DNA from: Levilactobacillus tongjiangensis
Lineage (GTDB): Bacteria; Bacillota; Bacilli; Lactobacillales; Lactobacillaceae
Reading direction: 5' to 3'
Assembly (NCBI RefSeq): GCF_003946345.1
Contig: NZ_RHNY01000002.1
Location: 124,001-188,000, forward strand
DNA: 64,000 bases
The notes under the pieces are model-generated. The model saw nothing but the letters and a program-made list of their open reading frames with translations. It had not been told where the DNA came from and made no database searches. Position numbers and translations under genes: made by a program. Positions 1 to 64,000 of this stretch are shown here, piece after piece. How positions within the stretch are numbered: position 1 is the stretch's first letter; every line of letters starts with the position of its first letter.

Positions 1-1
1 T

Positions 2-223
2 GAACGACCTCTAGGCAACGTGGTATCTGGTAAAGGAAATAACGGTGAGGATGGCACAGAAGGCGCCATTTACAAGAACGTCTACTGCTCCTACTTCCAC
101 GGTCCAATCCTGACCCGGAACGGTGACATTGCCAAGCACCTCTTGGTGGCCGCCCTCAAGCGTAAATATCCGGATGCCGACCTTTCTCAACAAGCAGCTT
201 TACCAATTCCAGCAACGTTTTAA
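2..223 (+). CDS. gatD: Lipid II isoglutaminyl synthase, glutamine amidotransferase subunit GatD (C-terminal part)
   Basis: The frame is open from the window edge, so the N-terminus and catalytic Cys lie upstream. The visible 73 residues hold NNGEDGTEG followed by SYFHGPIL, which matches the end of CobB/CobQ-like class I amidotransferases of the GatD type; the His in HGP would belong to the catalytic triad. In the known pathway GatD supplies ammonia to MurT, which amidates the D-Glu of lipid II. MurT is not in the window. GatD over other CobQ-like enzymes is a family inference from this tail. The gene ends at a strong shared terminator. Confidence 0.8.
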
Positions 224-224
224 C

Positions 225-272
225 AAAAACCACTCCAGCAGATTGTAATAGTCTGCCGAAGTGGTTTTTTTA
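225..272. terminator. Bidirectional intrinsic terminator between convergent genes
   Basis: AAAAACCACT pairs with AGTGGTTTTT, with GCAGA/TCTGC continuing the stem. A-rich and T-rich arms give a T-tract on both strands, so it can end gatD transcription (+) and the zinc-ribbon gene (-). Confidence 0.85.
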
Positions 273-304
273 ATTACGATGATAATGTCTAAGTTACAAC
301 CCGT

Positions 305-1429
305 TTACTGACGCTTTTTAAAGACTGAAATAAACGCAAATACTGTGACAACGATGCAACCAATAATCGTGATCCAAGCGCTAATACCATATCCAGCACT
401 AAAGAACGAGTTGGAAACACCTCCACCTATTTCATTGTAAAGTTCACTAAACAGCAAAATATACACGATATCATTGATGATGGCTATCACAATGTTAATA
501 ATCCGAGCTATCCGACTTGGCAAAATACCCAGGACTAACGTCACAATTGGCAATACCGTCAAAATAACCAACAGCGTCATGGCATTTTGACTAAAGTAAT
601 TTCCGAATTGTAACGCCTTGGCCAAGCTCACACTGGTTGAATTGCCGAAGAAACTTTCAGAGGCTTGGAAATAAGGTCCCACGTAAATGGACCCCAAAAC
701 AGCTAAGGAACCTAAAACGACCATAATTTCGGTCAATCCCATGGTCAGACTGCCCTGGTTCGTTGGCGCTGCCATACCGGCCTGTCCGTTACTTGGTTGC
801 GTTCCCGTAGCTGTTGATTGCTTAAAGGTCGACGCTGTCTTTGCCTGGATGTTCTGATTGAACTGTGTCCGATACTCTGGATCTTGATAATAGCGGTTTA
901 CTTTTTGTTCAAATCTGGTAGCTCCAGTGCCATAAATGCCAGCGACAAGGTACAAAATAACCAGCAACAAGAGAATTAGCCACCACACAATGTGGGCCGC
1001 TGTGAATGTAAATAATAGAAATAATACCAAGACGCCTAACCCGGCAGTCACCAGGTTGTTATGAATCCACACACCAATATGGCCCAAGTTGGTCAAATTC
1101 AGCATCAGTTCCTGATTCCCTGTATGGGTCACCTGACCACTCGTTGCTTGCGGATTAGCCGTAGCCTGTGACATTGACTCCCGAGTAGCTTGTGGTTGCT
1201 CCACCTGTTCGTTAGCTTGTGATTGGGCCACCGTAGCTTGTCCAGCGGTATTCTGTGCCACGGTTGCTTGTGGCTGTGATTGCTGGGGTTGCTCTGCTTT
1301 TGGTTGAGATTGCGGCGTTGGTTGGTTCTCACGAACTAAGCTATGCCCACATTGCGGACAAAACTTTCCGTGTTCGACGTTTTCTCGACCACACTGTGAA
1401 CAGAACCGCAGCAAGGTTTGATTATCCAT
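305..1429 (-). CDS. Zinc-ribbon membrane protein with Gln/Ala-rich linker
   Basis: The protein has 374 residues. Residues 9-28 carry a CxxC...CxxC zinc ribbon (CSQCG and CPQCG). A long Gln/Ala/Thr-rich disordered linker follows (about 35-100), then five or six hydrophobic segments from about residue 117 to the end. This layout matches zinc-ribbon DUF6574-like membrane proteins common in lactobacilli; their biochemical role is not established. The Gln-rich linker contains near-repeats such as QATVAQ and may vary between strains. The gene is monocistronic and convergent with gatD. The start follows from the zinc ribbon lying directly at the N-terminus. Confidence 0.75.
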   Translation of the reverse strand: MDNQTLLRFCSQCGRENVEHGKFCPQCGHSLVRENQPTPQSQPKAEQPQQSQPQATVAQNTAGQATVAQSQANEQVEQPQATRESMSQATANPQATSGQVTHTGNQELMLNLTNLGHIGVWIHNNLVTAGLGVLVLFLLFTFTAAHIVWWLILLLLVILYLVAGIYGTGATRFEQKVNRYYQDPEYRTQFNQNIQAKTASTFKQSTATGTQPSNGQAGMAAPTNQGSLTMGLTEIMVVLGSLAVLGSIYVGPYFQASESFFGNSTSVSLAKALQFGNYFSQNAMTLLVILTVLPIVTLVLGILPSRIARIINIVIAIINDIVYILLFSELYNEIGGGVSNSFFSAGYGISAWITIIGCIVVTVFAFISVFKKRQ

Positions 1430-1617
1430 CTAGTATCTTCCCCTTTTATACATTTTATTTTTGAACTACCTTCTAAGTATAAAATACCTGGACATCGTTT
1501 AGCTACAGTTTTATTCACATTCCTTAATCATTTCGTCTGTAAGCGATTTCCATTCAAAAAAAGTACGTGGTTCTTAATATTGACAGTCGAAAAATTGCTA
1601 GTTTAAACAAACAATCA

Positions 1618-1647
1618 GGGCCTGGAACAAAAATTCCAGGCCCTTTT
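1618..1647. terminator. GC-rich hairpin, probable terminator
   Basis: GGGCCTGGAA and TTCCAGGCCC form a perfect 10-bp stem. The plus strand follows it with TTTT; the minus strand follows with a looser T-rich stretch. It lies just downstream of the minus-strand serine hydrolase, which it most likely terminates. Confidence 0.65.
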
Positions 1648-1695
1648 ACGCTCCGACCAGATATGTATCTAGTCGAAACCTGTACTAGAAGGTAA

Positions 1696-2706
1696 TTATT
1701 TTTCAGCTAAATAGGTCCCAATGACGGCATTTCGCTGATCGAGGTAAACTTCATTGGGTGCATCTGGATGGATGCGATTTGACAGAAATACCATGGCTTG
1801 TTGCTGCTGAGGGTCCAGCACCAAATAGGTCCCAGTGAAACCCGAATGCCAGATAATTCGATGTGGCTGTGGCCACTGTGTCCCAGCTAATGCCCAACCA
1901 AGGGACCGACCCGCGGTCCCAGTAGGCGTCCAGTCGGTAGTCAATTGGTGAACCCAGTCTGGCGGTAATACACTAGCAACCTGTTCAGGATTCAGATAGG
2001 CGTGACAAAAGGTTGCCAGATCCCCAGCCGTGCTGAACAGCCCCGCCGACCCACATCGTCGCTGTAAGACGTAACCCTTGGGATCGTGTACAACACCCCG
2101 AACTAGGCCGCGGTCAGCCGTCAGTTCAGTCGGCACACAAGCCAACGGGTTTGACGGAGTGAACGTACTGTGCGTCATTCCCAATGGTGTCAGTACGCGT
2201 TTCTGGGCAGCCACCTGAATCGGCTCACCCAATATTTTCTCAACGATCCAGCCTAGGAAAATATAATTGACATCGGCGTAAACCATTTTTTGGTTAAAAT
2301 TGGGACCCACGTGAAGCTGTAGCAACCCCGCCGTCAGATCGGCGGCCCCCAACTGGTTACGATTGGGGATGTAGCCTACGATGCCGGACGTGTGGGTCAG
2401 CAAATGTCGCACCGTCACCCGCTGGTCCTGCCATTCTGGTAACCAATCTGACAATCGATCGGTAAGCTGTAACCGTCCTTGCGCTAATAGCTGAAGAACC
2501 ACCGTCAGCGTCCCTACGACCTTCGTTAACGATGCCACGTCGAAAACCATCCCTGCTCGCAACGGTTCTGAGCGGGGAACTACTGCTGCCTGCCCCATCT
2601 CACCAGTTTCAATATCGTCGTGGTCAATGAAGGCGTAACTGACCCCCGGCACCACGTGGTCCGTGAGCAATCGCTGCAACGCCGCCTTTGTTTGTGGATA
2701 AGTCAT
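1696..2706 (-). CDS. Serine hydrolase of the beta-lactamase/DD-peptidase-like family
   Basis: The protein has 336 residues. It carries SxxK as SLTK (59-62, nucleophile Ser59), Y143-A-D for the second motif, and HSG (287-289) in place of KTG. This is the pattern of class C-like hydrolases and esterases (Pfam Beta-lactamase). No signal peptide or membrane segment is visible, so it is probably cytoplasmic; the substrate cannot be deduced. I chose the internal ATG because AAAGAGGTG sits 6 nt ahead of it, while the upstream in-frame ATG has no Shine-Dalgarno. It is a single gene between two terminators. Confidence 0.8.
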   Translation of the reverse strand: MTYPQTKAALQRLLTDHVVPGVSYAFIDHDDIETGEMGQAAVVPRSEPLRAGMVFDVASLTKVVGTLTVVLQLLAQGRLQLTDRLSDWLPEWQDQRVTVRHLLTHTSGIVGYIPNRNQLGAADLTAGLLQLHVGPNFNQKMVYADVNYIFLGWIVEKILGEPIQVAAQKRVLTPLGMTHSTFTPSNPLACVPTELTADRGLVRGVVHDPKGYVLQRRCGSAGLFSTAGDLATFCHAYLNPEQVASVLPPDWVHQLTTDWTPTGTAGRSLGWALAGTQWPQPHRIIWHSGFTGTYLVLDPQQQQAMVFLSNRIHPDAPNEVYLDQRNAVIGTYLAEK

Positions 2707-2787
2707 ACCCGCACCTCTTTCTCTTGCCCCATTGTACCCACTGCCCATTCACCCGTGCAACCAAAGTTTTCATAATTTACTCAAATC

Positions 2788-2826
2788 AAAAACGAGACTC
2801 AGCAACTGCTGAACCTCGTTTTTTAG
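2788..2826. terminator. Bidirectional terminator below the ABC exporter operon
   Basis: AAAAACGAG pairs with CTCGTTTTT around an inner CAGCA/TGCTG stem, with T-runs on both strands. It is the first terminator after the minus-strand exporter genes, which places repeat copy A in their 3' untranslated region. Confidence 0.75.
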
Positions 2827-2840
2827 GTTATCGTTTCAGT

Positions 2841-3014
2841 TACTCAAGGTTGCAAGCACTGAGACGCCTTCTATTCCTGATACAACAAGAATTGGGTATT
2901 GGTGTTTAGTCCGAGATAGTGGGAAGTTACTGCCTTACTATTCGCTAAATTTGGACTGGAACGCGGTGGGCAGGGCAAGCCAAAGAGCGGTCTTGCCCCT
3001 CGCTTGAAGCCGCA
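2841..3014 (+). repeat. Structured intergenic repeat, copy A (partial)
   Basis: This is clearly homologous to the reverse complement of the distal 175 bp of copies B and C. It shares the word TTTGGACTGGAACGCGGTGG with copy C and the tail CTCGCTTGAAGCCGCAA. The core hairpin has GGGCAAG (2973-2979) pairing with CTTGCCC (2992-2998) around the 12-nt loop CCAAAGAGCGGT. The 3' half of the outer stem seen in B and C is missing because the element stops 3 nt before the stop codon of the ABC exporter gene. Confidence 0.8.
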
Positions 3015-3017
3015 ACA

Positions 3018-4859
3018 TTAAGCTAAATTATTACCGGCAAACTGACTGTTGTACAAGTCAGCGTAGAACCCATCGGCAGCCAGCAAGCTGTCATGGTTCC
3101 CCGTTTCAATGATGTGCCCGTGGTTCATGACCACAATGTTCTCAGCGCTTTGAATCGTTGACAACCGGTGTGCCACCACAAAGCTCGTTCGTCCGGCCAA
3201 CAGACGCTTCATTGCGTGTTGAATCAACATTTCCGTCCGCGTATCCACAGAACTCGTTGCTTCATCCAAGATTAGAACGTCTGGGTCGGCCACGAAGGCC
3301 CGAGCAATCGTCAACAATTGCCGTTGCCCTTGAGAAATGTTTGTGGCTGCTTCATTCAGCACCGTGTCGTAGCCGTCAGGTAGCTGGCGAATAAAAGTAT
3401 CCGCGTGAGCAGCCTTGGCAGCAGCGTACACGTCATCATCCGTGGCATCCTCGCGACCATACTTGATGTTATCAAAGATGGACCCGGTGAAGAGCCAAGT
3501 ATCCTGGAGCACCATGGCAAAATGGCGACGTAAATCCTTCCGATCAACATCCAAGGTATTTTGACCCCGATATTTAATCTGACCTGAACCAACGTCATAA
3601 AACCGTTCCAACAGGTTGATGATGGTCGTCTTACCGGCCCCAGTTGGCCCGACAATCGCAACCATTTCACCCGGTTTGACCTTCAAATTGAAGTCAGCAA
3701 TCAACGGATTACTTTCCACGTACTGGAAGGCCACGTCATCAAATTCGATGACGTTATCGGCCGGCGCAGTATGTTCTGGCAACTTAGCCGTAGCTGTATC
3801 AGTCATGTCATCTTCATCTAAAACGCTAAAGATCCGTTCAGCAGAGGCAATCGTCGCCTGAATCGTGTTCGTCAGATTGGCCATCTGCGTGATTGGTTGC
3901 GAAAATTGGTTGGTGTATTGCAGAAAGGCCTGCACATTACCCAAAGTAACAGTTCCGTTAGCTACTTGAATTCCCCCAATGACCGCAACGGCCAAGTAAT
4001 CCAGATTCTTCACAAAGTTCATCAGTGGGAAAATCAGACTGGACACAAATTGTGCTTTCCAAGCTGACTTATAGTACTTTTGGTTGTGCTCTTCAAATTC
4101 TTCTTGAGCTGCCTGTTCCCGATTAAACGTTTTGACCACAGTATGGCCAGCATAAGTTTCTTCAACCGTGTTGTTCAGCAACCCCAAGTTCTTTTGTTGA
4201 CTCGCAAAGAACCGTTGTGACTTAGGGGCAACCACCATCACGACTAATAGACTCAGTGGCACGGAGATCAACGCAACCAACGTCAACCATCCACTGATGG
4301 TAAGCATCATGTAAAGCACCCCGAAGAAAGTCAATACACTGGTTACCATCTGTGACAGCGTCTGTTGCAACGTCCCACCGATGTTATCCATATCATTGGC
4401 CATCCGGGACATCAGGTCCCCATTACTATGAGTATCGTAGTAACTAATTGGCAACCGTTGCATCTTTTCCTTAAGGTCTCGCCGTAACCGGTAAACGACC
4501 TTTTGAGAAATCCAGCTCATAATCAGCTGTTGAACGACCCCAAAAATGGCCGCACCAGCGTACATAATCCCAACAACTAACAGGATATGACCAATCTTAC
4601 CGAAGTCCACGGGCAAACTGTGAATGCCAATGCCGGCTTTCAGTTCAGCTTGGCCCTTCATCACACCCTTAAAGAGTTCCGTGGTGGCTTCCCCTGAGAT
4701 TTTTGGCGTCTTAATTTGAAGGACTACTGAGGCAACGGCAAAGACTAAGACTACCAGCAGACTCGGAATCCAGGCCTTCATGTATTTAAAGAGTCGAACC
4801 GTCGTCCCCCAGAAATTTTGTGGCCGCTGTTTCGTTGCGGACCCACGTCCATTACGCAT
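3018..4859 (-). CDS. ABC exporter, fused permease-ATPase, second subunit (LmrD/BmrD-like)
   Basis: The protein has about 613 residues: an N-terminal six-helix exporter domain (about 25-325) and an ATPase domain with Walker A GPTGAGKTT, signature ISQGQRQLL, Walker B LILDEATSS with the catalytic Glu, and H-loop AHRLST. It pairs with the upstream gene as a heterodimeric exporter of the LmrCD/BmrCD or YheHI type, which expel drugs or peptides; the substrate is unknown. The start is set at the ATG overlapping the upstream stop by 8 nt, served by a GGGGG/GAGG ribosome site. The partner gene is frameshifted, so the complex may be non-functional as sequenced. Confidence 0.85.
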   Translation of the reverse strand: MRNGRGSATKQRPQNFWGTTVRLFKYMKAWIPSLLVVLVFAVASVVLQIKTPKISGEATTELFKGVMKGQAELKAGIGIHSLPVDFGKIGHILLVVGIMYAGAAIFGVVQQLIMSWISQKVVYRLRRDLKEKMQRLPISYYDTHSNGDLMSRMANDMDNIGGTLQQTLSQMVTSVLTFFGVLYMMLTISGWLTLVALISVPLSLLVVMVVAPKSQRFFASQQKNLGLLNNTVEETYAGHTVVKTFNREQAAQEEFEEHNQKYYKSAWKAQFVSSLIFPLMNFVKNLDYLAVAVIGGIQVANGTVTLGNVQAFLQYTNQFSQPITQMANLTNTIQATIASAERIFSVLDEDDMTDTATAKLPEHTAPADNVIEFDDVAFQYVESNPLIADFNLKVKPGEMVAIVGPTGAGKTTIINLLERFYDVGSGQIKYRGQNTLDVDRKDLRRHFAMVLQDTWLFTGSIFDNIKYGREDATDDDVYAAAKAAHADTFIRQLPDGYDTVLNEAATNISQGQRQLLTIARAFVADPDVLILDEATSSVDTRTEMLIQHAMKRLLAGRTSFVVAHRLSTIQSAENIVVMNHGHIIETGNHDSLLAADGFYADLYNSQFAGNNLA

Positions 4860-6586
4860 CGACCTCATCCCCCTTTCGGAGTTGTGATTCTAGAATTTCT
4901 TGATAAGTTTTGTTCGTTGCTTTCAGTTCATCATGCGTCCCCTGACCAACGATCTGGCCACCGTCAATGACCAAAATCAAATCAGCGTCGGCGACGGTTG
5001 AAACCCGTTGAGCCACAATAACGGTGACGGCGGATTGGACTTGTTCGTCCTTCCGCAGGTCTTGCCGTAGAAGGGAATCTGTCTTGAAGTCCAAGGCAGA
5101 GAACGAATCATCAAAAATATAGACGCTCGCTCGCTTCAAAATCGTTCGAGCAATCACTAACCGTTGTCGTTGACCACCAGAGAAGTTTGCACCATCTTGT
5201 TCAACGACACCGTCCAGCCCGCCTTCTTCTTTAATAAAGTCGCTAGCCTGAGCAACGTCTAAAGCGTGCCAGATTTGTGCATCACTGGCATCCTTCATTC
5301 CGTAAACCATGTTACTTCTAACGGTCCCAGAAAACAGCACGGCTTTTTGTTGCGTAATGGAAATGGCATCATGCAAAGCTGCTTGACTGGCAGCCGTCAG
5401 CGCCGTCCCATTCAGTTTAATTTGACCACTTTCGGGATCAAACAACCGAGGAATCAAGTTAACTAGCGTGGATTTTCCAGAACCAGTCCCCCCAATAATA
5501 GCGACAGTCTGACCGGCCGTAGCTGAAAAGTTTACATCAGCCAATGCCAGCTTCTCAGCACCCGTATAACGGAAGTTTACGTGATCAAAGGTTAAGCTTG
5601 CTGGACCAGCTGGTAAATCAACGGGTTGATCAGCATCGTTGATCTTCGACTTGAGGTCCATCACTTCATTGATCCGTGCAGCAGAGGCTTGCGCCCGTGG
5701 CACGAAAACAAAGACCATCGATACCATCATGAAACTGATCAACAGTTGCGTGGCATATGTCATAAACGCCACTAGGTTCCCAACTTCCATGGCTTGTGAA
5801 CCAATCAATTGGCCCCCATACCACACGATACCGATGTTTGTGCCACTCACAATTAACGTGATGATTGGGAACATCAATGACACAATCATGAATACTTTAA
5901 TTCCCGTGTTCGTGTAGTCTTGGTTAGCCCCTTCAAACCGGTCTTGTTCAAACTGATCCTGGTTAAAGGCTCGGATAACCCGCACCCCAGTTAAACCTTC
6001 ACGAAAGACCAGGTTGATTCGGTCAATCTTCTTTTGCAGACTCTTGAAAAGTGGCACTGCAAAGAACATGATAGCAAAGGTAAACAGGGCTAAGACTGGC
6101 AAGGCTACTAAAAAAGACCACCGTCAACCGGGGACTCTTAATGTAGGCCAGAACACCCGCACCCACCAACATAATTGGTGCCATCAGCATCATCCGTAAC
6201 ATCTGAACCATCACGTTTTGAATTTGAACCACATCGTTGGTCGTCCGCGTAATTAATGAAGCGTTACCGACCGTTTCAAACTCTTCCGTTGAAGCAAAGG
6301 TTACCTTTTTAAAGATACCTGTTCGAATACGTTGGCCCATCTTTTGCGACTGCGTTGACGCAAAATAAACGTTACCAGCGGCCCCCAGTACTCCAATGAA
6401 ACTCAAGAGGAGCATTTGGCCACCAGTACGCCAGATATAACCAATGTCATTGTTCGCAATCCCCTTATCAATAATGTTCGAGGTTAGCGTTGGCAGCGAC
6501 AGGTCACAGGCAACTTGAATAATCATGAATCCCACAGCAAGGACTACTGCCCACCAGTCCAAGTGTTTTCGGGCAAGTCGCATCAT
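4852..6586 (-). pseudogene. ABC exporter, first subunit (LmrC/BmrC-like), frameshifted
   Basis: Two overlapping frames together make one full exporter. The N-terminal frame (from 6586) reads helices 1-4 up to SPRLTVVFF, then runs out of frame and stops at 6023. The C-terminal frame resumes at VALPVLALF and carries Walker A GGTGSGKST, signature FSGGQRQR and Walker B VYIFDDSFSALD. The break is at a run of six A at 6110-6115 (T on the coding strand); five would restore the frame. The Asp after Walker B replaces the catalytic Glu, as is usual for the degenerate-site subunit of such heterodimers. The cause could be a true mutation, slippage or a sequencing error. Confidence 0.8.
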
Positions 6587-6758
6587 TGCAATTTGGCCTT
6601 CTTTCTTTTTGGTATACTCTATAAATGTCTAAAACAGCATATGCGATAATTATACACGCATGAAAGCTGTTTGCAATAACGATGTACCAGAGAAATGAAG
6701 CACTGGTAAACCCCCAAATATTTGTTACAATGTAGACACCGAAGGGAGCAAGAAAACT

Positions 6759-7088
6759 GTGGCGAGTAACTCAGATTCAATCTATAACGTTCTAACGTAC
6801 ATCCACCGCCACCAACAAGATGTGTCCTTCATCCAACAGCGTAACAGCAACGTCGTTTCGATTGGCGTCCCTGACACTGTCAAGGTGGCCAATCCAGACA
6901 TCTACTTCCCAACTGACCGACTGCTAGTCAATCGGATGGATGAAGATTTTCTGGCTAAAAATGGTGACCTGCTGAATGATTTTTTCGACCGAACCAATAG
7001 TTCAAAGTTGGACTACTCAGAGGTCTGGATCACAACCGGGTACATTCAAGCCGAACACACTTACTTGGTGGAAATTTCATTTGAATAG
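6759..7088 (+). CDS. Hypothetical protein, 109 residues
   Basis: I do not recognise a family. It is a soluble, acidic protein without signal peptide or membrane segment; the C-terminal half is Asp/Asn/Tyr-rich (DLLNDFFDRTNSSKLDYSE). It starts at GTG with GGGAG about 10 nt upstream, and TACAAT about 20 nt before that could be the -10 box. It is divergent from the ABC exporter operon across 172 bp and closed by its own terminator, so it is very likely a real single gene. Whether it is functionally tied to the exporter cannot be told from sequence. Confidence 0.65.
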   Translation: MASNSDSIYNVLTYIHRHQQDVSFIQQRNSNVVSIGVPDTVKVANPDIYFPTDRLLVNRMDEDFLAKNGDLLNDFFDRTNSSKLDYSEVWITTGYIQAEHTYLVEISFE

Positions 7089-7100
7089 TAATCTACACAC

Positions 7101-7136
7101 AAAAAAAGACTGTGACCAACGTCATAGTCTTTTTTG
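7101..7136 (+). terminator. Intrinsic terminator
   Basis: AAAAAAGACTGTGAC pairs with GTCATAGTCTTTTTT around a CAAC loop. It follows the hypothetical gene directly. Confidence 0.85.
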
Positions 7137-7204
7137 TATTTGAAGGTCATGTAACTGTAGCGCAACGAACAGGTGAACCACCCACCAAGCCGGGCTGTTA
7201 GCTT

Positions 7205-7411
7205 TTAACTAAATAATGCTCGTGAAGCCCAGACGCCACCCCCGATGACCACCACGGCCACCAAGAAGAAGCGGAACAACGCCGCAAAGGCAACTAGTAC
7301 GACAACACCAATGATCAGCGTCCCCACCAGTCCCAGCAACCAGCCGGCCATACCAAAGACCAACCGCAAAATTGGAAATAGTAAAAGTAATAGTAACAGG
7401 CTCAATATCAC
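7205..7411 (-). CDS. Small hydrophobic membrane protein, 68 residues
   Basis: The product is almost entirely hydrophobic: Leu-rich residues 2-14, then two likely helices (about 18-45 and 46-62) with a short Arg/Phe break (ALFRFFL). It starts at GTG with a GGAG site about 9 nt upstream. No recognisable domain; such small integral membrane proteins are common in lactobacilli. Downstream on the same strand there is no clear terminator before the plus-strand terminator near 7101. The coding call rests on the ribosome site and the uninterrupted hydrophobic frame. Confidence 0.55.
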   Translation of the reverse strand: MILSLLLLLLLFPILRLVFGMAGWLLGLVGTLIIGVVVLVAFAALFRFFLVAVVVIGGGVWASRALFS

Positions 7412-7512
7412 GATGATCGCTCCATTCTGTCCGGGAATCCCTGACTAGCCATTATTCTACACCAATCAAGTCGGGCAAACACCTATCTTATATTTAGAAT
7501 TTTATAAAGAAA

Positions 7513-8637
7513 CTAACTGACGGTAATCTGGCGACGACCATGTTCCTTCGAGTGATACAGATTAGCATCGACCCGCTTGTAAAAGTCTAACGGGTTATGA
7601 TCTGCTGCACTCAATCCGGAAACCCCTACTGAGATGGAAACGCGTAAGATCGTTTCGTTGTACGGAATCTCTAAGCTATCAACTGCATTGAAAACTGCTT
7701 GGGCAACGGTCCGTGCCTGCTCCAAATCGCAACGCGGAAGGATAATGTTAAATTCTTCCCCACCCGTTCGATACAACACCATACCGCCGTCAATGGTCTT
7801 TAGCGCATCCGTCACAGACCGCGCTACTGCTTTTAAAACTTCATCACCCGCCAAATGGCCATAGGTATCGTTCACCTGTTTGAAGTGATCAATATCAAAC
7901 ATCACCATCGACAGATCTTCATTGTGCACGGAACTATTCTGAAAGCGATAGTTAATAGCCCGGTCGTAAGCTGCAAAGTTTTGGACGTGCGTCAGTGCAT
8001 CCCAGTTAGCCGATTGGAACAATCGGTCCTTGATGCGCCGATCCTTATCCTGAATCTTGAAGTAACCGTACATGAGGCTTGCCAAGACGGTATAATCGGC
8101 AATTTCAATCCAATAAGTCGCCATTCCCAGGTGAAAACGCACAGCGACCAGGCCCCACAGAACCAGGGCAAACGCTACCGCAATCGTGATGTAGCGTGTA
8201 AACGGCCAGCGCCACAAATGGATGCTCTGCTGGTAAGAAATCACGTAGAACAACACGAAAATAGTGGTGTAGACCCATGACAGTGGCGCTGTCACGTTAC
8301 CATTGATCAACATGAAGCCCACTCCGGAAATAAAAATCAACCAGTGCGGGATCTTAAGCTGTAAAAAGTAAGCCACAAATATCAGCAGTAGTAACTGAAA
8401 ATTGGTGAATGTCCACGAAAGGTGACTGTCGCGAACTAAAAACTGCAGGGCGAAAACGGAAACCACCGCGCAGGTCAGCCCAATGGCAATTTGAACCTTT
8501 TTAATGTCGATCGGCTTATTTTGCGATTCGACCTTTGCCGTTACCCAATTAAAAATGGACCAGTAAAGCGTGATAACGCCTAGTACAAAGAAAATACTGG
8601 TAATAATTGGGGGAACGAGCCACATCGTCCATGACAT
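7513..8637 (-). CDS. Membrane-bound GGDEF diguanylate cyclase
   Basis: The protein has 374 residues. The first 190 contain about six membrane helices (a sensor-like region), then a GGDEF domain with FDIDHFKQVNDTYGH (metal and substrate binding) and the active-site loop GGEEF at 292-296. The motif is intact, so it should join two GTP into c-di-GMP at the membrane. The RxxD inhibitory site is not evident: KTID lies further upstream than usual. AAGGAG precedes the ATG by about 10 nt. It is divergent from an EAL gene, giving a matched synthesis/degradation pair around one 287-bp regulatory region. Confidence 0.88.
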   Translation of the reverse strand: MSWTMWLVPPIITSIFFVLGVITLYWSIFNWVTAKVESQNKPIDIKKVQIAIGLTCAVVSVFALQFLVRDSHLSWTFTNFQLLLLIFVAYFLQLKIPHWLIFISGVGFMLINGNVTAPLSWVYTTIFVLFYVISYQQSIHLWRWPFTRYITIAVAFALVLWGLVAVRFHLGMATYWIEIADYTVLASLMYGYFKIQDKDRRIKDRLFQSANWDALTHVQNFAAYDRAINYRFQNSSVHNEDLSMVMFDIDHFKQVNDTYGHLAGDEVLKAVARSVTDALKTIDGGMVLYRTGGEEFNIILPRCDLEQARTVAQAVFNAVDSLEIPYNETILRVSISVGVSGLSAADHNPLDFYKRVDANLYHSKEHGRRQITVS

Positions 8638-8924
8638 AGAACCATTCTCCTTGTAAATTAAATATTTTAACTAACGATTTTGGCAATGATAACGGTAAAT
8701 CCCATTACCCACCAATAATTATACCGCGTTAATCACACGAATACATCCACTATAAACCTTTTCATATAATGACGCCATTTAAAAATATATATATTCTTAT
8801 ATCAAGTCGAGAACTCCAAAAATCTTTCCCTCAGTTATCTGCTTTCTGTGTTATTCCCCTATTTAAAATGGGAAAAATACAGTATGATGGTAACAGACAT
8901 TTCAAAAGGAGGCGCGCCAACACC

Positions 8925-9587
8925 ATGTACCGTTACTTTCTCCAGCCACAACTAAACGTTCTCAACAATTCACTAATTGGCTATGAGATGCTCATTCGGC
9001 AACGGGTTGCTGACCGCTGGGTTCTCCCCCGCGAGTTTGATACCATTCCAATCGACGTCCAAGCTGACTTAATTCGGCAAACAGCCGAAAAATTACGGCT
9101 TAAAGTTGCTTCCGTCTCTTATAACGTCAATCAAACTCAGTTCGTGAACCCCACTATCGCTAAAACTATCGTCGCTGCCCAACGCGCCATCTACCCGGTT
9201 ACCTTAGTCCTAGAGGTCACAGAGGAACTTACTGATGCCACCATTACCGATGAACAAGTCATCGATCAGGTCCACTACTTCGACGAGCAGGGCATTCAAC
9301 TCAGCCTCGACGACATCGGTACCGGTATCAATACATACGAACACATTGAACCGATTCTGTCATACGCTAGCGAAATTAAATTTGCCATGCAGAACTTTCG
9401 GGAAGCCGGTCGTGAAGACGAAATTCCAGAAGCCCTCAAGTTCTGGAAGAAGATCTCTCAACAGTATCGCCTCCGGCTGATCCTAGAAGGTGTGGAAAAT
9501 GCCGAGGAAAGCCAACTAGCTGATCAATTGGAGATTCCACTTCGCCAAGGCTGGTATTACGGCAAGCCTCACTTAGTTGCCTTATAA
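8925..9587 (+). CDS. EAL-domain c-di-GMP phosphodiesterase
   Basis: The 220-residue protein is a single EAL domain with no fused sensor. Recognisable motifs are YEML (the EAL signature as EML), YNVN, LEVTEE, LDDIGTG, EIKF, LEGVENAEE and QGWYYGKP, so the metal-binding Glu, Asn, Asp-Asp, Lys and Glu positions appear present. It should hydrolyse c-di-GMP in the cytosol. The frame is open from 8769, but the ATG chosen follows a full AAAAGGAGG site and begins right at the domain. The divergent neighbour is the GGDEF cyclase. A terminator follows 65 bp after the stop. Confidence 0.85.
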   Translation: MYRYFLQPQLNVLNNSLIGYEMLIRQRVADRWVLPREFDTIPIDVQADLIRQTAEKLRLKVASVSYNVNQTQFVNPTIAKTIVAAQRAIYPVTLVLEVTEELTDATITDEQVIDQVHYFDEQGIQLSLDDIGTGINTYEHIEPILSYASEIKFAMQNFREAGREDEIPEALKFWKKISQQYRLRLILEGVENAEESQLADQLEIPLRQGWYYGKPHLVAL

Positions 9588-9651
9588 TATTCTTCAATGA
9601 TGTTGTTTGGGCTAGTGGCGCCACTTTTAAATGAACTAATCGGTCAAACAT

Positions 9652-9682
9652 AACCGTCTACCACGCTGGTAGGCGGTTTTTA
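9652..9682 (+). terminator. Intrinsic terminator
   Basis: AACCGTCTACCA pairs with TGGTAGGCGGTT around CGC, followed by TTT. It ends the EAL gene. Confidence 0.85.
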
Positions 9683-9977
9683 AGTCGCCCTTAACAACCG
9701 TTAATCCATTAATCAAGCCAGCCACCAAATGGCTTCATACCAACGCTAGTGGCAAGAATTCCTCTATAAGTTCAATAGAATTGCACCATTAGTTACTGGC
9801 TACGTCGTCCTCTTTTTTAACCGCCATATTTTTTTCTCACAGATGCCCTACTCCAGCCAATTGTCATTATAGTAAATACAGAGCAGTGAATGAAACATCT
9901 TAGACAAAGTATTTCTGACACAAGCAGTTGTTCCGATTGATGTTTGGTCAATCTGTAGGCTGCGAGCACTGGTAGAT
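9683..9977. other. Gene-free stretch upstream of the LPQTG adhesin
   Basis: No convincing ORF with a ribosome site on either strand. It presumably holds the adhesin promoter, but I could not single out a convincing -35/-10 pair. No repeat or hairpin stands out. Confidence 0.4.
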
Positions 9978-9992
9978 TGGAGGAGGATTACG

Positions 9993-11759
9993 ATGCGGAA
10001 AAAGAAAACCAAGATTATTATTGGCATTTTACTAGCTGTTTTTGTTTTCTTGATCGGCGGTATCGGTATGACTTCAGTCACTGCTCAAGCCAAGAATATC
10101 CAAGTCGCCGGTTTAGGTGAAAATGATGCGGTTATCACGGATACCAATGGTAAAGTCATTCCTAACGGTAGTGATCTCAGTAAGTGGGACACCTATCAGG
10201 TTGACTACAAATGGGGTATTCCCGACGGCGTAGCCATTCAGGCCGGCGACACGGCAACTGTTACTTTTCCTCACTCAGCTGTCGGTCGGCGAGACGTTTC
10301 GTTCCCACTGTATGATGACAGTGGCCGGGAAATTGGGACATTTTCGATTAAGGAAGGTGAAAACACGGGGACTATCACCTTTAACGACACCCTATCCAGT
10401 ACGTCAACTAACCGTAGCGGCGACTTACATTTCTACGTCAAGGGAACCGAAGAGAATGCCAACATCGGCCTTGACTGGGGTATCAACAAGATTGGCTGGG
10501 TAGCTGAACGTAACTCAGATGGCTCCCCTGCATTACTCACCTGGAACATTGCGTTCAACCCCAACAGCACGAACTTAGGTCAAGCCGTTATCACTGATAA
10601 CCTCGGACCCGGGCAAAGTTACGTCCCCGGTAGTGTCCACGCCCAAACTGGAAAATTCGATGACACTGGTAGCTTTGTTAGTGACGGTGGTTCCATAACG
10701 CCTAACGTTGAAGCTGGCAATAGTACCGTCATTTTCACTTTTGAGAATGTCACCACAGCGGTGAACATGACCTATCACACGAAGCCGGACGTCTCCGGAA
10801 CTGGTGGCGCTTGGAAAAACAGCGTCTCACTTAATGGCCAAACCGTTAACTCTCAAATCGTTTGGGGCGGCGGTGGCACGGGTAACGGCGACAATGGCGG
10901 TGGTACCGAAGAGGAAGATTCTGGCTTAGTCAAACTGACGAAGACCGATAAAGCCACTGGCAAAGCGTTAGCCGGTGCCGTCTACGAACTCCAAGATGCA
11001 ACTGGCAAAGTTATCAAGGCCGATTTGACCACTAATGCTGACGGAACGATTACCTACGGCGGATTAGCCGCAGGCAAGTATCAATTCGTTGAAACCAAGG
11101 CACCCGAAGGCTATGAGTTGGATAAAACGCCAATTCCATTTGAAATTGAAGCTGGTTCATCCGCTGAAGTCAGTGTAACTGCTGAAGATACGAAGACGCC
11201 TGATACCACCGGACCCGAAAATCCTGGCACAACGACGCCACCAACTAATCCAGAGAATCCCGGGACGACAACGCCACCAACGACGCCAACTAACCCAGAA
11301 AAACCTGGTACCACAACACCTCCTACGACGACGCCAACCAATCCAGAGAATCCCGGCACGACGACGCCTTCCGTCAAGCCACCAAAGCCAACGAAACCGG
11401 TCAAGCCTACTAAGCCAGTTAAACCGGTGAAGCCTGTCAAGCCAAACAAACCTGCGAAGCCAAATAAGCCAATCACCTACCCAGGCAGTGGTCAAGCGAG
11501 TGGCAACGTGACAACCGGTGGGGCCGGTAGCAACATTTCCGGTGGGACTGGTTCTGAATCCACTGGTTACGGAGCTGGTAGCGGTAGTGGCACCTCAACC
11601 GCCGGTAGTGGCTCATCAACTGACAGTGGCAATTACGTCGGATCCACCCTGCCACAAACAGGCGAACACAAGACCAGTAGCTTCCTGCTAACACTTGCTG
11701 GATTTGCTCTGTTAATTACGACTAGTGGCCTCTGGATTCATCAGAAGCGGCATGAATAA
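9993..11759 (+). CDS. LPQTG-anchored adhesin with collagen-binding-type and SpaA-type domains
   Basis: The 588-residue protein starts after a perfect AGGAGG. Residues 1-33 are a signal peptide (MRKKK then a hydrophobic core). Residues about 38-300 resemble the paired Ig-like adhesin fold of Cna-type collagen binders (LLTWNIAFNP; VITDNLGPG). Residues about 312-395 are a SpaA/Cna-B prealbumin-like domain (KLTKTDKATGKALAGAVYEL ... FVETKAPEGY) with Lys, Asn and Glu positions typical of self-formed isopeptide bonds. A Pro/Thr/Lys-rich stalk of NPENPGTTTPP-like repeats follows, then a Gly/Ser region and sortase signal LPQTG (553-557) with membrane helix and basic tail. Ligand specificity is not predictable. 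Confidence 0.9.
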   Translation: MRKKKTKIIIGILLAVFVFLIGGIGMTSVTAQAKNIQVAGLGENDAVITDTNGKVIPNGSDLSKWDTYQVDYKWGIPDGVAIQAGDTATVTFPHSAVGRRDVSFPLYDDSGREIGTFSIKEGENTGTITFNDTLSSTSTNRSGDLHFYVKGTEENANIGLDWGINKIGWVAERNSDGSPALLTWNIAFNPNSTNLGQAVITDNLGPGQSYVPGSVHAQTGKFDDTGSFVSDGGSITPNVEAGNSTVIFTFENVTTAVNMTYHTKPDVSGTGGAWKNSVSLNGQTVNSQIVWGGGGTGNGDNGGGTEEEDSGLVKLTKTDKATGKALAGAVYELQDATGKVIKADLTTNADGTITYGGLAAGKYQFVETKAPEGYELDKTPIPFEIEAGSSAEVSVTAEDTKTPDTTGPENPGTTTPPTNPENPGTTTPPTTPTNPEKPGTTTPPTTTPTNPENPGTTTPSVKPPKPTKPVKPTKPVKPVKPVKPNKPAKPNKPITYPGSGQASGNVTTGGAGSNISGGTGSESTGYGAGSGSGTSTAGSGSSTDSGNYVGSTLPQTGEHKTSSFLLTLAGFALLITTSGLWIHQKRHE

Positions 11760-11807
11760 AAAATCCTCACGACTAATATGATCTTAGTTGGTCACTGATT
11801 AGATTAT

Positions 11808-11845
11808 AAGACTGCCTCAAGCTAATCTTGGGGCAGTCTTTATTG
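11808..11845 (+). terminator. Intrinsic terminator of the adhesin gene
   Basis: AAGACTGCCTCAA pairs with TTGGGGCAGTCTT, followed by TATT. Confidence 0.75.
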
Positions 11846-11862
11846 TGGTCCGGACAAGCAAA

Positions 11863-11874
11863 TGGTCTAGTCCA
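11863..11874. promoter_or_regulatory. Orphan NagR/DasR-like site
   Basis: AAATGGTCTAGTCCA is identical over 15 nt to the site at the pgi promoter, but no promoter or gene start is close by. It may be fortuitous or a relic. Confidence 0.25.
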
Positions 11875-11916
11875 GCTGATTTTCCAACTTTTTCGCTGTT
11901 CGAATTTTTGCACAAC

Positions 11917-11957
11917 AAAAAAAGTCCACAAACGTTGTTTTATCAACGTTTGTGGAC
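11917..11957 (-). terminator. Terminator of tRNA-Glu
   Basis: On the minus strand GTCCACAAACGTTG pairs with CAACGTTTGTGGAC (14 bp, loop ATAAAA), followed by TTTTTTTGTTGTG. It begins 7 nt after the tRNA. Confidence 0.9.
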
Positions 11958-11963
11958 CACTTA

Positions 11964-12037
11964 TCACCCGCACGGGGCTCGAACCCGTAACTCCGCCTTG
12001 AGAGGGCGACGTCTTAAACCAGTTTGACCAGCGGGCA
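11964..12037 (-). tRNA. tRNA-Glu (anticodon CTC)
   Basis: The cloverleaf has D stem GTC/GAC with loop AAACTGGTTTAA, anticodon stem TCGCC/GGCGG with loop CTCTCAA (anticodon CTC, codon GAG), and T arm ACGGG-TTCGAGC-CCCGT. The acceptor is TGCCCGC/GCGGGTG, so its two terminal pairs are U-G and G-U, which is weak. CCA is not encoded. A strong terminator follows. The C34 anticodon reads only GAG, so this is a minor isoacceptor beside a TTC species encoded elsewhere. Confidence 0.85.
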
Positions 12038-12308
12038 ATGTCATTTACTAGCAATATCTAATTTACGCTATTCGCTAAAAAAAGTCAATCCTTCTCTGCA
12101 TGAAATTACATTAAAGTGAGACTTCATGCAGTCGTTTAGATTTTAGGCCTGACTCAGCTATTACATTACCAGTTTAGTCGGTAACACCCACTCAGTCCAG
12201 ATGCTACTGGTTCGTTCCCAGTATACCCAACTGCATTACTGGTCCAGCAGTCCCAAAAGTCCAACGTCGAACGGTTCTCTTTACGCCAAGTCGTCACACT
12301 TGCGTTAT

Positions 12309-12328
12309 CGAACATTTGTTCGTATAAT
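12309..12328 (+). promoter_or_regulatory. LexA box overlapping a promoter
   Basis: CGAACATTTGTTCG (12309-12322) is a perfect 5-bp inverted repeat of the Gram-positive SOS operator type (CGAAC-N4-GTTCG), immediately followed by the -10 box TATAAT (12323-12328). It lies 20 nt before the start of a small gene. Confidence 0.75.
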
Positions 12329-12347
12329 GCTATTTGAGGTGATGATC

Positions 12348-12605
12348 ATGGACCAACGCGCATTCAATGGAAAATTACTAGCAGACCCCAAAGTACTCAA
12401 ACTTAGCCCCCTGCTCATCTTCGCTAAAATTGCCGATGAGACTGGTGGCATACACAACTGTCTAATTCATCAACATGGGCTAAACTTTCTCTACCAAGCG
12501 ACTGTCGGGGCGCACGTCGCACTTTATGGTCACACGAACCAGCGCAAACAATTTATCGTGACCCACTTTACTGTAGTGGCCAGTTCGGCTTCGGTGGCCT
12601 CCTAA
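12348..12605 (+). CDS. Small SOS-regulated protein, possible OB fold
   Basis: The 85-residue protein follows GAGGTG and a promoter covered by a LexA box, so induction by DNA damage is likely. Patterns such as FNGKLLADPKVLK, LLIFAKIADETGG and HVALYGHTNQRKQF resemble the strand order of SSB-like OB folds (G-L-x-x-D-P near the start, V-x-L-x-G before the last strands). This is a weak structural guess; no family is certain. A role in binding single-stranded nucleic acid during SOS would fit. I started at the second of two close ATGs, 8 nt from the ribosome site; the first ATG (12342) would add MI. Confidence 0.65.
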   Translation: MDQRAFNGKLLADPKVLKLSPLLIFAKIADETGGIHNCLIHQHGLNFLYQATVGAHVALYGHTNQRKQFIVTHFTVVASSASVAS

Positions 12606-12621
12606 CATTAATTGTTCAACT

Positions 12622-12675
12622 AAAAACACGTCTGAAGACTCGCCCCAAATGGACGAAGCTTCAGACGTGTTTTCT
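12622..12675 (+). terminator. Intrinsic terminator of the SOS gene
   Basis: AAAACACGTCTGAAG pairs with CTTCAGACGTGTTTT (15 bp) around a longer loop, followed by a T-rich tail. Confidence 0.85.
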
Positions 12676-12829
12676 TTGGACAAAACCATGCTTGCTAAAT
12701 CAACAGCTATTGAGAACATCGATTGGTTTTAATCAATTCCAATCACATCCCCGTTAGCCATTAATTCATCGGTTCATCCTTAGTATTGCCTCTCCCTGAC
12801 GGCAGAAGAGGCAATAGTTAGTGAATATC

Positions 12830-13408
12830 TTATTTTTTGGGACCGTAAAGGGTCTCATAGTTGTACCCCTTAGGGTTGGTTATTTTAGCCAAGTGCTTGC
12901 TGGTGTAATAGTAAGGCGTGTCCACGGGCAGTGACCGCAGATTCTTAGCATGCAGTACTTTAACCTTTTTACCATTCACTTTAGCAGTGACAACCTTGTA
13001 GCTAGTTTGCATGAACCTATGCGTCATAGCCGACTTAGAGTCTCTCCAGTAGCCTACCTCGGTTGACTTACCAACCTTGTTGGCAAATATCCAGCTGTCC
13101 TTTCCCGTCTGGAGTTTCTTAGCTGGATCATATTGATGCAAGACATATTTATAAGTGCTGGCTTTAGTGTTTCCCCAGCCATTCCAAGTGTCCTTCAATT
13201 TAGTTGCTGAAATGGTTAGCTTACTATATCTGAACTTACCTTTATCATTTTTTTCGTAGTGATACCAGGTACGCCGTAAGGACTTGGGAAGAGTCTTCAA
13301 AGACTTCTTAGCCTTAGCATCTGCCGTAACCCCTGGCGTAGCTACAATAACTGCAGCTCCCATGGTTGTAGCAACCATCACTGCACTCACAATTTTCAAT
13401 AATTTCAT
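12830..13408 (-). CDS. Secreted basic protein, 192 residues
   Basis: MKLLKIVSAVMVATTMGAAV begins a clear signal peptide (cleavage probably near ADAKA). The mature part is Lys/Tyr/Trp-rich, starting SLKTLPKSLRRTWYHY, which matches a common family of uncharacterised exported Lactobacillus proteins. No catalytic motif and no wall-anchoring motif are visible; the high charge could hold it to the cell surface. The start is fixed by AGAGGAG 7-10 nt upstream; 13 further codons are open before it without a ribosome site. It is last in a run of three secreted proteins on the same strand. Confidence 0.75.
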   Translation of the reverse strand: MKLLKIVSAVMVATTMGAAVIVATPGVTADAKAKKSLKTLPKSLRRTWYHYEKNDKGKFRYSKLTISATKLKDTWNGWGNTKASTYKYVLHQYDPAKKLQTGKDSWIFANKVGKSTEVGYWRDSKSAMTHRFMQTSYKVVTAKVNGKKVKVLHAKNLRSLPVDTPYYYTSKHLAKITNPKGYNYETLYGPKK

Positions 13409-13460
13409 AATTTTTCTCCTCTTAACTATCGATATTCTTAAACTCAAAAACTATCAAGTT

Positions 13461-14171
13461 TTAACTCAAATCCTCTACCGCTGTGCTTAAAGCCTGAGAA
13501 AAGGTTTTCATACTTGAGCTAACAGCATCAACGTTATCAGTGTATGGTTCCTGCTGGTCTAATTTCTTAGCCATTGCATCCAAGCTCGACCGTTGGGCAC
13601 CAGAAAATCGGTTTTTAAAGACACCATAAATATCCAGTAAAGCGTCTTTATCCTTTTTGACAACGTTAACATTGCCAAAATCGCCACTGTATTCGGCCCA
13701 GGTATACATAATTGATGTAGCCATGTCACCATAACTGCGTTCAGTAGGGATAGATTTATCACCACTGTTGACTGGCATCAAAGCATTTAGGTAAGCCGTA
13801 TATGTTTCCTTTAACCGCTTCTGCTTATTGAACGGTGCCTTACCAGAACGCAAATACTTCTTGTAGATCCAACCAGACTTCTTTCCAGCCTTAATGTAGG
13901 CCAGGGTCCCCTTCTTACCATGATTCTTGATCACAGCCTTCTTGGTGGCCGTCCAGGTCGTGTAACGGTACTTACTCATCTTGTACTTGCGATGAGTTAA
14001 CTTGGCACTACTATAAATATTGCCAGTACTTCCATGGTAGGTCTTGCTAGCAACATTTTTGCTTGAAAGCACCTTGACCTTACTCTTGGCGCTCGCCGGT
14101 GTCGTCAAACTCGGTACAACTAACACCACACTCAGGACTGCTAACAATCCCGTCTTCATCAACTTGTTCAT
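13461..14171 (-). CDS. Secreted protein with SH3-like wall-binding region
   Basis: The 236-residue product has a signal peptide (MNKLMKTGLLAVLSVVLVV...ASA). Residues about 45-115 (YRYTTWTATKKAVIKNHGKK, then LAYIKAGKKSGWIYKKYL) have the look of the SH3/GW-like modules that bind cell-wall polymers in lactobacilli. The C-terminal half (about 125-236) is helical, without a known motif. The ribosome site is weak (AGAAAG); an in-frame GTG three codons earlier is possible but too close to it. The function is probably at the cell surface; the partner is unknown. Confidence 0.7.
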   Translation of the reverse strand: MNKLMKTGLLAVLSVVLVVPSLTTPASAKSKVKVLSSKNVASKTYHGSTGNIYSSAKLTHRKYKMSKYRYTTWTATKKAVIKNHGKKGTLAYIKAGKKSGWIYKKYLRSGKAPFNKQKRLKETYTAYLNALMPVNSGDKSIPTERSYGDMATSIMYTWAEYSGDFGNVNVVKKDKDALLDIYGVFKNRFSGAQRSSLDAMAKKLDQQEPYTDNVDAVSSSMKTFSQALSTAVEDLS

Positions 14172-14217
14172 GCCACACACACTTTCTAGAACAATTCGTT
14201 CTCACTTTAATTTTGTG

Positions 14218-14751
14218 TTACTTGTAAGCCTTGACCTTAAATTGCTTATTAGCGGATAACACAGTAAAAGACTTGTGACCCTTAATTTTTTCAGTATAGC
14301 CTGCCCGTAACTTAAGCTTCTTGGCCTTGGTCTTCACCACCTGACTAAAAGTTAACTTCTTCGTTAATTTAGCCAATTTGGTGGTGTTACCCATACTAAT
14401 CTGAACGTTCTTTGCAGGTGTGAAAACACTGGTCCTAATGTTGGTGACCTTTAGCTTCCCACTGACCTTCACCGATTTACCAGACTTAGTGCGCTTGGCC
14501 TTCACGTTTGTGACCTGGTAGGCCCAGCGATTTTCCTTGGCGTTAACCGTTTTATCGACGATAAGTCCCAGTTTAACTGCCTGTTCTGCAGTATATTCTT
14601 TACCGTTATACGTCACGGTCTGCTTACCACTGTCATCTGTAATCGTAACTTTCAAAGACTTGGCTTGTGCCGTGGTAGACGCCGTAATCAAACCACCGCC
14701 TACGCTCAGCACAACCAGCAAACTAGTGAGTCCGCTTTTCATCAATCCCAT
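14218..14751 (-). CDS. Secreted Lys/Thr-rich protein, 177 residues
   Basis: A signal peptide (MGLMKSGLTSLLVVLSVGGG) with a likely cut after AQA is followed by a mature domain rich in Lys, Thr and Val with alternating beta-like pattern (VTITDDSGKQTVTYNGKEY; KVKAKRTKSGKSVKVSGKLK). No anchor motif. I recognise no family with confidence. AAGGAGG lies 9 nt before the chosen ATG; the upstream in-frame ATG would place that site inside the gene. First of three adjacent exported-protein genes, each with its own ribosome site; promoter presumably in the 14752-14850 stretch. Confidence 0.7.
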   Translation of the reverse strand: MGLMKSGLTSLLVVLSVGGGLITASTTAQAKSLKVTITDDSGKQTVTYNGKEYTAEQAVKLGLIVDKTVNAKENRWAYQVTNVKAKRTKSGKSVKVSGKLKVTNIRTSVFTPAKNVQISMGNTTKLAKLTKKLTFSQVVKTKAKKLKLRAGYTEKIKGHKSFTVLSANKQFKVKAYK

Positions 14752-14990
14752 ATGTAGTTCCTCCTTCAAGTAGCAACCGGTCGCCTTGATTGCCTTTATC
14801 CCTGTCGTAGTGTTAACTCACTAGACACTAGTAATCATACATGATGGGTATGTCACATTATGTCGTTTGGCCTGGTTTGTCGAATAAAAATATAAATTTT
14901 TTCAACTATAACCAGCAATTTCAAGGACATCGACTTGGTATGCCGACCGCAGCCGACAATCACCAACAACGAGCTAAAATTCTCTGCACG

Positions 14991-15029
14991 AAAAAAGCCG
15001 CCAAGCCGACCTCTGTGAGGCCAATCTGA
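14991..15029 (-). terminator. Probable terminator of tRNA-Gln
   Basis: On the minus strand GGCCTC-ACA-GAGGTC with flanking wobble pairs is followed by GGCGGCTTTTTT, 22 nt after the tRNA. Confidence 0.6.
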
Positions 15030-15050
15030 CGACTAATATGAACCTTATGA

Positions 15051-15123
15051 TTGGGTATACTGGACTCGAACCAGTAAATTACGGATTCAGAGTCCGCCGC
15101 CTTACCAATTTGGCTAATACCCA
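15051..15123 (-). tRNA. tRNA-Gln (anticodon CTG)
   Basis: Acceptor TGGGTAT/ATACCCA with unencoded CCA, D loop AAATTGGTAA, anticodon stem GCGGA/TCCGT with loop CTCTGAA (anticodon CTG, codon CAG), and T arm ACTGG-TTCGAGT-CCAGT. The U1-A72 pair is typical of tRNA-Gln. It is another C34 minor isoacceptor, 3 kb from tRNA-Glu(CTC). Confidence 0.9.
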
Positions 15124-15271
15124 ATAAGCCTGTTTCCAATGTCGAAACAACTATTTAATAGTAACCTGTTCAGCGTTTGGTGTCAATAAATTTTAAGAAT
15201 TTTTCGGTCAGATTGTATGAATTATCAGAAAATGTAAATTTATACAACGTGACGATTGCCCATCTCCGACG

Positions 15272-15306
15272 CAAAAAAGGAAACCACCAAATCAGCAGTT
15301 TCCTCT
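15272..15306 (-). terminator. Terminator of the YfhO gene
   Basis: On the minus strand AGGAAAC pairs with GTTTCCT around a 13-nt loop, followed by TTTTT. Confidence 0.8.
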
Positions 15307-15320
15307 AAAATATATTTAAC

Positions 15321-18300
15321 TTATCTTCTCTGGCGCCAAACACTCACGACACCCGTAGCGACGACCACTAACACACCCAACAGGGTGGCCAATTCGCCAG
15401 CTTTCAGGCCCGGTGTTTGATACGTCAACCGAATGCGGTGGTTACCAGCTGACAGCTGTGCACCAACAAAGCCGACATTGACCTTCTTAGTTGCTTGCTG
15501 CTTGCCATCGACCGTCAGATGCCACCCCTTAGAATAAGGAATGGACGTAGTCAAGACACTTGGCTGGGCTGACTGAGATGTCCCCGTGACACTATTTTGC
15601 TTAACGGAGAGTCCTTGTAAGCCATGTTTCTTTAAGTTCTGCATCCGTTGGTCATACTGCTTACCAAATGGCACAGCGACCAATTTAACGGACTTAAACT
15701 TCAAGCTCTTCACACCCTTGAAAGCCAGCTGAATATTCCGGCAGTCCTTGTGTGAATAACCCAAGTTCAGCACGACCCGTTGCTTGTTCTGATAGTCGGA
15801 TAAATTACTCCGACCGAGTTGGCTGAACGTGTTGATATTTTCTGGCGTTGTCGCAGTCGCCGTATAGGCACCGTCACTCTGTTGTCAGATGGCACTCCGT
15901 AGCTTATTGATCCGCGAAATACCGGTATAAGCGTTGTTCTTAAAGATACTATTGCTCCGGTCACCATTGTATTTGTCGGCGACACTAAAGTTCTCCGCCT
16001 TAATACCGTCAATCTCCAGGTACAACTCGGTATTCCGCGTCTGCTTGGGATCATTGACCTTCAAATTGTAGGTAATGGGCTCATTCTGATTATCAGAAGT
16101 CATTTCCTTCAACCCATGTGCGTTAACCTGTTGGTTCCGCTTAAACGTCCGGGCGTTTTGCTCGGTCAGCTTCGTCACCCGTTGCACATCATTATCAATG
16201 TTCACCGAACGATCACGGTTATTTTTCCGCAGTGATGGCTGGAATGATTTCATTTCCAGCTCAGCCTCGGTCTTGTTCCCGTACTTCCGGTAGTCGACCA
16301 CCTTGCTCAGACTATCCAAGACTGACCGATCATCAGCCAAAGCTTGGTAACCGATTTTCCGAGTTTGACTGTGATACGTCTTGGTCTGAACACGTTTTGC
16401 ACCGCCTTCAACCAAGGCCCCCGTCGTCAAAGCCTGTTCACGGTCTGGACCGCTGAGCTGGTTAAACTGACGCTGACTGAGTTGCTGCTTTTGCAGATAA
16501 ACCAATGGCAAAGCGTTCTTTGATTTAAGCACAGTTGTCGGATAATTATTCCCCAAGTCATGGACAGATTGATCCCGGTAGGTCACGTCCTGCCCGTTTT
16601 TACGTTTGGCTGGCGTGTACCCGTACGGAAAGGCCTGCATCCCCAACTGATTCGTCCGCGCAAAGACATATTTAACGCCCAAGAGGTTGTTCATCGTCGT
16701 CCGACTATCTGCCTGATTAATGGGTTTGTTCATCTTGAATTGGGCGTTATCCATGGACTGACTAAAGTCCCCCACGGAGCCGTTTTCAATTGAAAAGTAG
16801 GTCATAATATCGTGCGTACCTAAGTTAATCCCCATGTTCGTCTTAGCTTCATTGGCATAGTAATAGAACTTACTCGTGGCAGAACGGTGAAAGCCCTTCT
16901 GCTTGTTCGTGTATTTTTGAGCACCATCGTAATAGTTCTTTTGGTACTTCGTTGCAATGCCTTGTGGCACCAGCTGAGCACTGGCACCACCAGAGTTAGG
17001 ACTGAAATAACCGTAGCCGTTCGTAATGATGTTTAAACTCAAGAGGCCTAACAAGGTCCAAATTGTTCGTGACTGAGACCACTGGAAGAAATGACTACTC
17101 AAAATGGCGCCCAGCGTGAGCAACAATAAACCGTACATCACGAAATCATGTGGATGGTTACTGTAGATAAACCCGTTAGCGGCCCAAACAACGGCCAACA
17201 ATCCCAGAGTACTGACGATCATCACCGTGAAATCGTTTCGGGTCAGATTTCCCAATTCATCCATAAAAGTCATGACTGCAAGACTAAATGCCAAGCACCC
17301 CAGCAATAACCAACGCTGTGAGGGTGTCGTCATTCCGTTCATAACGGCGGCAATTGCTGGCACCAGTGAGCCAACCACTAGCAATAAAAGACTAATGTTG
17401 AGCCACAGATAACGTTTAAAGTGGCGCAGCACAAAGACCAAACTTAAGAAGGTCAGGCCGGCTAACCCCAAGTTCACCCAGAAACGCATGGGATTCCCCG
17501 TCGTCACTAACATATTGGGTAAGCGTAAGTAATAGTTAAATGGGTATAGAAAATAACCGTTGGCAAAAGAAGACGTTGCCCGCGTCGAGCTAGTCACCCC
17601 TAGGAGCGATGGCAATAACAGTGTCCCAGATAGTAGGAACCCCGTTGCCCCAGCACCAACCAAACGACCAATTAATGGCCAAACTTTAAAATGAGTCGTT
17701 TCACGTAGCTTAAAGTAACGTAGCACTGCGTACACAAAACTACCGATGGCCAATATGTAGGCAAAATAAAAGTTACTGATTAACGCAAGTCCCGTGAAAA
17801 AGGCCAGCGGTAACCACGATTTCTGACGATAGACGTGATCAATACCGTAAGCCAAAAGTGGGAACAGAATCATTGGTAGCAGGAAGAATGGGTGCCGAAT
17901 ACTAACGTACAAAGAATACCCCGTAAACGTATACGTTAACGTTCCCAACAACCGACTACTAGGCTTGAATGACCGTTGGCGAGCAAACAACATAAATGCC
18001 AGCCCACTCACGTACAACCGCAATAAAATCAATAAGTTGTAGCCCAATTCAATACTGTGTTTGGGAAATAAACCGATTAAATAACTAAATGGGTCACCTA
18101 ACACATAGTACGAAAAAGTGGTCAACTTGTCGGCCCCTAACCCTAAATCCCAAGACCAACCAGTCAGACTGCCTTGATGGAGCCACGTATAAAACTTTTC
18201 TAAAATTGGATAGTGTTGGGCAAGCCCATCACCTTCCCAAATAAAGGACTTTCCTGTCAGCAGAAAAATGCCGTACAGGAAAATCGCCAACACCACAAAA

Positions 18301-18341
18301 ATAACGGTGTAGTCCAAATAGCTCCGCTTTGACGCCTTCAC
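15321..18341 (-). pseudogene. YfhO-family multispanning membrane protein interrupted by an in-frame TGA
   Basis: One reading frame of 1006 codons, broken only by TGA at 15885-15887, between NKLRSAI and QQSDGAYTATATTPENI. The N-terminal 400+ residues hold about 12 membrane helices, with the YfhO-type IWEGDGLAQHYP loop near the start. A large extracytoplasmic domain and a final helix before QRR at the C-terminus follow. YfhO proteins in Firmicutes are GT-C-like enzymes that glycosylate teichoic acids (YfhO modifies lipoteichoic acid in B. subtilis). TGG to TGA (Trp lost) is the simplest origin. The stop cuts off the last third of the exterior domain and the last helix. GTG start with GGGGAG 8 nt upstream. 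Confidence 0.8.
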
Positions 18342-18581
18342 GTTAAAATCTCCCCTTACTTCAAATCTAAAGCCCAATTTGTTAGCCCCTACCCCGGAGC
18401 CCAATCTACCTAACTATAGTCTGTCTAGTCATACGTCACAAGGGTTCTGACCAATTAACACCAAAACTTTAATCCTTGTCACGCCCCTGTTACCTAAAAA
18501 TAACATTAGAAATTTATTCTAACATAATTAACCCGTAACAGCTGAAACTTTTTCAACCGGTTGTCTTGTAAATTTTCCATC

Positions 18582-18618
18582 AAAAAAGGGTCGAGACAAC
18601 TGCGTCCCGAACCCTTCC
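18582..18618 (-). terminator. Terminator of pgi
   Basis: On the minus strand AAGGGTTCGGGAC pairs with GTCTCGACCCTT and runs into TTTTTT. Confidence 0.85.
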
Positions 18619-18631
18619 AAATAAAGTCAAT

Positions 18632-19978
18632 TTAAAGTCGTGCGTTTAATTCCTTACCCAACTTTTCAAAGCCTGGCTTGCCCAGCAAAGCGAACATGTT
18701 CGTCTTGTAAGCTTCCACTCCTGGTTGATTGAATGGGTTGATACCATTCAAGTAGCCAGAGATACCAACAGCCACTTCGAAGAAGTAGATCAGGTAACCC
18801 AGTGTGTATGGCGTTTGGTCTGGAATATGAACACCCATGTTTGGTACGCCACCATCAGTATGTGCCAGAACAACCCCTTCATAGGCCTTCTTGTTCACAA
18901 AGCTCATTGGCTTCCCTTGCAAGTACTTCAAACCATCCAAATCATCGTCGGCACTTGGTACATCGACGTCGTTTTGTGGTTGGTCTACGGTAATCACCGT
19001 TTCCATCAAGTTCCGGCGACCCTCTTGGATGTATTGACCCAAGGAGTGTAAGTCGGTACTGAAGTTTGCGGATGATGGGTAGATACCCTTTTGGTCTTTC
19101 CCTTCGGATTCACCCATCAATTGCTTCCACCATTCTGCGAAGTATTGCAGACGTGGTTCGTAGTTTTCAAGCAATTCAGTGGTGTACCCCTTCCGGTATA
19201 AGATATTCCGTAAGGCTGCGTATTGGTAAGCTTCATTCTTAGTCAAATCAGGGTTGGTGTATGCATCTTGTGCATCAGCGGCCCCCTTCATCAAGTCATC
19301 AATGTTGGTACCAGATGCAGCGATTGGCAACAAGCCAACGGCGGTCAGAACGGAGTAACGACCACCAACGCCGTCAGGAATAACAAAGGTTTCATAACCG
19401 GCAGCGTCTGCTTCAGTCTTCAAAGCGCCGCGTTTTTTGTCAGTTGTGGCGTAGATACGGGACTTGGCCCCATCTTCACCATATTTTTTAATTAATTTAT
19501 CCTTGAAGATCCGGAATGCAATTGAAGGTTCAGTCGTTGTCCCGGACTTTGAGATTACGTTAACGGAGAAGTCACGATCACCAATCAAGTTGATCAGGTC
19601 GTGCACGTAGTCAGGGCTGATGGAGTTACCAGCGAAGAACACTTGTGGACCTTGACGCTTCTCAGCAGGTAAGTAGTTAAAGAATGTGTCGTGTAAGAAA
19701 TCGACAGCCATCTTGGCACCTAAGTAGGAGCCCCCAATACCAATAACCACTAAGACTTCAGAATCAGATTGAATTTTCTTTGCAGCAGCTTTAATGCGGG
19801 CAAATTCTTCTTTATCGTATTCTTTTGGCAATGCCAACCAATCACGGAAATCACTCCCCGCACCGGTTCCCTGACGTAACTCAGCGTCAGCGGCGTTGAC
19901 CAGCGCCTGCATTTCCCCTAGTTCATTGTCATGAATAAACGGATCAAGTTTGGAACGATCAAAGGCGATATGTGCCAT
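18632..19978 (-). CDS. pgi: Glucose-6-phosphate isomerase
   Basis: The 448-residue length is typical of Gram-positive Pgi. Signature regions are [28 protein letters not shown] (phosphate binding) and [14 protein letters not shown] (PGI signature). It interconverts glucose-6-phosphate and fructose-6-phosphate in the cytosol, feeding glycolysis and, through fructose-6-phosphate, GlmS. GTGAGG precedes the ATG. The promoter (TTTACG-N17-TATAAT) has a NagR/DasR-like palindrome against its -35 box, suggesting coordination with nagB and glmS in this window. Monocistronic, with its own terminator. Confidence 0.97.
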
Positions 19979-20015
19979 ATTCAGATAACCTCACTTTTAT
20001 TGATTTGACTGCCTT

Positions 20016-20056
20016 ATTATACCGCAAACTTAGCCAGTCGTAAATGGTCTAGTCCA
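20016..20056 (-). promoter_or_regulatory. pgi promoter with NagR/DasR-like operator
   Basis: On the minus strand TTTACG (20039-20044), a 17-nt spacer and TATAAT (20016-20021). Directly upstream of the -35 is TGGTCTAGTCCA (20045-20056), close to the TGGTCTAGACCA palindrome bound by GntR/HutC-family regulators NagR/DasR. Confidence 0.6.
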
Positions 20057-20230
20057 AAATTAACTGAAAGTTTTTTAGGCGCTTTCAAATCACTTAAAGT
20101 GGGATTGTGCTGCTGTCATCAGCAAGCCAGGAGCCGACACATTTAGTCTTTACTAAAATCTTACTTACTAAAGGTTGAAAGTTCAAAAACTGTTACCAAG
20201 TCAAGAATAGCAAGGCGTTACAGACTTAAA

Positions 20231-20765
20231 CTTAGTCTCAGCCGGCCACCTGCGGCTGTCAGAGATTCCGCCTGCTGTGGGGAACACCTACGGCCTGAAA
20301 GGCGGTCCTTCGGCTCGGTTTGAAGCCTGGAAAACCACCAGTCTTCAAACACGTCCCACGCTGTAAGCCGAAAATCGGCTAACACCGTCGTCACAGCTGG
20401 CTCCATCTCTGACCACCTCCAGTTAAACGGGTTCTTGGAAACTAAGCTAGTTTAAATGCCTGAGTAACAGCACTTACGCAATATTATTGGTGTTCCACTA
20501 GGCAGCCGAGAGTGAGCCAAATTTGGACTCAGCCGTGGGATTTTCAAGTGATTTTCTTGAAAATGGCGACTTGAAGACGGGTTTTGCGGCTTCAAGCGAG
20601 GGGCAAGACCGCTTTTTGGCTTGTCCCGTCCTCCCCACCGCGTTCCGGTCCAAATTTGGCGAACGGTAAGGCGGCAATTTTCCACTAAATCTGACTAAAC
20701 CCTAATATCCAATCCTTGTTATATCAAACATAGAAGGTGTTTCAGTACCTTCAACCTTTACTTAT
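20231..20765 (-). repeat. Structured intergenic repeat, copy B (full, two head-to-head modules)
   Basis: Nearly collinear with copy C. The minus-strand module (20517-20659) has outer arms CCAAATTTGGACC and AGTCCAAATTTGG, a GTGGG/CCCAC inner stem, a core hairpin GGGACAAG/CTTGCCCC (one A-C mismatch) with loop CCAAAAAGCGGT, and a TTTTCAAG/CTTGAAAA side hairpin. The plus-strand module (about 20240-20400) carries related words GCGGTCCTTCGGCTCGGTTT and GAAGCC. Short frames inside both copies (for example one starting MEPAV) lack start signals and are probably by-products. Confidence 0.8.
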
Positions 20766-20802
20766 AAAAAAAGGCCCGGACCATCGTCCAGACCCACCTT
20801 TA
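20766..20802 (-). terminator. Terminator of the sugar transporter gene
   Basis: On the minus strand GGTC-GGAC / GTCC-GGCC arms (AAGGTGGGTCTGGAC with GTCCGGGCCTT) around GATG, followed by TTTTTT. Confidence 0.8.
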
Positions 20803-20814
20803 TTAAGAATCAAA

Positions 20815-21681
20815 TTAGTGTTTCATCAAGCCCAGGGTCACCCCACCAACAACCACTAATAGTGAGCCGATGGTGATATAAACCATTTCACGACTAGTCT
20901 TCTTTTCACCCAGTAACCAGATACTCCCAAACGTAGAGATAACGATCCCACATTGTGCTAAGGAGTAGCTAATTGCCAAGCCGACTGTTGGAATGGACAT
21001 GAACATGAAGAAGTTCCCAATGCCCCAGACCAACCCAGTCATGACGTTCTTAGCAGTAGCCTTATGCCAAACCTTCTGCCGGGAGAACATCACGAAAATC
21101 AAGGCTCCCAGAATCATCCCTAAGGACTGTGGGAATAGGACCGTCTTAGAATCCAGACCTGAAGCAGTTACGATAACCGTGTAGAGCACATAACCAATTG
21201 TTGAAATCGCAATGGCGAGGCTTCCTTTACCAGCTTCAACTGGTTGACTGGCGCCGGCCGTTGCCCGCTTATCACGCAACGACGTCATCGCTGCCCCAAC
21301 AATCAAGACAATCACGGCAATAGTTCCCATGGTGACCATCTTAGTAGTCTTCCATTCATGGAACAACAGCACCCCAGCCAACGCGGTCCCAACTAACTGA
21401 AGACCAGTTGAAATTGGCACGGTTCGTGAGATACCGATAAACTTCATCGATTGAAATTGTTCAAACTGACCAACTGACCAGCAGAGTCCTGATGCAACCC
21501 CAACCAGCATGGACATTCCTGTAATTGGTTTATGAAAATAAACCAATGCAAACAGTCCGAATAATACGGCTCCAGCGGTCATTCCCAACGTTTGTTGGTA
21601 GGAAGTTCCACCCAAACGTCCACTAATTAAACCAATGCTCCCCCAACAAACTGTGGGGATTAAAGCTAATAATATACCCAT
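20815..21681 (-). CDS. GRP-family sugar uptake protein (GlcU-like)
   Basis: The 288-residue protein has ten predicted helices in two similar halves, the drug/metabolite-transporter fold. It starts MGILLALIPTVCWGSIGLIS and has GQFEQFQSMKFIGISRTVPI, both typical of the glucose/ribose porter family (GlcU, RbsU). It should take up glucose or another sugar with proton symport; the exact sugar is not determined. GAGG lies 10 nt before the ATG. A cre-like box 45 nt upstream suggests CcpA control, fitting a sugar transporter. Confidence 0.88.
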   Translation of the reverse strand: MGILLALIPTVCWGSIGLISGRLGGTSYQQTLGMTAGAVLFGLFALVYFHKPITGMSMLVGVASGLCWSVGQFEQFQSMKFIGISRTVPISTGLQLVGTALAGVLLFHEWKTTKMVTMGTIAVIVLIVGAAMTSLRDKRATAGASQPVEAGKGSLAIAISTIGYVLYTVIVTASGLDSKTVLFPQSLGMILGALIFVMFSRQKVWHKATAKNVMTGLVWGIGNFFMFMSIPTVGLAISYSLAQCGIVISTFGSIWLLGEKKTSREMVYITIGSLLVVVGGVTLGLMKH

Positions 21682-21724
21682 CTTGCAAGCCTCAACTCTC
21701 TCGTTTCATTCTGTAGACTATTTT

Positions 21725-21739
21725 CTGTAAGCGCTTTTT
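21725..21739 (-). promoter_or_regulatory. cre-like box upstream of the sugar transporter
   Basis: CTGTAAGCGCTTTTT matches the CcpA consensus WTGNAANCGNWNNCW except at the first W and the conserved C near the 3' end. On the minus strand TTTACT-N17-TACACT lies just upstream as a candidate promoter. Confidence 0.5.
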
Positions 21740-21794
21740 GATTTGCAATAGTCAGTGTAATAGTTTCCGATTTAAAAGTAAACAAATTTTATTC

Positions 21795-21839
21795 AAAAAA
21801 AGGCCGAACGGCAAGTGGTCTATCTTACCATTCGGTCTT
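21795..21839 (-). terminator. Terminator of the methyltransferase gene
   Basis: GGCCGAACGGCAAG and CTTACCATTCGGTC pair (several G-U pairs); on the minus strand the stem is followed by TTTTTTT. Confidence 0.75.
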
Positions 21840-21876
21840 CATATTGATAGTTTTCATGAATTTTCATGAATTTTCA

Positions 21877-23025
21877 TTAATCAACTAATAACAATAAACC
21901 CTTAATCGATTCACTATGACGGTCCGCAACGTTGGTCAAAAAATCATCCGGTGAAATAAATTCTTTGGAAACACTTACATGACCGGTATAATTTTGAATC
22001 GCATCGTTAATCGTTAACTTCAGTCGCTTCATAGAATACGTTGGTGCGGTCGTCGTCACTAGGACGTTCGTCCCACTCTGCGCAAGCTGCAACGCCTGTT
22101 CTACCAATGACTGAAGATCTTGTTCCAAGGTGAACGCCCGCTTCTTGCCCCGAATAAAGGCCGGCGGATTAATCACAATGGTATCAAAGGTCAACTCATG
22201 CTTAATCGCATAGTCAAGATAATTTTCAACGTCCATCGTCCGCATCTCAACCGCTGCTTGGTCCAAGTTGTTCGCTGCCAACTGCGCCTGAACAGTCGTC
22301 GTTGCCCGGTTCGTTGGATCAACGGTAACGGCTTCAACGGCTCCACCTAGCATCGCAGCTGAGACAGCCCCCGTTTCAGCACTGAACAGGTTCAAGATTC
22401 GCTTCTGTTGACTGGTTTGCTTGAGCCAATCACGAACGTCACGGAATTCCAAGGCCAACTGTTGCCGCGTTGACTTCAGATCAACGGGGAAGGACATGTC
22501 ATTCTCCATCACATTCATGGGTTGATCAACGGGCTTGCCACTGATAATTTGCGTCTTATCTTGGCCAGGAGCAGCGGCTAAAACCACATGCTCCTTCCCC
22601 ATTGCACGTTCAAATCCGGCGTAGATCAGTCGTGATTGCTGCTTCAAAGCGTTGTTTTGCCAACGGAAGACATATTGCCCGTTGAAAACATCGATGACCA
22701 AGCCACCCAAGTTATCACCGGTCCCATTGAAGAAGCGGTACGCTGCGGTGTTCGCAAATGCCGCCCGCTTGGCAGCGGCCGCCCTAAACTTACTAGCAAA
22801 GAAACGTTCGTCGATCGGTTCATTTTCCCGTAAGCTCAGGACGTACCCAATACCTCGGTGTTGTTTAGCGAAGTAAGCCATCGCAACGAAATGTTCGTGG
22901 TTTTCCAATTGGACCCACGCGCCATCTTCAAAGTCGCGACGATTTTCTAAATCAGTGATAGATACGATGGGATAGCCGTCCTCAAACTTGCGGACGGACT
23001 TCCCAGTAATTTGTACTCGTTTCAA
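21877..23025 (-). CDS. Class I SAM-dependent rRNA methyltransferase (RlmI/YwbD-like)
   Basis: About 382 residues. The N-terminal PUA domain begins VQITGKSVRKFEDGYPIVS and includes ENHEHFVAMAYFAKQHRGIG. It is followed by a Rossmann methyltransferase with motif I LNLFSAETGAVSAAM and catalytic-loop region IVINPPAFIRGKK (NPPAF). RlmI methylates cytosine in 23S rRNA; the exact target here is inferred only at family level. The start is TTG with AAGGAGG 6 nt ahead; the ATG nine codons earlier would put that site inside the gene. Single gene. Confidence 0.88.
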   Translation of the reverse strand: MKRVQITGKSVRKFEDGYPIVSITDLENRRDFEDGAWVQLENHEHFVAMAYFAKQHRGIGYVLSLRENEPIDERFFASKFRAAAAKRAAFANTAAYRFFNGTGDNLGGLVIDVFNGQYVFRWQNNALKQQSRLIYAGFERAMGKEHVVLAAAPGQDKTQIISGKPVDQPMNVMENDMSFPVDLKSTRQQLALEFRDVRDWLKQTSQQKRILNLFSAETGAVSAAMLGGAVEAVTVDPTNRATTTVQAQLAANNLDQAAVEMRTMDVENYLDYAIKHELTFDTIVINPPAFIRGKKRAFTLEQDLQSLVEQALQLAQSGTNVLVTTTAPTYSMKRLKLTINDAIQNYTGHVSVSKEFISPDDFLTNVADRHSESIKGLLLLVD

Positions 23026-23123
23026 AAGTTTCCTCCTTAATGGTCTCCTCATTGTAACATGGCTGGTCGTGAAACACAGCCGTTAGTTTTCAGCGACAAG
23101 TAGCGGTAACCATCTGCCTAGTT

Positions 23124-24596
23124 TTAGCTTTCATCAGTTCGTGCACGTTCTGAGTTTGTCTGATGTTGATCTGGAAAGATCACCGTAAACGTGGTGCCAA
23201 CATTTTCTTTACTCGTCACACTGATCTTGCCGTGATGCAGTTGGACCAACTGGTGGACGATGGACAAGCCCAAACCGGATTCACCGTACTTGGTATTTTT
23301 CCGTGACGGGTCTGCCTTATAGTACCGTTCCCAGATATTTTGTAGTTGTTCCTCAGACATCCCCATCCCATCATCAGCCACTTTCACAATGGTCTCTTCG
23401 TAGCCCCGTTGCGCAGAAATGGTGACGTGTCCGTGCTGGGTGAATTGAATGGCATTTTGGGTAATGTTAAACATAATCTGTACGAACCGGTCATAATCAG
23501 CGTAAACTTCAATTTCCTTGGGAGCCTGCAACTCCAGGTAATCCCCACTGTCTTCCGCCTTTTGCTTTAGCTGTTCCACGATGTTATGCAAGGCATCCAC
23601 CGCATTGAATTCATGCAAGTTTAAAGCAATCTGGTTGGAACGAATCTTCTCGTAATCCAGATTCTCATTAACGAGCCGAATCAGACGACTGGTTTCACTT
23701 CGCATCAACGCAATACTTTCTTCTTTGCTGTCTTCCGGAATCGCGTCATACGCCATTCCCTCAAGCAAGCCATTGATGGTGGTCAGCGGGGTCCGCATTT
23801 CATGAGAAGCGTTGGCCATGAACTCTCGCCGACGCTCCTCTTGTCGTTGAATTTCCTCTTGCGAGTCTTTCAACGAATGAGCCATCCCGTTAAAGTCATT
23901 GATCAAGTCATCAATTTCATCCCGATTGCGACTGGCCATTTGCACATCATAGTTCCCCTTGGCAACCTGATTGGTTGCTTTCCGCAACCGATTGATTCGG
24001 GAGGTGTAGTACCGCGCCAAGATGTAACTGGCCACGATGGCCACCAAACAGGAAACTAGCAAGGAACGAATCAAGTTTCGATTGATCTGGTTCACGTTGG
24101 TATTGATGTCGGAGACGAACGCCCCCATGACAACTACGGCCACCAATTTGTGATTGTAAAAATAAGGTTTCATGACCTCAGTCATGGCTGGACTGACCCG
24201 TCCATTCTTATTACGCACCTGCCGATCGACCACTTTGTGAATAATCTGATTATTTTTAAGTTTCTTCCAATCAGACTTATTGATGGGTTGTTGATAAACG
24301 TTCGCCGGAAAAACAATCTTGTTCGTAGCACTATAGATGGTCGTGCTGACGGCCTGGTTTTGCAGGAGCTGCTCACTATTCTCCAACGCCGTCGTATCAA
24401 AATTAACGGTACGAGGATCCTGCGAGCTGATCCGCAACGACTGTTCAATCAAACTGTTTGAATACTTTTCCAGTGAATTCCACGTGTTACTGTACACCAT
24501 GTGCCGCGTCATTTGGGAATATGAAACCCCCATCAGGACCAAGATAATGGTGATGGCTGCAAAGAATCCTAACATTTGTTGGTACATTAACTTCAT
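23124..24596 (-). CDS. Sensor histidine kinase
   Basis: The 490-residue protein has helix 1 (about 8-28), an extracellular sensor region (30-165), helix 2 (about 172-192), a HAMP linker (RINRLRKATNQVAKGNYDVQ), a HisKA domain with NASHEMRTPLTTI (phospho-His in SHEMRTP), and an ATPase with N box (NITQNAIQF), G1 (VADDGMGM) and G2 (GESGLGLSIV). The ATG overlaps the response regulator stop by 4 nt (ATGA), so the two are translationally coupled. The signal is not deducible; the extracytoplasmic domain suggests an envelope cue. Confidence 0.93.
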   Translation of the reverse strand: MKLMYQQMLGFFAAITIILVLMGVSYSQMTRHMVYSNTWNSLEKYSNSLIEQSLRISSQDPRTVNFDTTALENSEQLLQNQAVSTTIYSATNKIVFPANVYQQPINKSDWKKLKNNQIIHKVVDRQVRNKNGRVSPAMTEVMKPYFYNHKLVAVVVMGAFVSDINTNVNQINRNLIRSLLVSCLVAIVASYILARYYTSRINRLRKATNQVAKGNYDVQMASRNRDEIDDLINDFNGMAHSLKDSQEEIQRQEERRREFMANASHEMRTPLTTINGLLEGMAYDAIPEDSKEESIALMRSETSRLIRLVNENLDYEKIRSNQIALNLHEFNAVDALHNIVEQLKQKAEDSGDYLELQAPKEIEVYADYDRFVQIMFNITQNAIQFTQHGHVTISAQRGYEETIVKVADDGMGMSEEQLQNIWERYYKADPSRKNTKYGESGLGLSIVHQLVQLHHGKISVTSKENVGTTFTVIFPDQHQTNSERARTDES

Positions 24597-25327
24597 TGTT
24601 GATCTGCTCCACTATCATCAAATTTGTAACCGACACCCCAAACGGTTTGAATAACTTGGGGGCCAACCTTTTCAATCTTTTGTCGTAATTTCTTAATGTG
24701 CGCATCAACTGTCCGCTCGTCGCCGTAGTACTCATAGTCCCAAACCAGCTGGAGCAATTGCTCTCTGGAAAAGACCTGACGCGGTTTTTGCGCCAGAGTT
24801 TTGAGTAAATCAAACTCCTTAGGGGTCAATTCCTGAATCTGATGACCATTCAGGTAAGCCTCGCGGGTCTTCGTATTGAGCTTAAAATTCTCAGTAACGA
24901 CGTCAAAGGCCTCCGTATCGTTCAGCGGTGCACTTTCCGCCGTTTTTGCCACAGCTCCTAATCCAGCCCGGCGATGAAGGGCCTTAATTCTAGCAATCAG
25001 TGTAATTGGACTAAAGGGCTTCGTGACATAATCATCAGCCCCCATCTCCAACCCCAACACTTGGTCGCTCTCGGAATCTCGAGCAGTGAGCATGATGATC
25101 GGCACTGTCGGCGATAACTTACGAATCTCCGCACTGACTTGCATCCCATCCATACCGGGCAAGTTCAGATCCAAAGTGACCATATCCCAGTCGTTGGGAG
25201 CGGCCGCAAACATTTCAACCGCTTCATTGCCATCATAGGCAAATTGGGCGTCCCACTGCTCCTTCTTAAAAAACATTGACATCATTTGTGATACTGAGTG
25301 GTTGTCTTCAATCATTAATAACTTCAT
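24593..25327 (-). CDS. OmpR-family response regulator
   Basis: The 244-residue protein has a receiver domain beginning MKLLMIEDNHSVSQMM (acidic pocket E/D), phosphoacceptor Asp in VTLDLNLPGMDG, conserved Thr in MLTARDS and Lys in YVTKPFSP. A winged-helix DNA-binding domain follows (LTPKEFDLLKTLAQ; DERTVDAHIKKLRQKIE). It should act as a transcription factor phosphorylated by the kinase encoded next. GGAGG stands 5 nt ahead of the ATG; the 28 codons open upstream are not credible. Target genes are not evident. Confidence 0.93.
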   Translation of the reverse strand: MKLLMIEDNHSVSQMMSMFFKKEQWDAQFAYDGNEAVEMFAAAPNDWDMVTLDLNLPGMDGMQVSAEIRKLSPTVPIIMLTARDSESDQVLGLEMGADDYVTKPFSPITLIARIKALHRRAGLGAVAKTAESAPLNDTEAFDVVTENFKLNTKTREAYLNGHQIQELTPKEFDLLKTLAQKPRQVFSREQLLQLVWDYEYYGDERTVDAHIKKLRQKIEKVGPQVIQTVWGVGYKFDDSGADQQ

Positions 25328-25602
25328 TGCATCCTCCAAAGATTCTCGTGTCATGTCATCGGAGCCGGCAAAAGTTCGTGAACATGGGTACTCTGAAACT
25401 AACAGGCTCATCGGAAATAGTCATGATGGAACCATGAAGTTTCTGTAACTTTTGACCGGTTACTTGGTTTAATGGCTATGAGGCTTTCTCAACTACCTAT
25501 TATACTATACTGCTCAAGGCATTAATGCCTTAATTTAAGCCCGAATAAGCGAAATTCTTTGCAGGGCGTGGCAGGTATGGTAAACTTAATTAGTATCGTC
25601 AT

Positions 25603-25970
25603 GGGGCCGTTCTGGATTCGACTGGTATAGGTTGAACCTTGACTGCGCGTCGTAGCGGCATCTACGTTAAAAGGTCCAGTTTATTATAACTGCAAAAAAT
25701 AATAACAATTCTTACGCTTTAGCTGCTTAATAGGCGCTTAACGTAGATCCTCCTAGGCTTGCCCGCGGTCTAGATCTGGGTCCTAAATTTAACGGGCTTA
25801 CGCTAACGGCTCCCACCTGAAGTACGTTAGAAGAGATGAATCAGGTTAGCTGAGTATGTGGGCCCTGACAGGCGGCAAGTTATTCAGTGAAACTATAAGT
25901 AGTCTGCCTATGCGTGTAGACGTTAAGGTGGCAATATGCTAGGACGCGGGTTCGATCCCCGCCGGCTCCA
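25603..25970 (+). ncRNA. ssrA: tmRNA (ssrA)
   Basis: The 5' end GGGGCCGTTCTGGATTCGAC and the 3' end GGTTCGATCCCCGCCGGCTC plus A form the tRNA-like domain (acceptor GGGGCCG/CGGCTCC, unencoded CCA). The internal tag frame (25692-25727) reads AKNNNNSYALAA then TAA, a tag known from lactobacilli, with the proteolysis-directing ALAA end. It rescues stalled ribosomes with SmpB. It lies on the opposite strand to its neighbours and has its own terminator. Confidence 0.98.
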
Positions 25971-26003
25971 TCTAAACGCCAGAAATGACTTAACCTATGA
26001 CGA

Positions 26004-26038
26004 GAAAAACCACGTTCCCTCGGGAGCGTGGCTTTTTT
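26004..26038 (+). terminator. Terminator of tmRNA
   Basis: AAAAACCACGTTCC pairs with GGAGCGTGGCTTTTTT around a CTCG tetraloop-like turn. Confidence 0.9.
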
Positions 26039-26202
26039 GTGCTCTGTGACTGAAAAATCCCTGATTTAGCACGGTTTGTTCACCCAAAAATAGCTAATTA
26101 ACATCTAAACTTAAAATCTTTTCTTCCATTAAATATGTGATTCACTGAACGATGGAACGTTATCATTCATCAGACCTCTCCTTCATGATCATTCACAACT
26201 TC

Positions 26203-27567
26203 CTAGCCTTCACCAAATGCCCGAATGAATCTAGCGGTGTATTCCCCCGCCTGTAAGTAATCAGCCACTCGGATGTTTTCATTTGGCGCGTGGGCCCCAG
26301 AACCTGACCAGGTGGATCCGAACGCCACGATTGGTGTCTGAATTGCCTCATCAAATGGTGCTTGCGGCCCAGTTCCGGCAGAGTTTGGAACTAATTTCAC
26401 AGAATTACCATAAACTTCATGAGCAGTTGCCACCGCTGTCTGGACCAGTTCATCCGTTAAGTCAGAGCGAAATGGTTTCTCACCCAGTAAGTAGTTAACC
26501 TTGACATCGGAAAAACCGTTGACCGTCAACTGCTGTTGAATCAATTCTGCTAGCTTATGTGGATCCTGATTTGGTACTAGTCGACAGTCTAGCTTAGCCT
26601 TCGCAAACTTAGGCAAAACGGTCTTAACCCCATCGCCCTCGTAGCCGCTGGTCAACCCATTAATGGTCATGGTCGTTGCGTTGATCAGTGCTGTGGTTGG
26701 TTCATCGATCACTAATGGTGCTGTCAGCCCGAATGTCTTCCGAGTTTGCTCTTCGTTAAAGTTCATCTCATCCACAGCAGTCTGCTCAACCGGTGTCAGT
26801 GACCGAACATCATCGTAGAAACCATCTACTAAGACTTCATTCTTCGGACCACGTAAGGAAGCTAACGCTCGGGTCAACCGCCAAGCAGCGTTGTCAGCGT
26901 AGGCTGCCAGTGAAGAATGTAAATCCACCGCTGCCGTCTGAACGGTAAGTTCAAAACTCATGATACCCTTCACGCCACAGGTGATGGCAAAATTCTCGTC
27001 GGCATCCTTACCACCAGTTTCCCAGACGAGGCCATCAGCAGCCAAGTCAGCAGCGTGTTTGACGGTCATCTGAGGAATATGACGACTACCGATCTCTTCT
27101 TCCCCCTCAACGACAAACTTGAGGTTGCATGGTAACCCACCGCTACGTTGCAAAGCTTTCACGGCAGACAAGCGTAGCATGAGTTCACCTTTATCATCCG
27201 AAACGCCGCGGGCAATGTACTTTCCAGCCACTTCGGTTAATTTGAAAGGTTCGGTTTGCCACTCATCCAACGGTTCTGGCGGCTGAACGTCATAATGGTT
27301 ATAGAAGAGTAACGTCTTGTCAGCGTTCCCCCGTGGCCCTGCTGGTAGCGTGGCAAAAACAAACGGATTACTGCCAGGTACATCCCGCCACACCGAGACT
27401 TCGGCACCCAACTCCTGAAACGCTGACTCTAGAAAGGTAACGGTCTCCTCAATACCTTTATTTTGTGCGGATACCGTTTCAATCTTTAGATAATCCGCTA
27501 AACGTTGATGATCCTCTTCTAAAGCCGCTGTCACGGCCGTTTTCAATTTGTCCGTACTTTCTGACAT
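26203..27567 (-). CDS. M20-family dipeptidase/deacylase
   Basis: The 454-residue protein has metal-binding motifs in order: LLFYNHYDVQPP (His and Asp), the ARGVSDDKGELML region (bridging Asp), VEGEEEIGS (catalytic Glu and metal Glu), and a C-terminal SGAHAPNENI (His). This is the layout of M20/M28 dimetal peptidases such as cytosolic dipeptidases and DapE-like enzymes; the length fits the dipeptidase group. It probably completes peptide breakdown in the cytosol. The start follows AAGGAG by 8 nt; a GTG three codons earlier is too close to it. A 125-nt leader with a terminator hairpin precedes it, suggesting attenuation. Confidence 0.88.
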   Translation of the reverse strand: MSESTDKLKTAVTAALEEDHQRLADYLKIETVSAQNKGIEETVTFLESAFQELGAEVSVWRDVPGSNPFVFATLPAGPRGNADKTLLFYNHYDVQPPEPLDEWQTEPFKLTEVAGKYIARGVSDDKGELMLRLSAVKALQRSGGLPCNLKFVVEGEEEIGSRHIPQMTVKHAADLAADGLVWETGGKDADENFAITCGVKGIMSFELTVQTAAVDLHSSLAAYADNAAWRLTRALASLRGPKNEVLVDGFYDDVRSLTPVEQTAVDEMNFNEEQTRKTFGLTAPLVIDEPTTALINATTMTINGLTSGYEGDGVKTVLPKFAKAKLDCRLVPNQDPHKLAELIQQQLTVNGFSDVKVNYLLGEKPFRSDLTDELVQTAVATAHEVYGNSVKLVPNSAGTGPQAPFDEAIQTPIVAFGSTWSGSGAHAPNENIRVADYLQAGEYTARFIRAFGEG

Positions 27568-27589
27568 ACGCCACACTCCTTTTTACGTC

Positions 27590-27728
27590 AAAAGCACCCT
27601 CAGTCAAATTTCCCGACTGAAGGCGCCATTGCGGTTACCCACCGTTTATCCAGGAAATATCCTGACATAAACCTATTCTTGAAAACTAACTTGTCATTTA
27701 CATTAATCTTTGATGAGTAAAAAGTCAA
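27590..27728 (-). promoter_or_regulatory. Promoter and attenuator-like leader of the M20 dipeptidase gene
   Basis: On the minus strand TTGACT (27723-27728), a 17-nt spacer and TAATGT (27700-27705). The leader then folds GTTTAT...CAGGA / TCCTG...ATAAAC, has GGTGGGTAACCGC (reminiscent of, but not equal to, the T-box word GGGTGGNACCGCG), and ends in a terminator hairpin (GCGCCTTCAGTC / GACTGAGGGTGC, TTTT) about 12 nt before the Shine-Dalgarno. The hairpin may also end readthrough from the anti-sigma gene. Confidence 0.45.
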
Positions 27729-27746
27729 GGAATTCTCATTGAATAC

Positions 27747-28679
27747 TCATTTTACTGGTGTGCGGGTCTGATAGATGCCAACTGAACTGTTGGCGATCCA
27801 AGTCGCTTTTAGCAACGGCTTAAACGCTTCGCTATTTCCCGTAACGATGAGGCCAGCAAACTTGGCCGTCCGTAATTTAGGATATTGCTTAGCGTACTGA
27901 TCAGCAAACTTGAAAATATTAACGTCATCATAGCTCAAACCCAGGTCATGCTGATGGGCATAAACTAAGCCTTGATGAAAACCCCGATAATCATCCTCAT
28001 TCAGTGTCCCGGCTGCGTTTTGAACATTCAAGCCAAACAAATTATTATCCATAAAGGTTGGGTCGGCCTTCTTCTCCACCCCAATCCAATACCAGGCTGG
28101 ATGGACCCCTTTTGGCAGCCGTTGTTGAATGGTAGCGTAACTCAGTGGTTCCTTGAAGGTAACCCCCATCTCAACCACAGCATTTCGTTGATCCGCAATT
28201 CTTTGCAAATCGTGAGCTGGTTTCTCCGCCGCCTTTTTCAAACGTGGATTGTAAAACACGGGTACTTTTTGCTGGGTCTCCCGATCATAGACAGCACCAC
28301 TAGTCCCATTGGATTCAACAGCGTTCATATTCCCCGATATATGAGAACCGTCCAACCAGGAATACGTTGCCGTGAGCGATGACCAGGGAACGTGAACCCC
28401 TTCGACATCCTTGAATCGTCGGTTAAAAACCTGTCCCCCAAGCAGGGAGGTATCCTTCAATCGCAACTCACTAGTTTGGATATTAGGCGCCATAATTTGC
28501 GAAACCATTTCTAGATAGTTCATCTGTGCATTAGATTCATTGGCTGCCTTCATTTGCGTTAATTTATAACTACCGATGGCCACCAACAGCAACACAACTA
28601 GGACAATCATAACCGTACCAATCCAACGAAAGATTTTTACCCGTAGTGCCAACCGCCGAAACTTCTTTCCTTCGTTCAA
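27747..28679 (-). CDS. Anti-sigma factor-like membrane protein (Sigma_reg N/C domains)
   Basis: The 310-residue protein has a short cytoplasmic N-terminus (KKFRRLALRVKIFRWIG), one membrane helix (about 17-40) and a large extracytoplasmic domain. The pattern VEMGVTFKEPLSYATIQQRL ... WYWIGVE ... IVTGNSEAFKPL matches the sigma factor regulator N- and C-terminal families found next to ECF sigma genes. It likely holds the neighbouring sigma factor at the membrane until an envelope signal. TTG start overlaps the sigma gene's TGA (TTGA), so translation is coupled. Confidence 0.85.
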   Translation of the reverse strand: MNEGKKFRRLALRVKIFRWIGTVMIVLVVLLLVAIGSYKLTQMKAANESNAQMNYLEMVSQIMAPNIQTSELRLKDTSLLGGQVFNRRFKDVEGVHVPWSSLTATYSWLDGSHISGNMNAVESNGTSGAVYDRETQQKVPVFYNPRLKKAAEKPAHDLQRIADQRNAVVEMGVTFKEPLSYATIQQRLPKGVHPAWYWIGVEKKADPTFMDNNLFGLNVQNAAGTLNEDDYRGFHQGLVYAHQHDLGLSYDDVNIFKFADQYAKQYPKLRTAKFAGLIVTGNSEAFKPLLKATWIANSSVGIYQTRTPVK

Positions 28680-29155
28680 TCCCCATCACTCCTCATTACT
28701 TTTTCTAGTTTGCGATGAACACGATGTAACCGCATCTTAACCGTCCCTGGTCGCACACCCAACCGCGCAGCCACTTCCGCTACGGATAAAGCCTCTTCAT
28801 AGCGGAGCAACAATAAGGAAATCTCCCGCGAGGACAGTCGTGTCAAAGCTAATGCCAAACCGGTCTCAATCGGTATATTACCAACAGTTTCCAGCATTGG
28901 TCGTAAGTAGTTTTGAACAATTTCGGCGTAACGCTGGCGCCGACGATACCCGTCCAGATACGTTGACCAGGCCACCCGATACATATACGGTCGTAATTTA
29001 TCAGGTGGTAAAATTAACTGCATTTCCAATAATTTAACAAATACATCCTGCACCACGTCAGCCGCAATCTCTCGATCAGCGCCCCGGTTGATCAGGTAAC
29101 CTCGAATTTCAACTGCTAGTTCACCGACCAGCCGTTCATAAGCCTGTAACCGCAT
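28676..29155 (-). CDS. ECF RNA polymerase sigma factor
   Basis: The 159-residue protein has region 2 (VVQDVFVKLLEMQ ... YMYRVAWSTYLDGYRRR) and region 4 helix-turn-helix (LSVAEVAARLGVRPGTVKMR LHR), the two-domain ECF form. AAAGGGGG precedes the ATG. Upstream on the minus strand TGTTAC, 16 nt and CGTT could be an autoregulated ECF promoter, but this is tentative. It is co-transcribed with the membrane anti-sigma gene; the regulon is unknown. Confidence 0.9.
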   Translation of the reverse strand: MRLQAYERLVGELAVEIRGYLINRGADREIAADVVQDVFVKLLEMQLILPPDKLRPYMYRVAWSTYLDGYRRRQRYAEIVQNYLRPMLETVGNIPIETGLALALTRLSSREISLLLLRYEEALSVAEVAARLGVRPGTVKMRLHRVHRKLEKVMRSDGD

Positions 29156-29252
29156 GTCTGCCCCCTTTCACTAGTGATAACGAACGAGTTGGCAAAAGGT
29201 AACACCTATTTTCAAAAAAACACGTAATCGCAGTATACCTGAAAATAACGGC

Positions 29253-29285
29253 AAAAAAATAGTGACCGCCAATCAGGTCACTATC
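29253..29285 (-). terminator. Terminator downstream of fumC and repeat copy C
   Basis: On the minus strand ATAGTGACC pairs with GGTCACTAT around an 8-nt loop, followed by TTTTTTT. It is the first terminator after fumC, so copy C would be carried in the fumC 3' untranslated region. Confidence 0.85.
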
Positions 29286-29321
29286 CGTTGTAAATTCAAT
29301 TAAATTTGACTCTTTTACTTA

Positions 29322-29793
29322 AAATTAGCCTCACCCAGCCACCTGCTGCACTCAGAGATTCCGCCCGCTGTGGGGAACGCCTACGGTCTGAGAAGCGGTC
29401 CTTCGGCTCGGTTTGAAGCCTGGAAAACCACCAGTCTCCAAACACGTCCCACGCTGTAAGCCGAAAATCGGCTAACACCGTCGACACAGCAGGCTCCACC
29501 TCCGACCACCTTCGGTTAAACGGGTTCTTGAAAACTAAGCTAGCTTAAATGCCTGAATGACAGCACTTACGCAATATTATTGGCGCGCCACTGGGTAGCC
29601 GGGAGTGAACCAAATTTGGACTCAGCCGTGGGATTTTCAAGTGATTTTCTTGAAAATGGCGATTTGAAGACGTGCTTTGCGGCTTCAAGCGAGGGACAAG
29701 ACCGTCCTTTGGCTTGTCCCGTCCTTCCCACCGCGTTCCAGTCCAAATTTGGCGAACGGTAAGGCACAAGAACCCACTAGATTGCCTAAACGA
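29322..29793 (-). repeat. Structured intergenic repeat, copy C (full, two head-to-head modules)
   Basis: Collinear with copy B at high identity. The minus-strand module (29610-29752) has perfect outer arms CCAAATTTGGACT/AGTCCAAATTTGG, inner GTGGGA/TCCCAC, core hairpin GGGACAAG/CTTGTCCC with loop CCAAAGGACGGT, and side hairpin TTTTCAAG/CTTGAAAA. The plus-strand module (about 29338-29493) is bounded by CCTGCTG/CAGCAGG. The element runs up to the stop codon of fumC. Confidence 0.8.
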
Positions 29794-31182
29794 TCAGTTT
29801 CTAGTTCGATTGTTATTCGTCATTGCTAAGGGATCGACCCATTCATCAAACTGAGCCGCCGTCACTTTCCCAGACTGGATAGCAGCAGCTCGTAAAGTTG
29901 TCCCCTCTCGCTCAGCCTGCTGGGCAATTTCAGCGCTAGCATGATACCCAATGTGGGGCGAGAGAGCCGTCACCGTCATCAAGGACTGATCAACCAGTTC
30001 GGTCATCCGATCCGCATTAACAGTGAGTCCATGAATCAATTTGGTGGTAAAACTGGCAATCGTCCCGCTCAAAAGGTCCGTCGACTCCAAGAAAGTGGCA
30101 ATGATGACTGGTTTATAAACGTTCAATTCAAAATTCCCCTGGGAAGCTGCCATGGAGATCGTCACATCGTTGCCCATCACCCGTGTCGCCGCCATGGTCA
30201 GTGCTTCTGCTTGAGTGGGATTGACCTTGCCAGGCATGATTGAAGATCCCGGCTCGTTGGCGGGAATGTTTAATTCATTGTAGCCAGCCCGCGGGCCACT
30301 GGCCAAGAATCGAATGTCGTTGGCAATTTTCAATAGGTCACCGGCTAGCGTTCGAATAGCCCCGTGAACGACGGTTAAGCCGGAATGAGCAGCTAATCCA
30401 AAAAATTTATTTGTATCCGCAGTAAACGTCTGCTGATAGGCTTGGCTCAGCTCGGCGGCTACTGCGGCGGCAAATCCGGGAGCCGCATTTAATCCCGTCC
30501 CAACAGCCGTCCCACCGATTGGTAATTCCCCCAGCGTTGGTGCTAACGAGGTTAGGTAATCACGATCATGTTGCAAAGTGCTGACCCACCCACTGATTTC
30601 CTGACCAAAGGTTAACGGCGTGGCATCCTGCAAATGTGTCCGCCCAATCTTGACTACTTGCCAATATTCCTGTTGCTTCGTCTGTAATTCCGTTATCAAC
30701 GTATCCAACTGTGTAACTAGTTTAGTAACGGCCACGGTTGACGTCACGGCCATCGCCGTTGGAAAGGTATCGTTGGAACTCTGACCACGATTCACATCAT
30801 CATTGGGTAAAACCCCGCTTGTCGGATCGTACGTCACGGTTTGGTGGGCAATTACTTCATTGACGTTCATATTCGTCTGCGTGCCGGACCCCGTCTGATA
30901 GACCCGCAGCGGAAAGTCCTGCTGCAGTTGACTATCAGACAAATTTAACAGGTCCTCCGTGGCCCGAATAATCAATTGGGCCTTGGCCATTTGAATCTCT
31001 CCCAAGTCCCGGTTGGCAATGGCAGCTGCCCGCTTAAGCTGCAATAACGCGCGAATCAGGACCATTGGCATTAACGGTCCCGTCGTAAAGTTGTGGCGAC
31101 TACGCTCCGTCTGGGGGCCCCACAGAGCCTTAGCCGGGACCTTAACCGTCCCCAATGTATCCGCTTCTTCACGATAATCCAT
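29794..31182 (-). CDS. fumC: Class II fumarate hydratase
   Basis: The 462-residue length matches FumC. Motifs are the TGSGTQTNMNVNEVI region, GRTHLQDATPL and the superfamily signature GSSIMPGKVNPTQAEA with the catalytic Ser loop. It interconverts fumarate and malate; in lactobacilli it serves the partial reductive citric-acid branch or aspartate/malate metabolism. GAGGAAGAGG lies just ahead of the ATG. Its stop codon directly abuts structured repeat copy C. Single gene. Confidence 0.96.
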   Translation of the reverse strand: MDYREEADTLGTVKVPAKALWGPQTERSRHNFTTGPLMPMVLIRALLQLKRAAAIANRDLGEIQMAKAQLIIRATEDLLNLSDSQLQQDFPLRVYQTGSGTQTNMNVNEVIAHQTVTYDPTSGVLPNDDVNRGQSSNDTFPTAMAVTSTVAVTKLVTQLDTLITELQTKQQEYWQVVKIGRTHLQDATPLTFGQEISGWVSTLQHDRDYLTSLAPTLGELPIGGTAVGTGLNAAPGFAAAVAAELSQAYQQTFTADTNKFFGLAAHSGLTVVHGAIRTLAGDLLKIANDIRFLASGPRAGYNELNIPANEPGSSIMPGKVNPTQAEALTMAATRVMGNDVTISMAASQGNFELNVYKPVIIATFLESTDLLSGTIASFTTKLIHGLTVNADRMTELVDQSLMTVTALSPHIGYHASAEIAQQAEREGTTLRAAAIQSGKVTAAQFDEWVDPLAMTNNNRTRN

Positions 31183-31254
31183 CTTTCCTCTTCCTCTCTA
31201 AAACCTGATTACGTTCAATATACCGGGTGGTCCTGGTAACGTCAATCAATCCAC

Positions 31255-31300
31255 CAAAAAAGCCGACCCCGCAGGATCGACCACTTGGCTTCTATTATTT
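31255..31300 (-). terminator. Terminator of the AP2-domain gene
   Basis: On the minus strand AAGCC...GGTCGATC / GGGTCGGCTT arms are followed by TTTTTT. Confidence 0.7.
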
Positions 31301-31318
31301 GCTGGTTAATCCGCTGAA

Positions 31319-31813
31319 TTAGCCTTCAACGGAGGCTTTCATTTGAACATCATCACTTTTAGCCAGTTGTTGTTCCGCCTGCTTACGCGCCGCAACGGCA
31401 TCGTAGAAGTCGGTAAAGGTCTGGTTTAAGATGTAACGTCCGTGGTAGAACAAGCGAGCGGCCCATTTACCAGAACGCTTATCAAAACTCACACCGATAA
31501 CACCGGAAATGTTTCGGGAACTGATCTTAGTCAATGCAGCAACGTTGGAGCCATTCACCAATGGGAGGTTCATGGCATTGCCGATTTGCTTACGGGTCCG
31601 GGGATCCTTAGTCAATCGTTCCTTACTAATGTCACGACGATAACAGCCGCAACTAACCGTGATACCATGGCGCAAGCGGTAGCTGTCCACCGCCACTAAA
31701 TTGCCACAAGAACATTTACACAACCAGGTTGCGTTGCCGTTCTTAGCGGTACCGTCACGACGAATAACCGTCAGTCTGCCGAATTGTTCGCCAGTTAAGT
31801 CTAGGAGTCTCAT
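31319..31813 (-). CDS. AP2-like DNA-binding protein with zinc-finger-like N-terminus
   Basis: The 164-residue protein begins LLDLTGEQFGRLTVI, then CxCxC...CGC cysteines (WLCKCSCGN; SCGCYRR) resembling a small zinc-binding unit. It ends with an AP2-type beta-sheet domain: SGVIGVSFDKRSGKWAARLF ... TFTDFYDAVAARKQAE. These two modules normally accompany HNH homing endonucleases or phage regulators; no HNH nuclease motif is present here. It may be a domesticated mobile-element protein or a regulator. GGAGG precedes the chosen ATG by 8 nt. No phage genes are near. Confidence 0.8.
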   Translation of the reverse strand: MRLLDLTGEQFGRLTVIRRDGTAKNGNATWLCKCSCGNLVAVDSYRLRHGITVSCGCYRRDISKERLTKDPRTRKQIGNAMNLPLVNGSNVAALTKISSRNISGVIGVSFDKRSGKWAARLFYHGRYILNQTFTDFYDAVAARKQAEQQLAKSDDVQMKASVEG

Positions 31814-32029
31814 GGGTAATTCCTCCATTCAAAATTTCAAATAGGTCTGTCGTTCTGCCGTTCTCCCCGTGAATGAACTGAGTTCCCCTGACAAAAACAT
31901 CCTCACTTAATTATTCTACACGCCAAACTAAAATTTAGCTTAAAGTTTTAAACATTTTGTCGTTCAATGGGTAATGACCCACACCGTTAAGTTATACTAT
32001 AACTAATCACTAGAAAGAAGGCAATAATT

Positions 32030-32401
32030 ATGATTTTAATCAGTACAATCTTAATTAATTTAATCGGTCTCGAGCACGTATTCATCATGTGCCTAGAAAT
32101 CTGGGGGAAACCTGAAACACAGGCTAAGGTATTTGGTATGCCCCTCAGCTTTGTTAAACAAGCCCCTGCGAAGGCAGCCTTAGGTAATATGGGAATTTAC
32201 AACGGGATGCTGGGCTTCTTAATTTTAGCCAGTCAACGTGTCCTAACCACCGAACCACGTTTGATCATTAACTCACTTTTGATGATTTTTGTCGTAATTG
32301 TGGCCCTTTTCGGTGCCTTCACCGTTAAAAAGGAGATATTTTGGCTGCAAGGAATGCCGGCGTTACTGACGTTTTTCGTTTTACTAATCTTAATCTTTTA
32401 A
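32030..32401 (+). CDS. DUF1304 membrane protein
   Basis: The 123-residue protein has four predicted helices. LIGLEHVFIMCLEIWGKP in helix 1, the NMGIYNGMLGFLI motif and the C-terminal helix match the DUF1304 family (YqhA-like four-helix proteins). The function of the family is not known. AGAAGG stands 8 nt before the ATG. A TATACT box 30 nt upstream may be its -10. The next transcription unit on the same strand begins 20 nt after its stop with its own promoter. Confidence 0.85.
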   Translation: MILISTILINLIGLEHVFIMCLEIWGKPETQAKVFGMPLSFVKQAPAKAALGNMGIYNGMLGFLILASQRVLTTEPRLIINSLLMIFVVIVALFGAFTVKKEIFWLQGMPALLTFFVLLILIF

Positions 32402-32421
32402 AAGAATCTTGTGTTTTACGG

Positions 32422-32450
32422 TTTACAGGTCTTGCTCACCACGTTATAAT
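32422..32450 (+). promoter_or_regulatory. Sigma-A promoter of a small transcript
   Basis: TTTACA (32422-32427), exactly 17 nt, then TATAAT (32445-32450). No long ORF follows before a terminator 115 nt downstream. Confidence 0.75.
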
Positions 32451-32456
32451 GTAGGT

Positions 32457-32593
32457 ACATATTCAGGTGAGAGCCTGCCACGGAACTTCAATCGTTGGAG
32501 GAGTTAATTGACATTTTGCCATTATTAACACCATTGAAGCCGTACACATACTTCTATTCTGCTGGTTGCGTCCATTCGTAACTAGCTTTTTTT
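32457..32593 (+). ncRNA. Free-standing small transcript, candidate sRNA or micropeptide gene
   Basis: It runs from the expected start after the TATAAT box to an intrinsic terminator (GCTGGTTGCG / CGTAACTAGC, 10 bp, TTTTTTT). Inside, GGAGGAG (32497-32503) looks like a ribosome site. It could serve a TTG-started 21-codon frame at 32516-32581 (MPLLTPLKPYTYFYSAGCVH then S) whose stop lies inside the terminator stem, or a 6-codon frame from TTG 32508. No family recognised. Precise ends are inferred. Confidence 0.55.
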
Positions 32594-32613
32594 ATGGTCT
32601 TTTTTAGAGCAAG

Positions 32614-32649
32614 AATCCCATCACCTGCCGCATGTCGGGTGATGGGATT
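32614..32649. terminator. Strong hairpin, probable minus-strand terminator
   Basis: AATCCCATCACC pairs with GGTGATGGGATT (12 bp). It lies 50 nt below the small minus-strand membrane-protein gene and may serve both strands, though the T-tracts are short. Confidence 0.55.
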
Positions 32650-32701
32650 GTTTAAGTTATTTAACGCTTTGATCCCAAAGTAATCAGGGACCAACACTTT
32701 T

Positions 32702-32818
32702 CTACATTTGACTAGCAGCCAGCCACAGATGAATCATGTGGTAAATAACCAGCGCCATCGTCCCAACAAATAAACCTCCGCCAAGATAATACAGATAATA
32801 CATCACTGGATGTTTCAT
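32702..32818 (-). CDS. Small membrane protein, 38 residues
   Basis: The frame MKHPVMYYLYYLGGGLFVGT continues to MALVIYHMIHLWLAASQM, with one membrane helix (about 7-34). AGGGGG lies 8 nt before the ATG. A hairpin lies downstream. It is below the size most gene callers accept. No homologue recognised; the call rests on ribosome site, hydrophobicity and position in otherwise empty DNA. Confidence 0.55.
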   Translation of the reverse strand: MKHPVMYYLYYLGGGLFVGTMALVIYHMIHLWLAASQM

Positions 32819-32907
32819 CCTATTGCCCCCTCGTCGACCTTCATTGTTCTAAGCCTACCATGGGTGCGTTCTGTGACTGTACTGTGGGTCTTAGTACCTG
32901 TACTAGA

Positions 32908-33087
32908 CTAACTAACTGAAGAAACTTCTCGACGTTGAGCAGCAGCAATAATAGCCTCCTGTTCAGCAATCGTAGCCGTAAACCGGGTCATCATTTCACG
33001 TTCGACTACCTGGGCACCGTGCTGTTGCGCTCGCCAACTGATCATCTGAAACTTCTTGCGCTCGTTTGACAGCTCTTCCGTTAACAT
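32908..33087 (-). CDS. Small helical cytosolic protein, 59 residues
   Basis: The frame MLTEELSNERKKFQMISWRA...REMMTRFTATIAEQEAIIAA is Glu/Arg/Ala-rich and predicted helical, possibly a coiled coil. GGGGGGAG lies 5 nt before the ATG. It sits 89 bp upstream of the 38-residue membrane protein on the same strand, so the two could be one transcript ending at the 32614 hairpin. No family recognised. Confidence 0.55.
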   Translation of the reverse strand: MLTEELSNERKKFQMISWRAQQHGAQVVEREMMTRFTATIAEQEAIIAAAQRREVSSVS

Positions 33088-33455
33088 TTGGCTCCCCCCA
33101 AACTCTAATCGCCAGTGTTCTCTTACTTGTCCCCTACATTATAACAAATTATTTTAGCCGGTCTACCCCAAATGGATAAAAAATACAAAAAATTTACATA
33201 AACCCGTTTACTTACATTGCCCGCTATGACGCTATTACTATTAGCTTGTAAATCCATTTACGGATAATTCGTTGACGGTTTATTATATGATTGGTATAGG
33301 TATGCCGTGCAACCGGTTGACCGCTAGCCATTCCTTAACTTTGTGCAACAGTTTAATCAGTCAATAGTCAGTGGTTTAGCTCTATAGAAAACCCTTACAT
33401 TTATACAGCGAATTCATTGTTTTTTACCTGAAAACAGCGTAATCTAGAGGTAAAT
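33088..33455. other. Gene-free AT-rich stretch
   Basis: No ORF with a ribosome site. TTGACG-N17-TATAGG near 33270-33300 is a possible plus-strand promoter, but nothing obvious follows until the OsmC gene. No repeat or clear hairpin seen. Confidence 0.35.
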
Positions 33456-33468
33456 ATAAGGAAAGAAG

Positions 33469-33927
33469 TTGACCTCTTTGGCCATTGACCGTAAAAAATT
33501 TCCACCACTGTACCGAACCGTTGCTATCAATGATGACGGCCTTGAAAGTCACTCCTACGTTCCCGGTGGCCTGGATGTACTGACCAGCACCCCACTCAAT
33601 GACCAACCGGGAGCAAATCCAGAACAATTCATTGGTTTGGCACTCAGCACCTGCCTCAATGCTACGTTGGAGGCAATTGAAAAACGTCGTGACCTGCCCC
33701 ACACCTCGCAAGTTCACACGATTGTTGAAATGGCTCGGGACCAGCGTGGTTTTCAATTTTACGTAACCGCTCAGATTCGCCTGCCTGGCGTTGATCAAGA
33801 AACCGCTGAAGCAATGGTTGATCTAGCTGAACGGCGGTGTCCCGTTGCCAAACTATTGGGTGGTAGCGAAAATGTTCACGTTGAGCTCGTTAAGGAGTTC
33901 TCACCGGTTCCTACAGTGACTGAATAA
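33469..33927 (+). CDS. OsmC-family peroxide-detoxifying protein
   Basis: The 152-residue protein has the two OsmC/Ohr cysteines: ALSTCLNATLEAI (in the long helix) and ERRCPVAKLLGG (resolving Cys near the C-terminus). Such proteins reduce organic peroxides with a dihydrolipoyl or thiol donor in the cytosol. The start is TTG, with AGGAAAG about 7 nt ahead; the next Met would remove part of the first strand. Single gene with a bidirectional terminator shared with the convergent small gene. Confidence 0.85.
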   Translation: MTSLAIDRKKFPPLYRTVAINDDGLESHSYVPGGLDVLTSTPLNDQPGANPEQFIGLALSTCLNATLEAIEKRRDLPHTSQVHTIVEMARDQRGFQFYVTAQIRLPGVDQETAEAMVDLAERRCPVAKLLGGSENVHVELVKEFSPVPTVTE

Positions 33928-33935
33928 TTAGTCCG

Positions 33936-33987
33936 AAAAAAATGGGCCACACTCCCTAACTCAGTTAGGGTCGTGTGGTCCATTTTT
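33936..33987. terminator. Bidirectional terminator
   Basis: AAAAATGGGCCACAC and GTGTGGTCCATTTTT form the outer stem, CCCTAACT/AGTTAGGG the inner one. Confidence 0.9.
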
Positions 33988-33989
33988 CG

Positions 33990-34163
33990 TTAGCGTCGGC
34001 TTAAACGTTCTCTTAGTCGTTCCCACCACGAGCGTTGGGTGGATTCACCATACACAAAAGACCGTGGATGCCGTGACGCCCGCTTGTCATCGTGGCCATC
34101 ATCCATGAAGACAATCTTGCGCCAGCGCTTTGCTTCCTCATCACTCATGCGCTTTTTGCTCAT
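33990..34163 (-). CDS. Small highly charged hypothetical protein, 57 residues
   Basis: MSKKRMSDEEAKRWRKIVFM followed by a DDGHDDKRASR stretch and an Arg-rich end (RLRERLSRR). It is very basic at both ends and may bind nucleic acid, but no family is recognised. AAGGAG lies 10 nt before this ATG; eight further codons are open upstream. It sits 63 bp after the MarR gene on the same strand, probably in one transcript that ends at the shared terminator. Confidence 0.55.
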   Translation of the reverse strand: MSKKRMSDEEAKRWRKIVFMDDGHDDKRASRHPRSFVYGESTQRSWWERLRERLSRR

Positions 34164-34226
34164 TGACTTCAATCTCCTTCTTACCACCGCGGTTAGTCCG
34201 TGGCGTTTACTCTCTTAAACCGTTCA

Positions 34227-34670
34227 CTACTTTTTCATCCGTGTCACTTGACTAAAGTCTTGAATAAACTGCAAGATTTGCCGAGCACGGTCGTCACCGT
34301 AAACGTCGACCCATCCCTGAAACCGTTTATTGATTCGCTGTCGGATAACCCGTTCAGCCTTGGCTCCCTCGGGCGTTGCTAATAAGTACAGCCGTCGCCG
34401 ATCATTTTCATCTGGTCGCTGCTGTAGATAGCCTTGCTTCAACAATACTTTGATCTGCCGTGAGATAGCGCTGCGGGTCACTTGCCGCTTACTGGCAATG
34501 TCCATCAGCGTCACGTGTTCATTACGGGTTACGTCCCGCAGAATCAAGTATTGCTCAAACGACAAGTGAAACTCTTTAGCCGGTTCCGAAACGAACTCGT
34601 CCAAATACTTGAGTGAATTCATGTAGACGTCGATAAAAGCGTCCAACAAAGGTTGTTCTTGCTCAACCAT
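34227..34670 (-). CDS. MarR-family transcriptional regulator
   Basis: The 147-residue protein has a winged helix: LTRNEHVTLMDIA-type region, recognition helix RQVTRSAISRQIKVLLKQGY and wing RPDENDRRRLYLLATPEG. These are the standard MarR motifs, including the DxR wing tip. It binds DNA as a dimer and typically controls its own and neighbouring genes. AGGTGGG precedes the ATG. The ligand and targets are unknown; the divergent lipoprotein across 142 bp is the obvious candidate. Confidence 0.9.
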   Translation of the reverse strand: MVEQEQPLLDAFIDVYMNSLKYLDEFVSEPAKEFHLSFEQYLILRDVTRNEHVTLMDIASKRQVTRSAISRQIKVLLKQGYLQQRPDENDRRRLYLLATPEGAKAERVIRQRINKRFQGWVDVYGDDRARQILQFIQDFSQVTRMKK

Positions 34671-34812
34671 AATTACCCACCTACATTTCTCAAAATACGA
34701 TTTTTATCTTAGCATTTACGCCCACTAAATACCAGCTTTTTCGCGCTACATAACCGGTGCTCTGGACCAACCTATGCTAAAATATAGGTAAGCAAACCGA
34801 GGGGGAAAATGC

Positions 34813-35406
34813 ATGATGTCACACGTAAAATTTATCACAGTAATTAGCAGTCTGTTGCTCCTAGCTGGTTGCGGTACCGTCAACAAATCCGGTGCCACTA
34901 AACCATCCAGTCAACAGGAACCGGCCACCACTAAAAGTAGCGGTCAATCGCATAAAACCAGCACCAGTCACACTAGTAGTTCGGCTAGCTCGCACAAGCA
35001 AGCCAAGACCGCAACCTTTGCCAATCAGACTTTCACGATTAAAGACGTCGCCTTCAAACTGACTGCCGACAAGATTACCACCAGTGCCACCGCTAACCGG
35101 AATCTGTTCGTTCTCTATTATACCGTAACCAACAACGGAACGCGCGATGTCGTGCCTAGTGACCTGTGGCAATCCGCGGTCAGTGCCACCCAGAATGGCA
35201 AAAAATTGGGGACTGGGAACCTAGCATTTACGACCAGCCAAACCCAGGATAACAACAAACTCAATCGTACCGTCATGCCAGTAAAGCCCGGCCAGACGGT
35301 CACCGGCTTGGCTACGTTCGAACCCAAAGGTAACCAAACGATTACGGTAATCTTTAAGGATACCCACAACCAGATTGTTCACCAGAGCACCTATCCTTTA
35401 AACTAA
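34813..35406 (+). CDS. Lipoprotein with DUF4352-like domain
   Basis: The 197-residue protein has a lipobox LLAGC (Cys about 21), a Ser/Thr/Lys/His-rich linker (about 25-65) and a beta-sandwich domain with YYTVTNNGTRDVVPSDLWQS and PGQTVTGLATFEPK, the DUF4352 (Ig-like) pattern. It is anchored to the outer face of the membrane; the function is unknown. GAGGGGGAAAA precedes tandem ATGs; either may be used. The structured element D begins shortly after its stop. Confidence 0.8.
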   Translation: MMSHVKFITVISSLLLLAGCGTVNKSGATKPSSQQEPATTKSSGQSHKTSTSHTSSSASSHKQAKTATFANQTFTIKDVAFKLTADKITTSATANRNLFVLYYTVTNNGTRDVVPSDLWQSAVSATQNGKKLGTGNLAFTTSQTQDNNKLNRTVMPVKPGQTVTGLATFEPKGNQTITVIFKDTHNQIVHQSTYPLN

Positions 35407-35451
35407 CTTAACAATTCCGTGGGCTGGTAACAACTTCCGGTAGACGCGGGC

Positions 35452-35538
35452 GGTGGTCGGTTGTGAGGGACGGTGAAAGCCATAGTACGGTCTTTCACCT
35501 CGACTTTGAGCCGCGTAAAAACCACACTGCTGACCACC
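35452..35538 (+). repeat. Structured intergenic element, copy D (divergent single module)
   Basis: Core stem GGTGAAAG (35472-35479) / CTTTCACC (35492-35499) closes the 12-nt loop CCATAGTACGGT, then TCGACTTTGAGCCGCG follows. Outer arms are GGTGGTC/GACCACC plus TGTG/CACA. Stem sequence differs from copies A-C but pairing, loop length and conserved loop/tail words are kept. The remaining 150 bp to licD are gene-free. Confidence 0.65.
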
Positions 35539-35707
35539 ACCCCATCTACTTCCCATACCAGCTCTCAGAATCATGACGACCACTCTATAAAACCAACCTC
35601 TTAAGATTTCATCAAGGATGACCAAATCAAAAATAATTTTATAAGGCAATCCGCTTCGAACCGCCAAGAACCCGTATCACCAATCTCGTACCCGAAAGGA
35701 CACCTCT

Positions 35708-36529
35708 ATGCCGCAATTGATCGATCGAATTCATCAAGTTGAACTGGGTAATCTGGAACAGTTTATTCAGCTCTGTGACGAACTACATCTGCCTTACTTT
35801 TTAATGGGCGGTTCACTTCTGGGCGCTATTCGCCACCAGGGGTTCATTCCCTGGGATGACGATGTGGACGTTGGCCTGCTGCGCGCCGATTACGACCGGC
35901 TCTTGGCAGCTGCGCCAGCCGCCTTGGCTGGAACCCACTATTTTCTCCAGACACCCGCGAGTGATGAGAATTACGCCCTCAGCTATGCTAAGTTGCTAGA
36001 CCGTAACACTTACATCGAAGAGAAAAATAATGTCAATAACGCCCGCAAAGGCATCTTCATTGACATCTTCCCTTTGGACCGGATTCCAGACGACCTCGCT
36101 GACCAGCGCGAACAACTCACTAAATTTCAAATTTTAAATACGCGGTTACTGTTCCAACTGCGCTATCACCTGGTCGACAATCCCTTACGTAAATTACAGA
36201 ATCCACTTAACGCGGACCAATTGGCTGAGGCCCAGTCGCTCAAGGCCGAACGGCAAGCCGTTATGACACAGTATCAAGCACAATCACAACTGACCCAGGT
36301 TAAGAATTTGGCCTCTCAGTACAGCTATACCAAAGAGGTACTCACCGTTGCGGAGGTCACCAACCTAACCGCCGTTCCGTTTGAGCATTTGACGGTTCAG
36401 GTGCCGGCTGACTATGCTAACATTTTGACGCGTATGTATGGCGATTACCTGCAACTTCCACCTGAAAACCAACGAACCGAAAAACACTTGGATCGGGTCA
36501 TCATGGACAATCAGGTATTCACTGATTAA
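35708..36529 (+). CDS. LicD-family phosphotransferase
   Basis: The 273-residue protein has the LicD nucleotidyltransferase-like core: FLMGGSLLGAIRHQGFIPWD with DDDVDVG (metal-binding aspartates) and GIFIDIFPLDRIP. LicD enzymes move phosphocholine or similar phospho-groups to wall polysaccharides or teichoic acids; the donor here is not known. AAAGGA precedes the ATG. It is 27 bp upstream of the polyphosphate genes and in the same direction, so probably co-transcribed, which is an unusual pairing. No signal peptide; it acts in the cytosol on nascent polymer. Confidence 0.85.
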   Translation: MPQLIDRIHQVELGNLEQFIQLCDELHLPYFLMGGSLLGAIRHQGFIPWDDDVDVGLLRADYDRLLAAAPAALAGTHYFLQTPASDENYALSYAKLLDRNTYIEEKNNVNNARKGIFIDIFPLDRIPDDLADQREQLTKFQILNTRLLFQLRYHLVDNPLRKLQNPLNADQLAEAQSLKAERQAVMTQYQAQSQLTQVKNLASQYSYTKEVLTVAEVTNLTAVPFEHLTVQVPADYANILTRMYGDYLQLPPENQRTEKHLDRVIMDNQVFTD

Positions 36530-36556
36530 AAACTAACTCAGAAAGTAGATGATTTT

Positions 36557-38086
36557 ATGGCTGACGATTATTTTGGCGCAATGCTTGTAAATGTTTCTAG
36601 TCTCGAACTGTCGATCGTGAACTTAAAGACCGGCACCCAAACGGAACGGGTCAAGTCGACTGTCGCTATTGGGGAAAATATTTACAACCATGAAGAAATC
36701 AACTTTAAAAACGTGGCGGACGCCGCCGAGGCCTTACGAGGCTTCATGCAAGTCATTAAGGACTACGGCGTCACCCACTATGAACTGTGGGGCTCGCAAG
36801 CCCTCTCTTCAGCACCCAATGCTGAGTTCATTCGTGATCAACTCTTCGTCCGGACTGGTCTCCACATCAAATGGCTATCACTCGGACAGGAGTCCTTCGT
36901 CCGTAATGAAGCGATTGCCCTGCACTTTGATCAATATCACGACTTAGTCAAAGACCACGCTGCAATTATTGGGATGAACTCTGGTAGCACCACACTGTCC
37001 TTCTTCGCCGACGATGCCCTAGTTGCTTCACACAACATGAAGCTTGGACCAGTTCGAATCAAAGAAGTGCTCCAAACCTTACGGGCCACTGCACCTAACC
37101 CTGTCGATGTCCTGGACGACTACATTAATAGCAAGGTCGATGACTTTTATCGCTTCTTGCCAGACAATCTGCAAACAACACCCAACGAGGTCATTTTGAT
37201 TGGCGCCGCCCCGCTCAATACCTACTTTATCCCCCGGGGACAGGTCAGTTACACGCTGACGCTCAAGGAATTTTCCAAGTTTGCTCACGAGGTATCCGGG
37301 GCCTCCAATCAATTCTTAATGGAACGGCTCCACCTTAGTGAAGAAAACGTTGAGATCATTCTCCCAGTAGTTCTCTTGATTAAGAAACTCCTAACCGTGG
37401 TTCATGCAAAAGAGCTCCACCTAGTCAACCTGAACGTGCTGGAGGGGTTAACTACTGACCGGGCGATTGCGGCTGGCTACCACAAATATCACTTTGAAAA
37501 CCAAATTCTGGCGGCGGCTGACGATCTCGCCCGACGTTACCGAGTCGAACCCAAACATATGGAACTCGTTCGGCGCTTTGCCTTGCACCTCTTCGATCAA
37601 CTGCGACCACTGCATCATCTCACTACTCGCGATCGACTGCTGCTCCAGGTTGCCAGCATTGTCCACGATATTGGCGGGTTCATTGACACCCATGAGCATT
37701 ATTTTCACTCAGACTACGTCCTTAAACAATCGGAAATGTTGGGGCTTTCCGCCGAAGAAATTCAAATCATCGCAGCGGTATCCCGCTATCACAGTACCCG
37801 CACACCGGGTGAGGACCTCGCCCACTTCCGCTTGTTGAGTCCAGAAAAACGACTGACCGTGGCCAAGCTGTCCGCCATGTTGCGGTTGGCCGATGCGCTA
37901 GATGATGCGCACCAACAAACCATTCAAAAAATTTCAGTTTCCCTGCGAACCAATAAGGTCATCATCACCGTCTACAGCGATGACGAACTTTCCCTAATCC
38001 GGTGGGCCTTTAATTTCAAGGCCGAATTCTTTACGGACGTCTTTGGCTTACAGCCCGTCTTAAAACAAAGGAGGTTACACAAATGA
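36557..38086 (+). CDS. Ppx/GppA-family phosphatase with HD domain
   Basis: The 509-residue protein has an N-terminal ASKHA fold like Ppx/GppA (about 1-300; GMNSGSTTLSFF for the phosphate loop), then an HD-type domain with VASIVHDIGGFIDTHEHYFHSDYV (His-Asp pair). Compared with the downstream Ppx, its first motif (LVNVSSLELSIV) lacks the usual DIGSNS-like residues, so it may have lost or changed catalysis. It may act on polyphosphate or pppGpp, or regulate the operon. It overlaps ppk by 4 nt (ATGA), so it is translationally coupled. Confidence 0.82.
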   Translation: MADDYFGAMLVNVSSLELSIVNLKTGTQTERVKSTVAIGENIYNHEEINFKNVADAAEALRGFMQVIKDYGVTHYELWGSQALSSAPNAEFIRDQLFVRTGLHIKWLSLGQESFVRNEAIALHFDQYHDLVKDHAAIIGMNSGSTTLSFFADDALVASHNMKLGPVRIKEVLQTLRATAPNPVDVLDDYINSKVDDFYRFLPDNLQTTPNEVILIGAAPLNTYFIPRGQVSYTLTLKEFSKFAHEVSGASNQFLMERLHLSEENVEIILPVVLLIKKLLTVVHAKELHLVNLNVLEGLTTDRAIAAGYHKYHFENQILAAADDLARRYRVEPKHMELVRRFALHLFDQLRPLHHLTTRDRLLLQVASIVHDIGGFIDTHEHYFHSDYVLKQSEMLGLSAEEIQIIAAVSRYHSTRTPGEDLAHFRLLSPEKRLTVAKLSAMLRLADALDDAHQQTIQKISVSLRTNKVIITVYSDDELSLIRWAFNFKAEFFTDVFGLQPVLKQRRLHK

Positions 38087-40248
38087 CGTTGGATTTTACA
38101 AAACCTAAGTACTACACCAATCGAGAACTCAGTTGGCTCGACTTTAATGATCGGGTCCTTGAAGAAGCTCGCGACAAAGCGAACCCCTTACTCGAACGGG
38201 TCCGATTCTTAGGGATTACACAGAGTAACGTTGATGAATTTTTCATGGTCCGCGTCGCCTCGCTGTCTAAGCTGGCCGCCGTTAACTACCCCAAGCCAGA
38301 CGCCTCCGGAATGACTGCTGAGGATCAATTACTAGCAGTCAACGCTAAGGCACACGACCAGGTGATCAAACAATACTCGACCCTCAATCGGATGCTGTTG
38401 CCCGCGCTAGCAAATTTGAACGTTCACTTATTAACGCCGGACAACTTATCCGCTCAGCAATCCCACTTCATTGAAAAATACTTCAACGATGAAATTTCAC
38501 CAGCACTGACGCCCATGGCGGTCGACAGCTCCCGGCCCTTCCCGTTCATTGGCAATAACACCTTAAATATCGCCATGCGCCTTTTCAAAAACGGTGACAA
38601 GAAAGACCGACGCTTTGCAACGGTTCAAGTGCCAGAAATCTTCCCCCGTACCGTCCGGCTCCCTGGTGCTGACAATGATTTCATCCTATTAGAAGACATT
38701 ATCAAAACCTTCATCGGAAACCTCTTCATTGGCTATAAAGTCAAGGAAGCTGCCAATTATCGGGTAATCCGGGATATGGACTTGGACGTGGCCGAAGAGG
38801 ATACGTCCGACCTGTTAAAGGAAGTTGAACATCAACTCAAGAAGCGTGAGCATGGGAGTGCTGTTCGGTTGGAAGTCGAATCTGGTATCAGCCAGTCCCT
38901 GCGGAAACGCCTAACCGCTGCCATCAAGATCGACGACTATGCCGTCTACGAAATTGGTGGTCCTATCGATTTAACTTTTCTCAGCAAGCTCACCAAGCAG
39001 ATCAGTGGTCATGCTGAAGAAAGCTACCCCGCCTTTAAGTCGGCTGAGGTTCCTGGCCTCCAACACGATGACGACATTTTCAAGACTATTCGGCAACACG
39101 ATGTCCTGGTTCATCACCCATTTGACTCCTTCTCGGCCGTAACGGAACTGATTCGCCAAGCTGCCTGTGACGACGGTGTTCTGGCCATTAAAATGACCCT
39201 GTACCGGGTTTCGGCTAACTCACCAATTATTAAATACCTCGGGAGTGCCGCTCAAAATGGCAAACAGGTCACCGTTCTAGTCGAAGTCAAGGCACGTTTC
39301 GATGAAGAGAATAACGTCCACTGGGCCCAACAACTGGAAAAGATGGGCTGTCACGTTATCTACGGGCTAATCGGGTTGAAGACCCACTGTAAGTTGGCCT
39401 TGATCGTTCGGCGGGAACCTGATGGAATTCGACGTTACATGCACATGGGTACTGGGAACTATAACGACGTTACCGCCCACTTCTATACTGACTTAGGCCT
39501 CATGACCACCAACACTGATATGGGAATCGACGCCTCCAACATTTTCAACATGTTATCTGGCTATTCGGAACCCCCTTACTTCCATCAACTTCACATGTCA
39601 CCTGATGGAATTCGCGACTTCATCGTATCTAAAATCGATCAGGAAATTGCCAACGTCAAGGGTGGGCAACCGGCCTGGATTGAAATGAAGATGAACTCTC
39701 TCTCTGATTCCGCCATGATTGCCAAGCTCTATGAGGCCTCCAATGCGGGCGTCCAAATCAAGCTCATCGTCCGAGGTATCTGCTGTCTGAACGTGGGCAT
39801 CCCCGAGTTGAGTGAACATATTGAAGTCCACTCCATTGTCGGTCGCTTCCTAGAACACAGCCGGATTTATGGCTTTGCTAACGCTGGCGATCCCCAAGTT
39901 TACCTGTCCAGTGCCGACCTCATGACACGAAACCTCAATCGGCGGGTGGAACTACTCTTCCCAATTTTAAAGGATGACCTGCGGCAACGGGTCTTTGACA
40001 TTTTCTCAACGCTCTGGCATGATAACGTCAAGACACGTGTCCTGACGCCTGACCGAACGTTCACCCGGGTGGACCGGCGGGGTCTAGAACCACTGGATGC
40101 GCAAGAAGAATTCATGCAGCAAGCTGAGCAAAAAACAGCCGCGAACACGACCCGGCAACCTAAAGAAACGAACGCGCCGCGCCAGTTCAAGCCAATGCTC
40201 AGTCCCAAGAACCAACCCAAATCCCCCATTGATCGGAGTATTGAATAA
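38083..40248 (+). CDS. ppk: Polyphosphate kinase 1
   Basis: The 721-residue length is typical of PPK1. It begins YYTNRELSWLDFNDRVLEEA (PPK N domain). The catalytic region has RRYMHMGTGNYND with the phospho-accepting His, and LEHSRIYGF with the second conserved His. It reversibly makes inorganic polyphosphate from ATP. AAAGGAGG lies 9 nt ahead of the ATG. It sits between two Ppx/GppA homologues, so synthesis and breakdown of polyphosphate are in one operon. Tail residues about 670-721 are Pro/Lys/Gln-rich and likely disordered. Confidence 0.96.
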   Translation: MTLDFTKPKYYTNRELSWLDFNDRVLEEARDKANPLLERVRFLGITQSNVDEFFMVRVASLSKLAAVNYPKPDASGMTAEDQLLAVNAKAHDQVIKQYSTLNRMLLPALANLNVHLLTPDNLSAQQSHFIEKYFNDEISPALTPMAVDSSRPFPFIGNNTLNIAMRLFKNGDKKDRRFATVQVPEIFPRTVRLPGADNDFILLEDIIKTFIGNLFIGYKVKEAANYRVIRDMDLDVAEEDTSDLLKEVEHQLKKREHGSAVRLEVESGISQSLRKRLTAAIKIDDYAVYEIGGPIDLTFLSKLTKQISGHAEESYPAFKSAEVPGLQHDDDIFKTIRQHDVLVHHPFDSFSAVTELIRQAACDDGVLAIKMTLYRVSANSPIIKYLGSAAQNGKQVTVLVEVKARFDEENNVHWAQQLEKMGCHVIYGLIGLKTHCKLALIVRREPDGIRRYMHMGTGNYNDVTAHFYTDLGLMTTNTDMGIDASNIFNMLSGYSEPPYFHQLHMSPDGIRDFIVSKIDQEIANVKGGQPAWIEMKMNSLSDSAMIAKLYEASNAGVQIKLIVRGICCLNVGIPELSEHIEVHSIVGRFLEHSRIYGFANAGDPQVYLSSADLMTRNLNRRVELLFPILKDDLRQRVFDIFSTLWHDNVKTRVLTPDRTFTRVDRRGLEPLDAQEEFMQQAEQKTAANTTRQPKETNAPRQFKPMLSPKNQPKSPIDRSIE

Positions 40249-41184
40249 ATGGAAAATTTAGTCGTTATTGACTTAGGCTCCAACTCGGTTCGTATGACCA
40301 TTAGTGAAATTGATGAAGCCGGTACCCCCAATACCGTCAACCAAGTCAAACGCTACGTCCGCCTCTCAGAAAACATGGGGGCCGAACAAGTCTTACAACC
40401 CGAAGCTATCGACCGAACACTTGAAGCTTTACGTGAATTTAAAAAAATCTACACTGAATTAGACGCGCCCCAAATCAAGGCGGTTGCCACGGCAGCCGTT
40501 CGCCAGGCCAGCAATCAAAAACAATTTTTGAAACTGGTCAAAGATGAACTTGATCTCACGTTCGACGTCATCTCTGGGACCACCGAGGCCCGCTATGACT
40601 ACCTAGGGGTCGTGCATACGCTGTCAATCATCAACGGCTTGCTAGTCGACACTGGTGGTGCTTCTTCTGAACTCATTCTGGTTCAAAACAGACAGATGAA
40701 ACACGTTGTCTCAATTCCACTGGGTTCGGTGACCCTGTCACAGGCCTACCTGGAAAGCGACAAGGTCCAGGCTGACTCGCTGTTTTCAGCGATGACTTTC
40801 GTGAACAACGTCTTCAACGATGTCTGGTGGTTGAACGAGGCGAAGAACCTCCCCGTCATTGGATTAGGTGGCGCCAACCGGACGTTAGCCAAGATCAACC
40901 GGCGAAATAAAAACTTCCTGAATTTTGAAGATGTTCACGGATATAAACTCGGTGCCGATGACGTGTACGCTACCCTCACCCAACTACTCGGTCTCAACCT
41001 AGCCGAACGGAAGAAGGTCCCTGGGCTCTCCAAGGACCGGGCCGACATCATTATTGGCGGGTTGATTCCCGTAGCCCTACTGATGCGGTTGCTAGACTCA
41101 CAACAGATTACTTTCTCCAATGCCGGTCTGCGTGACGGTATTTTATTTGAACGCATTGAACAGATTAAATCAGCGATTGATTAG
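40249..41184 (+). CDS. ppx: Exopolyphosphatase / GppA-type phosphatase
   Basis: The 311-residue protein starts with IDLGSNSVRMTISEI (phosphate loop 1). It has ATAAVRQASN (conserved Ala/Arg) and LLVDTGGASSEL (loop 2, DTGG), with IGLGGANRT later: the complete two-domain Ppx/GppA core without a C-terminal helical extension. It should remove terminal phosphate from polyphosphate. The ATG follows the ppk stop with no gap, with GGAG about 11 nt upstream inside ppk. Last gene of the operon. Confidence 0.92.
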   Translation: MENLVVIDLGSNSVRMTISEIDEAGTPNTVNQVKRYVRLSENMGAEQVLQPEAIDRTLEALREFKKIYTELDAPQIKAVATAAVRQASNQKQFLKLVKDELDLTFDVISGTTEARYDYLGVVHTLSIINGLLVDTGGASSELILVQNRQMKHVVSIPLGSVTLSQAYLESDKVQADSLFSAMTFVNNVFNDVWWLNEAKNLPVIGLGGANRTLAKINRRNKNFLNFEDVHGYKLGADDVYATLTQLLGLNLAERKKVPGLSKDRADIIIGGLIPVALLMRLLDSQQITFSNAGLRDGILFERIEQIKSAID

Positions 41185-41208
41185 TTGTCCATTAATACAC
41201 GTCTAAAT

Positions 41209-41240
41209 TAGGCTGAAGACCACATGTGGTCTTCAGCCTA
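41209..41240. terminator. Perfect palindrome after the polyphosphate operon
   Basis: TAGGCTGAAGACCAC pairs with GTGGTCTTCAGCCTA with almost no loop. It lacks a T-run, so it may be a terminator with a weak tail or an mRNA-stabilising hairpin. Confidence 0.5.
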
Positions 41241-41540
41241 TGTGGTACTCCGTTACCGATTACTCGTGTGACCGACATGAATAGCTCAACTACCCCCCAA
41301 TCAGGGACTAGATTTTTATGGCTCTTTGTTTTGTCAACTGGCATTGATGAAGGAAACTTAAGAGGTCCAATTCACTTTTGAATTGGACCTCTTTTATGTA
41401 TTCTAATCTTGAACGCGATTTGAATTCGGCAACTAACGTTTATCCAATTTCGATAGCCCAAACGGTGCGCATTATTTGCTCTCCCTTACGATTGACGCCT
41501 TCTGTATGGGATTGTTGGAAACAAGTTTATGATTACAAGC
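41241..41540. other. Gene-free stretch between operons
   Basis: It contains one terminator-like hairpin (separate entry). A minus-strand TTGACA near 41333-41338 has no good -10. The open frame from 41378 begins inside that hairpin without a ribosome site and is not taken as a gene. Confidence 0.4.
41360..41396. terminator. Intrinsic terminator, bidirectional
   Basis: AAGAGGTCCAATTCA pairs with TGAATTGGACCTCTT around CTTT, followed by TT on the plus strand. It is a likely final terminator of the polyphosphate operon. Confidence 0.8.
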
Positions 41541-41591
41541 AAAAAAAGATGATGAGCACCAATACTCACCACCCTCTGAGTTATCATCTAA
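41541..41591 (-). terminator. Terminator of the heme-uptake operon
   Basis: On the minus strand AGATGAT and ATCATCT arms with a long loop containing further pairs, followed by TTTTTTT. Confidence 0.65.
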
Positions 41592-41636
41592 AATCATTTG
41601 CTAAATATCTGCTATTTCAAACTCAGTAGCTTGGGG

Positions 41637-42395
41637 TCACTCTGGTAATTGCACAATATAGGGACCCAATTTTGGGACCTCAACGATTTCTACTGCCGTC
41701 TTAAACGTTTGCGCCAACAACGGCGCCGTTCTTAATTCAGCTGGCGTCCCGCACTTAATCAACTGACCGTCCTGCAATAGCCACAGCCAATCACTGATCC
41801 GGAAGGCCTGGTTAATATCGTGAAGTACCTGAATGACTGTCATCCCCCGCGAAGCCAATTCTCGGAGCTGAGCCATCAACGCTTGTTGATAGTGCACATC
41901 CAAGTAAGTCGTCGGCTCATCCAAGAGGAGTACCCGCGGTTCCTGGGCTAACGCAGCGGCTAACCAAACCCGCTGCTGTTGCCCCCCCGAGAGGTTCTGA
42001 ATCAAGTCGTCCGCCAGGTTGGTGAGTCCATTGACTTCAAGATACGGGTCCACTTCTGCGGGGGGTACCTGAGACAATAAACCGTGATAGGGTAATCGGC
42101 CAGTTGCCACCACTTCACGGACCGTTAATTCATCAAATAATTCATGCTGCTGAGTCACTAGCGCCACTTGCTGGGCAAATTGGCGATCAGATAAGTCGTA
42201 ACTATCCTTACCGCCTACCAACACCTTGCCTTGCTGGGGTTGTAACCGCCGAGCCAAAACGTTGAGTAACGTCGACTTCCCCGCACCGTTAGGTCCAATG
42301 ATCGTTGTGACCTGGCCCTCAGGAAAATGGCCAGATAGATCCACCAAGCCCGTTGATTGCTGGGGGTATTGGTAACTAATGTGTTGACATTCCAT
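41637..42395 (-). CDS. Heme/iron ABC importer, ATPase subunit
   Basis: The 252-residue protein has Walker A GPNGAGKSTLL, Q-loop VTQQHELFDE, signature LSGGQQQRVWLA, Walker B VLLLDEPTTYLD and H-loop VLHDINQA: a complete FecE/FhuC-type ATPase of the iron-complex importer family. It overlaps the permease gene by 20 nt, and the gene order permease-then-ATPase plus the adjacent NEAT proteins point to heme as substrate. Cytosolic face of the membrane. Last gene of the operon. Confidence 0.9.
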   Translation of the reverse strand: MECQHISYQYPQQSTGLVDLSGHFPEGQVTTIIGPNGAGKSTLLNVLARRLQPQQGKVLVGGKDSYDLSDRQFAQQVALVTQQHELFDELTVREVVATGRLPYHGLLSQVPPAEVDPYLEVNGLTNLADDLIQNLSGGQQQRVWLAAALAQEPRVLLLDEPTTYLDVHYQQALMAQLRELASRGMTVIQVLHDINQAFRISDWLWLLQDGQLIKCGTPAELRTAPLLAQTFKTAVEIVEVPKLGPYIVQLPE

Positions 42396-43344
42396 GTAGA
42401 ACTCGCCCCCGTTGTAAGAGAATAATCACAAACGGTCCACCAATGATGGCCATCATCGTTGCCGCAGAAATCTCACTAGGCACAATCACCGTCCGACCCA
42501 GCGTATCCGCAGCTAACATCAACCAAGCACCAGCCAACATCGAAAATGGCAGAAGCGTTTGGTAATCATGTCCCACGAGACGCCGTGCGACGTTGGGGAC
42601 CACGATTCCGACAAAGGGAATGGTCCCCACGATGGCCGTCACACTGGTCGCTAAGTAGGTGGCTAACAGCAGTAGGCTCCATCGAAGAACGCTAACGGGA
42701 ATACCAACGTTTCTAAGGGCATCATCGGGTAATTTAAGGTAATTAGCCCAGGGTGCTAGTATCAGTGCCACAAAGAGTCCTGAGACCCCTAGAATGAGCA
42801 GAATCGTCGTGTCAGCCCACGTCATGGCATTGAAGGTACTCTGACTGACCTGGGTGGCACCACTACTCAACAACTGCTGTAAGCCCACGAACGTGGCATC
42901 TAACGCCACCCCGACAATAATCAGGCGATACGGATTACTAAGAGCCTTACCGCTGGTTAAAATCATCAACGCTACCAAGCCACCCAGAATGGCCATCACC
43001 CAGGAACGCCCAGGTAACCAGGGAATCAGCATCGCCCCACCTAATTTGAAGAAGTCCGCTGCTGAGCTGATTCCTAAGATACTCGGGTCAGCAATGGGGT
43101 TGCGAAAAACTGCTTGAAAAAGGGCACCAGCAACTGCCAGGCTCCCCCCACAGATCAGACTGCTTAAGATCCGGGGAACCCGCAAGGAAAAGACCGTGGT
43201 AAAATCGCGACTGGCCGGCGCCCCCACAGTTCTTCCCAACTGGCCCAAACTGATCCAAGTGGTGCCCGCCATTAAAGCTACCAAGATGGTAATGCACAAC
43301 AGAATCAGAACCCCGCCATACCACCTACCTGCGTGTTTTTTCAT
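42376..43344 (-). CDS. Heme/iron ABC importer, FecCD-type permease
   Basis: The 322-residue protein has about ten helices and FecCD signatures: RVPRILSSLICGGSLAVAGA near the start, QAVFRNPIADPSILGISSAA, and GTIPFVGIVVPNVARRLVGH for the ATPase contact. One permease gene alone implies a homodimer. AAGGAGG precedes the ATG; nine upstream codons lack a ribosome site. It overlaps its neighbours on both sides by 4 and 20 nt, so the three importer genes are translationally coupled. Confidence 0.92.
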   Translation of the reverse strand: MKKHAGRWYGGVLILLCITILVALMAGTTWISLGQLGRTVGAPASRDFTTVFSLRVPRILSSLICGGSLAVAGALFQAVFRNPIADPSILGISSAADFFKLGGAMLIPWLPGRSWVMAILGGLVALMILTSGKALSNPYRLIIVGVALDATFVGLQQLLSSGATQVSQSTFNAMTWADTTILLILGVSGLFVALILAPWANYLKLPDDALRNVGIPVSVLRWSLLLLATYLATSVTAIVGTIPFVGIVVPNVARRLVGHDYQTLLPFSMLAGAWLMLAADTLGRTVIVPSEISAATMMAIIGGPFVIILLQRGRVLHGMSTH

Positions 43345-44234
43345 GTGGTTGCCTCCTTCGGATACAGCCACTGACTGACTTGATTCAAGGCTGCCACAAC
43401 GTTCATATTCGCCGTGGCATCAAACGTCGGTTCGTGTAAGTCATAGACGCGATGTTGTTTAACCGCCGCGGTCTTGGCCCACATACCATTTTGCTTGAAC
43501 TCCTGCTTAAACTGTTGGGTCACCATTGCTGGCATGGCGTGTTCCAACCGCAAGATCACCTGTGGATTGGCCTTTTGAATGGCTTCTTCGTTCGGTTGTA
43601 AGTATTCCTGTTTCGGCTGAGCAAACACATTTTGACCGCCAGCTAATTGCACTAAATCGCCTACATAGGAATGATTGGTCGCCACCATATAATTGGCACC
43701 GGGTAACCCCATCAAAACGAGTACCCGTGGCGCTTGCCGGTGCTTAGCCCGCCGTTGGGCCCGTTGCTTGGCCTGCTTGATCAGTCGCACCTGCTTGGCA
43801 GCGGCTGATTGTCGATCATATTTTTTCCCTAACCGTGTTAACGTCTTCTCAAGATTAGCAACGCTGGTGAGATCGAGAAAATGCGGCGTAACATGTTGTT
43901 CTTTAAAGGCTTTCCCAAACTGATCATCCAGTGTCGTCACCGAGTACACCGCCGTTGGTTTTAACGACGTGATTTTTTCTACACTAGGATTCATGGGATT
44001 CCCCACTCTAGTCACGTGTTGATACTGCTTCGGTAATTTATTTTGAGTCGTTGGTACCCCAACTAGTGGTAACTTCAGTTTATCTGCAATCTGAACGATA
44101 GCGTAGGTGGTGGCAACGATGCGTGGCTGAGCCTGCTTTTGCCGTTGCTTTTGCCACGCAATTCCACCGCCAACGATACCCAACACAACCAGAACAGCCA
44201 ACGTGATCAGTCCAATTTTTCGTGGATTTTGCAT
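43341..44234 (-). CDS. Heme-binding substrate protein of ABC importer (IsdE-like)
   Basis: The 297-residue protein has one N-terminal hydrophobic segment (about 7-27) but no lipobox Cys, so it may be held by an uncleaved helix instead of a lipid. The periplasmic-binding fold is shown by VATTYAIVQIADKLKLPLVG and GLPGANYMVATNHSYVGDLV. The Met in VGNPMNPSVEKI aligns with the axial Met of IsdE by position; this is inference. AGGAGG precedes the ATG. It starts 18 nt before the end of the upstream NEAT gene frame and overlaps the permease start by 4 nt. Confidence 0.85.
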   Translation of the reverse strand: MQNPRKIGLITLAVLVVLGIVGGGIAWQKQRQKQAQPRIVATTYAIVQIADKLKLPLVGVPTTQNKLPKQYQHVTRVGNPMNPSVEKITSLKPTAVYSVTTLDDQFGKAFKEQHVTPHFLDLTSVANLEKTLTRLGKKYDRQSAAAKQVRLIKQAKQRAQRRAKHRQAPRVLVLMGLPGANYMVATNHSYVGDLVQLAGGQNVFAQPKQEYLQPNEEAIQKANPQVILRLEHAMPAMVTQQFKQEFKQNGMWAKTAAVKQHRVYDLHEPTFDATANMNVVAALNQVSQWLYPKEATT

Positions 44235-44248
44235 ATGAGACCGACCTC

Positions 44249-45007
44249 CTAATGACGTCCGAAGTACCACCAGCTACCACCACCAACCAGGACAACGATT
44301 GCCACAATCCCACCAATCAGGCCACCCCAGTGAGTCTTTTGAGCGGGAACTTTAGCGGCGCTGTCCGCTTCCTGATTTTTGGCCTTAGAAGAAGTCCTGG
44401 ATCGATGACTGGCACTCGTGGTAGAACTAGTAGCGGCTTTAGAACTCGTTGCGGACGGTTTGGTGGTGCTGGCCGAACTAGCTGACGTCTTTTCTGATGC
44501 AGATGTTGAGTCCGCTTTGGTAGTTGCCGGCGCCGTCGTCGTTGTTTTAGCGGTCGACGTGTTGAGTGCCGGCAACCCCTTTGTTTGAAACTTAAACGAA
44601 ATATTGTGCTTAGCCTTATAAACTTTGGGCACATAGATCGATAGCTTCGCATTGATTCGGGACTTCAGACTCGTGGTCGTAAATGAATAGTAAAGATGGG
44701 AATTTCCAGCAGCGTCCTTTTTCTTCTGAACGTTCTGCGGGGCTTGTCCATTCACTGAGGTCACCGTGACCGGCCAACTGGTCAATTTTTTGGCCGTTTT
44801 GATGTCCATGGTTACAACGTACGCGTGGTTCTTAACCGCCACCTTGGCTGGGCGAACAAAATACCCACTCGCCATTGACGTTTGATTGGTACCGTACTTC
44901 AGTGCCGAATAGCTGATAGCTTGCGCGTGCGCAGTCGCTGGCTTAACCCAGTAAACGCCAATGCCAACCATCCAGAGAATCAGGAGCAAGTTTAGAAATT
45001 TACGCAT
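44249..45007 (-). CDS. NEAT-domain heme-relay protein with C-terminal membrane anchor (IsdC-like role)
   Basis: The 252-residue protein has a signal peptide (cut probably after AHAQA), one NEAT-like domain (about 32-150: SMASGYFVRPAKVAVKNHAY ... HLYYSFTTTSL ... ISFKFQTK), an Ala/Thr/Ser-rich stalk (about 150-215), and a C-terminal helix (GGLIGGIVAIVVLVGGGSWW). There is no LPxTG, so it stays in the membrane. The YxxxY heme motif is not clear; YVPKVY is nearest. It probably passes heme from the wall protein to the importer. GGGGAGG precedes the ATG; it overlaps the upstream gene by 8 nt. Confidence 0.82.
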   Translation of the reverse strand: MRKFLNLLLILWMVGIGVYWVKPATAHAQAISYSALKYGTNQTSMASGYFVRPAKVAVKNHAYVVTMDIKTAKKLTSWPVTVTSVNGQAPQNVQKKKDAAGNSHLYYSFTTTSLKSRINAKLSIYVPKVYKAKHNISFKFQTKGLPALNTSTAKTTTTAPATTKADSTSASEKTSASSASTTKPSATSSKAATSSTTSASHRSRTSSKAKNQEADSAAKVPAQKTHWGGLIGGIVAIVVLVGGGSWWYFGRH

Positions 45008-46175
45008 GGCGCTTACCTCCCCAGATAATTAGCGTTCCCAACAGAACACTCCCCACTAGGGTTGCCAGTAAATTGTTTTGGTGACCAGTCTCTGGCAGCT
45101 TAGCTGCACTAGTCGTGTGGTTAACAGCCGGGGCCGCAGCGGACTTTGCCACCGTCTTCTTGGGCAACGCACTTACATTAGCTGCTGACGCCAGGTCGGC
45201 GGCACCGCTCGCTGCAAACCGAAAGCGCACTGGAAACGTTTGACTAATGTTCAGTGCGGGCACCGTCACGTGGATCTTACCGGGAATCAGGCGCTTGGTC
45301 AGGTCCCGTAGACTTGAAATTGTAAAGGTATAAGACATCGTATAATTGCTACCACTCTGACCATAGCTGATATTTTGCGGCGACTGGCCGTTAATGGCTT
45401 CTGGTACAACTGCTCGCGAACCCAATTTTAATGACTTCGCGTACTTCACGTTTAATGTAACTTGATAGCCATTCTTGGTTGGGACCACTTTGGCAACGTC
45501 TGTATAGTACTGATCAGCATCAGACTTCTTCATTTTATCGCCTTGGATCACCTGATATTTCCAGTATTCTGCTGACTTGGTTGCCGGTTGAGAAACGCCA
45601 GAAGTTGCTGTAGTACTCTTGGTCGTTGGCGCCTTCGGCTGACAAACTGCTGAATGACTACGCGAACTAGCTGTAGCTTTCACCAACTTCTCCGCTTGGC
45701 TTAACAAATTAGCTGCTGTGGCGTCCGTTGAAACCGATTTGGCCTGTTTCCAGTCAAGCGTCATCCGAGCTGACTCCTTCATTGCTCCCATTGGCGTTGT
45801 CAAATTAAAAGAAGTTGTCAATGGACTGACTGGCTTGGCCAAGCTAAATTGATAAATCGCTTGGCTATCGAGCGTCTTCGCTAAAGTCAACGTTGTCCCA
45901 GCGACCTTCATTGACTTGATATACTGTTCACCGTTCGACGTGATCATCACAGTATACTGACCATGCTGCACGCGAACTACAGCCATTCCACCAAAGAAGG
46001 CATTAGCTGATGAAGTGTCACTGGAATCGGATTTGATAATTTTCATAGGTACCTGATAGATGCCATCGTCTAGGGTCGTCGCAGCATGGGCGCCTTGTGA
46101 TTGGCTGAAACTCACCGCAACGATACCCAGCATCAGTAATCCTACGACTTGTAGAAATCGTCTAAATCGTTGCAT
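45000..46175 (-). CDS. LPETG wall-anchored protein with two NEAT domains
   Basis: The 391-residue protein has a signal peptide (1-31), NEAT 1 (about 35-150: LDDGIYQVPMKIIKS ... GGMAVVRVQHGQYTVMITS ... PMGAMKESARMTLDW), NEAT 2 (about 205-325: YWKYQVIQGDKMKKSDADQY ... YQVTLNVKYAKSLK ... FPVRFRF), then sortase motif LPETG (360-364), a helix and a basic end. NEAT domains bind or pass heme at the cell wall. Domain 1 has MKES where heme-binding NEATs have YxxxY, so iron ligation, if any, would differ. GGGGGAG precedes the ATG. Confidence 0.87.
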   Translation of the reverse strand: MQRFRRFLQVVGLLMLGIVAVSFSQSQGAHAATTLDDGIYQVPMKIIKSDSSDTSSANAFFGGMAVVRVQHGQYTVMITSNGEQYIKSMKVAGTTLTLAKTLDSQAIYQFSLAKPVSPLTTSFNLTTPMGAMKESARMTLDWKQAKSVSTDATAANLLSQAEKLVKATASSRSHSAVCQPKAPTTKSTTATSGVSQPATKSAEYWKYQVIQGDKMKKSDADQYYTDVAKVVPTKNGYQVTLNVKYAKSLKLGSRAVVPEAINGQSPQNISYGQSGSNYTMSYTFTISSLRDLTKRLIPGKIHVTVPALNISQTFPVRFRFAASGAADLASAANVSALPKKTVAKSAAAPAVNHTTSAAKLPETGHQNNLLATLVGSVLLGTLIIWGGKRHA

Positions 46176-46206
46176 TATTGCTCCCCCATTTCTTTATTTG
46201 AATACG

Positions 46207-46240
46207 CAAAAAATCACTACCGACCTGGCAGTGATTTTTT
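46207..46240 (-). terminator. Intra-operon terminator between NEAT genes
   Basis: AAAAAATCACT(G/A)CC and GGTAGTGATTTTTT arms, T-run on the minus strand. It separates the secreted NEAT gene from the rest of the locus and may set unequal expression. Confidence 0.85.
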
Positions 46241-46243
46241 CAC

Positions 46244-46960
46244 TTACTTAACGGTAACGGTCTTCGTTACGGTCCTGTAGCCGGCCTTAGAAGCAGTAAC
46301 CTTTAACTTCCAGCTCTTCTTAACGGCCTTCTTCAGTTTGACCGTGTAAGCCTTCTTTTTACTTGTCACTTTACCTAAAGTCTTAGTACCATGCTTAACG
46401 GTGACTTTAGCACCCTTAGTCGTGGTCCCAGTAACTTTCTTAGCCTTAGCCTTAATCTTCTTCGTACTTAACTTCACCTTAGTCGTTGCCGCTAACGAAC
46501 TCGTCTTAAACTTAAGCGTGGCGGATTCCTTCATAATTTGCGGCATGTTGGGAATGCTCAAAGAAAAACCAATGGTCTGACTCTTTTTCAAATTAACATT
46601 ACTGAACGTATAAACGTTCCCGGTCGAAGACTTGGTCACCTTCGCCTGTTTGCCACCCAGTGTAATTGATTGAATCATTTGGTTAGCCGCTGCTGTGGTC
46701 TTCAAGGCCACTGACGTCTTCTTGTTTTTGGCAACCACATTTGCCTTCAAATTAAAGTAAGCGGCCGCATCAGAAGGCGTACTGGTTCCCGTCTTGAAAA
46801 TACTGTAAGCCACACTATACTTTCCGTTTGCGAGTTTAGCCGCATTCAGACTAGCAGCTTGCGCAGTTGGCGTTGGCGTAACTACCTGACTCAAAGGAAT
46901 ACCAGCACCCGCACCTGACAACATTAACAAGGCACTCAAAATAGTTAAGGATTTTTTCAT
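46244..46960 (-). CDS. Secreted NEAT-domain protein with C-terminal Ig-like domain
   Basis: The 238-residue protein has a signal peptide ending near AQAA, one NEAT-like domain (about 33-150: LANGKYSVAYSIFKTG ... DAAAYFNLKANVV ... PQIMKESATLKFKTSSL), then a Lys-rich Ig-like domain (KVTGTTTKGAKVTVKHGTKT...YRTVTKTVTV). No sortase motif or anchor; it may be a shed hemophore or held by charge. IMKES again replaces YxxxY. GGAGGGAG lies ahead of the ATG; a start six codons earlier would overlap it. First gene of the locus and followed by a terminator. Confidence 0.8.
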   Translation of the reverse strand: MKKSLTILSALLMLSGAGAGIPLSQVVTPTPTAQAASLNAAKLANGKYSVAYSIFKTGTSTPSDAAAYFNLKANVVAKNKKTSVALKTTAAANQMIQSITLGGKQAKVTKSSTGNVYTFSNVNLKKSQTIGFSLSIPNMPQIMKESATLKFKTSSLAATTKVKLSTKKIKAKAKKVTGTTTKGAKVTVKHGTKTLGKVTSKKKAYTVKLKKAVKKSWKLKVTASKAGYRTVTKTVTVK

Positions 46961-47131
46961 AAGTATAACTCCCTCCAAAAAGTTAAAATATGTAGTTATG
47001 TGAATCCGCTTTCATAGTAGCACGATTACTAGTTGAGTACCACATTTTTGCGCCCCATTTATTAAAAAAAGTACGGGTTGGGATAACTTTTGACTTATCG
47101 TCTGCTAAATGAATTTGCCAATCAATTGTAC

Positions 47132-47161
47132 AAAAAAAGTTCAGGATTATTTATCCTGAAC
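47132..47161 (-). terminator. Terminator of tRNA-Asn
   Basis: On the minus strand GTTCAGGAT-AAATA-ATCCTGAAC followed by TTTTTTT. Confidence 0.9.
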
Positions 47162-47172
47162 CTACTTAGCGA

Positions 47173-47244
47173 CTGCTCCGGCTGGGATCGAACCAGCGAC
47201 CTCTTGATTAACAGTCAATTATTCTACCGCTGAACTACGGAGCA
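47173..47244 (-). tRNA. tRNA-Asn (anticodon GTT)
   Basis: Acceptor TGCTCCG/CGGAGCA with discriminator G and unencoded CCA, D loop with GCGGTAGAA, anticodon stem ATTGA/TCAAG with loop CTGTTAA, T arm GCTGG-TTCGATC-CCAGC. Single tRNA gene with its own terminator. Confidence 0.95.
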
Positions 47245-47320
47245 AGAATTGCTATGAATTAGTTATAACACGCATTCAGGGGTAAAACAAGTGAATTATG
47301 AAATTTTTATGAGATTTTTT

Positions 47321-47629
47321 CTAACCAATATGATTTTCGTGCAGAATAGCTTGAACTTCATCTTGAACTTCTGCTGGTTTTTCCCACTCCTGAAAAGTTT
47401 TAAAATCCTCCTCTGGCATGGTGTAATGCTCATTAACATAGTCTTCATAGGCTTGGACGTGAGGCGTATGGGCAATGTTCAACTGAAGAATGCGAACTTG
47501 CTTGATCAATCCTCGTTCTACGGCTAATTCCGCCCGACCATTTTGAACCATATTGCTGACTTCCATATACTTACTACCGTCCAGTCGGGTAATTTCCTCG
47601 ATTAATGTAAATACTTCGTGACTTTTCAT
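47321..47629 (-). CDS. Hypothetical cytosolic protein, 102 residues
   Basis: The frame begins MKSHEVFTLIEEITRLDGSK and is predicted largely helical, rich in Glu and Val; VERGLIKQVRILQLNIAHTP follows. No signal peptide, helix anchor or catalytic motif. I recognise no family. GGAGG lies 8-9 nt before the ATG; the GTG one codon earlier is possible. It is between tRNA-Asn and the cre-controlled small RNA and appears monocistronic. No clear terminator follows. Confidence 0.6.
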   Translation of the reverse strand: MKSHEVFTLIEEITRLDGSKYMEVSNMVQNGRAELAVERGLIKQVRILQLNIAHTPHVQAYEDYVNEHYTMPEEDFKTFQEWEKPAEVQDEVQAILHENHIG

Positions 47630-47675
47630 CACTACTCACCTCCGCACAATTTCCTATTATACCGTGATTTTAAAC

Positions 47676-47758
47676 AAAACAAAACCACTACCAGGGAATG
47701 GCAGTGGTCGGCATAAGAGAGAAAGAGAATTGATTAGAAGGTAATTATTAATACCTTA
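47676..47758 (-). ncRNA. Candidate CcpA-controlled small RNA, about 80 nt, CU-rich
   Basis: It starts about 8 nt after a TATATT box and ends at an intrinsic terminator (ACCACTNCC/GGNAGTGGT, loop ATTCCCT, then TTTTGTTTTG on the minus strand). No ORF with a ribosome site lies inside. The middle holds the single-stranded-looking run TTCTCTTTCTCTCTT, which could pair with GA-rich Shine-Dalgarno sequences. The 5' end is inferred from the promoter. Confidence 0.6.
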
Positions 47759-47765
47759 CGTGTAT

Positions 47766-47794
47766 AATATACCGACATTTGTAAGCGCTGTCAA
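47766..47794 (-). promoter_or_regulatory. Sigma-A promoter with perfect cre box
   Basis: On the minus strand TTGACA (47789-47794), exactly 17 nt, TATATT (47766-47771). The sequence TTGTAAGCGCTGTCA (47779-47793) fits WTGNAANCGNWNNCW at every position and covers the -35 box, so CcpA binding would repress. Confidence 0.75.
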
Positions 47795-47920
47795 CTGCTT
47801 TCTGAAAATAATTATAGCTTTTACCGATTTTTTTATTAAAAGGTGGGCTATGCCAACGTTTGCGACGGTTGAAAAGAATTTATTTTCCTTACCCACTCCC
47901 TAGTGGTCTGAAAATTGCAT

Positions 47921-47953
47921 AAAAAAGAGGCCGGGCACACGATCCCGGCCTCA
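47921..47953 (-). terminator. Terminator of tagH
   Basis: On the minus strand GAGGCCGGG-ATCGTGTG-CCCGGCCTC followed by TTTTTT; it lies 140 bp below the tagH stop. Confidence 0.85.
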
Positions 47954-48092
47954 CCATTTAGTTCTTCACCAAATGAGAGATAAACCTCTATTCGATTCAT
48001 TGGGAAATCTAATAAAGGGGTAAATAAATGGTAACTTAAAGATAACACGATAAATGATAAAAATCTATCTGTTTTCTTATTATTTTCTAATT

Positions 48093-49178
48093 CTACTTAA
48101 CGGCTGACGTCTTGTTGGCATCATGTAGAACCGTCTCTGGATGCACAATATTACTTGGGTGCTGCAAGACATCCCCCAGCGAATGACCCGAAACGTTGAC
48201 CAGACACGTCAGAACGAACAGGACCCCCACGGCTAACGTCAGAATACGATTGCCCCAGCTCATCTTTTCGCTGATAACGGATCCATAGAAGCTCTTCTTC
48301 ACCTCGGCAGCAACGTTGCTATCGTTAGGCTCTGCCTGTTGCCGCTCTTCAGTAACTTGTTGCTGATAAGCATCAATGTCAAAGGACTTCTGATTGGCCT
48401 TCATTTGACGCTGGAAGTGCTTCTTCTCAGCCTTAGTCTGACCCTTGAACCACTTCGTAAACTCGCGGTAGTGCTTTACGACGTCCTTCGTGGCCCCCAA
48501 TTCCTTCAATGTTCCATAGTGGATCCAGGCAACCCGGTCACACAAGATTTCAATTTGCTTCAAGGAGTGACTGACAAAGACAATGGTCTTCCCTTCATCC
48601 TTGAATTCAGCAATCTTGTCCACACACTTTTGGTAGAAGGTATCATCCCCAACGGACAACGCTTCATCAATGATTAAAATGTCTGGGTTAACGTGCACGG
48701 CGATGGAGAACCCCAGCCGGGACTTCATCCCTGAAGAGTAGCTCTTAACAGGCTGATACAGAAAATCACCAATATCCGCAAAGGACACGATATCATCCAT
48801 CAAGGCATCGATCTCTGGGTTGGTAAGTCCTTGCATCAAGGCCTTCAAGCGAATATTTTCCAGCCCCGTTAAGTTACCCCGCAGGCCTGCACCAATGGCG
48901 ATGATTGAGGTGTCGCCTCGAACTTCGACCTCCCCAGTTGTTTGGGGAATAATTCCGGAAATGATGTTTGAGAGCGTCGACTTACCGGAACCGTTGACCC
49001 CGATTAAGCCTAACGTTTCACCGGACTTCACTTCTAGTGAAATTCCCATCAGTGACCAGAAATGAGGCACTGTCGAATTCCGTAAGGAGAAAAACGCCCG
49101 CAATTTTTCGGCCTGACTCTTATATAGGTCGTATTCCTTGGTGACGTTTTGAACTTTGATTTTGTAAGAATTATCCAT
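48093..49178 (-). CDS. tagH: Teichoic acid export ABC transporter ATPase TagH
   Basis: The 361-residue protein has an ATPase domain (about 1-245) with VTKEYDLYKSQAEKLRAFFS, typical of TagH/Wzt, Walker A GVNGSGKSTLS, signature YSSGMKSRLGFS and Walker B ILIIDEALSVGD. A charged linker, one membrane helix (about 310-330) and a short outside tail follow; TagH of lactobacilli often has this extension. It powers flipping of wall teichoic acid through TagG. TagG is not next to it; the downstream gene space is empty. The minus-strand promoter probably uses an extended -10 TGGTATAAT at 49251. Confidence 0.9.
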   Translation of the reverse strand: MDNSYKIKVQNVTKEYDLYKSQAEKLRAFFSLRNSTVPHFWSLMGISLEVKSGETLGLIGVNGSGKSTLSNIISGIIPQTTGEVEVRGDTSIIAIGAGLRGNLTGLENIRLKALMQGLTNPEIDALMDDIVSFADIGDFLYQPVKSYSSGMKSRLGFSIAVHVNPDILIIDEALSVGDDTFYQKCVDKIAEFKDEGKTIVFVSHSLKQIEILCDRVAWIHYGTLKELGATKDVVKHYREFTKWFKGQTKAEKKHFQRQMKANQKSFDIDAYQQQVTEERQQAEPNDSNVAAEVKKSFYGSVISEKMSWGNRILTLAVGVLFVLTCLVNVSGHSLGDVLQHPSNIVHPETVLHDANKTSAVK

Positions 49179-49437
49179 GAATTAAACTTCCTAACTCAGT
49201 TTTTACGTTACCTGTGCCGCCCGTCAATAGAACCGGGCTTAGTCTGTTGTATTATACCAAAGATTTAGCGTTAGTGGGAACTTTCTACCCAGACTTAGAC
49301 TTTTCTTTAGACCAAAATAGACAGCAGATTAGCCTGCCAACACTAACGTCAGTGGTCGATAAAACCTGGTCCTGGATAGTTGATTGTTTGGATTAAACGG
49401 AACCAACAACCTTCTGGCTCACATTTCGGTAACATAA
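49179..49437. other. Intergenic stretch upstream of tagH
   Basis: On the minus strand TTGGTATAAT (-10 at 49251-49256, extended TG) is the best tagH promoter. A plus-strand 60-codon frame from 49214 lacks a ribosome site and is not counted. Confidence 0.4.
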
Positions 49438-49472
49438 GAAGAGGCCTGTGACTTTTGTCCCAGACCTCTTAA
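49438..49472 (-). terminator. Terminator of the glucosaminidase gene
   Basis: On the minus strand AAGAGGTCTGGGAC / GTCACAGGCCTCTT around AAAA, with a short T-rich tail, 8 nt after the stop. Confidence 0.8.
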
Positions 49473-49479
49473 ACCCAAT

Positions 49480-50907
49480 TTATGCGAGGGCTCGTGAATC
49501 CACCCAGTAATTCGTTTTATTGCCATTGAAGCGGATGCGGTACCAGGTCGTCTTATAAGCGGTTTTAATCCCCTTATAATTGACGGTGACCTTTGTCCCC
49601 TTCTTCACACCTTTAGGCCAATCAAACTCTTTTTGATTAAAATGAGTCTTCTTAACGTGATTGTACAAATGGTATTTGCTGTACTTGGCACTTAGTTTTT
49701 TAGTCCCACTAGCGCTGGCATACACCACATAATCAAACTGGGCACTAGCTGCCGTTTCCGTGGAGGCAATCCAATATTTCTTGCCAGCCACCTTAATCCG
49801 ATACCAGGTCGTCTTCACGCCGTCTTGCGTCTTAACTGCTTGGCTATCTGCCTTGTAGGATTTCCCCTTTAACTTGCTAAGAGACCCCTTAGACTTTGCC
49901 AGATAGGGGGAATTAAAAACGTGATCGTAGTAACTGCCGCTAACCCCGTTGTTGATCTTAACGGTAGCGGAACCACCGGTGTACTTGATAGTTGGCAGCG
50001 TCAGTGTACTGGTGTAAACCCAGTACTTCTTAGCCGAAGTGTTCTTATTGTAGCGAATCCGGTACCACGTGGTCTTCTTCTTGGTAGTGGGATCCTTCTT
50101 AACTGCCCGCATGTCCAAATAAACCAGTTGGCCCTTATACGCACCCACCTTACTCCAAGCCGTCTTGGTCACACCAGCTCGAGTATTCTTAACGTGGTTG
50201 TACATCCGATACCGACTATATTTACCACTCAACCGAGCCGTCTGTGTCCCACTCGCCCCGTTGTAGGTAGCTGTCGCGTACTGGACTTTATCGGCCTCAC
50301 TAGCCGCTGAATTATTGTTATTTGAGGACGACGTGGTACTCCCATCCAAGAGTGTGTTCAAGCTATATTGTTTAATAAGTTTGATCAAGCTAGCGCCATA
50401 GGTTGGCGCCGTGGCATAGGTTCCCGTCAGCGCATTGGCAGCCGACGTGTATGAACTAGCATTTTCACGCCAAGTCCCACTGTAAATCTTAGGATTATAA
50501 CTCGTCCCATTGCGTAGTAACGTGGCGTTATCCGTCATTGAAGCCTTAGCACTGGGGTACTTCTTAAAGGCCGCATTCGTATAGTACAGTTGGCCATTAG
50601 AATCATATTCAGAAGTCTGCATGGTCACAGAGGCCCCATTATAACTCCCTTTAATCCCAAAGTAATTGTTAGCGGTCGTAGTGAGCGCACTGGTTCCCCA
50701 ACCGCTCTCTAACGCTGCTTGCGCCATCATAACCGATGGATATAGTTTATATTGATTAGCCACCGACTTCACGGGGCTCTTAAGACTCGAAATAAACGCA
50801 TCTGGAGTCGAAGTCGCCGCATGACCCGCTCCTTGGGTTAAATTAAAGCCACCAACTCCAGCACCAACAATCAGTGCTGCGAGTAGCCATCGTTTTGTTC
50901 GCTTCAT
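49480..50907 (-). CDS. Secreted GH73 N-acetylglucosaminidase with SH3-like repeats
   Basis: The 475-residue protein has a signal peptide (1-30, ending AGHA). The GH73 domain (about 32-190) shows MMAQAALESGWGTSALTTTA (catalytic Glu in ESGWG) and NNYFGIKG. A Ser/Asn linker is followed by about three SH3/GW-like modules with the repeated word TTWYRIR/YNHVK and WVYTS-type ends, which bind the wall. It cleaves glycan between GlcNAc and MurNAc, for cell separation or turnover. AAGGGGG precedes the ATG. Single gene. Confidence 0.92.
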   Translation of the reverse strand: MKRTKRWLLAALIVGAGVGGFNLTQGAGHAATSTPDAFISSLKSPVKSVANQYKLYPSVMMAQAALESGWGTSALTTTANNYFGIKGSYNGASVTMQTSEYDSNGQLYYTNAAFKKYPSAKASMTDNATLLRNGTSYNPKIYSGTWRENASSYTSAANALTGTYATAPTYGASLIKLIKQYSLNTLLDGSTTSSSNNNNSAASEADKVQYATATYNGASGTQTARLSGKYSRYRMYNHVKNTRAGVTKTAWSKVGAYKGQLVYLDMRAVKKDPTTKKKTTWYRIRYNKNTSAKKYWVYTSTLTLPTIKYTGGSATVKINNGVSGSYYDHVFNSPYLAKSKGSLSKLKGKSYKADSQAVKTQDGVKTTWYRIKVAGKKYWIASTETAASAQFDYVVYASASGTKKLSAKYSKYHLYNHVKKTHFNQKEFDWPKGVKKGTKVTVNYKGIKTAYKTTWYRIRFNGNKTNYWVDSRALA

Positions 50908-51010
50908 TTTACCGGTTTCCCCCTTAAAATCGCTTTCAGGTCAAGAATACCATAACTTGGCTTCTTGCTGAAAGAAAATTTTATAGAGAATCCCTGGTTA
51001 CCCAAAATGA

Positions 51011-51733
51011 TTAATCTAACTGACTAGCTGCAGCTTCATCCAAAATTACCGTCACGTTCGGATGAGTCTGCAAATAGCTGGCTGGCACATCTGGCGTAAT
51101 TGGCCCTTGAATCATGGCTGCAACGGCAGCGGCTTTAGCCTCACCATACGCTGCAATCAGGATTTGCTTAGACTTCAGAATGGACCCAATTCCCATTGAG
51201 TACGCATAACGGGGAACGTCATTGACATTATCAAAGAACCGTGCATTAGCGGCAATCGTTGATTCAGTTAAAGCCACTTTATGAGTCGTTGACTCTGGAT
51301 CAGTCCCTGGTTCATTAAAACCAATGTGACCATTTTGACCCAAGCCTAAAAGTTGCAGGTCGATTGGATGTGCGGCAATAATTTGATCATAATCGCTGGT
51401 AGCGGACTTGGCATCTAGGTTAGATCCATCTGGCACAAATGATTGTGCAAATGGCTTTTGGTTAAACAAATGTTGTTGCATGAAGTAGTGATAACTTTGT
51501 GGGTGATTAGCATCCAATCCCACGTATTCGTCCAGGTTAACCGACGTTAATTGACTGAAATCCAAGTCACTAGCACCTAATTCATCGTAAATACTAATGG
51601 GCGTGCTCCCCGTAGCGAGCCCTAAAACCTTGGCCCCGTTATCCAAAGCGCGTTTAAAAATCTCAAATCCAACGTACCCGCCAGTCTTCTTATCATTTAC
51701 AATTTGTAGATCCATGTTCGTTACTTGTTTCAT
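51011..51733 (-). CDS. nagB: Glucosamine-6-phosphate deaminase
   Basis: The 240-residue protein has [16 protein letters not shown] (phosphate loop), [18 protein letters not shown] (catalytic Asp in LDEY), [15 protein letters not shown] (His of the catalytic relay) and [13 protein letters not shown]. It turns glucosamine-6-phosphate into fructose-6-phosphate plus ammonia, opposing GlmS. AGGGAG lies 10 nt before the ATG. The promoter carries two NagR/DasR-like sites, one inside the spacer and one after the -10 box, consistent with repression relieved by amino-sugar phosphates. Confidence 0.96.
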
Positions 51734-51756
51734 ATCATTCAGTCTCCCTCTCTTAA

Positions 51757-51797
51757 TGGTATAGTCCGATTATAAATGCTCTAGACCAATTTTGCAA
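51757..51797 (-). promoter_or_regulatory. nagB promoter with two NagR/DasR-like operators
   Basis: On the minus strand TTGCAA (51792-51797), 17 nt, TATAAT (51769-51774). TGGTCTAGAGCA (51777-51788 on the minus strand) fills the spacer, and TGGTATAGTCCG (51757-51768, plus strand) covers the start region. Confidence 0.7.
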
Positions 51798-51923
51798 GGA
51801 TTTTGCTTGCTTTTCTCACAATTTTTGGAGAAGCTCCCTCTATTTTCAGAAAATTGTGTCACTTACTAAGCAAGTTGCCACCTAAGTGACTAACCCAACA
51901 ATCAGTTACTAATGTTGGCAAAT

Positions 51924-51958
51924 AAAAAAGGACGACCTACTGTTGTCCAGTGATCATC
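51924..51958 (-). terminator. Terminator of a 40-residue gene
   Basis: On the minus strand GGATGATC and GGTCGTCC form an 8-bp stem with wobbles, followed by TTTTTTATTT, directly after a stop codon. Confidence 0.7.
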
Positions 51959-52081
51959 CTACTTACGCCGAATTCCCCGACGATTGGCACTTAATTCATT
52001 TTGTTGTTTCCGAAACTTTTCGAATGTGGCGTCCTTTTGTTTCTGGTTTTTATGGGCGTCAACGCGTTTTGTATACTTCAT
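51959..52081 (-). CDS. Small basic protein, 40 residues
   Basis: MKYTKRVDAHKNQKQKDATF, then EKFRKQQNELSANRRGIRRK. Strongly basic and probably helical; it could bind RNA or ribosomes, but no family is recognised. GGTGGTG precedes the ATG by 6 nt; an in-frame ATG seven codons earlier has no ribosome site. The stop runs straight into an intrinsic terminator, which supports a real gene. Too short for usual gene-calling limits. Confidence 0.55.
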   Translation of the reverse strand: MKYTKRVDAHKNQKQKDATFEKFRKQQNELSANRRGIRRK

Positions 52082-52215
52082 CGTTTTCACCACCGTTTTC
52101 ATTCATATTTGAAGACACTATACAATGAAACGGCATTTTTCGCAAGTGAAAAGCTTAGCGAAAACAGTGCAGGAAGCGCCGCCATTCCCGGCCTAGGAGC
52201 CCTTTCACAAAATAA

Positions 52216-52255
52216 AAATGCGAACACCCCTTCACGAAGAAGGGCGTTCGCATTT
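52216..52255 (-). terminator. Terminator of glmS
   Basis: AAATGCGAACNCCC and GGGCGTTCGCATTT arms; minus-strand tail TTTATTTTG. Confidence 0.9.
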
Positions 52256-52262
52256 ACCTTAT

Positions 52263-54080
52263 TTATTCAACGGTAACACTCTTGGCTAAGTTCCGTGGTT
52301 TATCAACGTCCAGCCCTTTATTCAAACTGGTGTAGTAAGCTAACAGCTGAGCAGGAACGACACTCAACAATGGCATCAACATTTCATCAACGTCAGGTAA
52401 GACCAGGTCATCACCCTTGATGGCTAAACTTTCCCGAACAATGGTAAAGGTCTTAGCACCTCGGGCCATCGTTTCTTGCAAATTGCTCCGCGTCAAACCG
52501 GCCGTCTTCGCTTGCGTAATGAACCCAATCACTGGCGTGCCCTCTTCAATCAAGGCAATCGTTCCGTGCTTCAATTCACCGGAAGCGAATCCTTCACATT
52601 GAATGTAGGAAATCTCTTTCAGCTTCAACGCTGCTTCTAAAGAAACGGCGTGGTCGAGACCCCGGCCAATATAGAAGGCCCGGTTGGTCTGTAGCAGGTA
52701 GTCGCTAGAAATCTTCTCCAACTTGTCCTTTTCATCAACAATGGCTTGCATCCCCGTAGCAACCAAACCAAGTTGTTGGCGAATATTAAAGTTTTGAGCA
52801 ATAATCTGACCAGTCATCTGACCCAATGCCTTAGCCAGAATAGCTTCCAACGCGATTTGAGCGGTGTAAGCCTTCGTAGAAGCAACGGCAATTTCTGGAC
52901 CAGCGTGGAGCAACAACGTGTAAGTCGCTTCACGCGATAACGTGGAGTTTTGAACGTTGGTGATTGTCAGACTTGGGTAGCCAGCGTCATTGACGTTAAC
53001 CAAGACTTCACGACTGTCAGCCGTTTCACCGGATTGCGTCAAGAAGATAAAGAATGGCTTTTCGGACAACATTGGTTGTTCGTAGGCAAACTCAGAAGAA
53101 ACGTGCACTTCCGTTGGGATGTGGGCCAAGTTTTCAAAGAGCCGCTTCCCAACTAAACCGGCGTGGTAGCTAGTACCAGCACCAACGATGTACAGGCGAT
53201 CAGCGTCCTTCATAGCCTTCAACAATTTGTCATCAATTTGAGGTTCGCCGTGTTCTGACAAGTAAGTTTGAGCTAACTTCCGCATCACGTTAGGTTGTTC
53301 GTCGACTTCCTTCAGCATGTAGAATGGGTAGGTTCCCTTGTCAGCCTCGTCAGCGTTCATATCAACGTGGAATGGCTTCCGTTCTACGGCGTTACCTTCA
53401 GCATCTTGAATAGCTACTTTGTCAGGCGTGATGGTCACAACTTCACCGTCCATTAATTCCAAGAAGTCATGCGTCTCCCGTAACATTGCCAAGGCGTCAG
53501 AACAGACAACGTTAAAGCCGTCACCCACACCGATCAACAATGGACTCTTGTTCTTGGCAACAAATAACGTGTCAGGTTGTTCCCGGTCCATCATCAAGAA
53601 GGCGTATGAAGACCCCTTCAATAAACTCAACGTCTTTAAGAACGCTTGCTTAGCATCTAACTTGTCTTCAACGGCAAATTTGTCGATCAATTGAACTACC
53701 ACTTCAGTATCTGTTTGGCTCCGGAAAGGAACGTCGCTCAAGTACTGTGCCTTTAATTCTTGGAAGTTATCGATGACACCATTGTGGACCAGGTAGAACC
53801 GGTCATCGTTAGAAAAATGAGGATGCGCATTGTCGACGCTAACGACCCCATGGGTTGCCCAACGCGTATGGCCGATCCCGGTTGACCCGTGAACGTCCGG
53901 CGTGATCTTTTCACGTAAATCTGCGATCCGACCCTTGGTCTTAACCAAGTAGTCTTCACCCTTTTGATCATTTACGTAAATACCAGCTGAATCATAGCCC
54001 CGGTATTCCAACTTCTGGAGGCCCTCAACTAAAATCTTGACAGCGTTGTCGTTCCCCGTAACACCAACAATTCCACACAT
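52263..54080 (-). CDS. glmS: Glutamine-fructose-6-phosphate aminotransferase
   Basis: The 605-residue protein begins MCGIVGVTGN, so Cys2 is the N-terminal nucleophile after Met removal. GTGHTRWATHG-type (GIGHTRWATHGVVSVDNAHP) and NGVIDNF mark the glutaminase; two SIS domains follow (VGAGTSYHAGL; LTQSGETADSREV; GRGLDHAVSLE), ending DKPRNLAKSVTVE. It makes glucosamine-6-phosphate, the first step to UDP-GlcNAc. AAAGGAAG precedes the ATG; a nine-codon upstream extension would hide the Cys. No glmS ribozyme core is visible in the 140-nt leader; instead NagR-like sites flank the promoter. Confidence 0.97.
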   Translation of the reverse strand: MCGIVGVTGNDNAVKILVEGLQKLEYRGYDSAGIYVNDQKGEDYLVKTKGRIADLREKITPDVHGSTGIGHTRWATHGVVSVDNAHPHFSNDDRFYLVHNGVIDNFQELKAQYLSDVPFRSQTDTEVVVQLIDKFAVEDKLDAKQAFLKTLSLLKGSSYAFLMMDREQPDTLFVAKNKSPLLIGVGDGFNVVCSDALAMLRETHDFLELMDGEVVTITPDKVAIQDAEGNAVERKPFHVDMNADEADKGTYPFYMLKEVDEQPNVMRKLAQTYLSEHGEPQIDDKLLKAMKDADRLYIVGAGTSYHAGLVGKRLFENLAHIPTEVHVSSEFAYEQPMLSEKPFFIFLTQSGETADSREVLVNVNDAGYPSLTITNVQNSTLSREATYTLLLHAGPEIAVASTKAYTAQIALEAILAKALGQMTGQIIAQNFNIRQQLGLVATGMQAIVDEKDKLEKISSDYLLQTNRAFYIGRGLDHAVSLEAALKLKEISYIQCEGFASGELKHGTIALIEEGTPVIGFITQAKTAGLTRSNLQETMARGAKTFTIVRESLAIKGDDLVLPDVDEMLMPLLSVVPAQLLAYYTSLNKGLDVDKPRNLAKSVTVE

Positions 54081-54173
54081 AATTTTTCTTCCTTTGCTTG
54101 ACGCCATTTCCGGTTCAGCCGGACGGGTCAGTTTTTTTATGAATTTAAGAAATGTATCCCTTTTCTAAACAAT

Positions 54174-54270
54174 TGGTATAGACTGAAACGCCTTGAAAAA
54201 CATTTCTGAATGACTATACTTTACAGCCTTCTTAGAGGGTTGTCAATTAGAAAGTTTAAAACTGGTCTAT
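54174..54270 (-). promoter_or_regulatory. glmS promoter with NagR/DasR-like sites
   Basis: On the minus strand TTGACA (54241-54246), 17 nt, TAAAGT (54218-54223). TGGTATAGACTG (54174-54185) lies in the leader and a half-site TGGTCTAT (54263-54270) upstream of the -35. Confidence 0.6.
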
Positions 54271-54281
54271 CATCATATTTC

Positions 54282-54319
54282 TAAAAAAGGATGGCCACCC
54301 TCACAGTAGTCATCCTTTA
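54282..54319 (-). terminator. Terminator of the cdaA-cdaR-glmM operon
   Basis: On the minus strand AAAGGATG / CATCCTTTTTT arms with additional inner pairs, 7 nt after the glmM stop. glmS therefore has its own promoter. Confidence 0.85.
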
Positions 54320-54325
54320 ATCTGT

Positions 54326-55681
54326 TTACTCCACGCCAACTTCGGCACGAACAACTTCAACGATTCGATCAACGTAAGCTGAGACCGTCTCTTTAGTTGG
54401 TGCCTCTGCCATGACCCGTAAGAGTGGTTCTGTCCCGGAAGGACGGACTAACACGCGACCGTCACCGTTCATTTCCTTTTCAACGGTTGCAATCATAGCC
54501 TTGACCTTAGGATTTTCCTGAGCGGCCTGCTTATCGGCAACCTTCACGTTGACTAACTTTTGAGGATAGGTCTTTACGTCAGCAGCCAACTCGGAAAGCT
54601 TCTTCCCGGTCGCTTTTAAAATGTGCAGTAATTGCAGACTAGTCAGCAGACCATCCCCGGTGGTGTTAAAGTCCAAGAAGACAATATGACCGGACTGTTC
54701 GCCACCCAGGTTGTAACCAGACTTCAGCATTTCTTCGACCACGTAACGGTCCCCAACCTTGGTCTTCACTGACTTCAAGTCGTGGGCTTCCATGGCTTTG
54801 TACATGCCCAGGTTACTCATCACCGTAGTTACGATGGTATCCTTCTTCAGCCGACCATGTTCAGCCATGTACTTTCCGCAGATGTACATGATCTTGTCTC
54901 CATCTACGATATTCCCGTTTTCATCGACCGCAATACACCGGTCGCCGTCACCATCGAAGGCCAAACCAATCGCTGCGCCCTTTTCAACCACGAACTTCTG
55001 TAATTGTTCGGGATGCGTGGACCCTACCTGATCGTTAATGTTCAAACCATTGGGAGTCGTCGCAATCGTGTCGAAGTCCAAATCAAAGTCCGCATACAGT
55101 CGAGAAACTAATCCGCTAGTCGACCCATTGGCAGCATCGACTGCGATGTGCAAGCCATCTAGATCGTCTGCAATCGTCTGTTCCAAGAATTGAATATACT
55201 TTTGACTACCTTCGGAATAGTCTTCGACCGTCCCGAGACCATCAGTCGTTGGCCGTGGTAATTCGTCATTTTCGCCATCTAATAAGGCTTCGATTTCTTC
55301 TTCCATTTCGTCAGACAGCTTATAACCATCATTCCCGAAATACTTGATACCGTTATATTCAGCGGGATTGTGGGAAGCCGTGATCATGACCCCTGCGGCA
55401 GCGCCTTGCGTCCGCACTAAGTAAGCAACGGCAGGTGTCGTAATAACTCCCAACCGCAGAACTTCAATTCCCACGGATAGGAGACCGGCTACCAAAGCGT
55501 TTTCCAACAATTGTCCAGAGATTCGGGTATCTCGGGCTACTAAAACTTGTGGATGAGCATTTTCACTATCCGCATGTTGGGTCAGTACGTAACCGCCAAA
55601 CCGACCAACCTTAAACGCTAACTCGGGAGTCAGCTCTTGGTTAGCGACCCCCCGGACACCATCAGTTCCAAAATACTTCAT
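54326..55681 (-). CDS. glmM: Phosphoglucosamine mutase
   Basis: The 451-residue protein has [15 protein letters not shown] at the start, the phospho-Ser loop [17 protein letters not shown], the metal loop [11 protein letters not shown], the sugar-binding GGEQSGHI and the C-terminal phosphate loop [12 protein letters not shown]. It converts glucosamine-6-phosphate to glucosamine-1-phosphate. GAGGAAA precedes the ATG. It sits 29 bp after cdaR in the conserved cdaA-cdaR-glmM order, in which CdaA activity is known to be linked to GlmM by direct contact in related bacteria. Confidence 0.97.
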
Positions 55682-55710
55682 GTTAAATTTCCTCATTTCT
55701 CCAACTAGTA

Positions 55711-56679
55711 TTATTTTGTCGTTGCTTGTACCGTGACCTTGATCGTCGTAGGATCGAATGCCGTCACGTTATTATCGCTCGTATCCAGCGTGACTGTCTT
55801 AGTCGACTGGCTCTTGACGTCACTGACATCGACATCAACGTCAACGTCAGATAGTTTCTTTAACTGAGACGAGCTCCCATACGCAGTAACTTTTGACACG
55901 TTACTGGTTAGTTTATACGTCGTTCCGGACGATCCGTTCTTAGCGTTTAAATTGAGCCCAACTTTCTTCCCTTGACCATCGGACGTAATCGGCAGGTTAA
56001 CTGTCGTCGTCGATGGCGTGAGAATTACGTTGACCGTCTTACCACTGCTGTCGAGAGCTTCGATAACGGCCTGACTATTGAGTGTCTTCTTAGAATTCTG
56101 AGGCACCGTCAACTGGGCAATAACTTCCTTGATGCGGGAAATTTCGTTCGCTGCACCGGTTGCCTTAACCGTGGTTGTATCAGAAGTGGCTTTACCGGCT
56201 GAGTATCCCGCAGCAATGTTTTGGCTATTGTACTTCACCTTGACCGGGAACGAAACGGTTCGGCGTGGCTCGATGTCCACGGTAATCTTTGCCGGAGAGA
56301 TGGTTGATTGAATCTCATGATTCAACCCTTCTTGATGCAAAGAAACCTTATGCTTACCCGTCCCTAAATCACTTAAGGCCGCATAAACTTTAAAGTTTTG
56401 TGTATTTGCCGTCGTCGTCACCAGGGCTAACGGCCCCTTTAAAGTCACCTTGACCTTCGACGGATAACCCGTCACAAAATACTTATTACTGTTCACGTTA
56501 AGCTGTAAGGGAACTGACACAGTCATTGTCTTAGTGGCCGTCAGAGACGTGTTATTGTCTGAGTTAGTCGATTGATTATTACTAGACGACTTCGTACTGT
56601 TCACGTAGAAGAACAACAGAACCGCAAGAATCAGCGCCAGAATGCGGTACAACCACGCCGTGTAACGCTCATTTTTCAT
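55711..56679 (-). CDS. cdaR: CdaR, YbbR-domain regulator of c-di-AMP synthesis
   Basis: The 322-residue protein has one N-terminal helix (about 8-25) and then repeated YbbR-like beta domains outside the membrane ([58 protein letters not shown], each followed by V-x-A-x-G-type strands). CdaR binds and modulates CdaA. Its ATG overlaps the cdaA stop by one base (TAATG), so coupling is tight. AGGGGGG lies ahead of it. The periplasmic-type repeats probably sense the wall. Confidence 0.92.
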
Positions 56680-57527
56680 TAGCGCCGCCCCCCTCTGAAC
56701 CGTTGATCAAACCAGTCAAATAGCTTGACGAAGAAGTTACCATCATCGGTGGCTTCTTCATTTACCAGCTCGTTACGCAGGAATTTTAGATAATCAGATT
56801 GGGTCAAGCCACGAAGTAACTCGTTATTTTTCGTAATGGAGACTTCACCAGTCTCTTCCGAGATAACGATGGTCAACGCATCCGTCACTTCTGAGATACC
56901 CACAGCTGCCCGGTGACGCGTTCCCAGTTCCTTAGGGATCAGATTGCTTTCAGACAGTGGTAAATAGGCCGCTGCCACGGCAATGCGGTTATCACGAATG
57001 ATGACCGCACCATCGTGTAGTGGCGTATTCGGAATGAAGATATTAATCAGTAACTCACCGGTCAGCTCAGCATCCAGGTCGATTCCCGTTTCGATATAGT
57101 CTTCCAGACCCGTATCTCGCTGAATCGTCATCAAAGCACCGATCCGTCGCTTGGACATATATTGAATGGCCTTATCCAGCCCTTCAATCATGTGGTTAGC
57201 GGCTTCATTTTCGTGACGCACCCGCACAAATAGCGAGCCTCGTCCAAGGTGTTCCAACCCCCGTCTGATTTCAGGTTGAAAGACGATAATAATCGCAATA
57301 ACACCCCAATTAATAACTTGATCAACCAACCACGACACGGTATTTAGGCCCAGGTAGGCGCTGACGAATCGTACGATCAGAATCAAGATGACCCCACGGA
57401 ACAGCTGAATAGCTTTCGTTCCCCGTAACATCACGATCAATTCATAAATGACGAACCACACTACCAGAATGTCGAGGAGGTTGACTAAATTTCCTATAGT
57501 AAGGAGATTTCCCCAATCCAGGTTCAT
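56679..57527 (-). CDS. cdaA: Diadenylate cyclase CdaA
   Basis: The 282-residue protein has three N-terminal helices (about 12-85) followed by the DAC domain with GALMTIQRDTGLEDYIETG, TPLHDGAVII (DGA motif) and LGTRHRAAVG (RHR motif), the two active-site signatures. It makes c-di-AMP from two ATP at the membrane; c-di-AMP controls potassium and osmolyte balance and wall integrity. GGAGGG precedes the ATG. First gene of the cdaA-cdaR-glmM operon. Confidence 0.96.
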   Translation of the reverse strand: MNLDWGNLLTIGNLVNLLDILVVWFVIYELIVMLRGTKAIQLFRGVILILIVRFVSAYLGLNTVSWLVDQVINWGVIAIIIVFQPEIRRGLEHLGRGSLFVRVRHENEAANHMIEGLDKAIQYMSKRRIGALMTIQRDTGLEDYIETGIDLDAELTGELLINIFIPNTPLHDGAVIIRDNRIAVAAAYLPLSESNLIPKELGTRHRAAVGISEVTDALTIVISEETGEVSITKNNELLRGLTQSDYLKFLRNELVNEEATDDGNFFVKLFDWFDQRFRGGRR

Positions 57528-57772
57528 GACTTTCCCTCCAAATTGAATTCAAATTTTATTATAGCACGGCACCGCGTACATTTCGCCCTGAAAGGGAACA
57601 ATGACCATCTGGATGTCGAAATTGACCGGAAAACTTACGGATTCTTTAAACTCAATTATTCCAGTTATTTTAATGAAAATAATCTGTTAACATAGAAGTC
57701 ATATTGTGCCAGTTCCCAGCCTTCTCGCTGTAGAATAAAGGTGCAGACTTACGAAAGGATCGGTGATGGCTT

Positions 57773-58426
57773 ATGAATCGGCGTGCTCGGTGGGAAATTC
57801 GCGTCTTCTTTGTGGCGTGGCTCATTTTCTTGTTTTTCCGTGCTAAAGACCCCTTCTCATTCCTGGTGCTCAACACCTTCTTGGGAGCCATCCCCATTGA
57901 ACTAAGTTTTCACATTGGTCGTCAACGGCCCAAGAGCGGTTGGCTTTTCTGGCCCTTAGTGCTTCTATGGCTACTCTTCTATCCTAATGCGCCCTACCTC
58001 TTAACAGACCTATTCCATTTATCCTTACTCCAGCCATATGCTCTGAGTGGCCTGCTAAGAGTTACACCACATCTCTGGATATACTTCACCTATATGATTG
58101 TCAGCGCCATTAGCTGCACGTTTTTGGGCTTCTGGAGCCTCAACCACGTCAGCGATGCAATTACACAACGATTAGCCAAAGGGAACCGGTGGGCACGACT
58201 ACTCATTGTCTGTGTGCTGACTTTTCTAACAGCCGTGGGACTCTACATTGGCCGTTTTCTCCGGATTCACACGGTCTACCTGTTCTTAAACCCCGAACAA
58301 TTTATTCGGCCACTCCTCGACATGTGGAATCCTAATATGTGGATCTTCGTCATCCTGATGACCTTCATCCAGTTATTCTGTTACTGGATTCTCTACTTGA
58401 TCATGAACGCCCAACACGAAGATTAA
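57773..58426 (+). CDS. DUF1361 membrane protein
   Basis: The 217-residue protein has about six helices. It carries FYPNAPYLLTDLFHL, the hallmark of DUF1361, plus RFLRIHTVYLFLNP in the second half. The family function is unknown. It starts after AAAGGATCGGTGATGG. It is divergent from cdaA across 245 bp and convergent with the antiporter gene. The promoter may be the AAGGTGCAG-flanking TAGAATAAA region, but this is uncertain. Confidence 0.85.
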   Translation: MNRRARWEIRVFFVAWLIFLFFRAKDPFSFLVLNTFLGAIPIELSFHIGRQRPKSGWLFWPLVLLWLLFYPNAPYLLTDLFHLSLLQPYALSGLLRVTPHLWIYFTYMIVSAISCTFLGFWSLNHVSDAITQRLAKGNRWARLLIVCVLTFLTAVGLYIGRFLRIHTVYLFLNPEQFIRPLLDMWNPNMWIFVILMTFIQLFCYWILYLIMNAQHED

Positions 58427-58437
58427 ACCAGTATACA

Positions 58438-58473
58438 TAAAGAGACCTGGAAGTAATTTCCAGGTCTCTTTTG
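58438..58473. terminator. Bidirectional terminator
   Basis: AAAGAGACCTGGAA pairs with TTCCAGGTCTCTTTT around GTAAT; convergent genes on both sides. Confidence 0.9.
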
Positions 58474-58494
58474 ATTATTCTAATCTTTTAGAGC

Positions 58495-60624
58495 TTATTC
58501 ATCGCTGTTCAGTGACATAACCAACACATTTTCTGAGTAGTTCACATACTGCCGTAGATGGGAGGCCATGTTCCAGGTGATGTTACCTGCTTCAAGCAAC
58601 GTTTGAATACCAGAACGTTCAGCTCCCAGAGCTCTGACCCGCATCGTATTGATCTGATGCTGGTACTCTTCCTCATGAGTAGGCGCAGATTCAGCTTTAG
58701 CACGTTCGATGCGATTACGGTATTGTACCAAAAGATGGTAGACAGCTTGGTTGTCAAATTGCGTTTCGTCGACATCAGAACTAGCCAAGTACTGTGACAG
58801 AGACTTGATGGCGGCTTTAGCCGTCTCACGCTCAATCAAATTGTTCTCAGCGTGTAATCGGTCCGTGTCTTCAGAATGCAACCAGTAAGCAGCGTTACGA
58901 ATCATGTGCTTGAAGAAAACCCGCCAGTAGCGCAGAACACTCGGCATAGTGTGTCCAGCCACCTGCGTTAACCGATTTTCTAGATTTTCAATCCGACGCA
59001 AAGCCCCGACATAACTCGTCTGGGTGATTTTCTCACCCTTTCGTAATTCTTTAAGAGAAGCGCGCTCACCAGCTAACGTGACTTCGCGGAGCTTGATTTC
59101 ATCCTCCAAAACCTTTTGCATGGCAGTGTCCGCGCGATAACTCATCTCTAGTCGACGAATGACAAATTGATAATCTAAAATCAGGTCATACGCTGCCCGT
59201 TGATTGTTGGGCCGGCGCAGTTCTTCAATCTTAGAAATTGCCAGCCGCATGATATATGCTCGAGCCTCGTCCTCACTGATTTTTCGAACCGGATCAGCGG
59301 GAATTTCCTCACCATCAGCATCCAAATCAATGTCGTTAGCCCCCTCATCACTAGCACTAGCCCGCGTTTGCAACGGTTGGCCCGACGTTGAGATCAGTGG
59401 TAACGTAATCGTCGCGGCTACCAGACTAATGATGATCACCCCAGACGCCACAAACAACATCAGTGAACGCGTTGGGAAACCAGCACCGGAAGCAATCGTC
59501 ATTGGTACTGACAAGACACCAGCCATGGTCACAGCTCCCCGCACGCCTGATAATCCGGAAAGAATCGACATGCGTAAGCCCGGACGATTCTGAGGTGCCT
59601 TATGCGTTATGCGTTCATAAAGCACGTACCCGTATGTCCAAACCGTTCGGATCACCACGATGATAACCCATGTTACAAACGCAAAGAACAAGGCTTCCCA
59701 GGTGTTGAACTGGCCACCCTTGATGACTTGAGACGTCGCCACGGGGAGCTCAATTCCCAAAATCACAAACACGATTCCATTTAGCGAGTAGATAATGATA
59801 TCCCAAACCTTTTCAGTAACCAGTTTTAATTCTGGCGAATCTTCCACGATTCGGTTCTCCCGGGCATGGTACAGCACGCCAGCTGTCACCACCGCGATAA
59901 CCCCAGAAGCGTGCGTAATCTCTTCCGTCACCAGGTACACGACAAAGGGCGTCGCAATCTGCAAAACGGTATTAAAAATCACGTCATCGATTCCTTGCCG
60001 GCGTAAGATATCCATTAATAATTGAATAGCTGTCATAAAAATTAAACCGGATAGGAACCCTACGATACTGATATAAAAGAAGTCACCTACGGCCGTCCCC
60101 ATGGAAAAGGCACCAGTCACAGTAGCTGCAATTGCATACTTAAAGGCAATCAGCCCACTCGCATCGTTGATCAGACTTTCACCACTCACCAAATGCATCA
60201 AGCTATCTGGGAGTTTGGCTTGTTTTGAAATGGACTGCACGGCCACCGGGTCGGTTGGCGATAAAATTGCGGCCAACGCGAAGGCCACCGTCAGTGGCAT
60301 TTTGGGAATCAACTCATAGATCAGGAACCCACCTAAAATCGTGGTCAAAAATACCAGCCAGATTGCATTTGCAAAGATTGGTCCCCGTAGCCGCCAAAGT
60401 TCCCGTCGGGGAAAGCGCCGGCCATCGTTATACAGTAACGGGGCAATAAACAGTAACAAAAACCAGTCAGTTTCAAGTGGGACTTCAAATTTCCAAATCA
60501 AGGCTACCAAGAGCCCTAAGGCAATTTGAATCAAACTAACCGGAATAAACGTGAGGTAGTGACTGATAATATTAGAAAACAGGACTAACACAATCAACAG
60601 GATCACTGCTTCAACAATTGGCAC
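58495..60624 (-). CDS. Monovalent cation/proton antiporter, CPA1 family (NhaP-like)
   Basis: The 709-residue protein has an N-terminal transport core (about 1-410) of 12-13 helices with the CPA1 motifs FALAAILSPTDPVAVQSI and SGESLINDASGLIAFKYA (ion-binding Asp in LINDAS), and WGLSGVRG-like SGVRGAVTMAGVL. A long cytosolic helical domain follows (about 430-709), longer than in simple NhaP proteins. It exchanges Na+ or K+ for protons for pH and salt balance. GGGGGG precedes the ATG. It lies 18 bp after murB and may be co-transcribed. Confidence 0.92.
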   Translation of the reverse strand: MPIVEAVILLIVLVLFSNIISHYLTFIPVSLIQIALGLLVALIWKFEVPLETDWFLLLFIAPLLYNDGRRFPRRELWRLRGPIFANAIWLVFLTTILGGFLIYELIPKMPLTVAFALAAILSPTDPVAVQSISKQAKLPDSLMHLVSGESLINDASGLIAFKYAIAATVTGAFSMGTAVGDFFYISIVGFLSGLIFMTAIQLLMDILRRQGIDDVIFNTVLQIATPFVVYLVTEEITHASGVIAVVTAGVLYHARENRIVEDSPELKLVTEKVWDIIIYSLNGIVFVILGIELPVATSQVIKGGQFNTWEALFFAFVTWVIIVVIRTVWTYGYVLYERITHKAPQNRPGLRMSILSGLSGVRGAVTMAGVLSVPMTIASGAGFPTRSLMLFVASGVIIISLVAATITLPLISTSGQPLQTRASASDEGANDIDLDADGEEIPADPVRKISEDEARAYIMRLAISKIEELRRPNNQRAAYDLILDYQFVIRRLEMSYRADTAMQKVLEDEIKLREVTLAGERASLKELRKGEKITQTSYVGALRRIENLENRLTQVAGHTMPSVLRYWRVFFKHMIRNAAYWLHSEDTDRLHAENNLIERETAKAAIKSLSQYLASSDVDETQFDNQAVYHLLVQYRNRIERAKAESAPTHEEEYQHQINTMRVRALGAERSGIQTLLEAGNITWNMASHLRQYVNYSENVLVMSLNSDE

Positions 60625-60642
60625 ATAAGGTCCCCCCTTTTT

Positions 60643-61554
60643 TTATTTCGTATGTGGTTCTTCACCAATGATGCGGACTTCAGTTTCCAAGTGCACATCG
60701 TCTTCCTTCAAAATGACCGCCTGGATGTGGTGAATCAAGTCCAAGTAGTCCGTAGCCGTAGCGTGGTCAATGTTCACGATAAAACCAGCGTGTTTCTTAG
60801 AAACTTGCGCGCCACCCAGTTGATAGCCTTGTAGCCCAGCTTCCTGAATCAGTTGGCCAGTGTAATGCCCCTCTGGTCGTTTGAAGACACTCCCACAAGA
60901 AGGGAGCTCCAGCGGCTGTTTAGCGGCCCGTCGAGCGTTTAAGTCATCCATTTTGGCTTGAATTTCTGTCTTATCACCGACTTTAAGGGCAAAAGTGGCC
61001 GTCAGAACGATATCATTGTAATCCTGAATCGAACTGTGCCGGTACCCAAAGTCAAGCTCAGCCTGAGTTAAGGTCCGAATCTCACCTTCGGGCGTCAAGA
61101 TCTCAGCAGCCACAGCGACTTCTTTGATTTCGCCGCCGTAAGCTCCAGCGTTCATAAAGATAGCCCCACCGACGCTGCCAGGAATTCCGGCAGCAAACTC
61201 TAACCCAGTCAAGCCATGTGCCTGTGCCACCTGCGTAGTCTTGATCAAAGCGGCACCCGCCTCGGCCGTTACCGTCTGACCATCCGTTGTAATGGCGTTC
61301 ATCTTCGTTAGAATCATAACCAGGCCACGAATTCCGCCGTCTCGAACAATCAAATTGCTGGCGTTACCCACTACTGTAATGGGGAGGCCAATCTGATTCG
61401 CATAGGCCAGTAAGGATTTCGTTTCCTGAATATTCGTTGGAAATGCCAAGTAGTCAGCAGGTCCACCGGTCTTCGTATGCGTATAGTGAGCCAGAGGCTC
61501 GTTACGTAAAATTTCAATCGTTGGAAATGCCGTCGCTATGTCTTCCATCATCAT
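60643..61554 (-). CDS. murB: UDP-N-acetylenolpyruvoylglucosamine reductase
   Basis: The 303-residue protein has the FAD domain ([54 protein letters not shown]) and the active-site [13 protein letters not shown] with the proton-donating Ser and C-terminal Glu ([10 protein letters not shown]). It completes UDP-MurNAc with NADPH. It is the type IIb form of Gram-positives. AAGGGAAAATA precedes three tandem ATGs; the upstream 18 codons lack a ribosome site. Divergent from exoA. Confidence 0.96.
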
Positions 61555-61731
61555 TATTTTCCCTTCGTTCCGCAAATGTTTGGCCCTGTTTCGCCGCTCA
61601 TCGGCCAAACAAGATTGACAGTCAATAAATCTATTTTACCATGAAAACAAGCATCACCGGGAGCGAACGCATCAATCAAAGCAAAATCTAACATTTCTGG
61701 TATACTAAACACAGTTAGTGGAGGTGCAGTC

Positions 61732-62496
61732 ATGAAATTTATTTCTTGGAACGTAAACGGCCTGCGGGCAATTGTGAAAAAAGGGTTCGTGGACACTTTT
61801 CAGGACCTGGATGCCGACTTCTTTGGTGTTCAGGAAACGAAGCTTCAAGCTGGTCAGATTGACTTAGACCTGCCTGGATACTATCAATACTGGAATTATG
61901 CTGAACGCAAGGGCTACTCAGGTACGGCACTATTTACGAAACACAAGCCGTTGAACGTCATCTATGGTATCGACGCCCCCGACTTTGATCACGAAGGCCG
62001 GACAATCACCCTAGAATATCCAGATTTCTATGTACTGACCTGTTATACGCCTAACTCGGGTAGTGGGCTCAAACGGCTCGACTTCCGCATGGGCTGGGAG
62101 GATGCCTTCCTGAAGTTCGTGAACCAACTCAATGCTAAGAAACCCATCATTTTCTGTGGTGACCTCAACGTTGCACACACCGAAATCGATTTAAAAAATC
62201 CCAAAACGAATCATAAGAATGCTGGTTTTACCGATGATGAACGTGATAAATTCACTGGCTTACTGGGCGCCGGTTACACCGACACCTTCCGTTACTTCAA
62301 TCCTGATGCAACGGAACGCTACTCGTGGTGGAGCTATCGGTTCCACGCCCGTGATAATAACGCCGGTTGGCGCATCGACTACTTCATTACCAGTGATCGC
62401 TTACAACCACAATTAACTAATGCTCAGATTTTGGACCAAGTCATGGGTTCTGACCACTGTCCGGTTGAACTCGACGTGGACGGCCTCACTGTCTAA
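61732..62496 (+). CDS. exoA: Exodeoxyribonuclease III / AP endonuclease
   Basis: The 254-residue protein has MKFISWNVNGLRAI (Asn), FGVQETKLQ (metal Glu), CGDLNVAHTEIDLKNP (Asp/Asn pair), WWSYRFHARDNNAGWRIDYF (Trp/Arg region) and GSDHCPVELDVDG (catalytic Asp-His): the complete ExoIII family set. It cuts at abasic sites and removes 3' blocks in base-excision repair. GGAGGTG precedes the ATG. It is followed after 28 bp by a DEDDh exonuclease gene, so the two repair nucleases are likely co-transcribed. Confidence 0.96.
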   Translation: MKFISWNVNGLRAIVKKGFVDTFQDLDADFFGVQETKLQAGQIDLDLPGYYQYWNYAERKGYSGTALFTKHKPLNVIYGIDAPDFDHEGRTITLEYPDFYVLTCYTPNSGSGLKRLDFRMGWEDAFLKFVNQLNAKKPIIFCGDLNVAHTEIDLKNPKTNHKNAGFTDDERDKFTGLLGAGYTDTFRYFNPDATERYSWWSYRFHARDNNAGWRIDYFITSDRLQPQLTNAQILDQVMGSDHCPVELDVDGLTV

Positions 62497-62524
62497 GCAC
62501 AAACCTGAAAGGAAGAATTCATTC

Positions 62525-63061
62525 GTGAACTTTGTTGCCATGGATTTTGAAACGGCCAACGGCAAACGTTACAGTGCTTGTTCATTAGCACTGACCATTG
62601 TACGTAATAGCCAGGTCGTTGACGAATTTTACTCATTGATCAAACCCGATACCGATTTTTTCTGGCGCAACGTTCAGATTCACGGAATCCATGAAAAAGA
62701 CGTCGCCAACGCTCCCACTTTTCCTGAAGTTTGGGAACACGTGGCACCCTTCTTTCAACGTGACCGCCTGGTTATCGCGCATAACGCCCCCTTTGACAAC
62801 GGTGTCCTGCGGAGTAGTTTGGAACACTACAATTTGCCGACTGCCCGCTACCTAACACTGGACACCGTTAAGACTAGTCGTAAGTTCTTTCCGGAGTTTC
62901 CCAATCACAAGTTGAACACAGTCTGTGATGAACTCAACATTGATCTGCACCATCACCATAACGCGTTGGATGATAGCTTGGCCTGTGCCAACATTTTATT
63001 GTACGAGGCCAATCATTTTGGGACCCAACCGTTGAAATCATTTGTAACGGTCAATGCGTAA
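62525..63061 (+). CDS. DnaQ-like 3'-5' exonuclease (DEDDh)
   Basis: The 178-residue protein has ExoI VAMDFETANGKRYSACSLAL (Asp, Glu), ExoII LVIAHNAPFDNGVL (Asp) and ExoIII HHHHNALDDSLACANIL (His, Asp), which are the five DEDDh residues. Proteins of this size act as free proofreading or repair exonucleases on single-stranded DNA or as RNase T-like enzymes; which one is unclear. GTG start with AAAGGAAG 9 nt upstream; the open frame continues into exoA but has no ribosome site there. Confidence 0.88.
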   Translation: MNFVAMDFETANGKRYSACSLALTIVRNSQVVDEFYSLIKPDTDFFWRNVQIHGIHEKDVANAPTFPEVWEHVAPFFQRDRLVIAHNAPFDNGVLRSSLEHYNLPTARYLTLDTVKTSRKFFPEFPNHKLNTVCDELNIDLHHHHNALDDSLACANILLYEANHFGTQPLKSFVTVNA

Positions 63062-63085
63062 ATTTAACAATGCCTCATAATTTAT

Positions 63086-63124
63086 AAAAAGCGGTCGGAA
63101 TGGAAAAATTCCGACCGCTCTTTC
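63086..63124 (+). terminator. Terminator of the exoA operon
   Basis: AGCGGTCGGAA pairs with TTCCGACCGCT, with AAAAA before and TTT after; also usable by the convergent reductase gene. Confidence 0.9.
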
Positions 63125-63166
63125 GTATCTAATCTAATGGAGTTACCTAGCATTCGTAATTTACGC

Positions 63167-64000
63167 TCAGGCTTTCCAATTGATTGGCGTCTGCTGAGCA
63201 AGAATCTGTTCGATTCGTTCCAGTTCAGTTGCCGTAAAGGCCAAATGATCTAACGCTTGAACGTTGGCGACTACCTGTTCAGGCCGACTGGCACCAATTA
63301 AGACGCTCGCAATGGCTGGTTGCCGTAAGTTCCAGGCCAGCGCCATTTGCGCCAAACTTTGATGCCGACTTTCAGCGACTTCATTTAAGCGCTTAACAGT
63401 CGTGAGTGTCTGCTCGACTTGAGCTGGTTCCAAGAAGGGAATCGTCCCCTTGTTTGCCCGCGAGTTAGCCGGAATACCATGTAAGTACTTGTCCGTTAAT
63501 AGTCCCTGACACAACGAACTGAAGCTGACCGCCGCTTTATTTTCAGCTGTGAGAATAGGTAAGACGTCATCCTCAACCTGACGATTCAGCATATTATAAC
63601 GCGGTTGATGAATAATAAACGGTGTCTTGAGGTCCCGAAAGATATCGGTCATGACCTTTGTCTGAGCACCATTGTAGTTCGAAATACCAACATAGAGGGT
63701 CTTCCCATCATGCACCAACTGGTCCAGCGCTAAGGCTGTCTCCTCGGGGTCGGTAGCTGGATCTGGCCGATGACTGTAGAAAATATCAAAATAATCTAAG
63801 CCGGTTCGCTTCAGACTCTGATTAGCGCTCGCTATGATACTCTTACGAGATCCCCAATTACCGTAGGGGCCGGGCCACATCACATATCCCGCCTTGCTGG
63901 CAATCACCATTTCATCCCGATACGGCTTCATATCACTGGCCATGATACGGCCGAAGTTTTCCTCGGCGCTTCCGGGAACTGGCCCATAATTATTGGCCAA
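63167..64000 (-). CDS. Aldo/keto reductase, YghZ-like (5' end outside window)
   Basis: The visible 277+ residues begin LANNYGPVPGSAEENFGRIM (substrate Tyr and the AEE motif of YghZ-type reductases). They continue with the catalytic Lys region VIASKAGYVMWPGPYG, IFYSHRPDP (His) and the C-terminal VLIGASRPEQVVANV NADPH loop. The frame is open at the window edge; about 50 residues with the first catalytic Asp are missing. The family reduces aldehydes such as L-glyceraldehyde-3-phosphate or methylglyoxal with NADPH. Confidence 0.9.
   Translation of the reverse strand: MANNYGPVPGSAEENFGRIMASDMKPYRDEMVIASKAGYVMWPGPYGNWGSRKSIIASANQSLKRTGLDYFDIFYSHRPDPATDPEETALALDQLVHDGKTLYVGISNYNGAQTKVMTDIFRDLKTPFIIHQPRYNMLNRQVEDDVLPILTAENKAAVSFSSLCQGLLTDKYLHGIPANSRANKGTIPFLEPAQVEQTLTTVKRLNEVAESRHQSLAQMALAWNLRQPAIASVLIGASRPEQVVANVQALDHLAFTATELERIEQILAQQTPINWKA

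Follow-up and report, generated by a model that had tools for sequence, protein, structure and literature searches.

An apparently undescribed MITE-type family with inverted multi-hairpin modules in Levilactobacillus tongjiangensis and other Lactobacillaceae

A 64,000-nucleotide stretch of the Levilactobacillus tongjiangensis genome (referred to here as the window) carries four intergenic loci, copies A to D, that share a hairpin whose stem arms differ from copy to copy and still pair. A first-pass annotation attributed this pattern to selection on an RNA fold and named two candidates, a structured RNA and a mobile palindromic element. The loci raise the question of what kind of element the hairpins belong to and in which molecule their pairing matters. 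When the four loci were read directly, the stems and loops claimed for them were present where they had been placed. A covariance model trained without A and D still recovered both (34.7 and 26.1 bits, respectively), which supports the assignment of all four copies to one family. This is a real and large MITE-type family with inverted multi-hairpin modules that seems to be undescribed.

Copies A to D and the complete element

In its full form, the element has 14-bp terminal inverted repeats (TIRs; CTAAAGGTTGAAAG), encodes no consistent protein and contains two inverted copies of a four-stem module of approximately 145 nt. A 221-bp query from copy C gave at least 40 matches in the L. tongjiangensis genome (40 of 78 candidates were scored), and 30 matches from this genome, aligned with their flanks, define a unit of approximately 600 bp that starts with CTAAAGGTTGAAAG and ends with CTTTCAACCTTTAG. 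The elements that were delimited range from 209 to 615 bp in length, with some copies lacking the first or second module or part of one.

Copy B is a complete element of 594 bp on the minus strand (20168-20761; profile match 20772-20164) with no recognisable target duplication. Its left TIR lies at 20748-20761 (minus strand, two mismatches) and its right TIR, which is exact, at 20168-20181. The first module, with a closing stem and three hairpins, occupies 20516-20660 on the minus strand (150.1 bits, E-value: 2.7e-31, using the broader of two covariance models, as for the scores that follow in this section), while the second, inverted with respect to the first, occupies 20258-20413 on the plus strand (48.3 bits, E-value: 1.1e-8). 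Copy C is an internal part of an element on the minus strand (29317-29791, with limits set by blastn against 29 other loci) that has lost its outer ends and TIRs; a TIR was searched for at both ends and none was found. It also has both modules, the first at 29609-29753 on the minus strand (152.8 bits, E-value: 7.2e-32) and the second, inverted and with a degraded outer stem, at 29363-29494 on the plus strand (31.8 bits, E-value: 5e-5). Two earlier descriptions can be amended accordingly. The three-way junction proposed for B and C refolds as claimed, but it comprises four stems, since the third of its hairpins (CTTGAAG/CTTCAAG in B) had been overlooked. Likewise, the hairpin unit that had been taken as the whole repeat is real, but is actually a module within an element of approximately 594 bp with a second, inverted module.

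Copy A is a 5' fragment on the plus strand (2843-3015; profile match 2833-3015) consisting of the left end, with a TIR at 2843-2856 (two mismatches), the first hairpin and half of the second hairpin. Its module match (2944-3084, 37.6 bits, E-value: 3e-6) is convincing over approximately the first 70 nt only and poor over the remainder. Copy D is a shortened and diverged module on the plus strand (35443-35546, 44.1 bits, E-value: 9.4e-8) with the outer stem GGTGGTC/GACCACC and element ends that are not clear. The two genes that flank it are 301 bp apart in the window, 25 bp apart in Levilactobacillus angrenensis (locus L031) and 63 bp apart in an uncultured relative (L032); the copy D insert is absent at the orthologous sites of these two relatives. 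The protein adjoining copy C is 83% identical to its counterpart in L. angrenensis, the best-scoring named relative among the matches listed. In L031, a T-box leader (11466-11702) is located just 3' of the orthologue of copy C's neighbour gene, while the window has copy C there instead. The window also holds a tmRNA gene (25603-25973, plus strand) and three tRNA genes (11964-12037, 15051-15123 and 47173-47244, all on the minus strand), which are ordinary.

Evidence for mobility comes from the element ends. Among 70 loci of the L. tongjiangensis genome, picked by similarity or terminal repeat and not by duplication, 32 have both TIRs (up to three mismatches each). Seventeen of these 32 are flanked by a 7-8-bp target duplication with no more than one mismatch, compared to 1.6% in a control with flanks mispaired between copies; under the same tolerance, the 8-bp register alone accounts for nine of the 32. 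In genome G320, from another genus (g38), elements were picked for paired terminal repeats, and 17 of 19 carry a duplication (control: 1.2%). With up to one mismatch allowed, the TIR greatly outnumbers the same pattern read backwards in G320 (132 versus 0), G223 (76 versus 1), G178 (72 versus 1), G005 (54 versus 1) and G032 (33 versus 1); with up to two mismatches, the counts in the L. tongjiangensis genome are 116 versus 40. Elements with these TIRs and duplications were found in three genera of the Lactobacillaceae (g1, g5 and g38). The ends do vary: in G019 (g1), homology begins at GCCTTACCGG, adjoining the closing stem. An automatic end search recovered convincing terminal repeats at only a few of 53 loci, and per-genome comparison did better. 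The first model finds opposite-strand module pairs at short distance in five of 52 sources and the broader model in 32 of 90, some of the 90 having been fetched because their module pair was already known.

Based on the TIRs at both ends and target duplications at frequencies above control, the suggestion of a mobile palindromic element is supported. Retrotransposition, a candidate in view of the 5' truncation of C and other copies, was ruled out by complete copies with TIRs at both ends, many of them with target duplications. Two arrangements in the L. tongjiangensis genome were observed in addition. At locus L010 (contig C39), a second TIR-like sequence (CTAAAGGTTGAAG) starts right after the target duplication, which suggests side-by-side insertion. 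At L293 (contig C34, 17178-18740), five module matches on both strands within about 1.1 kb form a nested or clustered array.

Covariation, wobble and the level of selection

The first covariance model was built from 13 modules of the L. tongjiangensis genome (including B and C, with A and D left out) and two modules of L. angrenensis. It scores C at 173 bits and B at 171 bits; B and C match the models by construction, while A and D do not. The search proposed along with the hairpin family recovered all of A to D and found related modules in Lactobacillaceae genomes. Relative to shuffled sequences, refolding of the named strand gives z-scores of -6.6 for C, -4.7 for B, -3.2 for D and -1.4 for A, the last of these being weak because A is a fragment. 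The opposite strand is at least as stable as the named strand (C -7.2, B -5.7 and D -4.2). At gathering score, no copy matches any family of Rfam 15, and the sole matches at E-values up to 1 around A and C are irrelevant.

The compensating base changes proposed for the stems are real. In an alignment of 59 modules to the first model, double changes occur in all 51 pairs and 95.2% of cells are paired (68.4% in shuffles). With 130 modules (128 of them distinct), double changes occur in 49 of 51 pairs and 91.4% of cells are paired (63.6% in shuffles), percentages that are inflated as the alignments were fitted to the structure. For the 128 distinct modules the covariation score is 0.587, compared to 0.147 in shuffles, and a shift of one to three columns between partners abolishes the signal. 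Double changes number 1,678 cells versus 476 in shuffles, a comparison that is not a probability given that the module sequences are related; these changes are too numerous to be explained by structure-fitting alone. Across genera, the loops are conserved, as are the innermost first-hairpin bases (columns 45-48 and their partners). The bases of the proposed loop-loop pseudoknot vary little among copies, and the data are hardly informative on that pairing.

A stem that is selected as RNA accepts G-U pairs and rejects A-C, and wobble is the usual signature of RNA covariation. In the modules, G-U and A-C are about equally common at variable pairs (210 versus 205 cells), and G-U is the rarer of the two at pairs that are at least 50% Watson-Crick (95 versus 193) and at pairs that are 90% Watson-Crick (39 versus 62). 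RNase P served as the yardstick, with sequences from 30 congeneric genomes (33 matches exceeded the cut-off and 30 of them were used); its corresponding counts are 175 versus 1, 63 versus 1 and 10 versus 1. This yardstick is somewhat generous, since the RNase P structure was predicted with RNAalifold, a program biased towards G-U relative to A-C. Of the 210 G-U cells, 148 fall in four junction pairs (columns 20-274, 30-264, 31-263 and 32-262) and may reflect either wobble of the kind seen in RNA or bases that do not pair; columns 35-89 and 100-167 hold 72 of the 205 A-C cells. Both sets of columns may be unpaired in certain subfamilies. Some of the non-Watson-Crick pairs that recur often in the L. 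tongjiangensis genome read as A-C on the named strand and hence as G-U on the other. An attempt to name the RNA strand by wobble asymmetry was abandoned, as the excess of A-C over G-U on the named strand is too slight. Between lineages, the stems have been rewritten repeatedly yet remain Watson-Crick complementary, with no preference for G-U on either strand. The pattern is most simply read in one of three ways: the pairing is important at the DNA level, folding is required of both strands, or an arm is copied onto its partner.

Diversity along the element was determined from 25 copies of the L. tongjiangensis genome that cover nearly the whole element. The two modules are the least diverse parts (0.086 for the first and 0.112 for the second), followed by the spacer (0.177), the right end (0.242) and the left end (0.278). 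Only the second module provides a fair test, as the copies had been gathered through their similarity to the first module and to part of the spacer. For the second module, pairing was assigned from the fold predicted for the consensus. Private mutations there hit paired and unpaired positions at practically the same rate (0.029 and 0.028), while variants carried by more than one copy show a 5.6-fold deficit at paired positions (0.0125, compared to 0.0705 at unpaired ones). As private mutations ignore pairing and shared variants avoid pairs, it appears that single copies decay freely and that only spreading lineages have kept their pairs. In the first module, singletons are at 0.0106 at paired positions versus 0.0248 in hairpin loops, a deficit that hints at selection on copies, although this is weakened by collection through that same module. 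The original proposal of selection on an RNA fold is therefore not upheld: neither strand shows the G-U preference seen in RNase P, and single second-module copies decay without regard to pairing.

Distribution, neighbouring genes and candidate partners

With the first model, the 2.72-Mb draft genome of L. tongjiangensis contains 77 module matches. With the broader model there are at least 144, as well as at least 127 in G005 and at least 150 in G030 (150 candidates scored in each of the three genomes). Within the genus, 32 of 35 genomes have first-model matches; G004, G012 and G025 have none, though most of their sister genomes carry tens, and would serve as natural negatives in looking for a putative partner enzyme. 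A survey of the Lactobacillaceae with the same model, using stricter filters and ten scored candidates per genome, found matches in at least 61 of 301 genomes and at least 10 of 40 genera, counts that are lower bounds. Across the class (seven candidates scored per genome), matches were found in at least two of 398 genomes, these being L. tongjiangensis and G560, a member of another family in the same order and the sole occurrence outside the Lactobacillaceae in this survey. The four modules of G560 (L202, L204, L206 and L208) are shorter and lack the first hairpin, but retain the closing stem and the second-hairpin loop. No match to plasmid or phage records was found at an E-value of 1e-5, which is odd for an active transposon. 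Three plasmid matches at E-values up to 1 are at chance level, and none of 26 viral contigs with the core-loop pattern fits the model at an E-value of 0.01 or below.

Copies of the element sit between many different gene pairs. Using a crude open-frame rule, both neighbours could be called for 24 of 28 copies in the L. tongjiangensis genome: 16 lie between tandem genes, six between convergent genes and two between divergent genes. Three of the 28 overlap a long open frame.

A partner transposase was sought through the TIRs, which were mapped in L. tongjiangensis, G032, G005, G223, G178 and G320 (with G320 represented by part of its places and G223 by its count). No TIR pair with up to one mismatch and a spacing of 0.7-5 kb was found among the places listed for the L. 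tongjiangensis genome (100 of 116), G032 and G005. Five longer convergent pairs of 1.2-5.1 kb were read: one in G320 (3.7 kb), two in G178 (4.8 and 5.1 kb) and two in L. tongjiangensis (1.2 and 1.7 kb, each with one two-mismatch end). These were rejected as autonomous partners because, judging from translations, their long frames resemble sugar-polymer, transporter, regulator, peptidase and membrane-protein genes and not transposases. A protein encoded by the second module was also considered, as copy B has a frame of about 62 aa with a ribosome-binding-site-like start. The frame is legible in 24 of 25 copies, ten of which stop before 55 aa; because it shifts and ends early across copies, it was not treated as a gene.

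Explanations and relationship to known systems

The explanation that we favour, at a probability of roughly 0.7, is that these elements are non-autonomous DNA transposons (MITE type) of the Lactobacillaceae. A transposase acting in trans would move the element, and only source copies that retain the fold would be able to spread. The fold might be used as DNA, in the form of a hairpin on single strands or a cruciform, or as RNA from either strand; with its inverted module pair, the element would work alike whichever strand is read. A narrower version is offered tentatively, and we regard it as doubtful: a cut-and-paste element with mobility dependent on a folded, cloverleaf-shaped DNA module in two inverted copies, such that a putative transposase recognises both the folded DNA and the terminal repeats. 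The places searched yielded neither an insertion sequence sharing these ends nor a copy on a plasmid or phage, so this transposase is possibly a resident chromosomal enzyme.

Other explanations account for part of the same evidence. The strong covariation, seen in every stem, and the conservation of loops would fit an ordinary one-strand structured RNA with a role in the cell or in transposition and with the MITE body as its carrier, and both the G-U cells at the junction and the A-C pairs that read as G-U on the other strand could be cited in its favour. We nevertheless consider it unlikely given that G-U does not outnumber A-C overall on either strand (compared to 175 to 1 for RNase P), that no Rfam family matches and that copies are located between many different gene pairs. 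Matching arms might instead be the product of mutation, with template switching during replication copying one arm onto the other and the pairing without function. Such a process fits arms that change jointly and almost strictly as Watson-Crick pairs, with few wobble intermediates, as well as second-module copies that decay regardless of pairing. Pure arm-copying does not, however, predict loops and innermost first-hairpin bases conserved across genera, and the second-hairpin loop is kept even in G560, where the first hairpin is missing; this explanation, too, is improbable.

A role in host-level regulation, in which the elements would act as bidirectional terminators, mRNA stabilisers or nucleoid sites and be retained because they affect adjacent genes, is very unlikely. 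The orientation of the elements relative to these genes and the greater conservation of the modules compared to the remaining element would be consistent with such a role, but the position bias is equally expected from the purging of harmful insertions, private second-module mutations show no protection of pairs, and no T run follows the first-module hairpins in copies B and C. If the elements are instead MITE-type transposons whose spread depends on the fold, wobble-free covariation would provide structured-RNA screens with a cheap test separating folded-DNA or both-strand elements from RNA genes. Lactobacilli would then hold a widespread family with directly testable mobility (at least 144 module matches in one genome and at least 10 of 40 genera), and a search for a transposase with CTAAAGGTTGAAAG ends would become possible.

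Compared to structured RNAs, the modules have the covarying stems but not the tolerance of G-U above A-C. Wobble-free covariation would likewise be expected of folded single-stranded DNA that is read by a recombinase, as with integron attC sites and REP/RAYT hairpins. REP elements moved by HUH enzymes of the IS200/IS605 or REP/RAYT type are not known to leave a target duplication, while the elements described here do have such duplications.

The elements agree with MITEs in having TIRs at both ends, target duplications, short length and no transposase gene, although they are not AT-rich (copy B has a GC content of 49% and the window modules 50-60%). AT-richness is described as a typical rather than a strict MITE feature in the portion of a MITE review considered here (PMC10969869). 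Bacterial MITEs covered there, such as ERIC, Correia and QMITE2, are likewise short, non-coding, mostly intergenic and foldable, with TIRs, duplications and tens to hundreds of copies (PMC10969869). The elements described here differ from them in their two inverted multi-hairpin modules, in stems that have been rewritten in a near-strictly Watson-Crick manner across genera, in GC content and in that no related insertion sequence was found in the places searched. The first-pass annotation had allowed that a MITE family might account for all copies; this is largely true in kind, but no described MITE family was identified in the literature. The string "Lactobacill" does not occur in the main text of PMC10969869. 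Searches of the mainly open-access literature, including parts of PMC2267715, PMC2864571, PMC10969869 and PMC3049150, brought up no report of the family among the papers listed, though its absence in print is unproved.

A systematic search for stem-loop sequence families deals with the same type of object and includes Lactobacillus johnsonii among its genomes (PMC2267715). In the part of that survey considered here, L. johnsonii is the only lactobacillus in the list of low-GC genomes and no family matching the module is described. The BOX elements of Streptococcus pneumoniae, which belongs to the same bacterial order, are similarly modular, multi-copy, MITE-like and able to form stem-loops (PMC3049150). 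BOX elements are built from boxA, boxC and tandem boxB units whose number varies, and are thereby set apart from the Lactobacillaceae elements with their two inverted modules.
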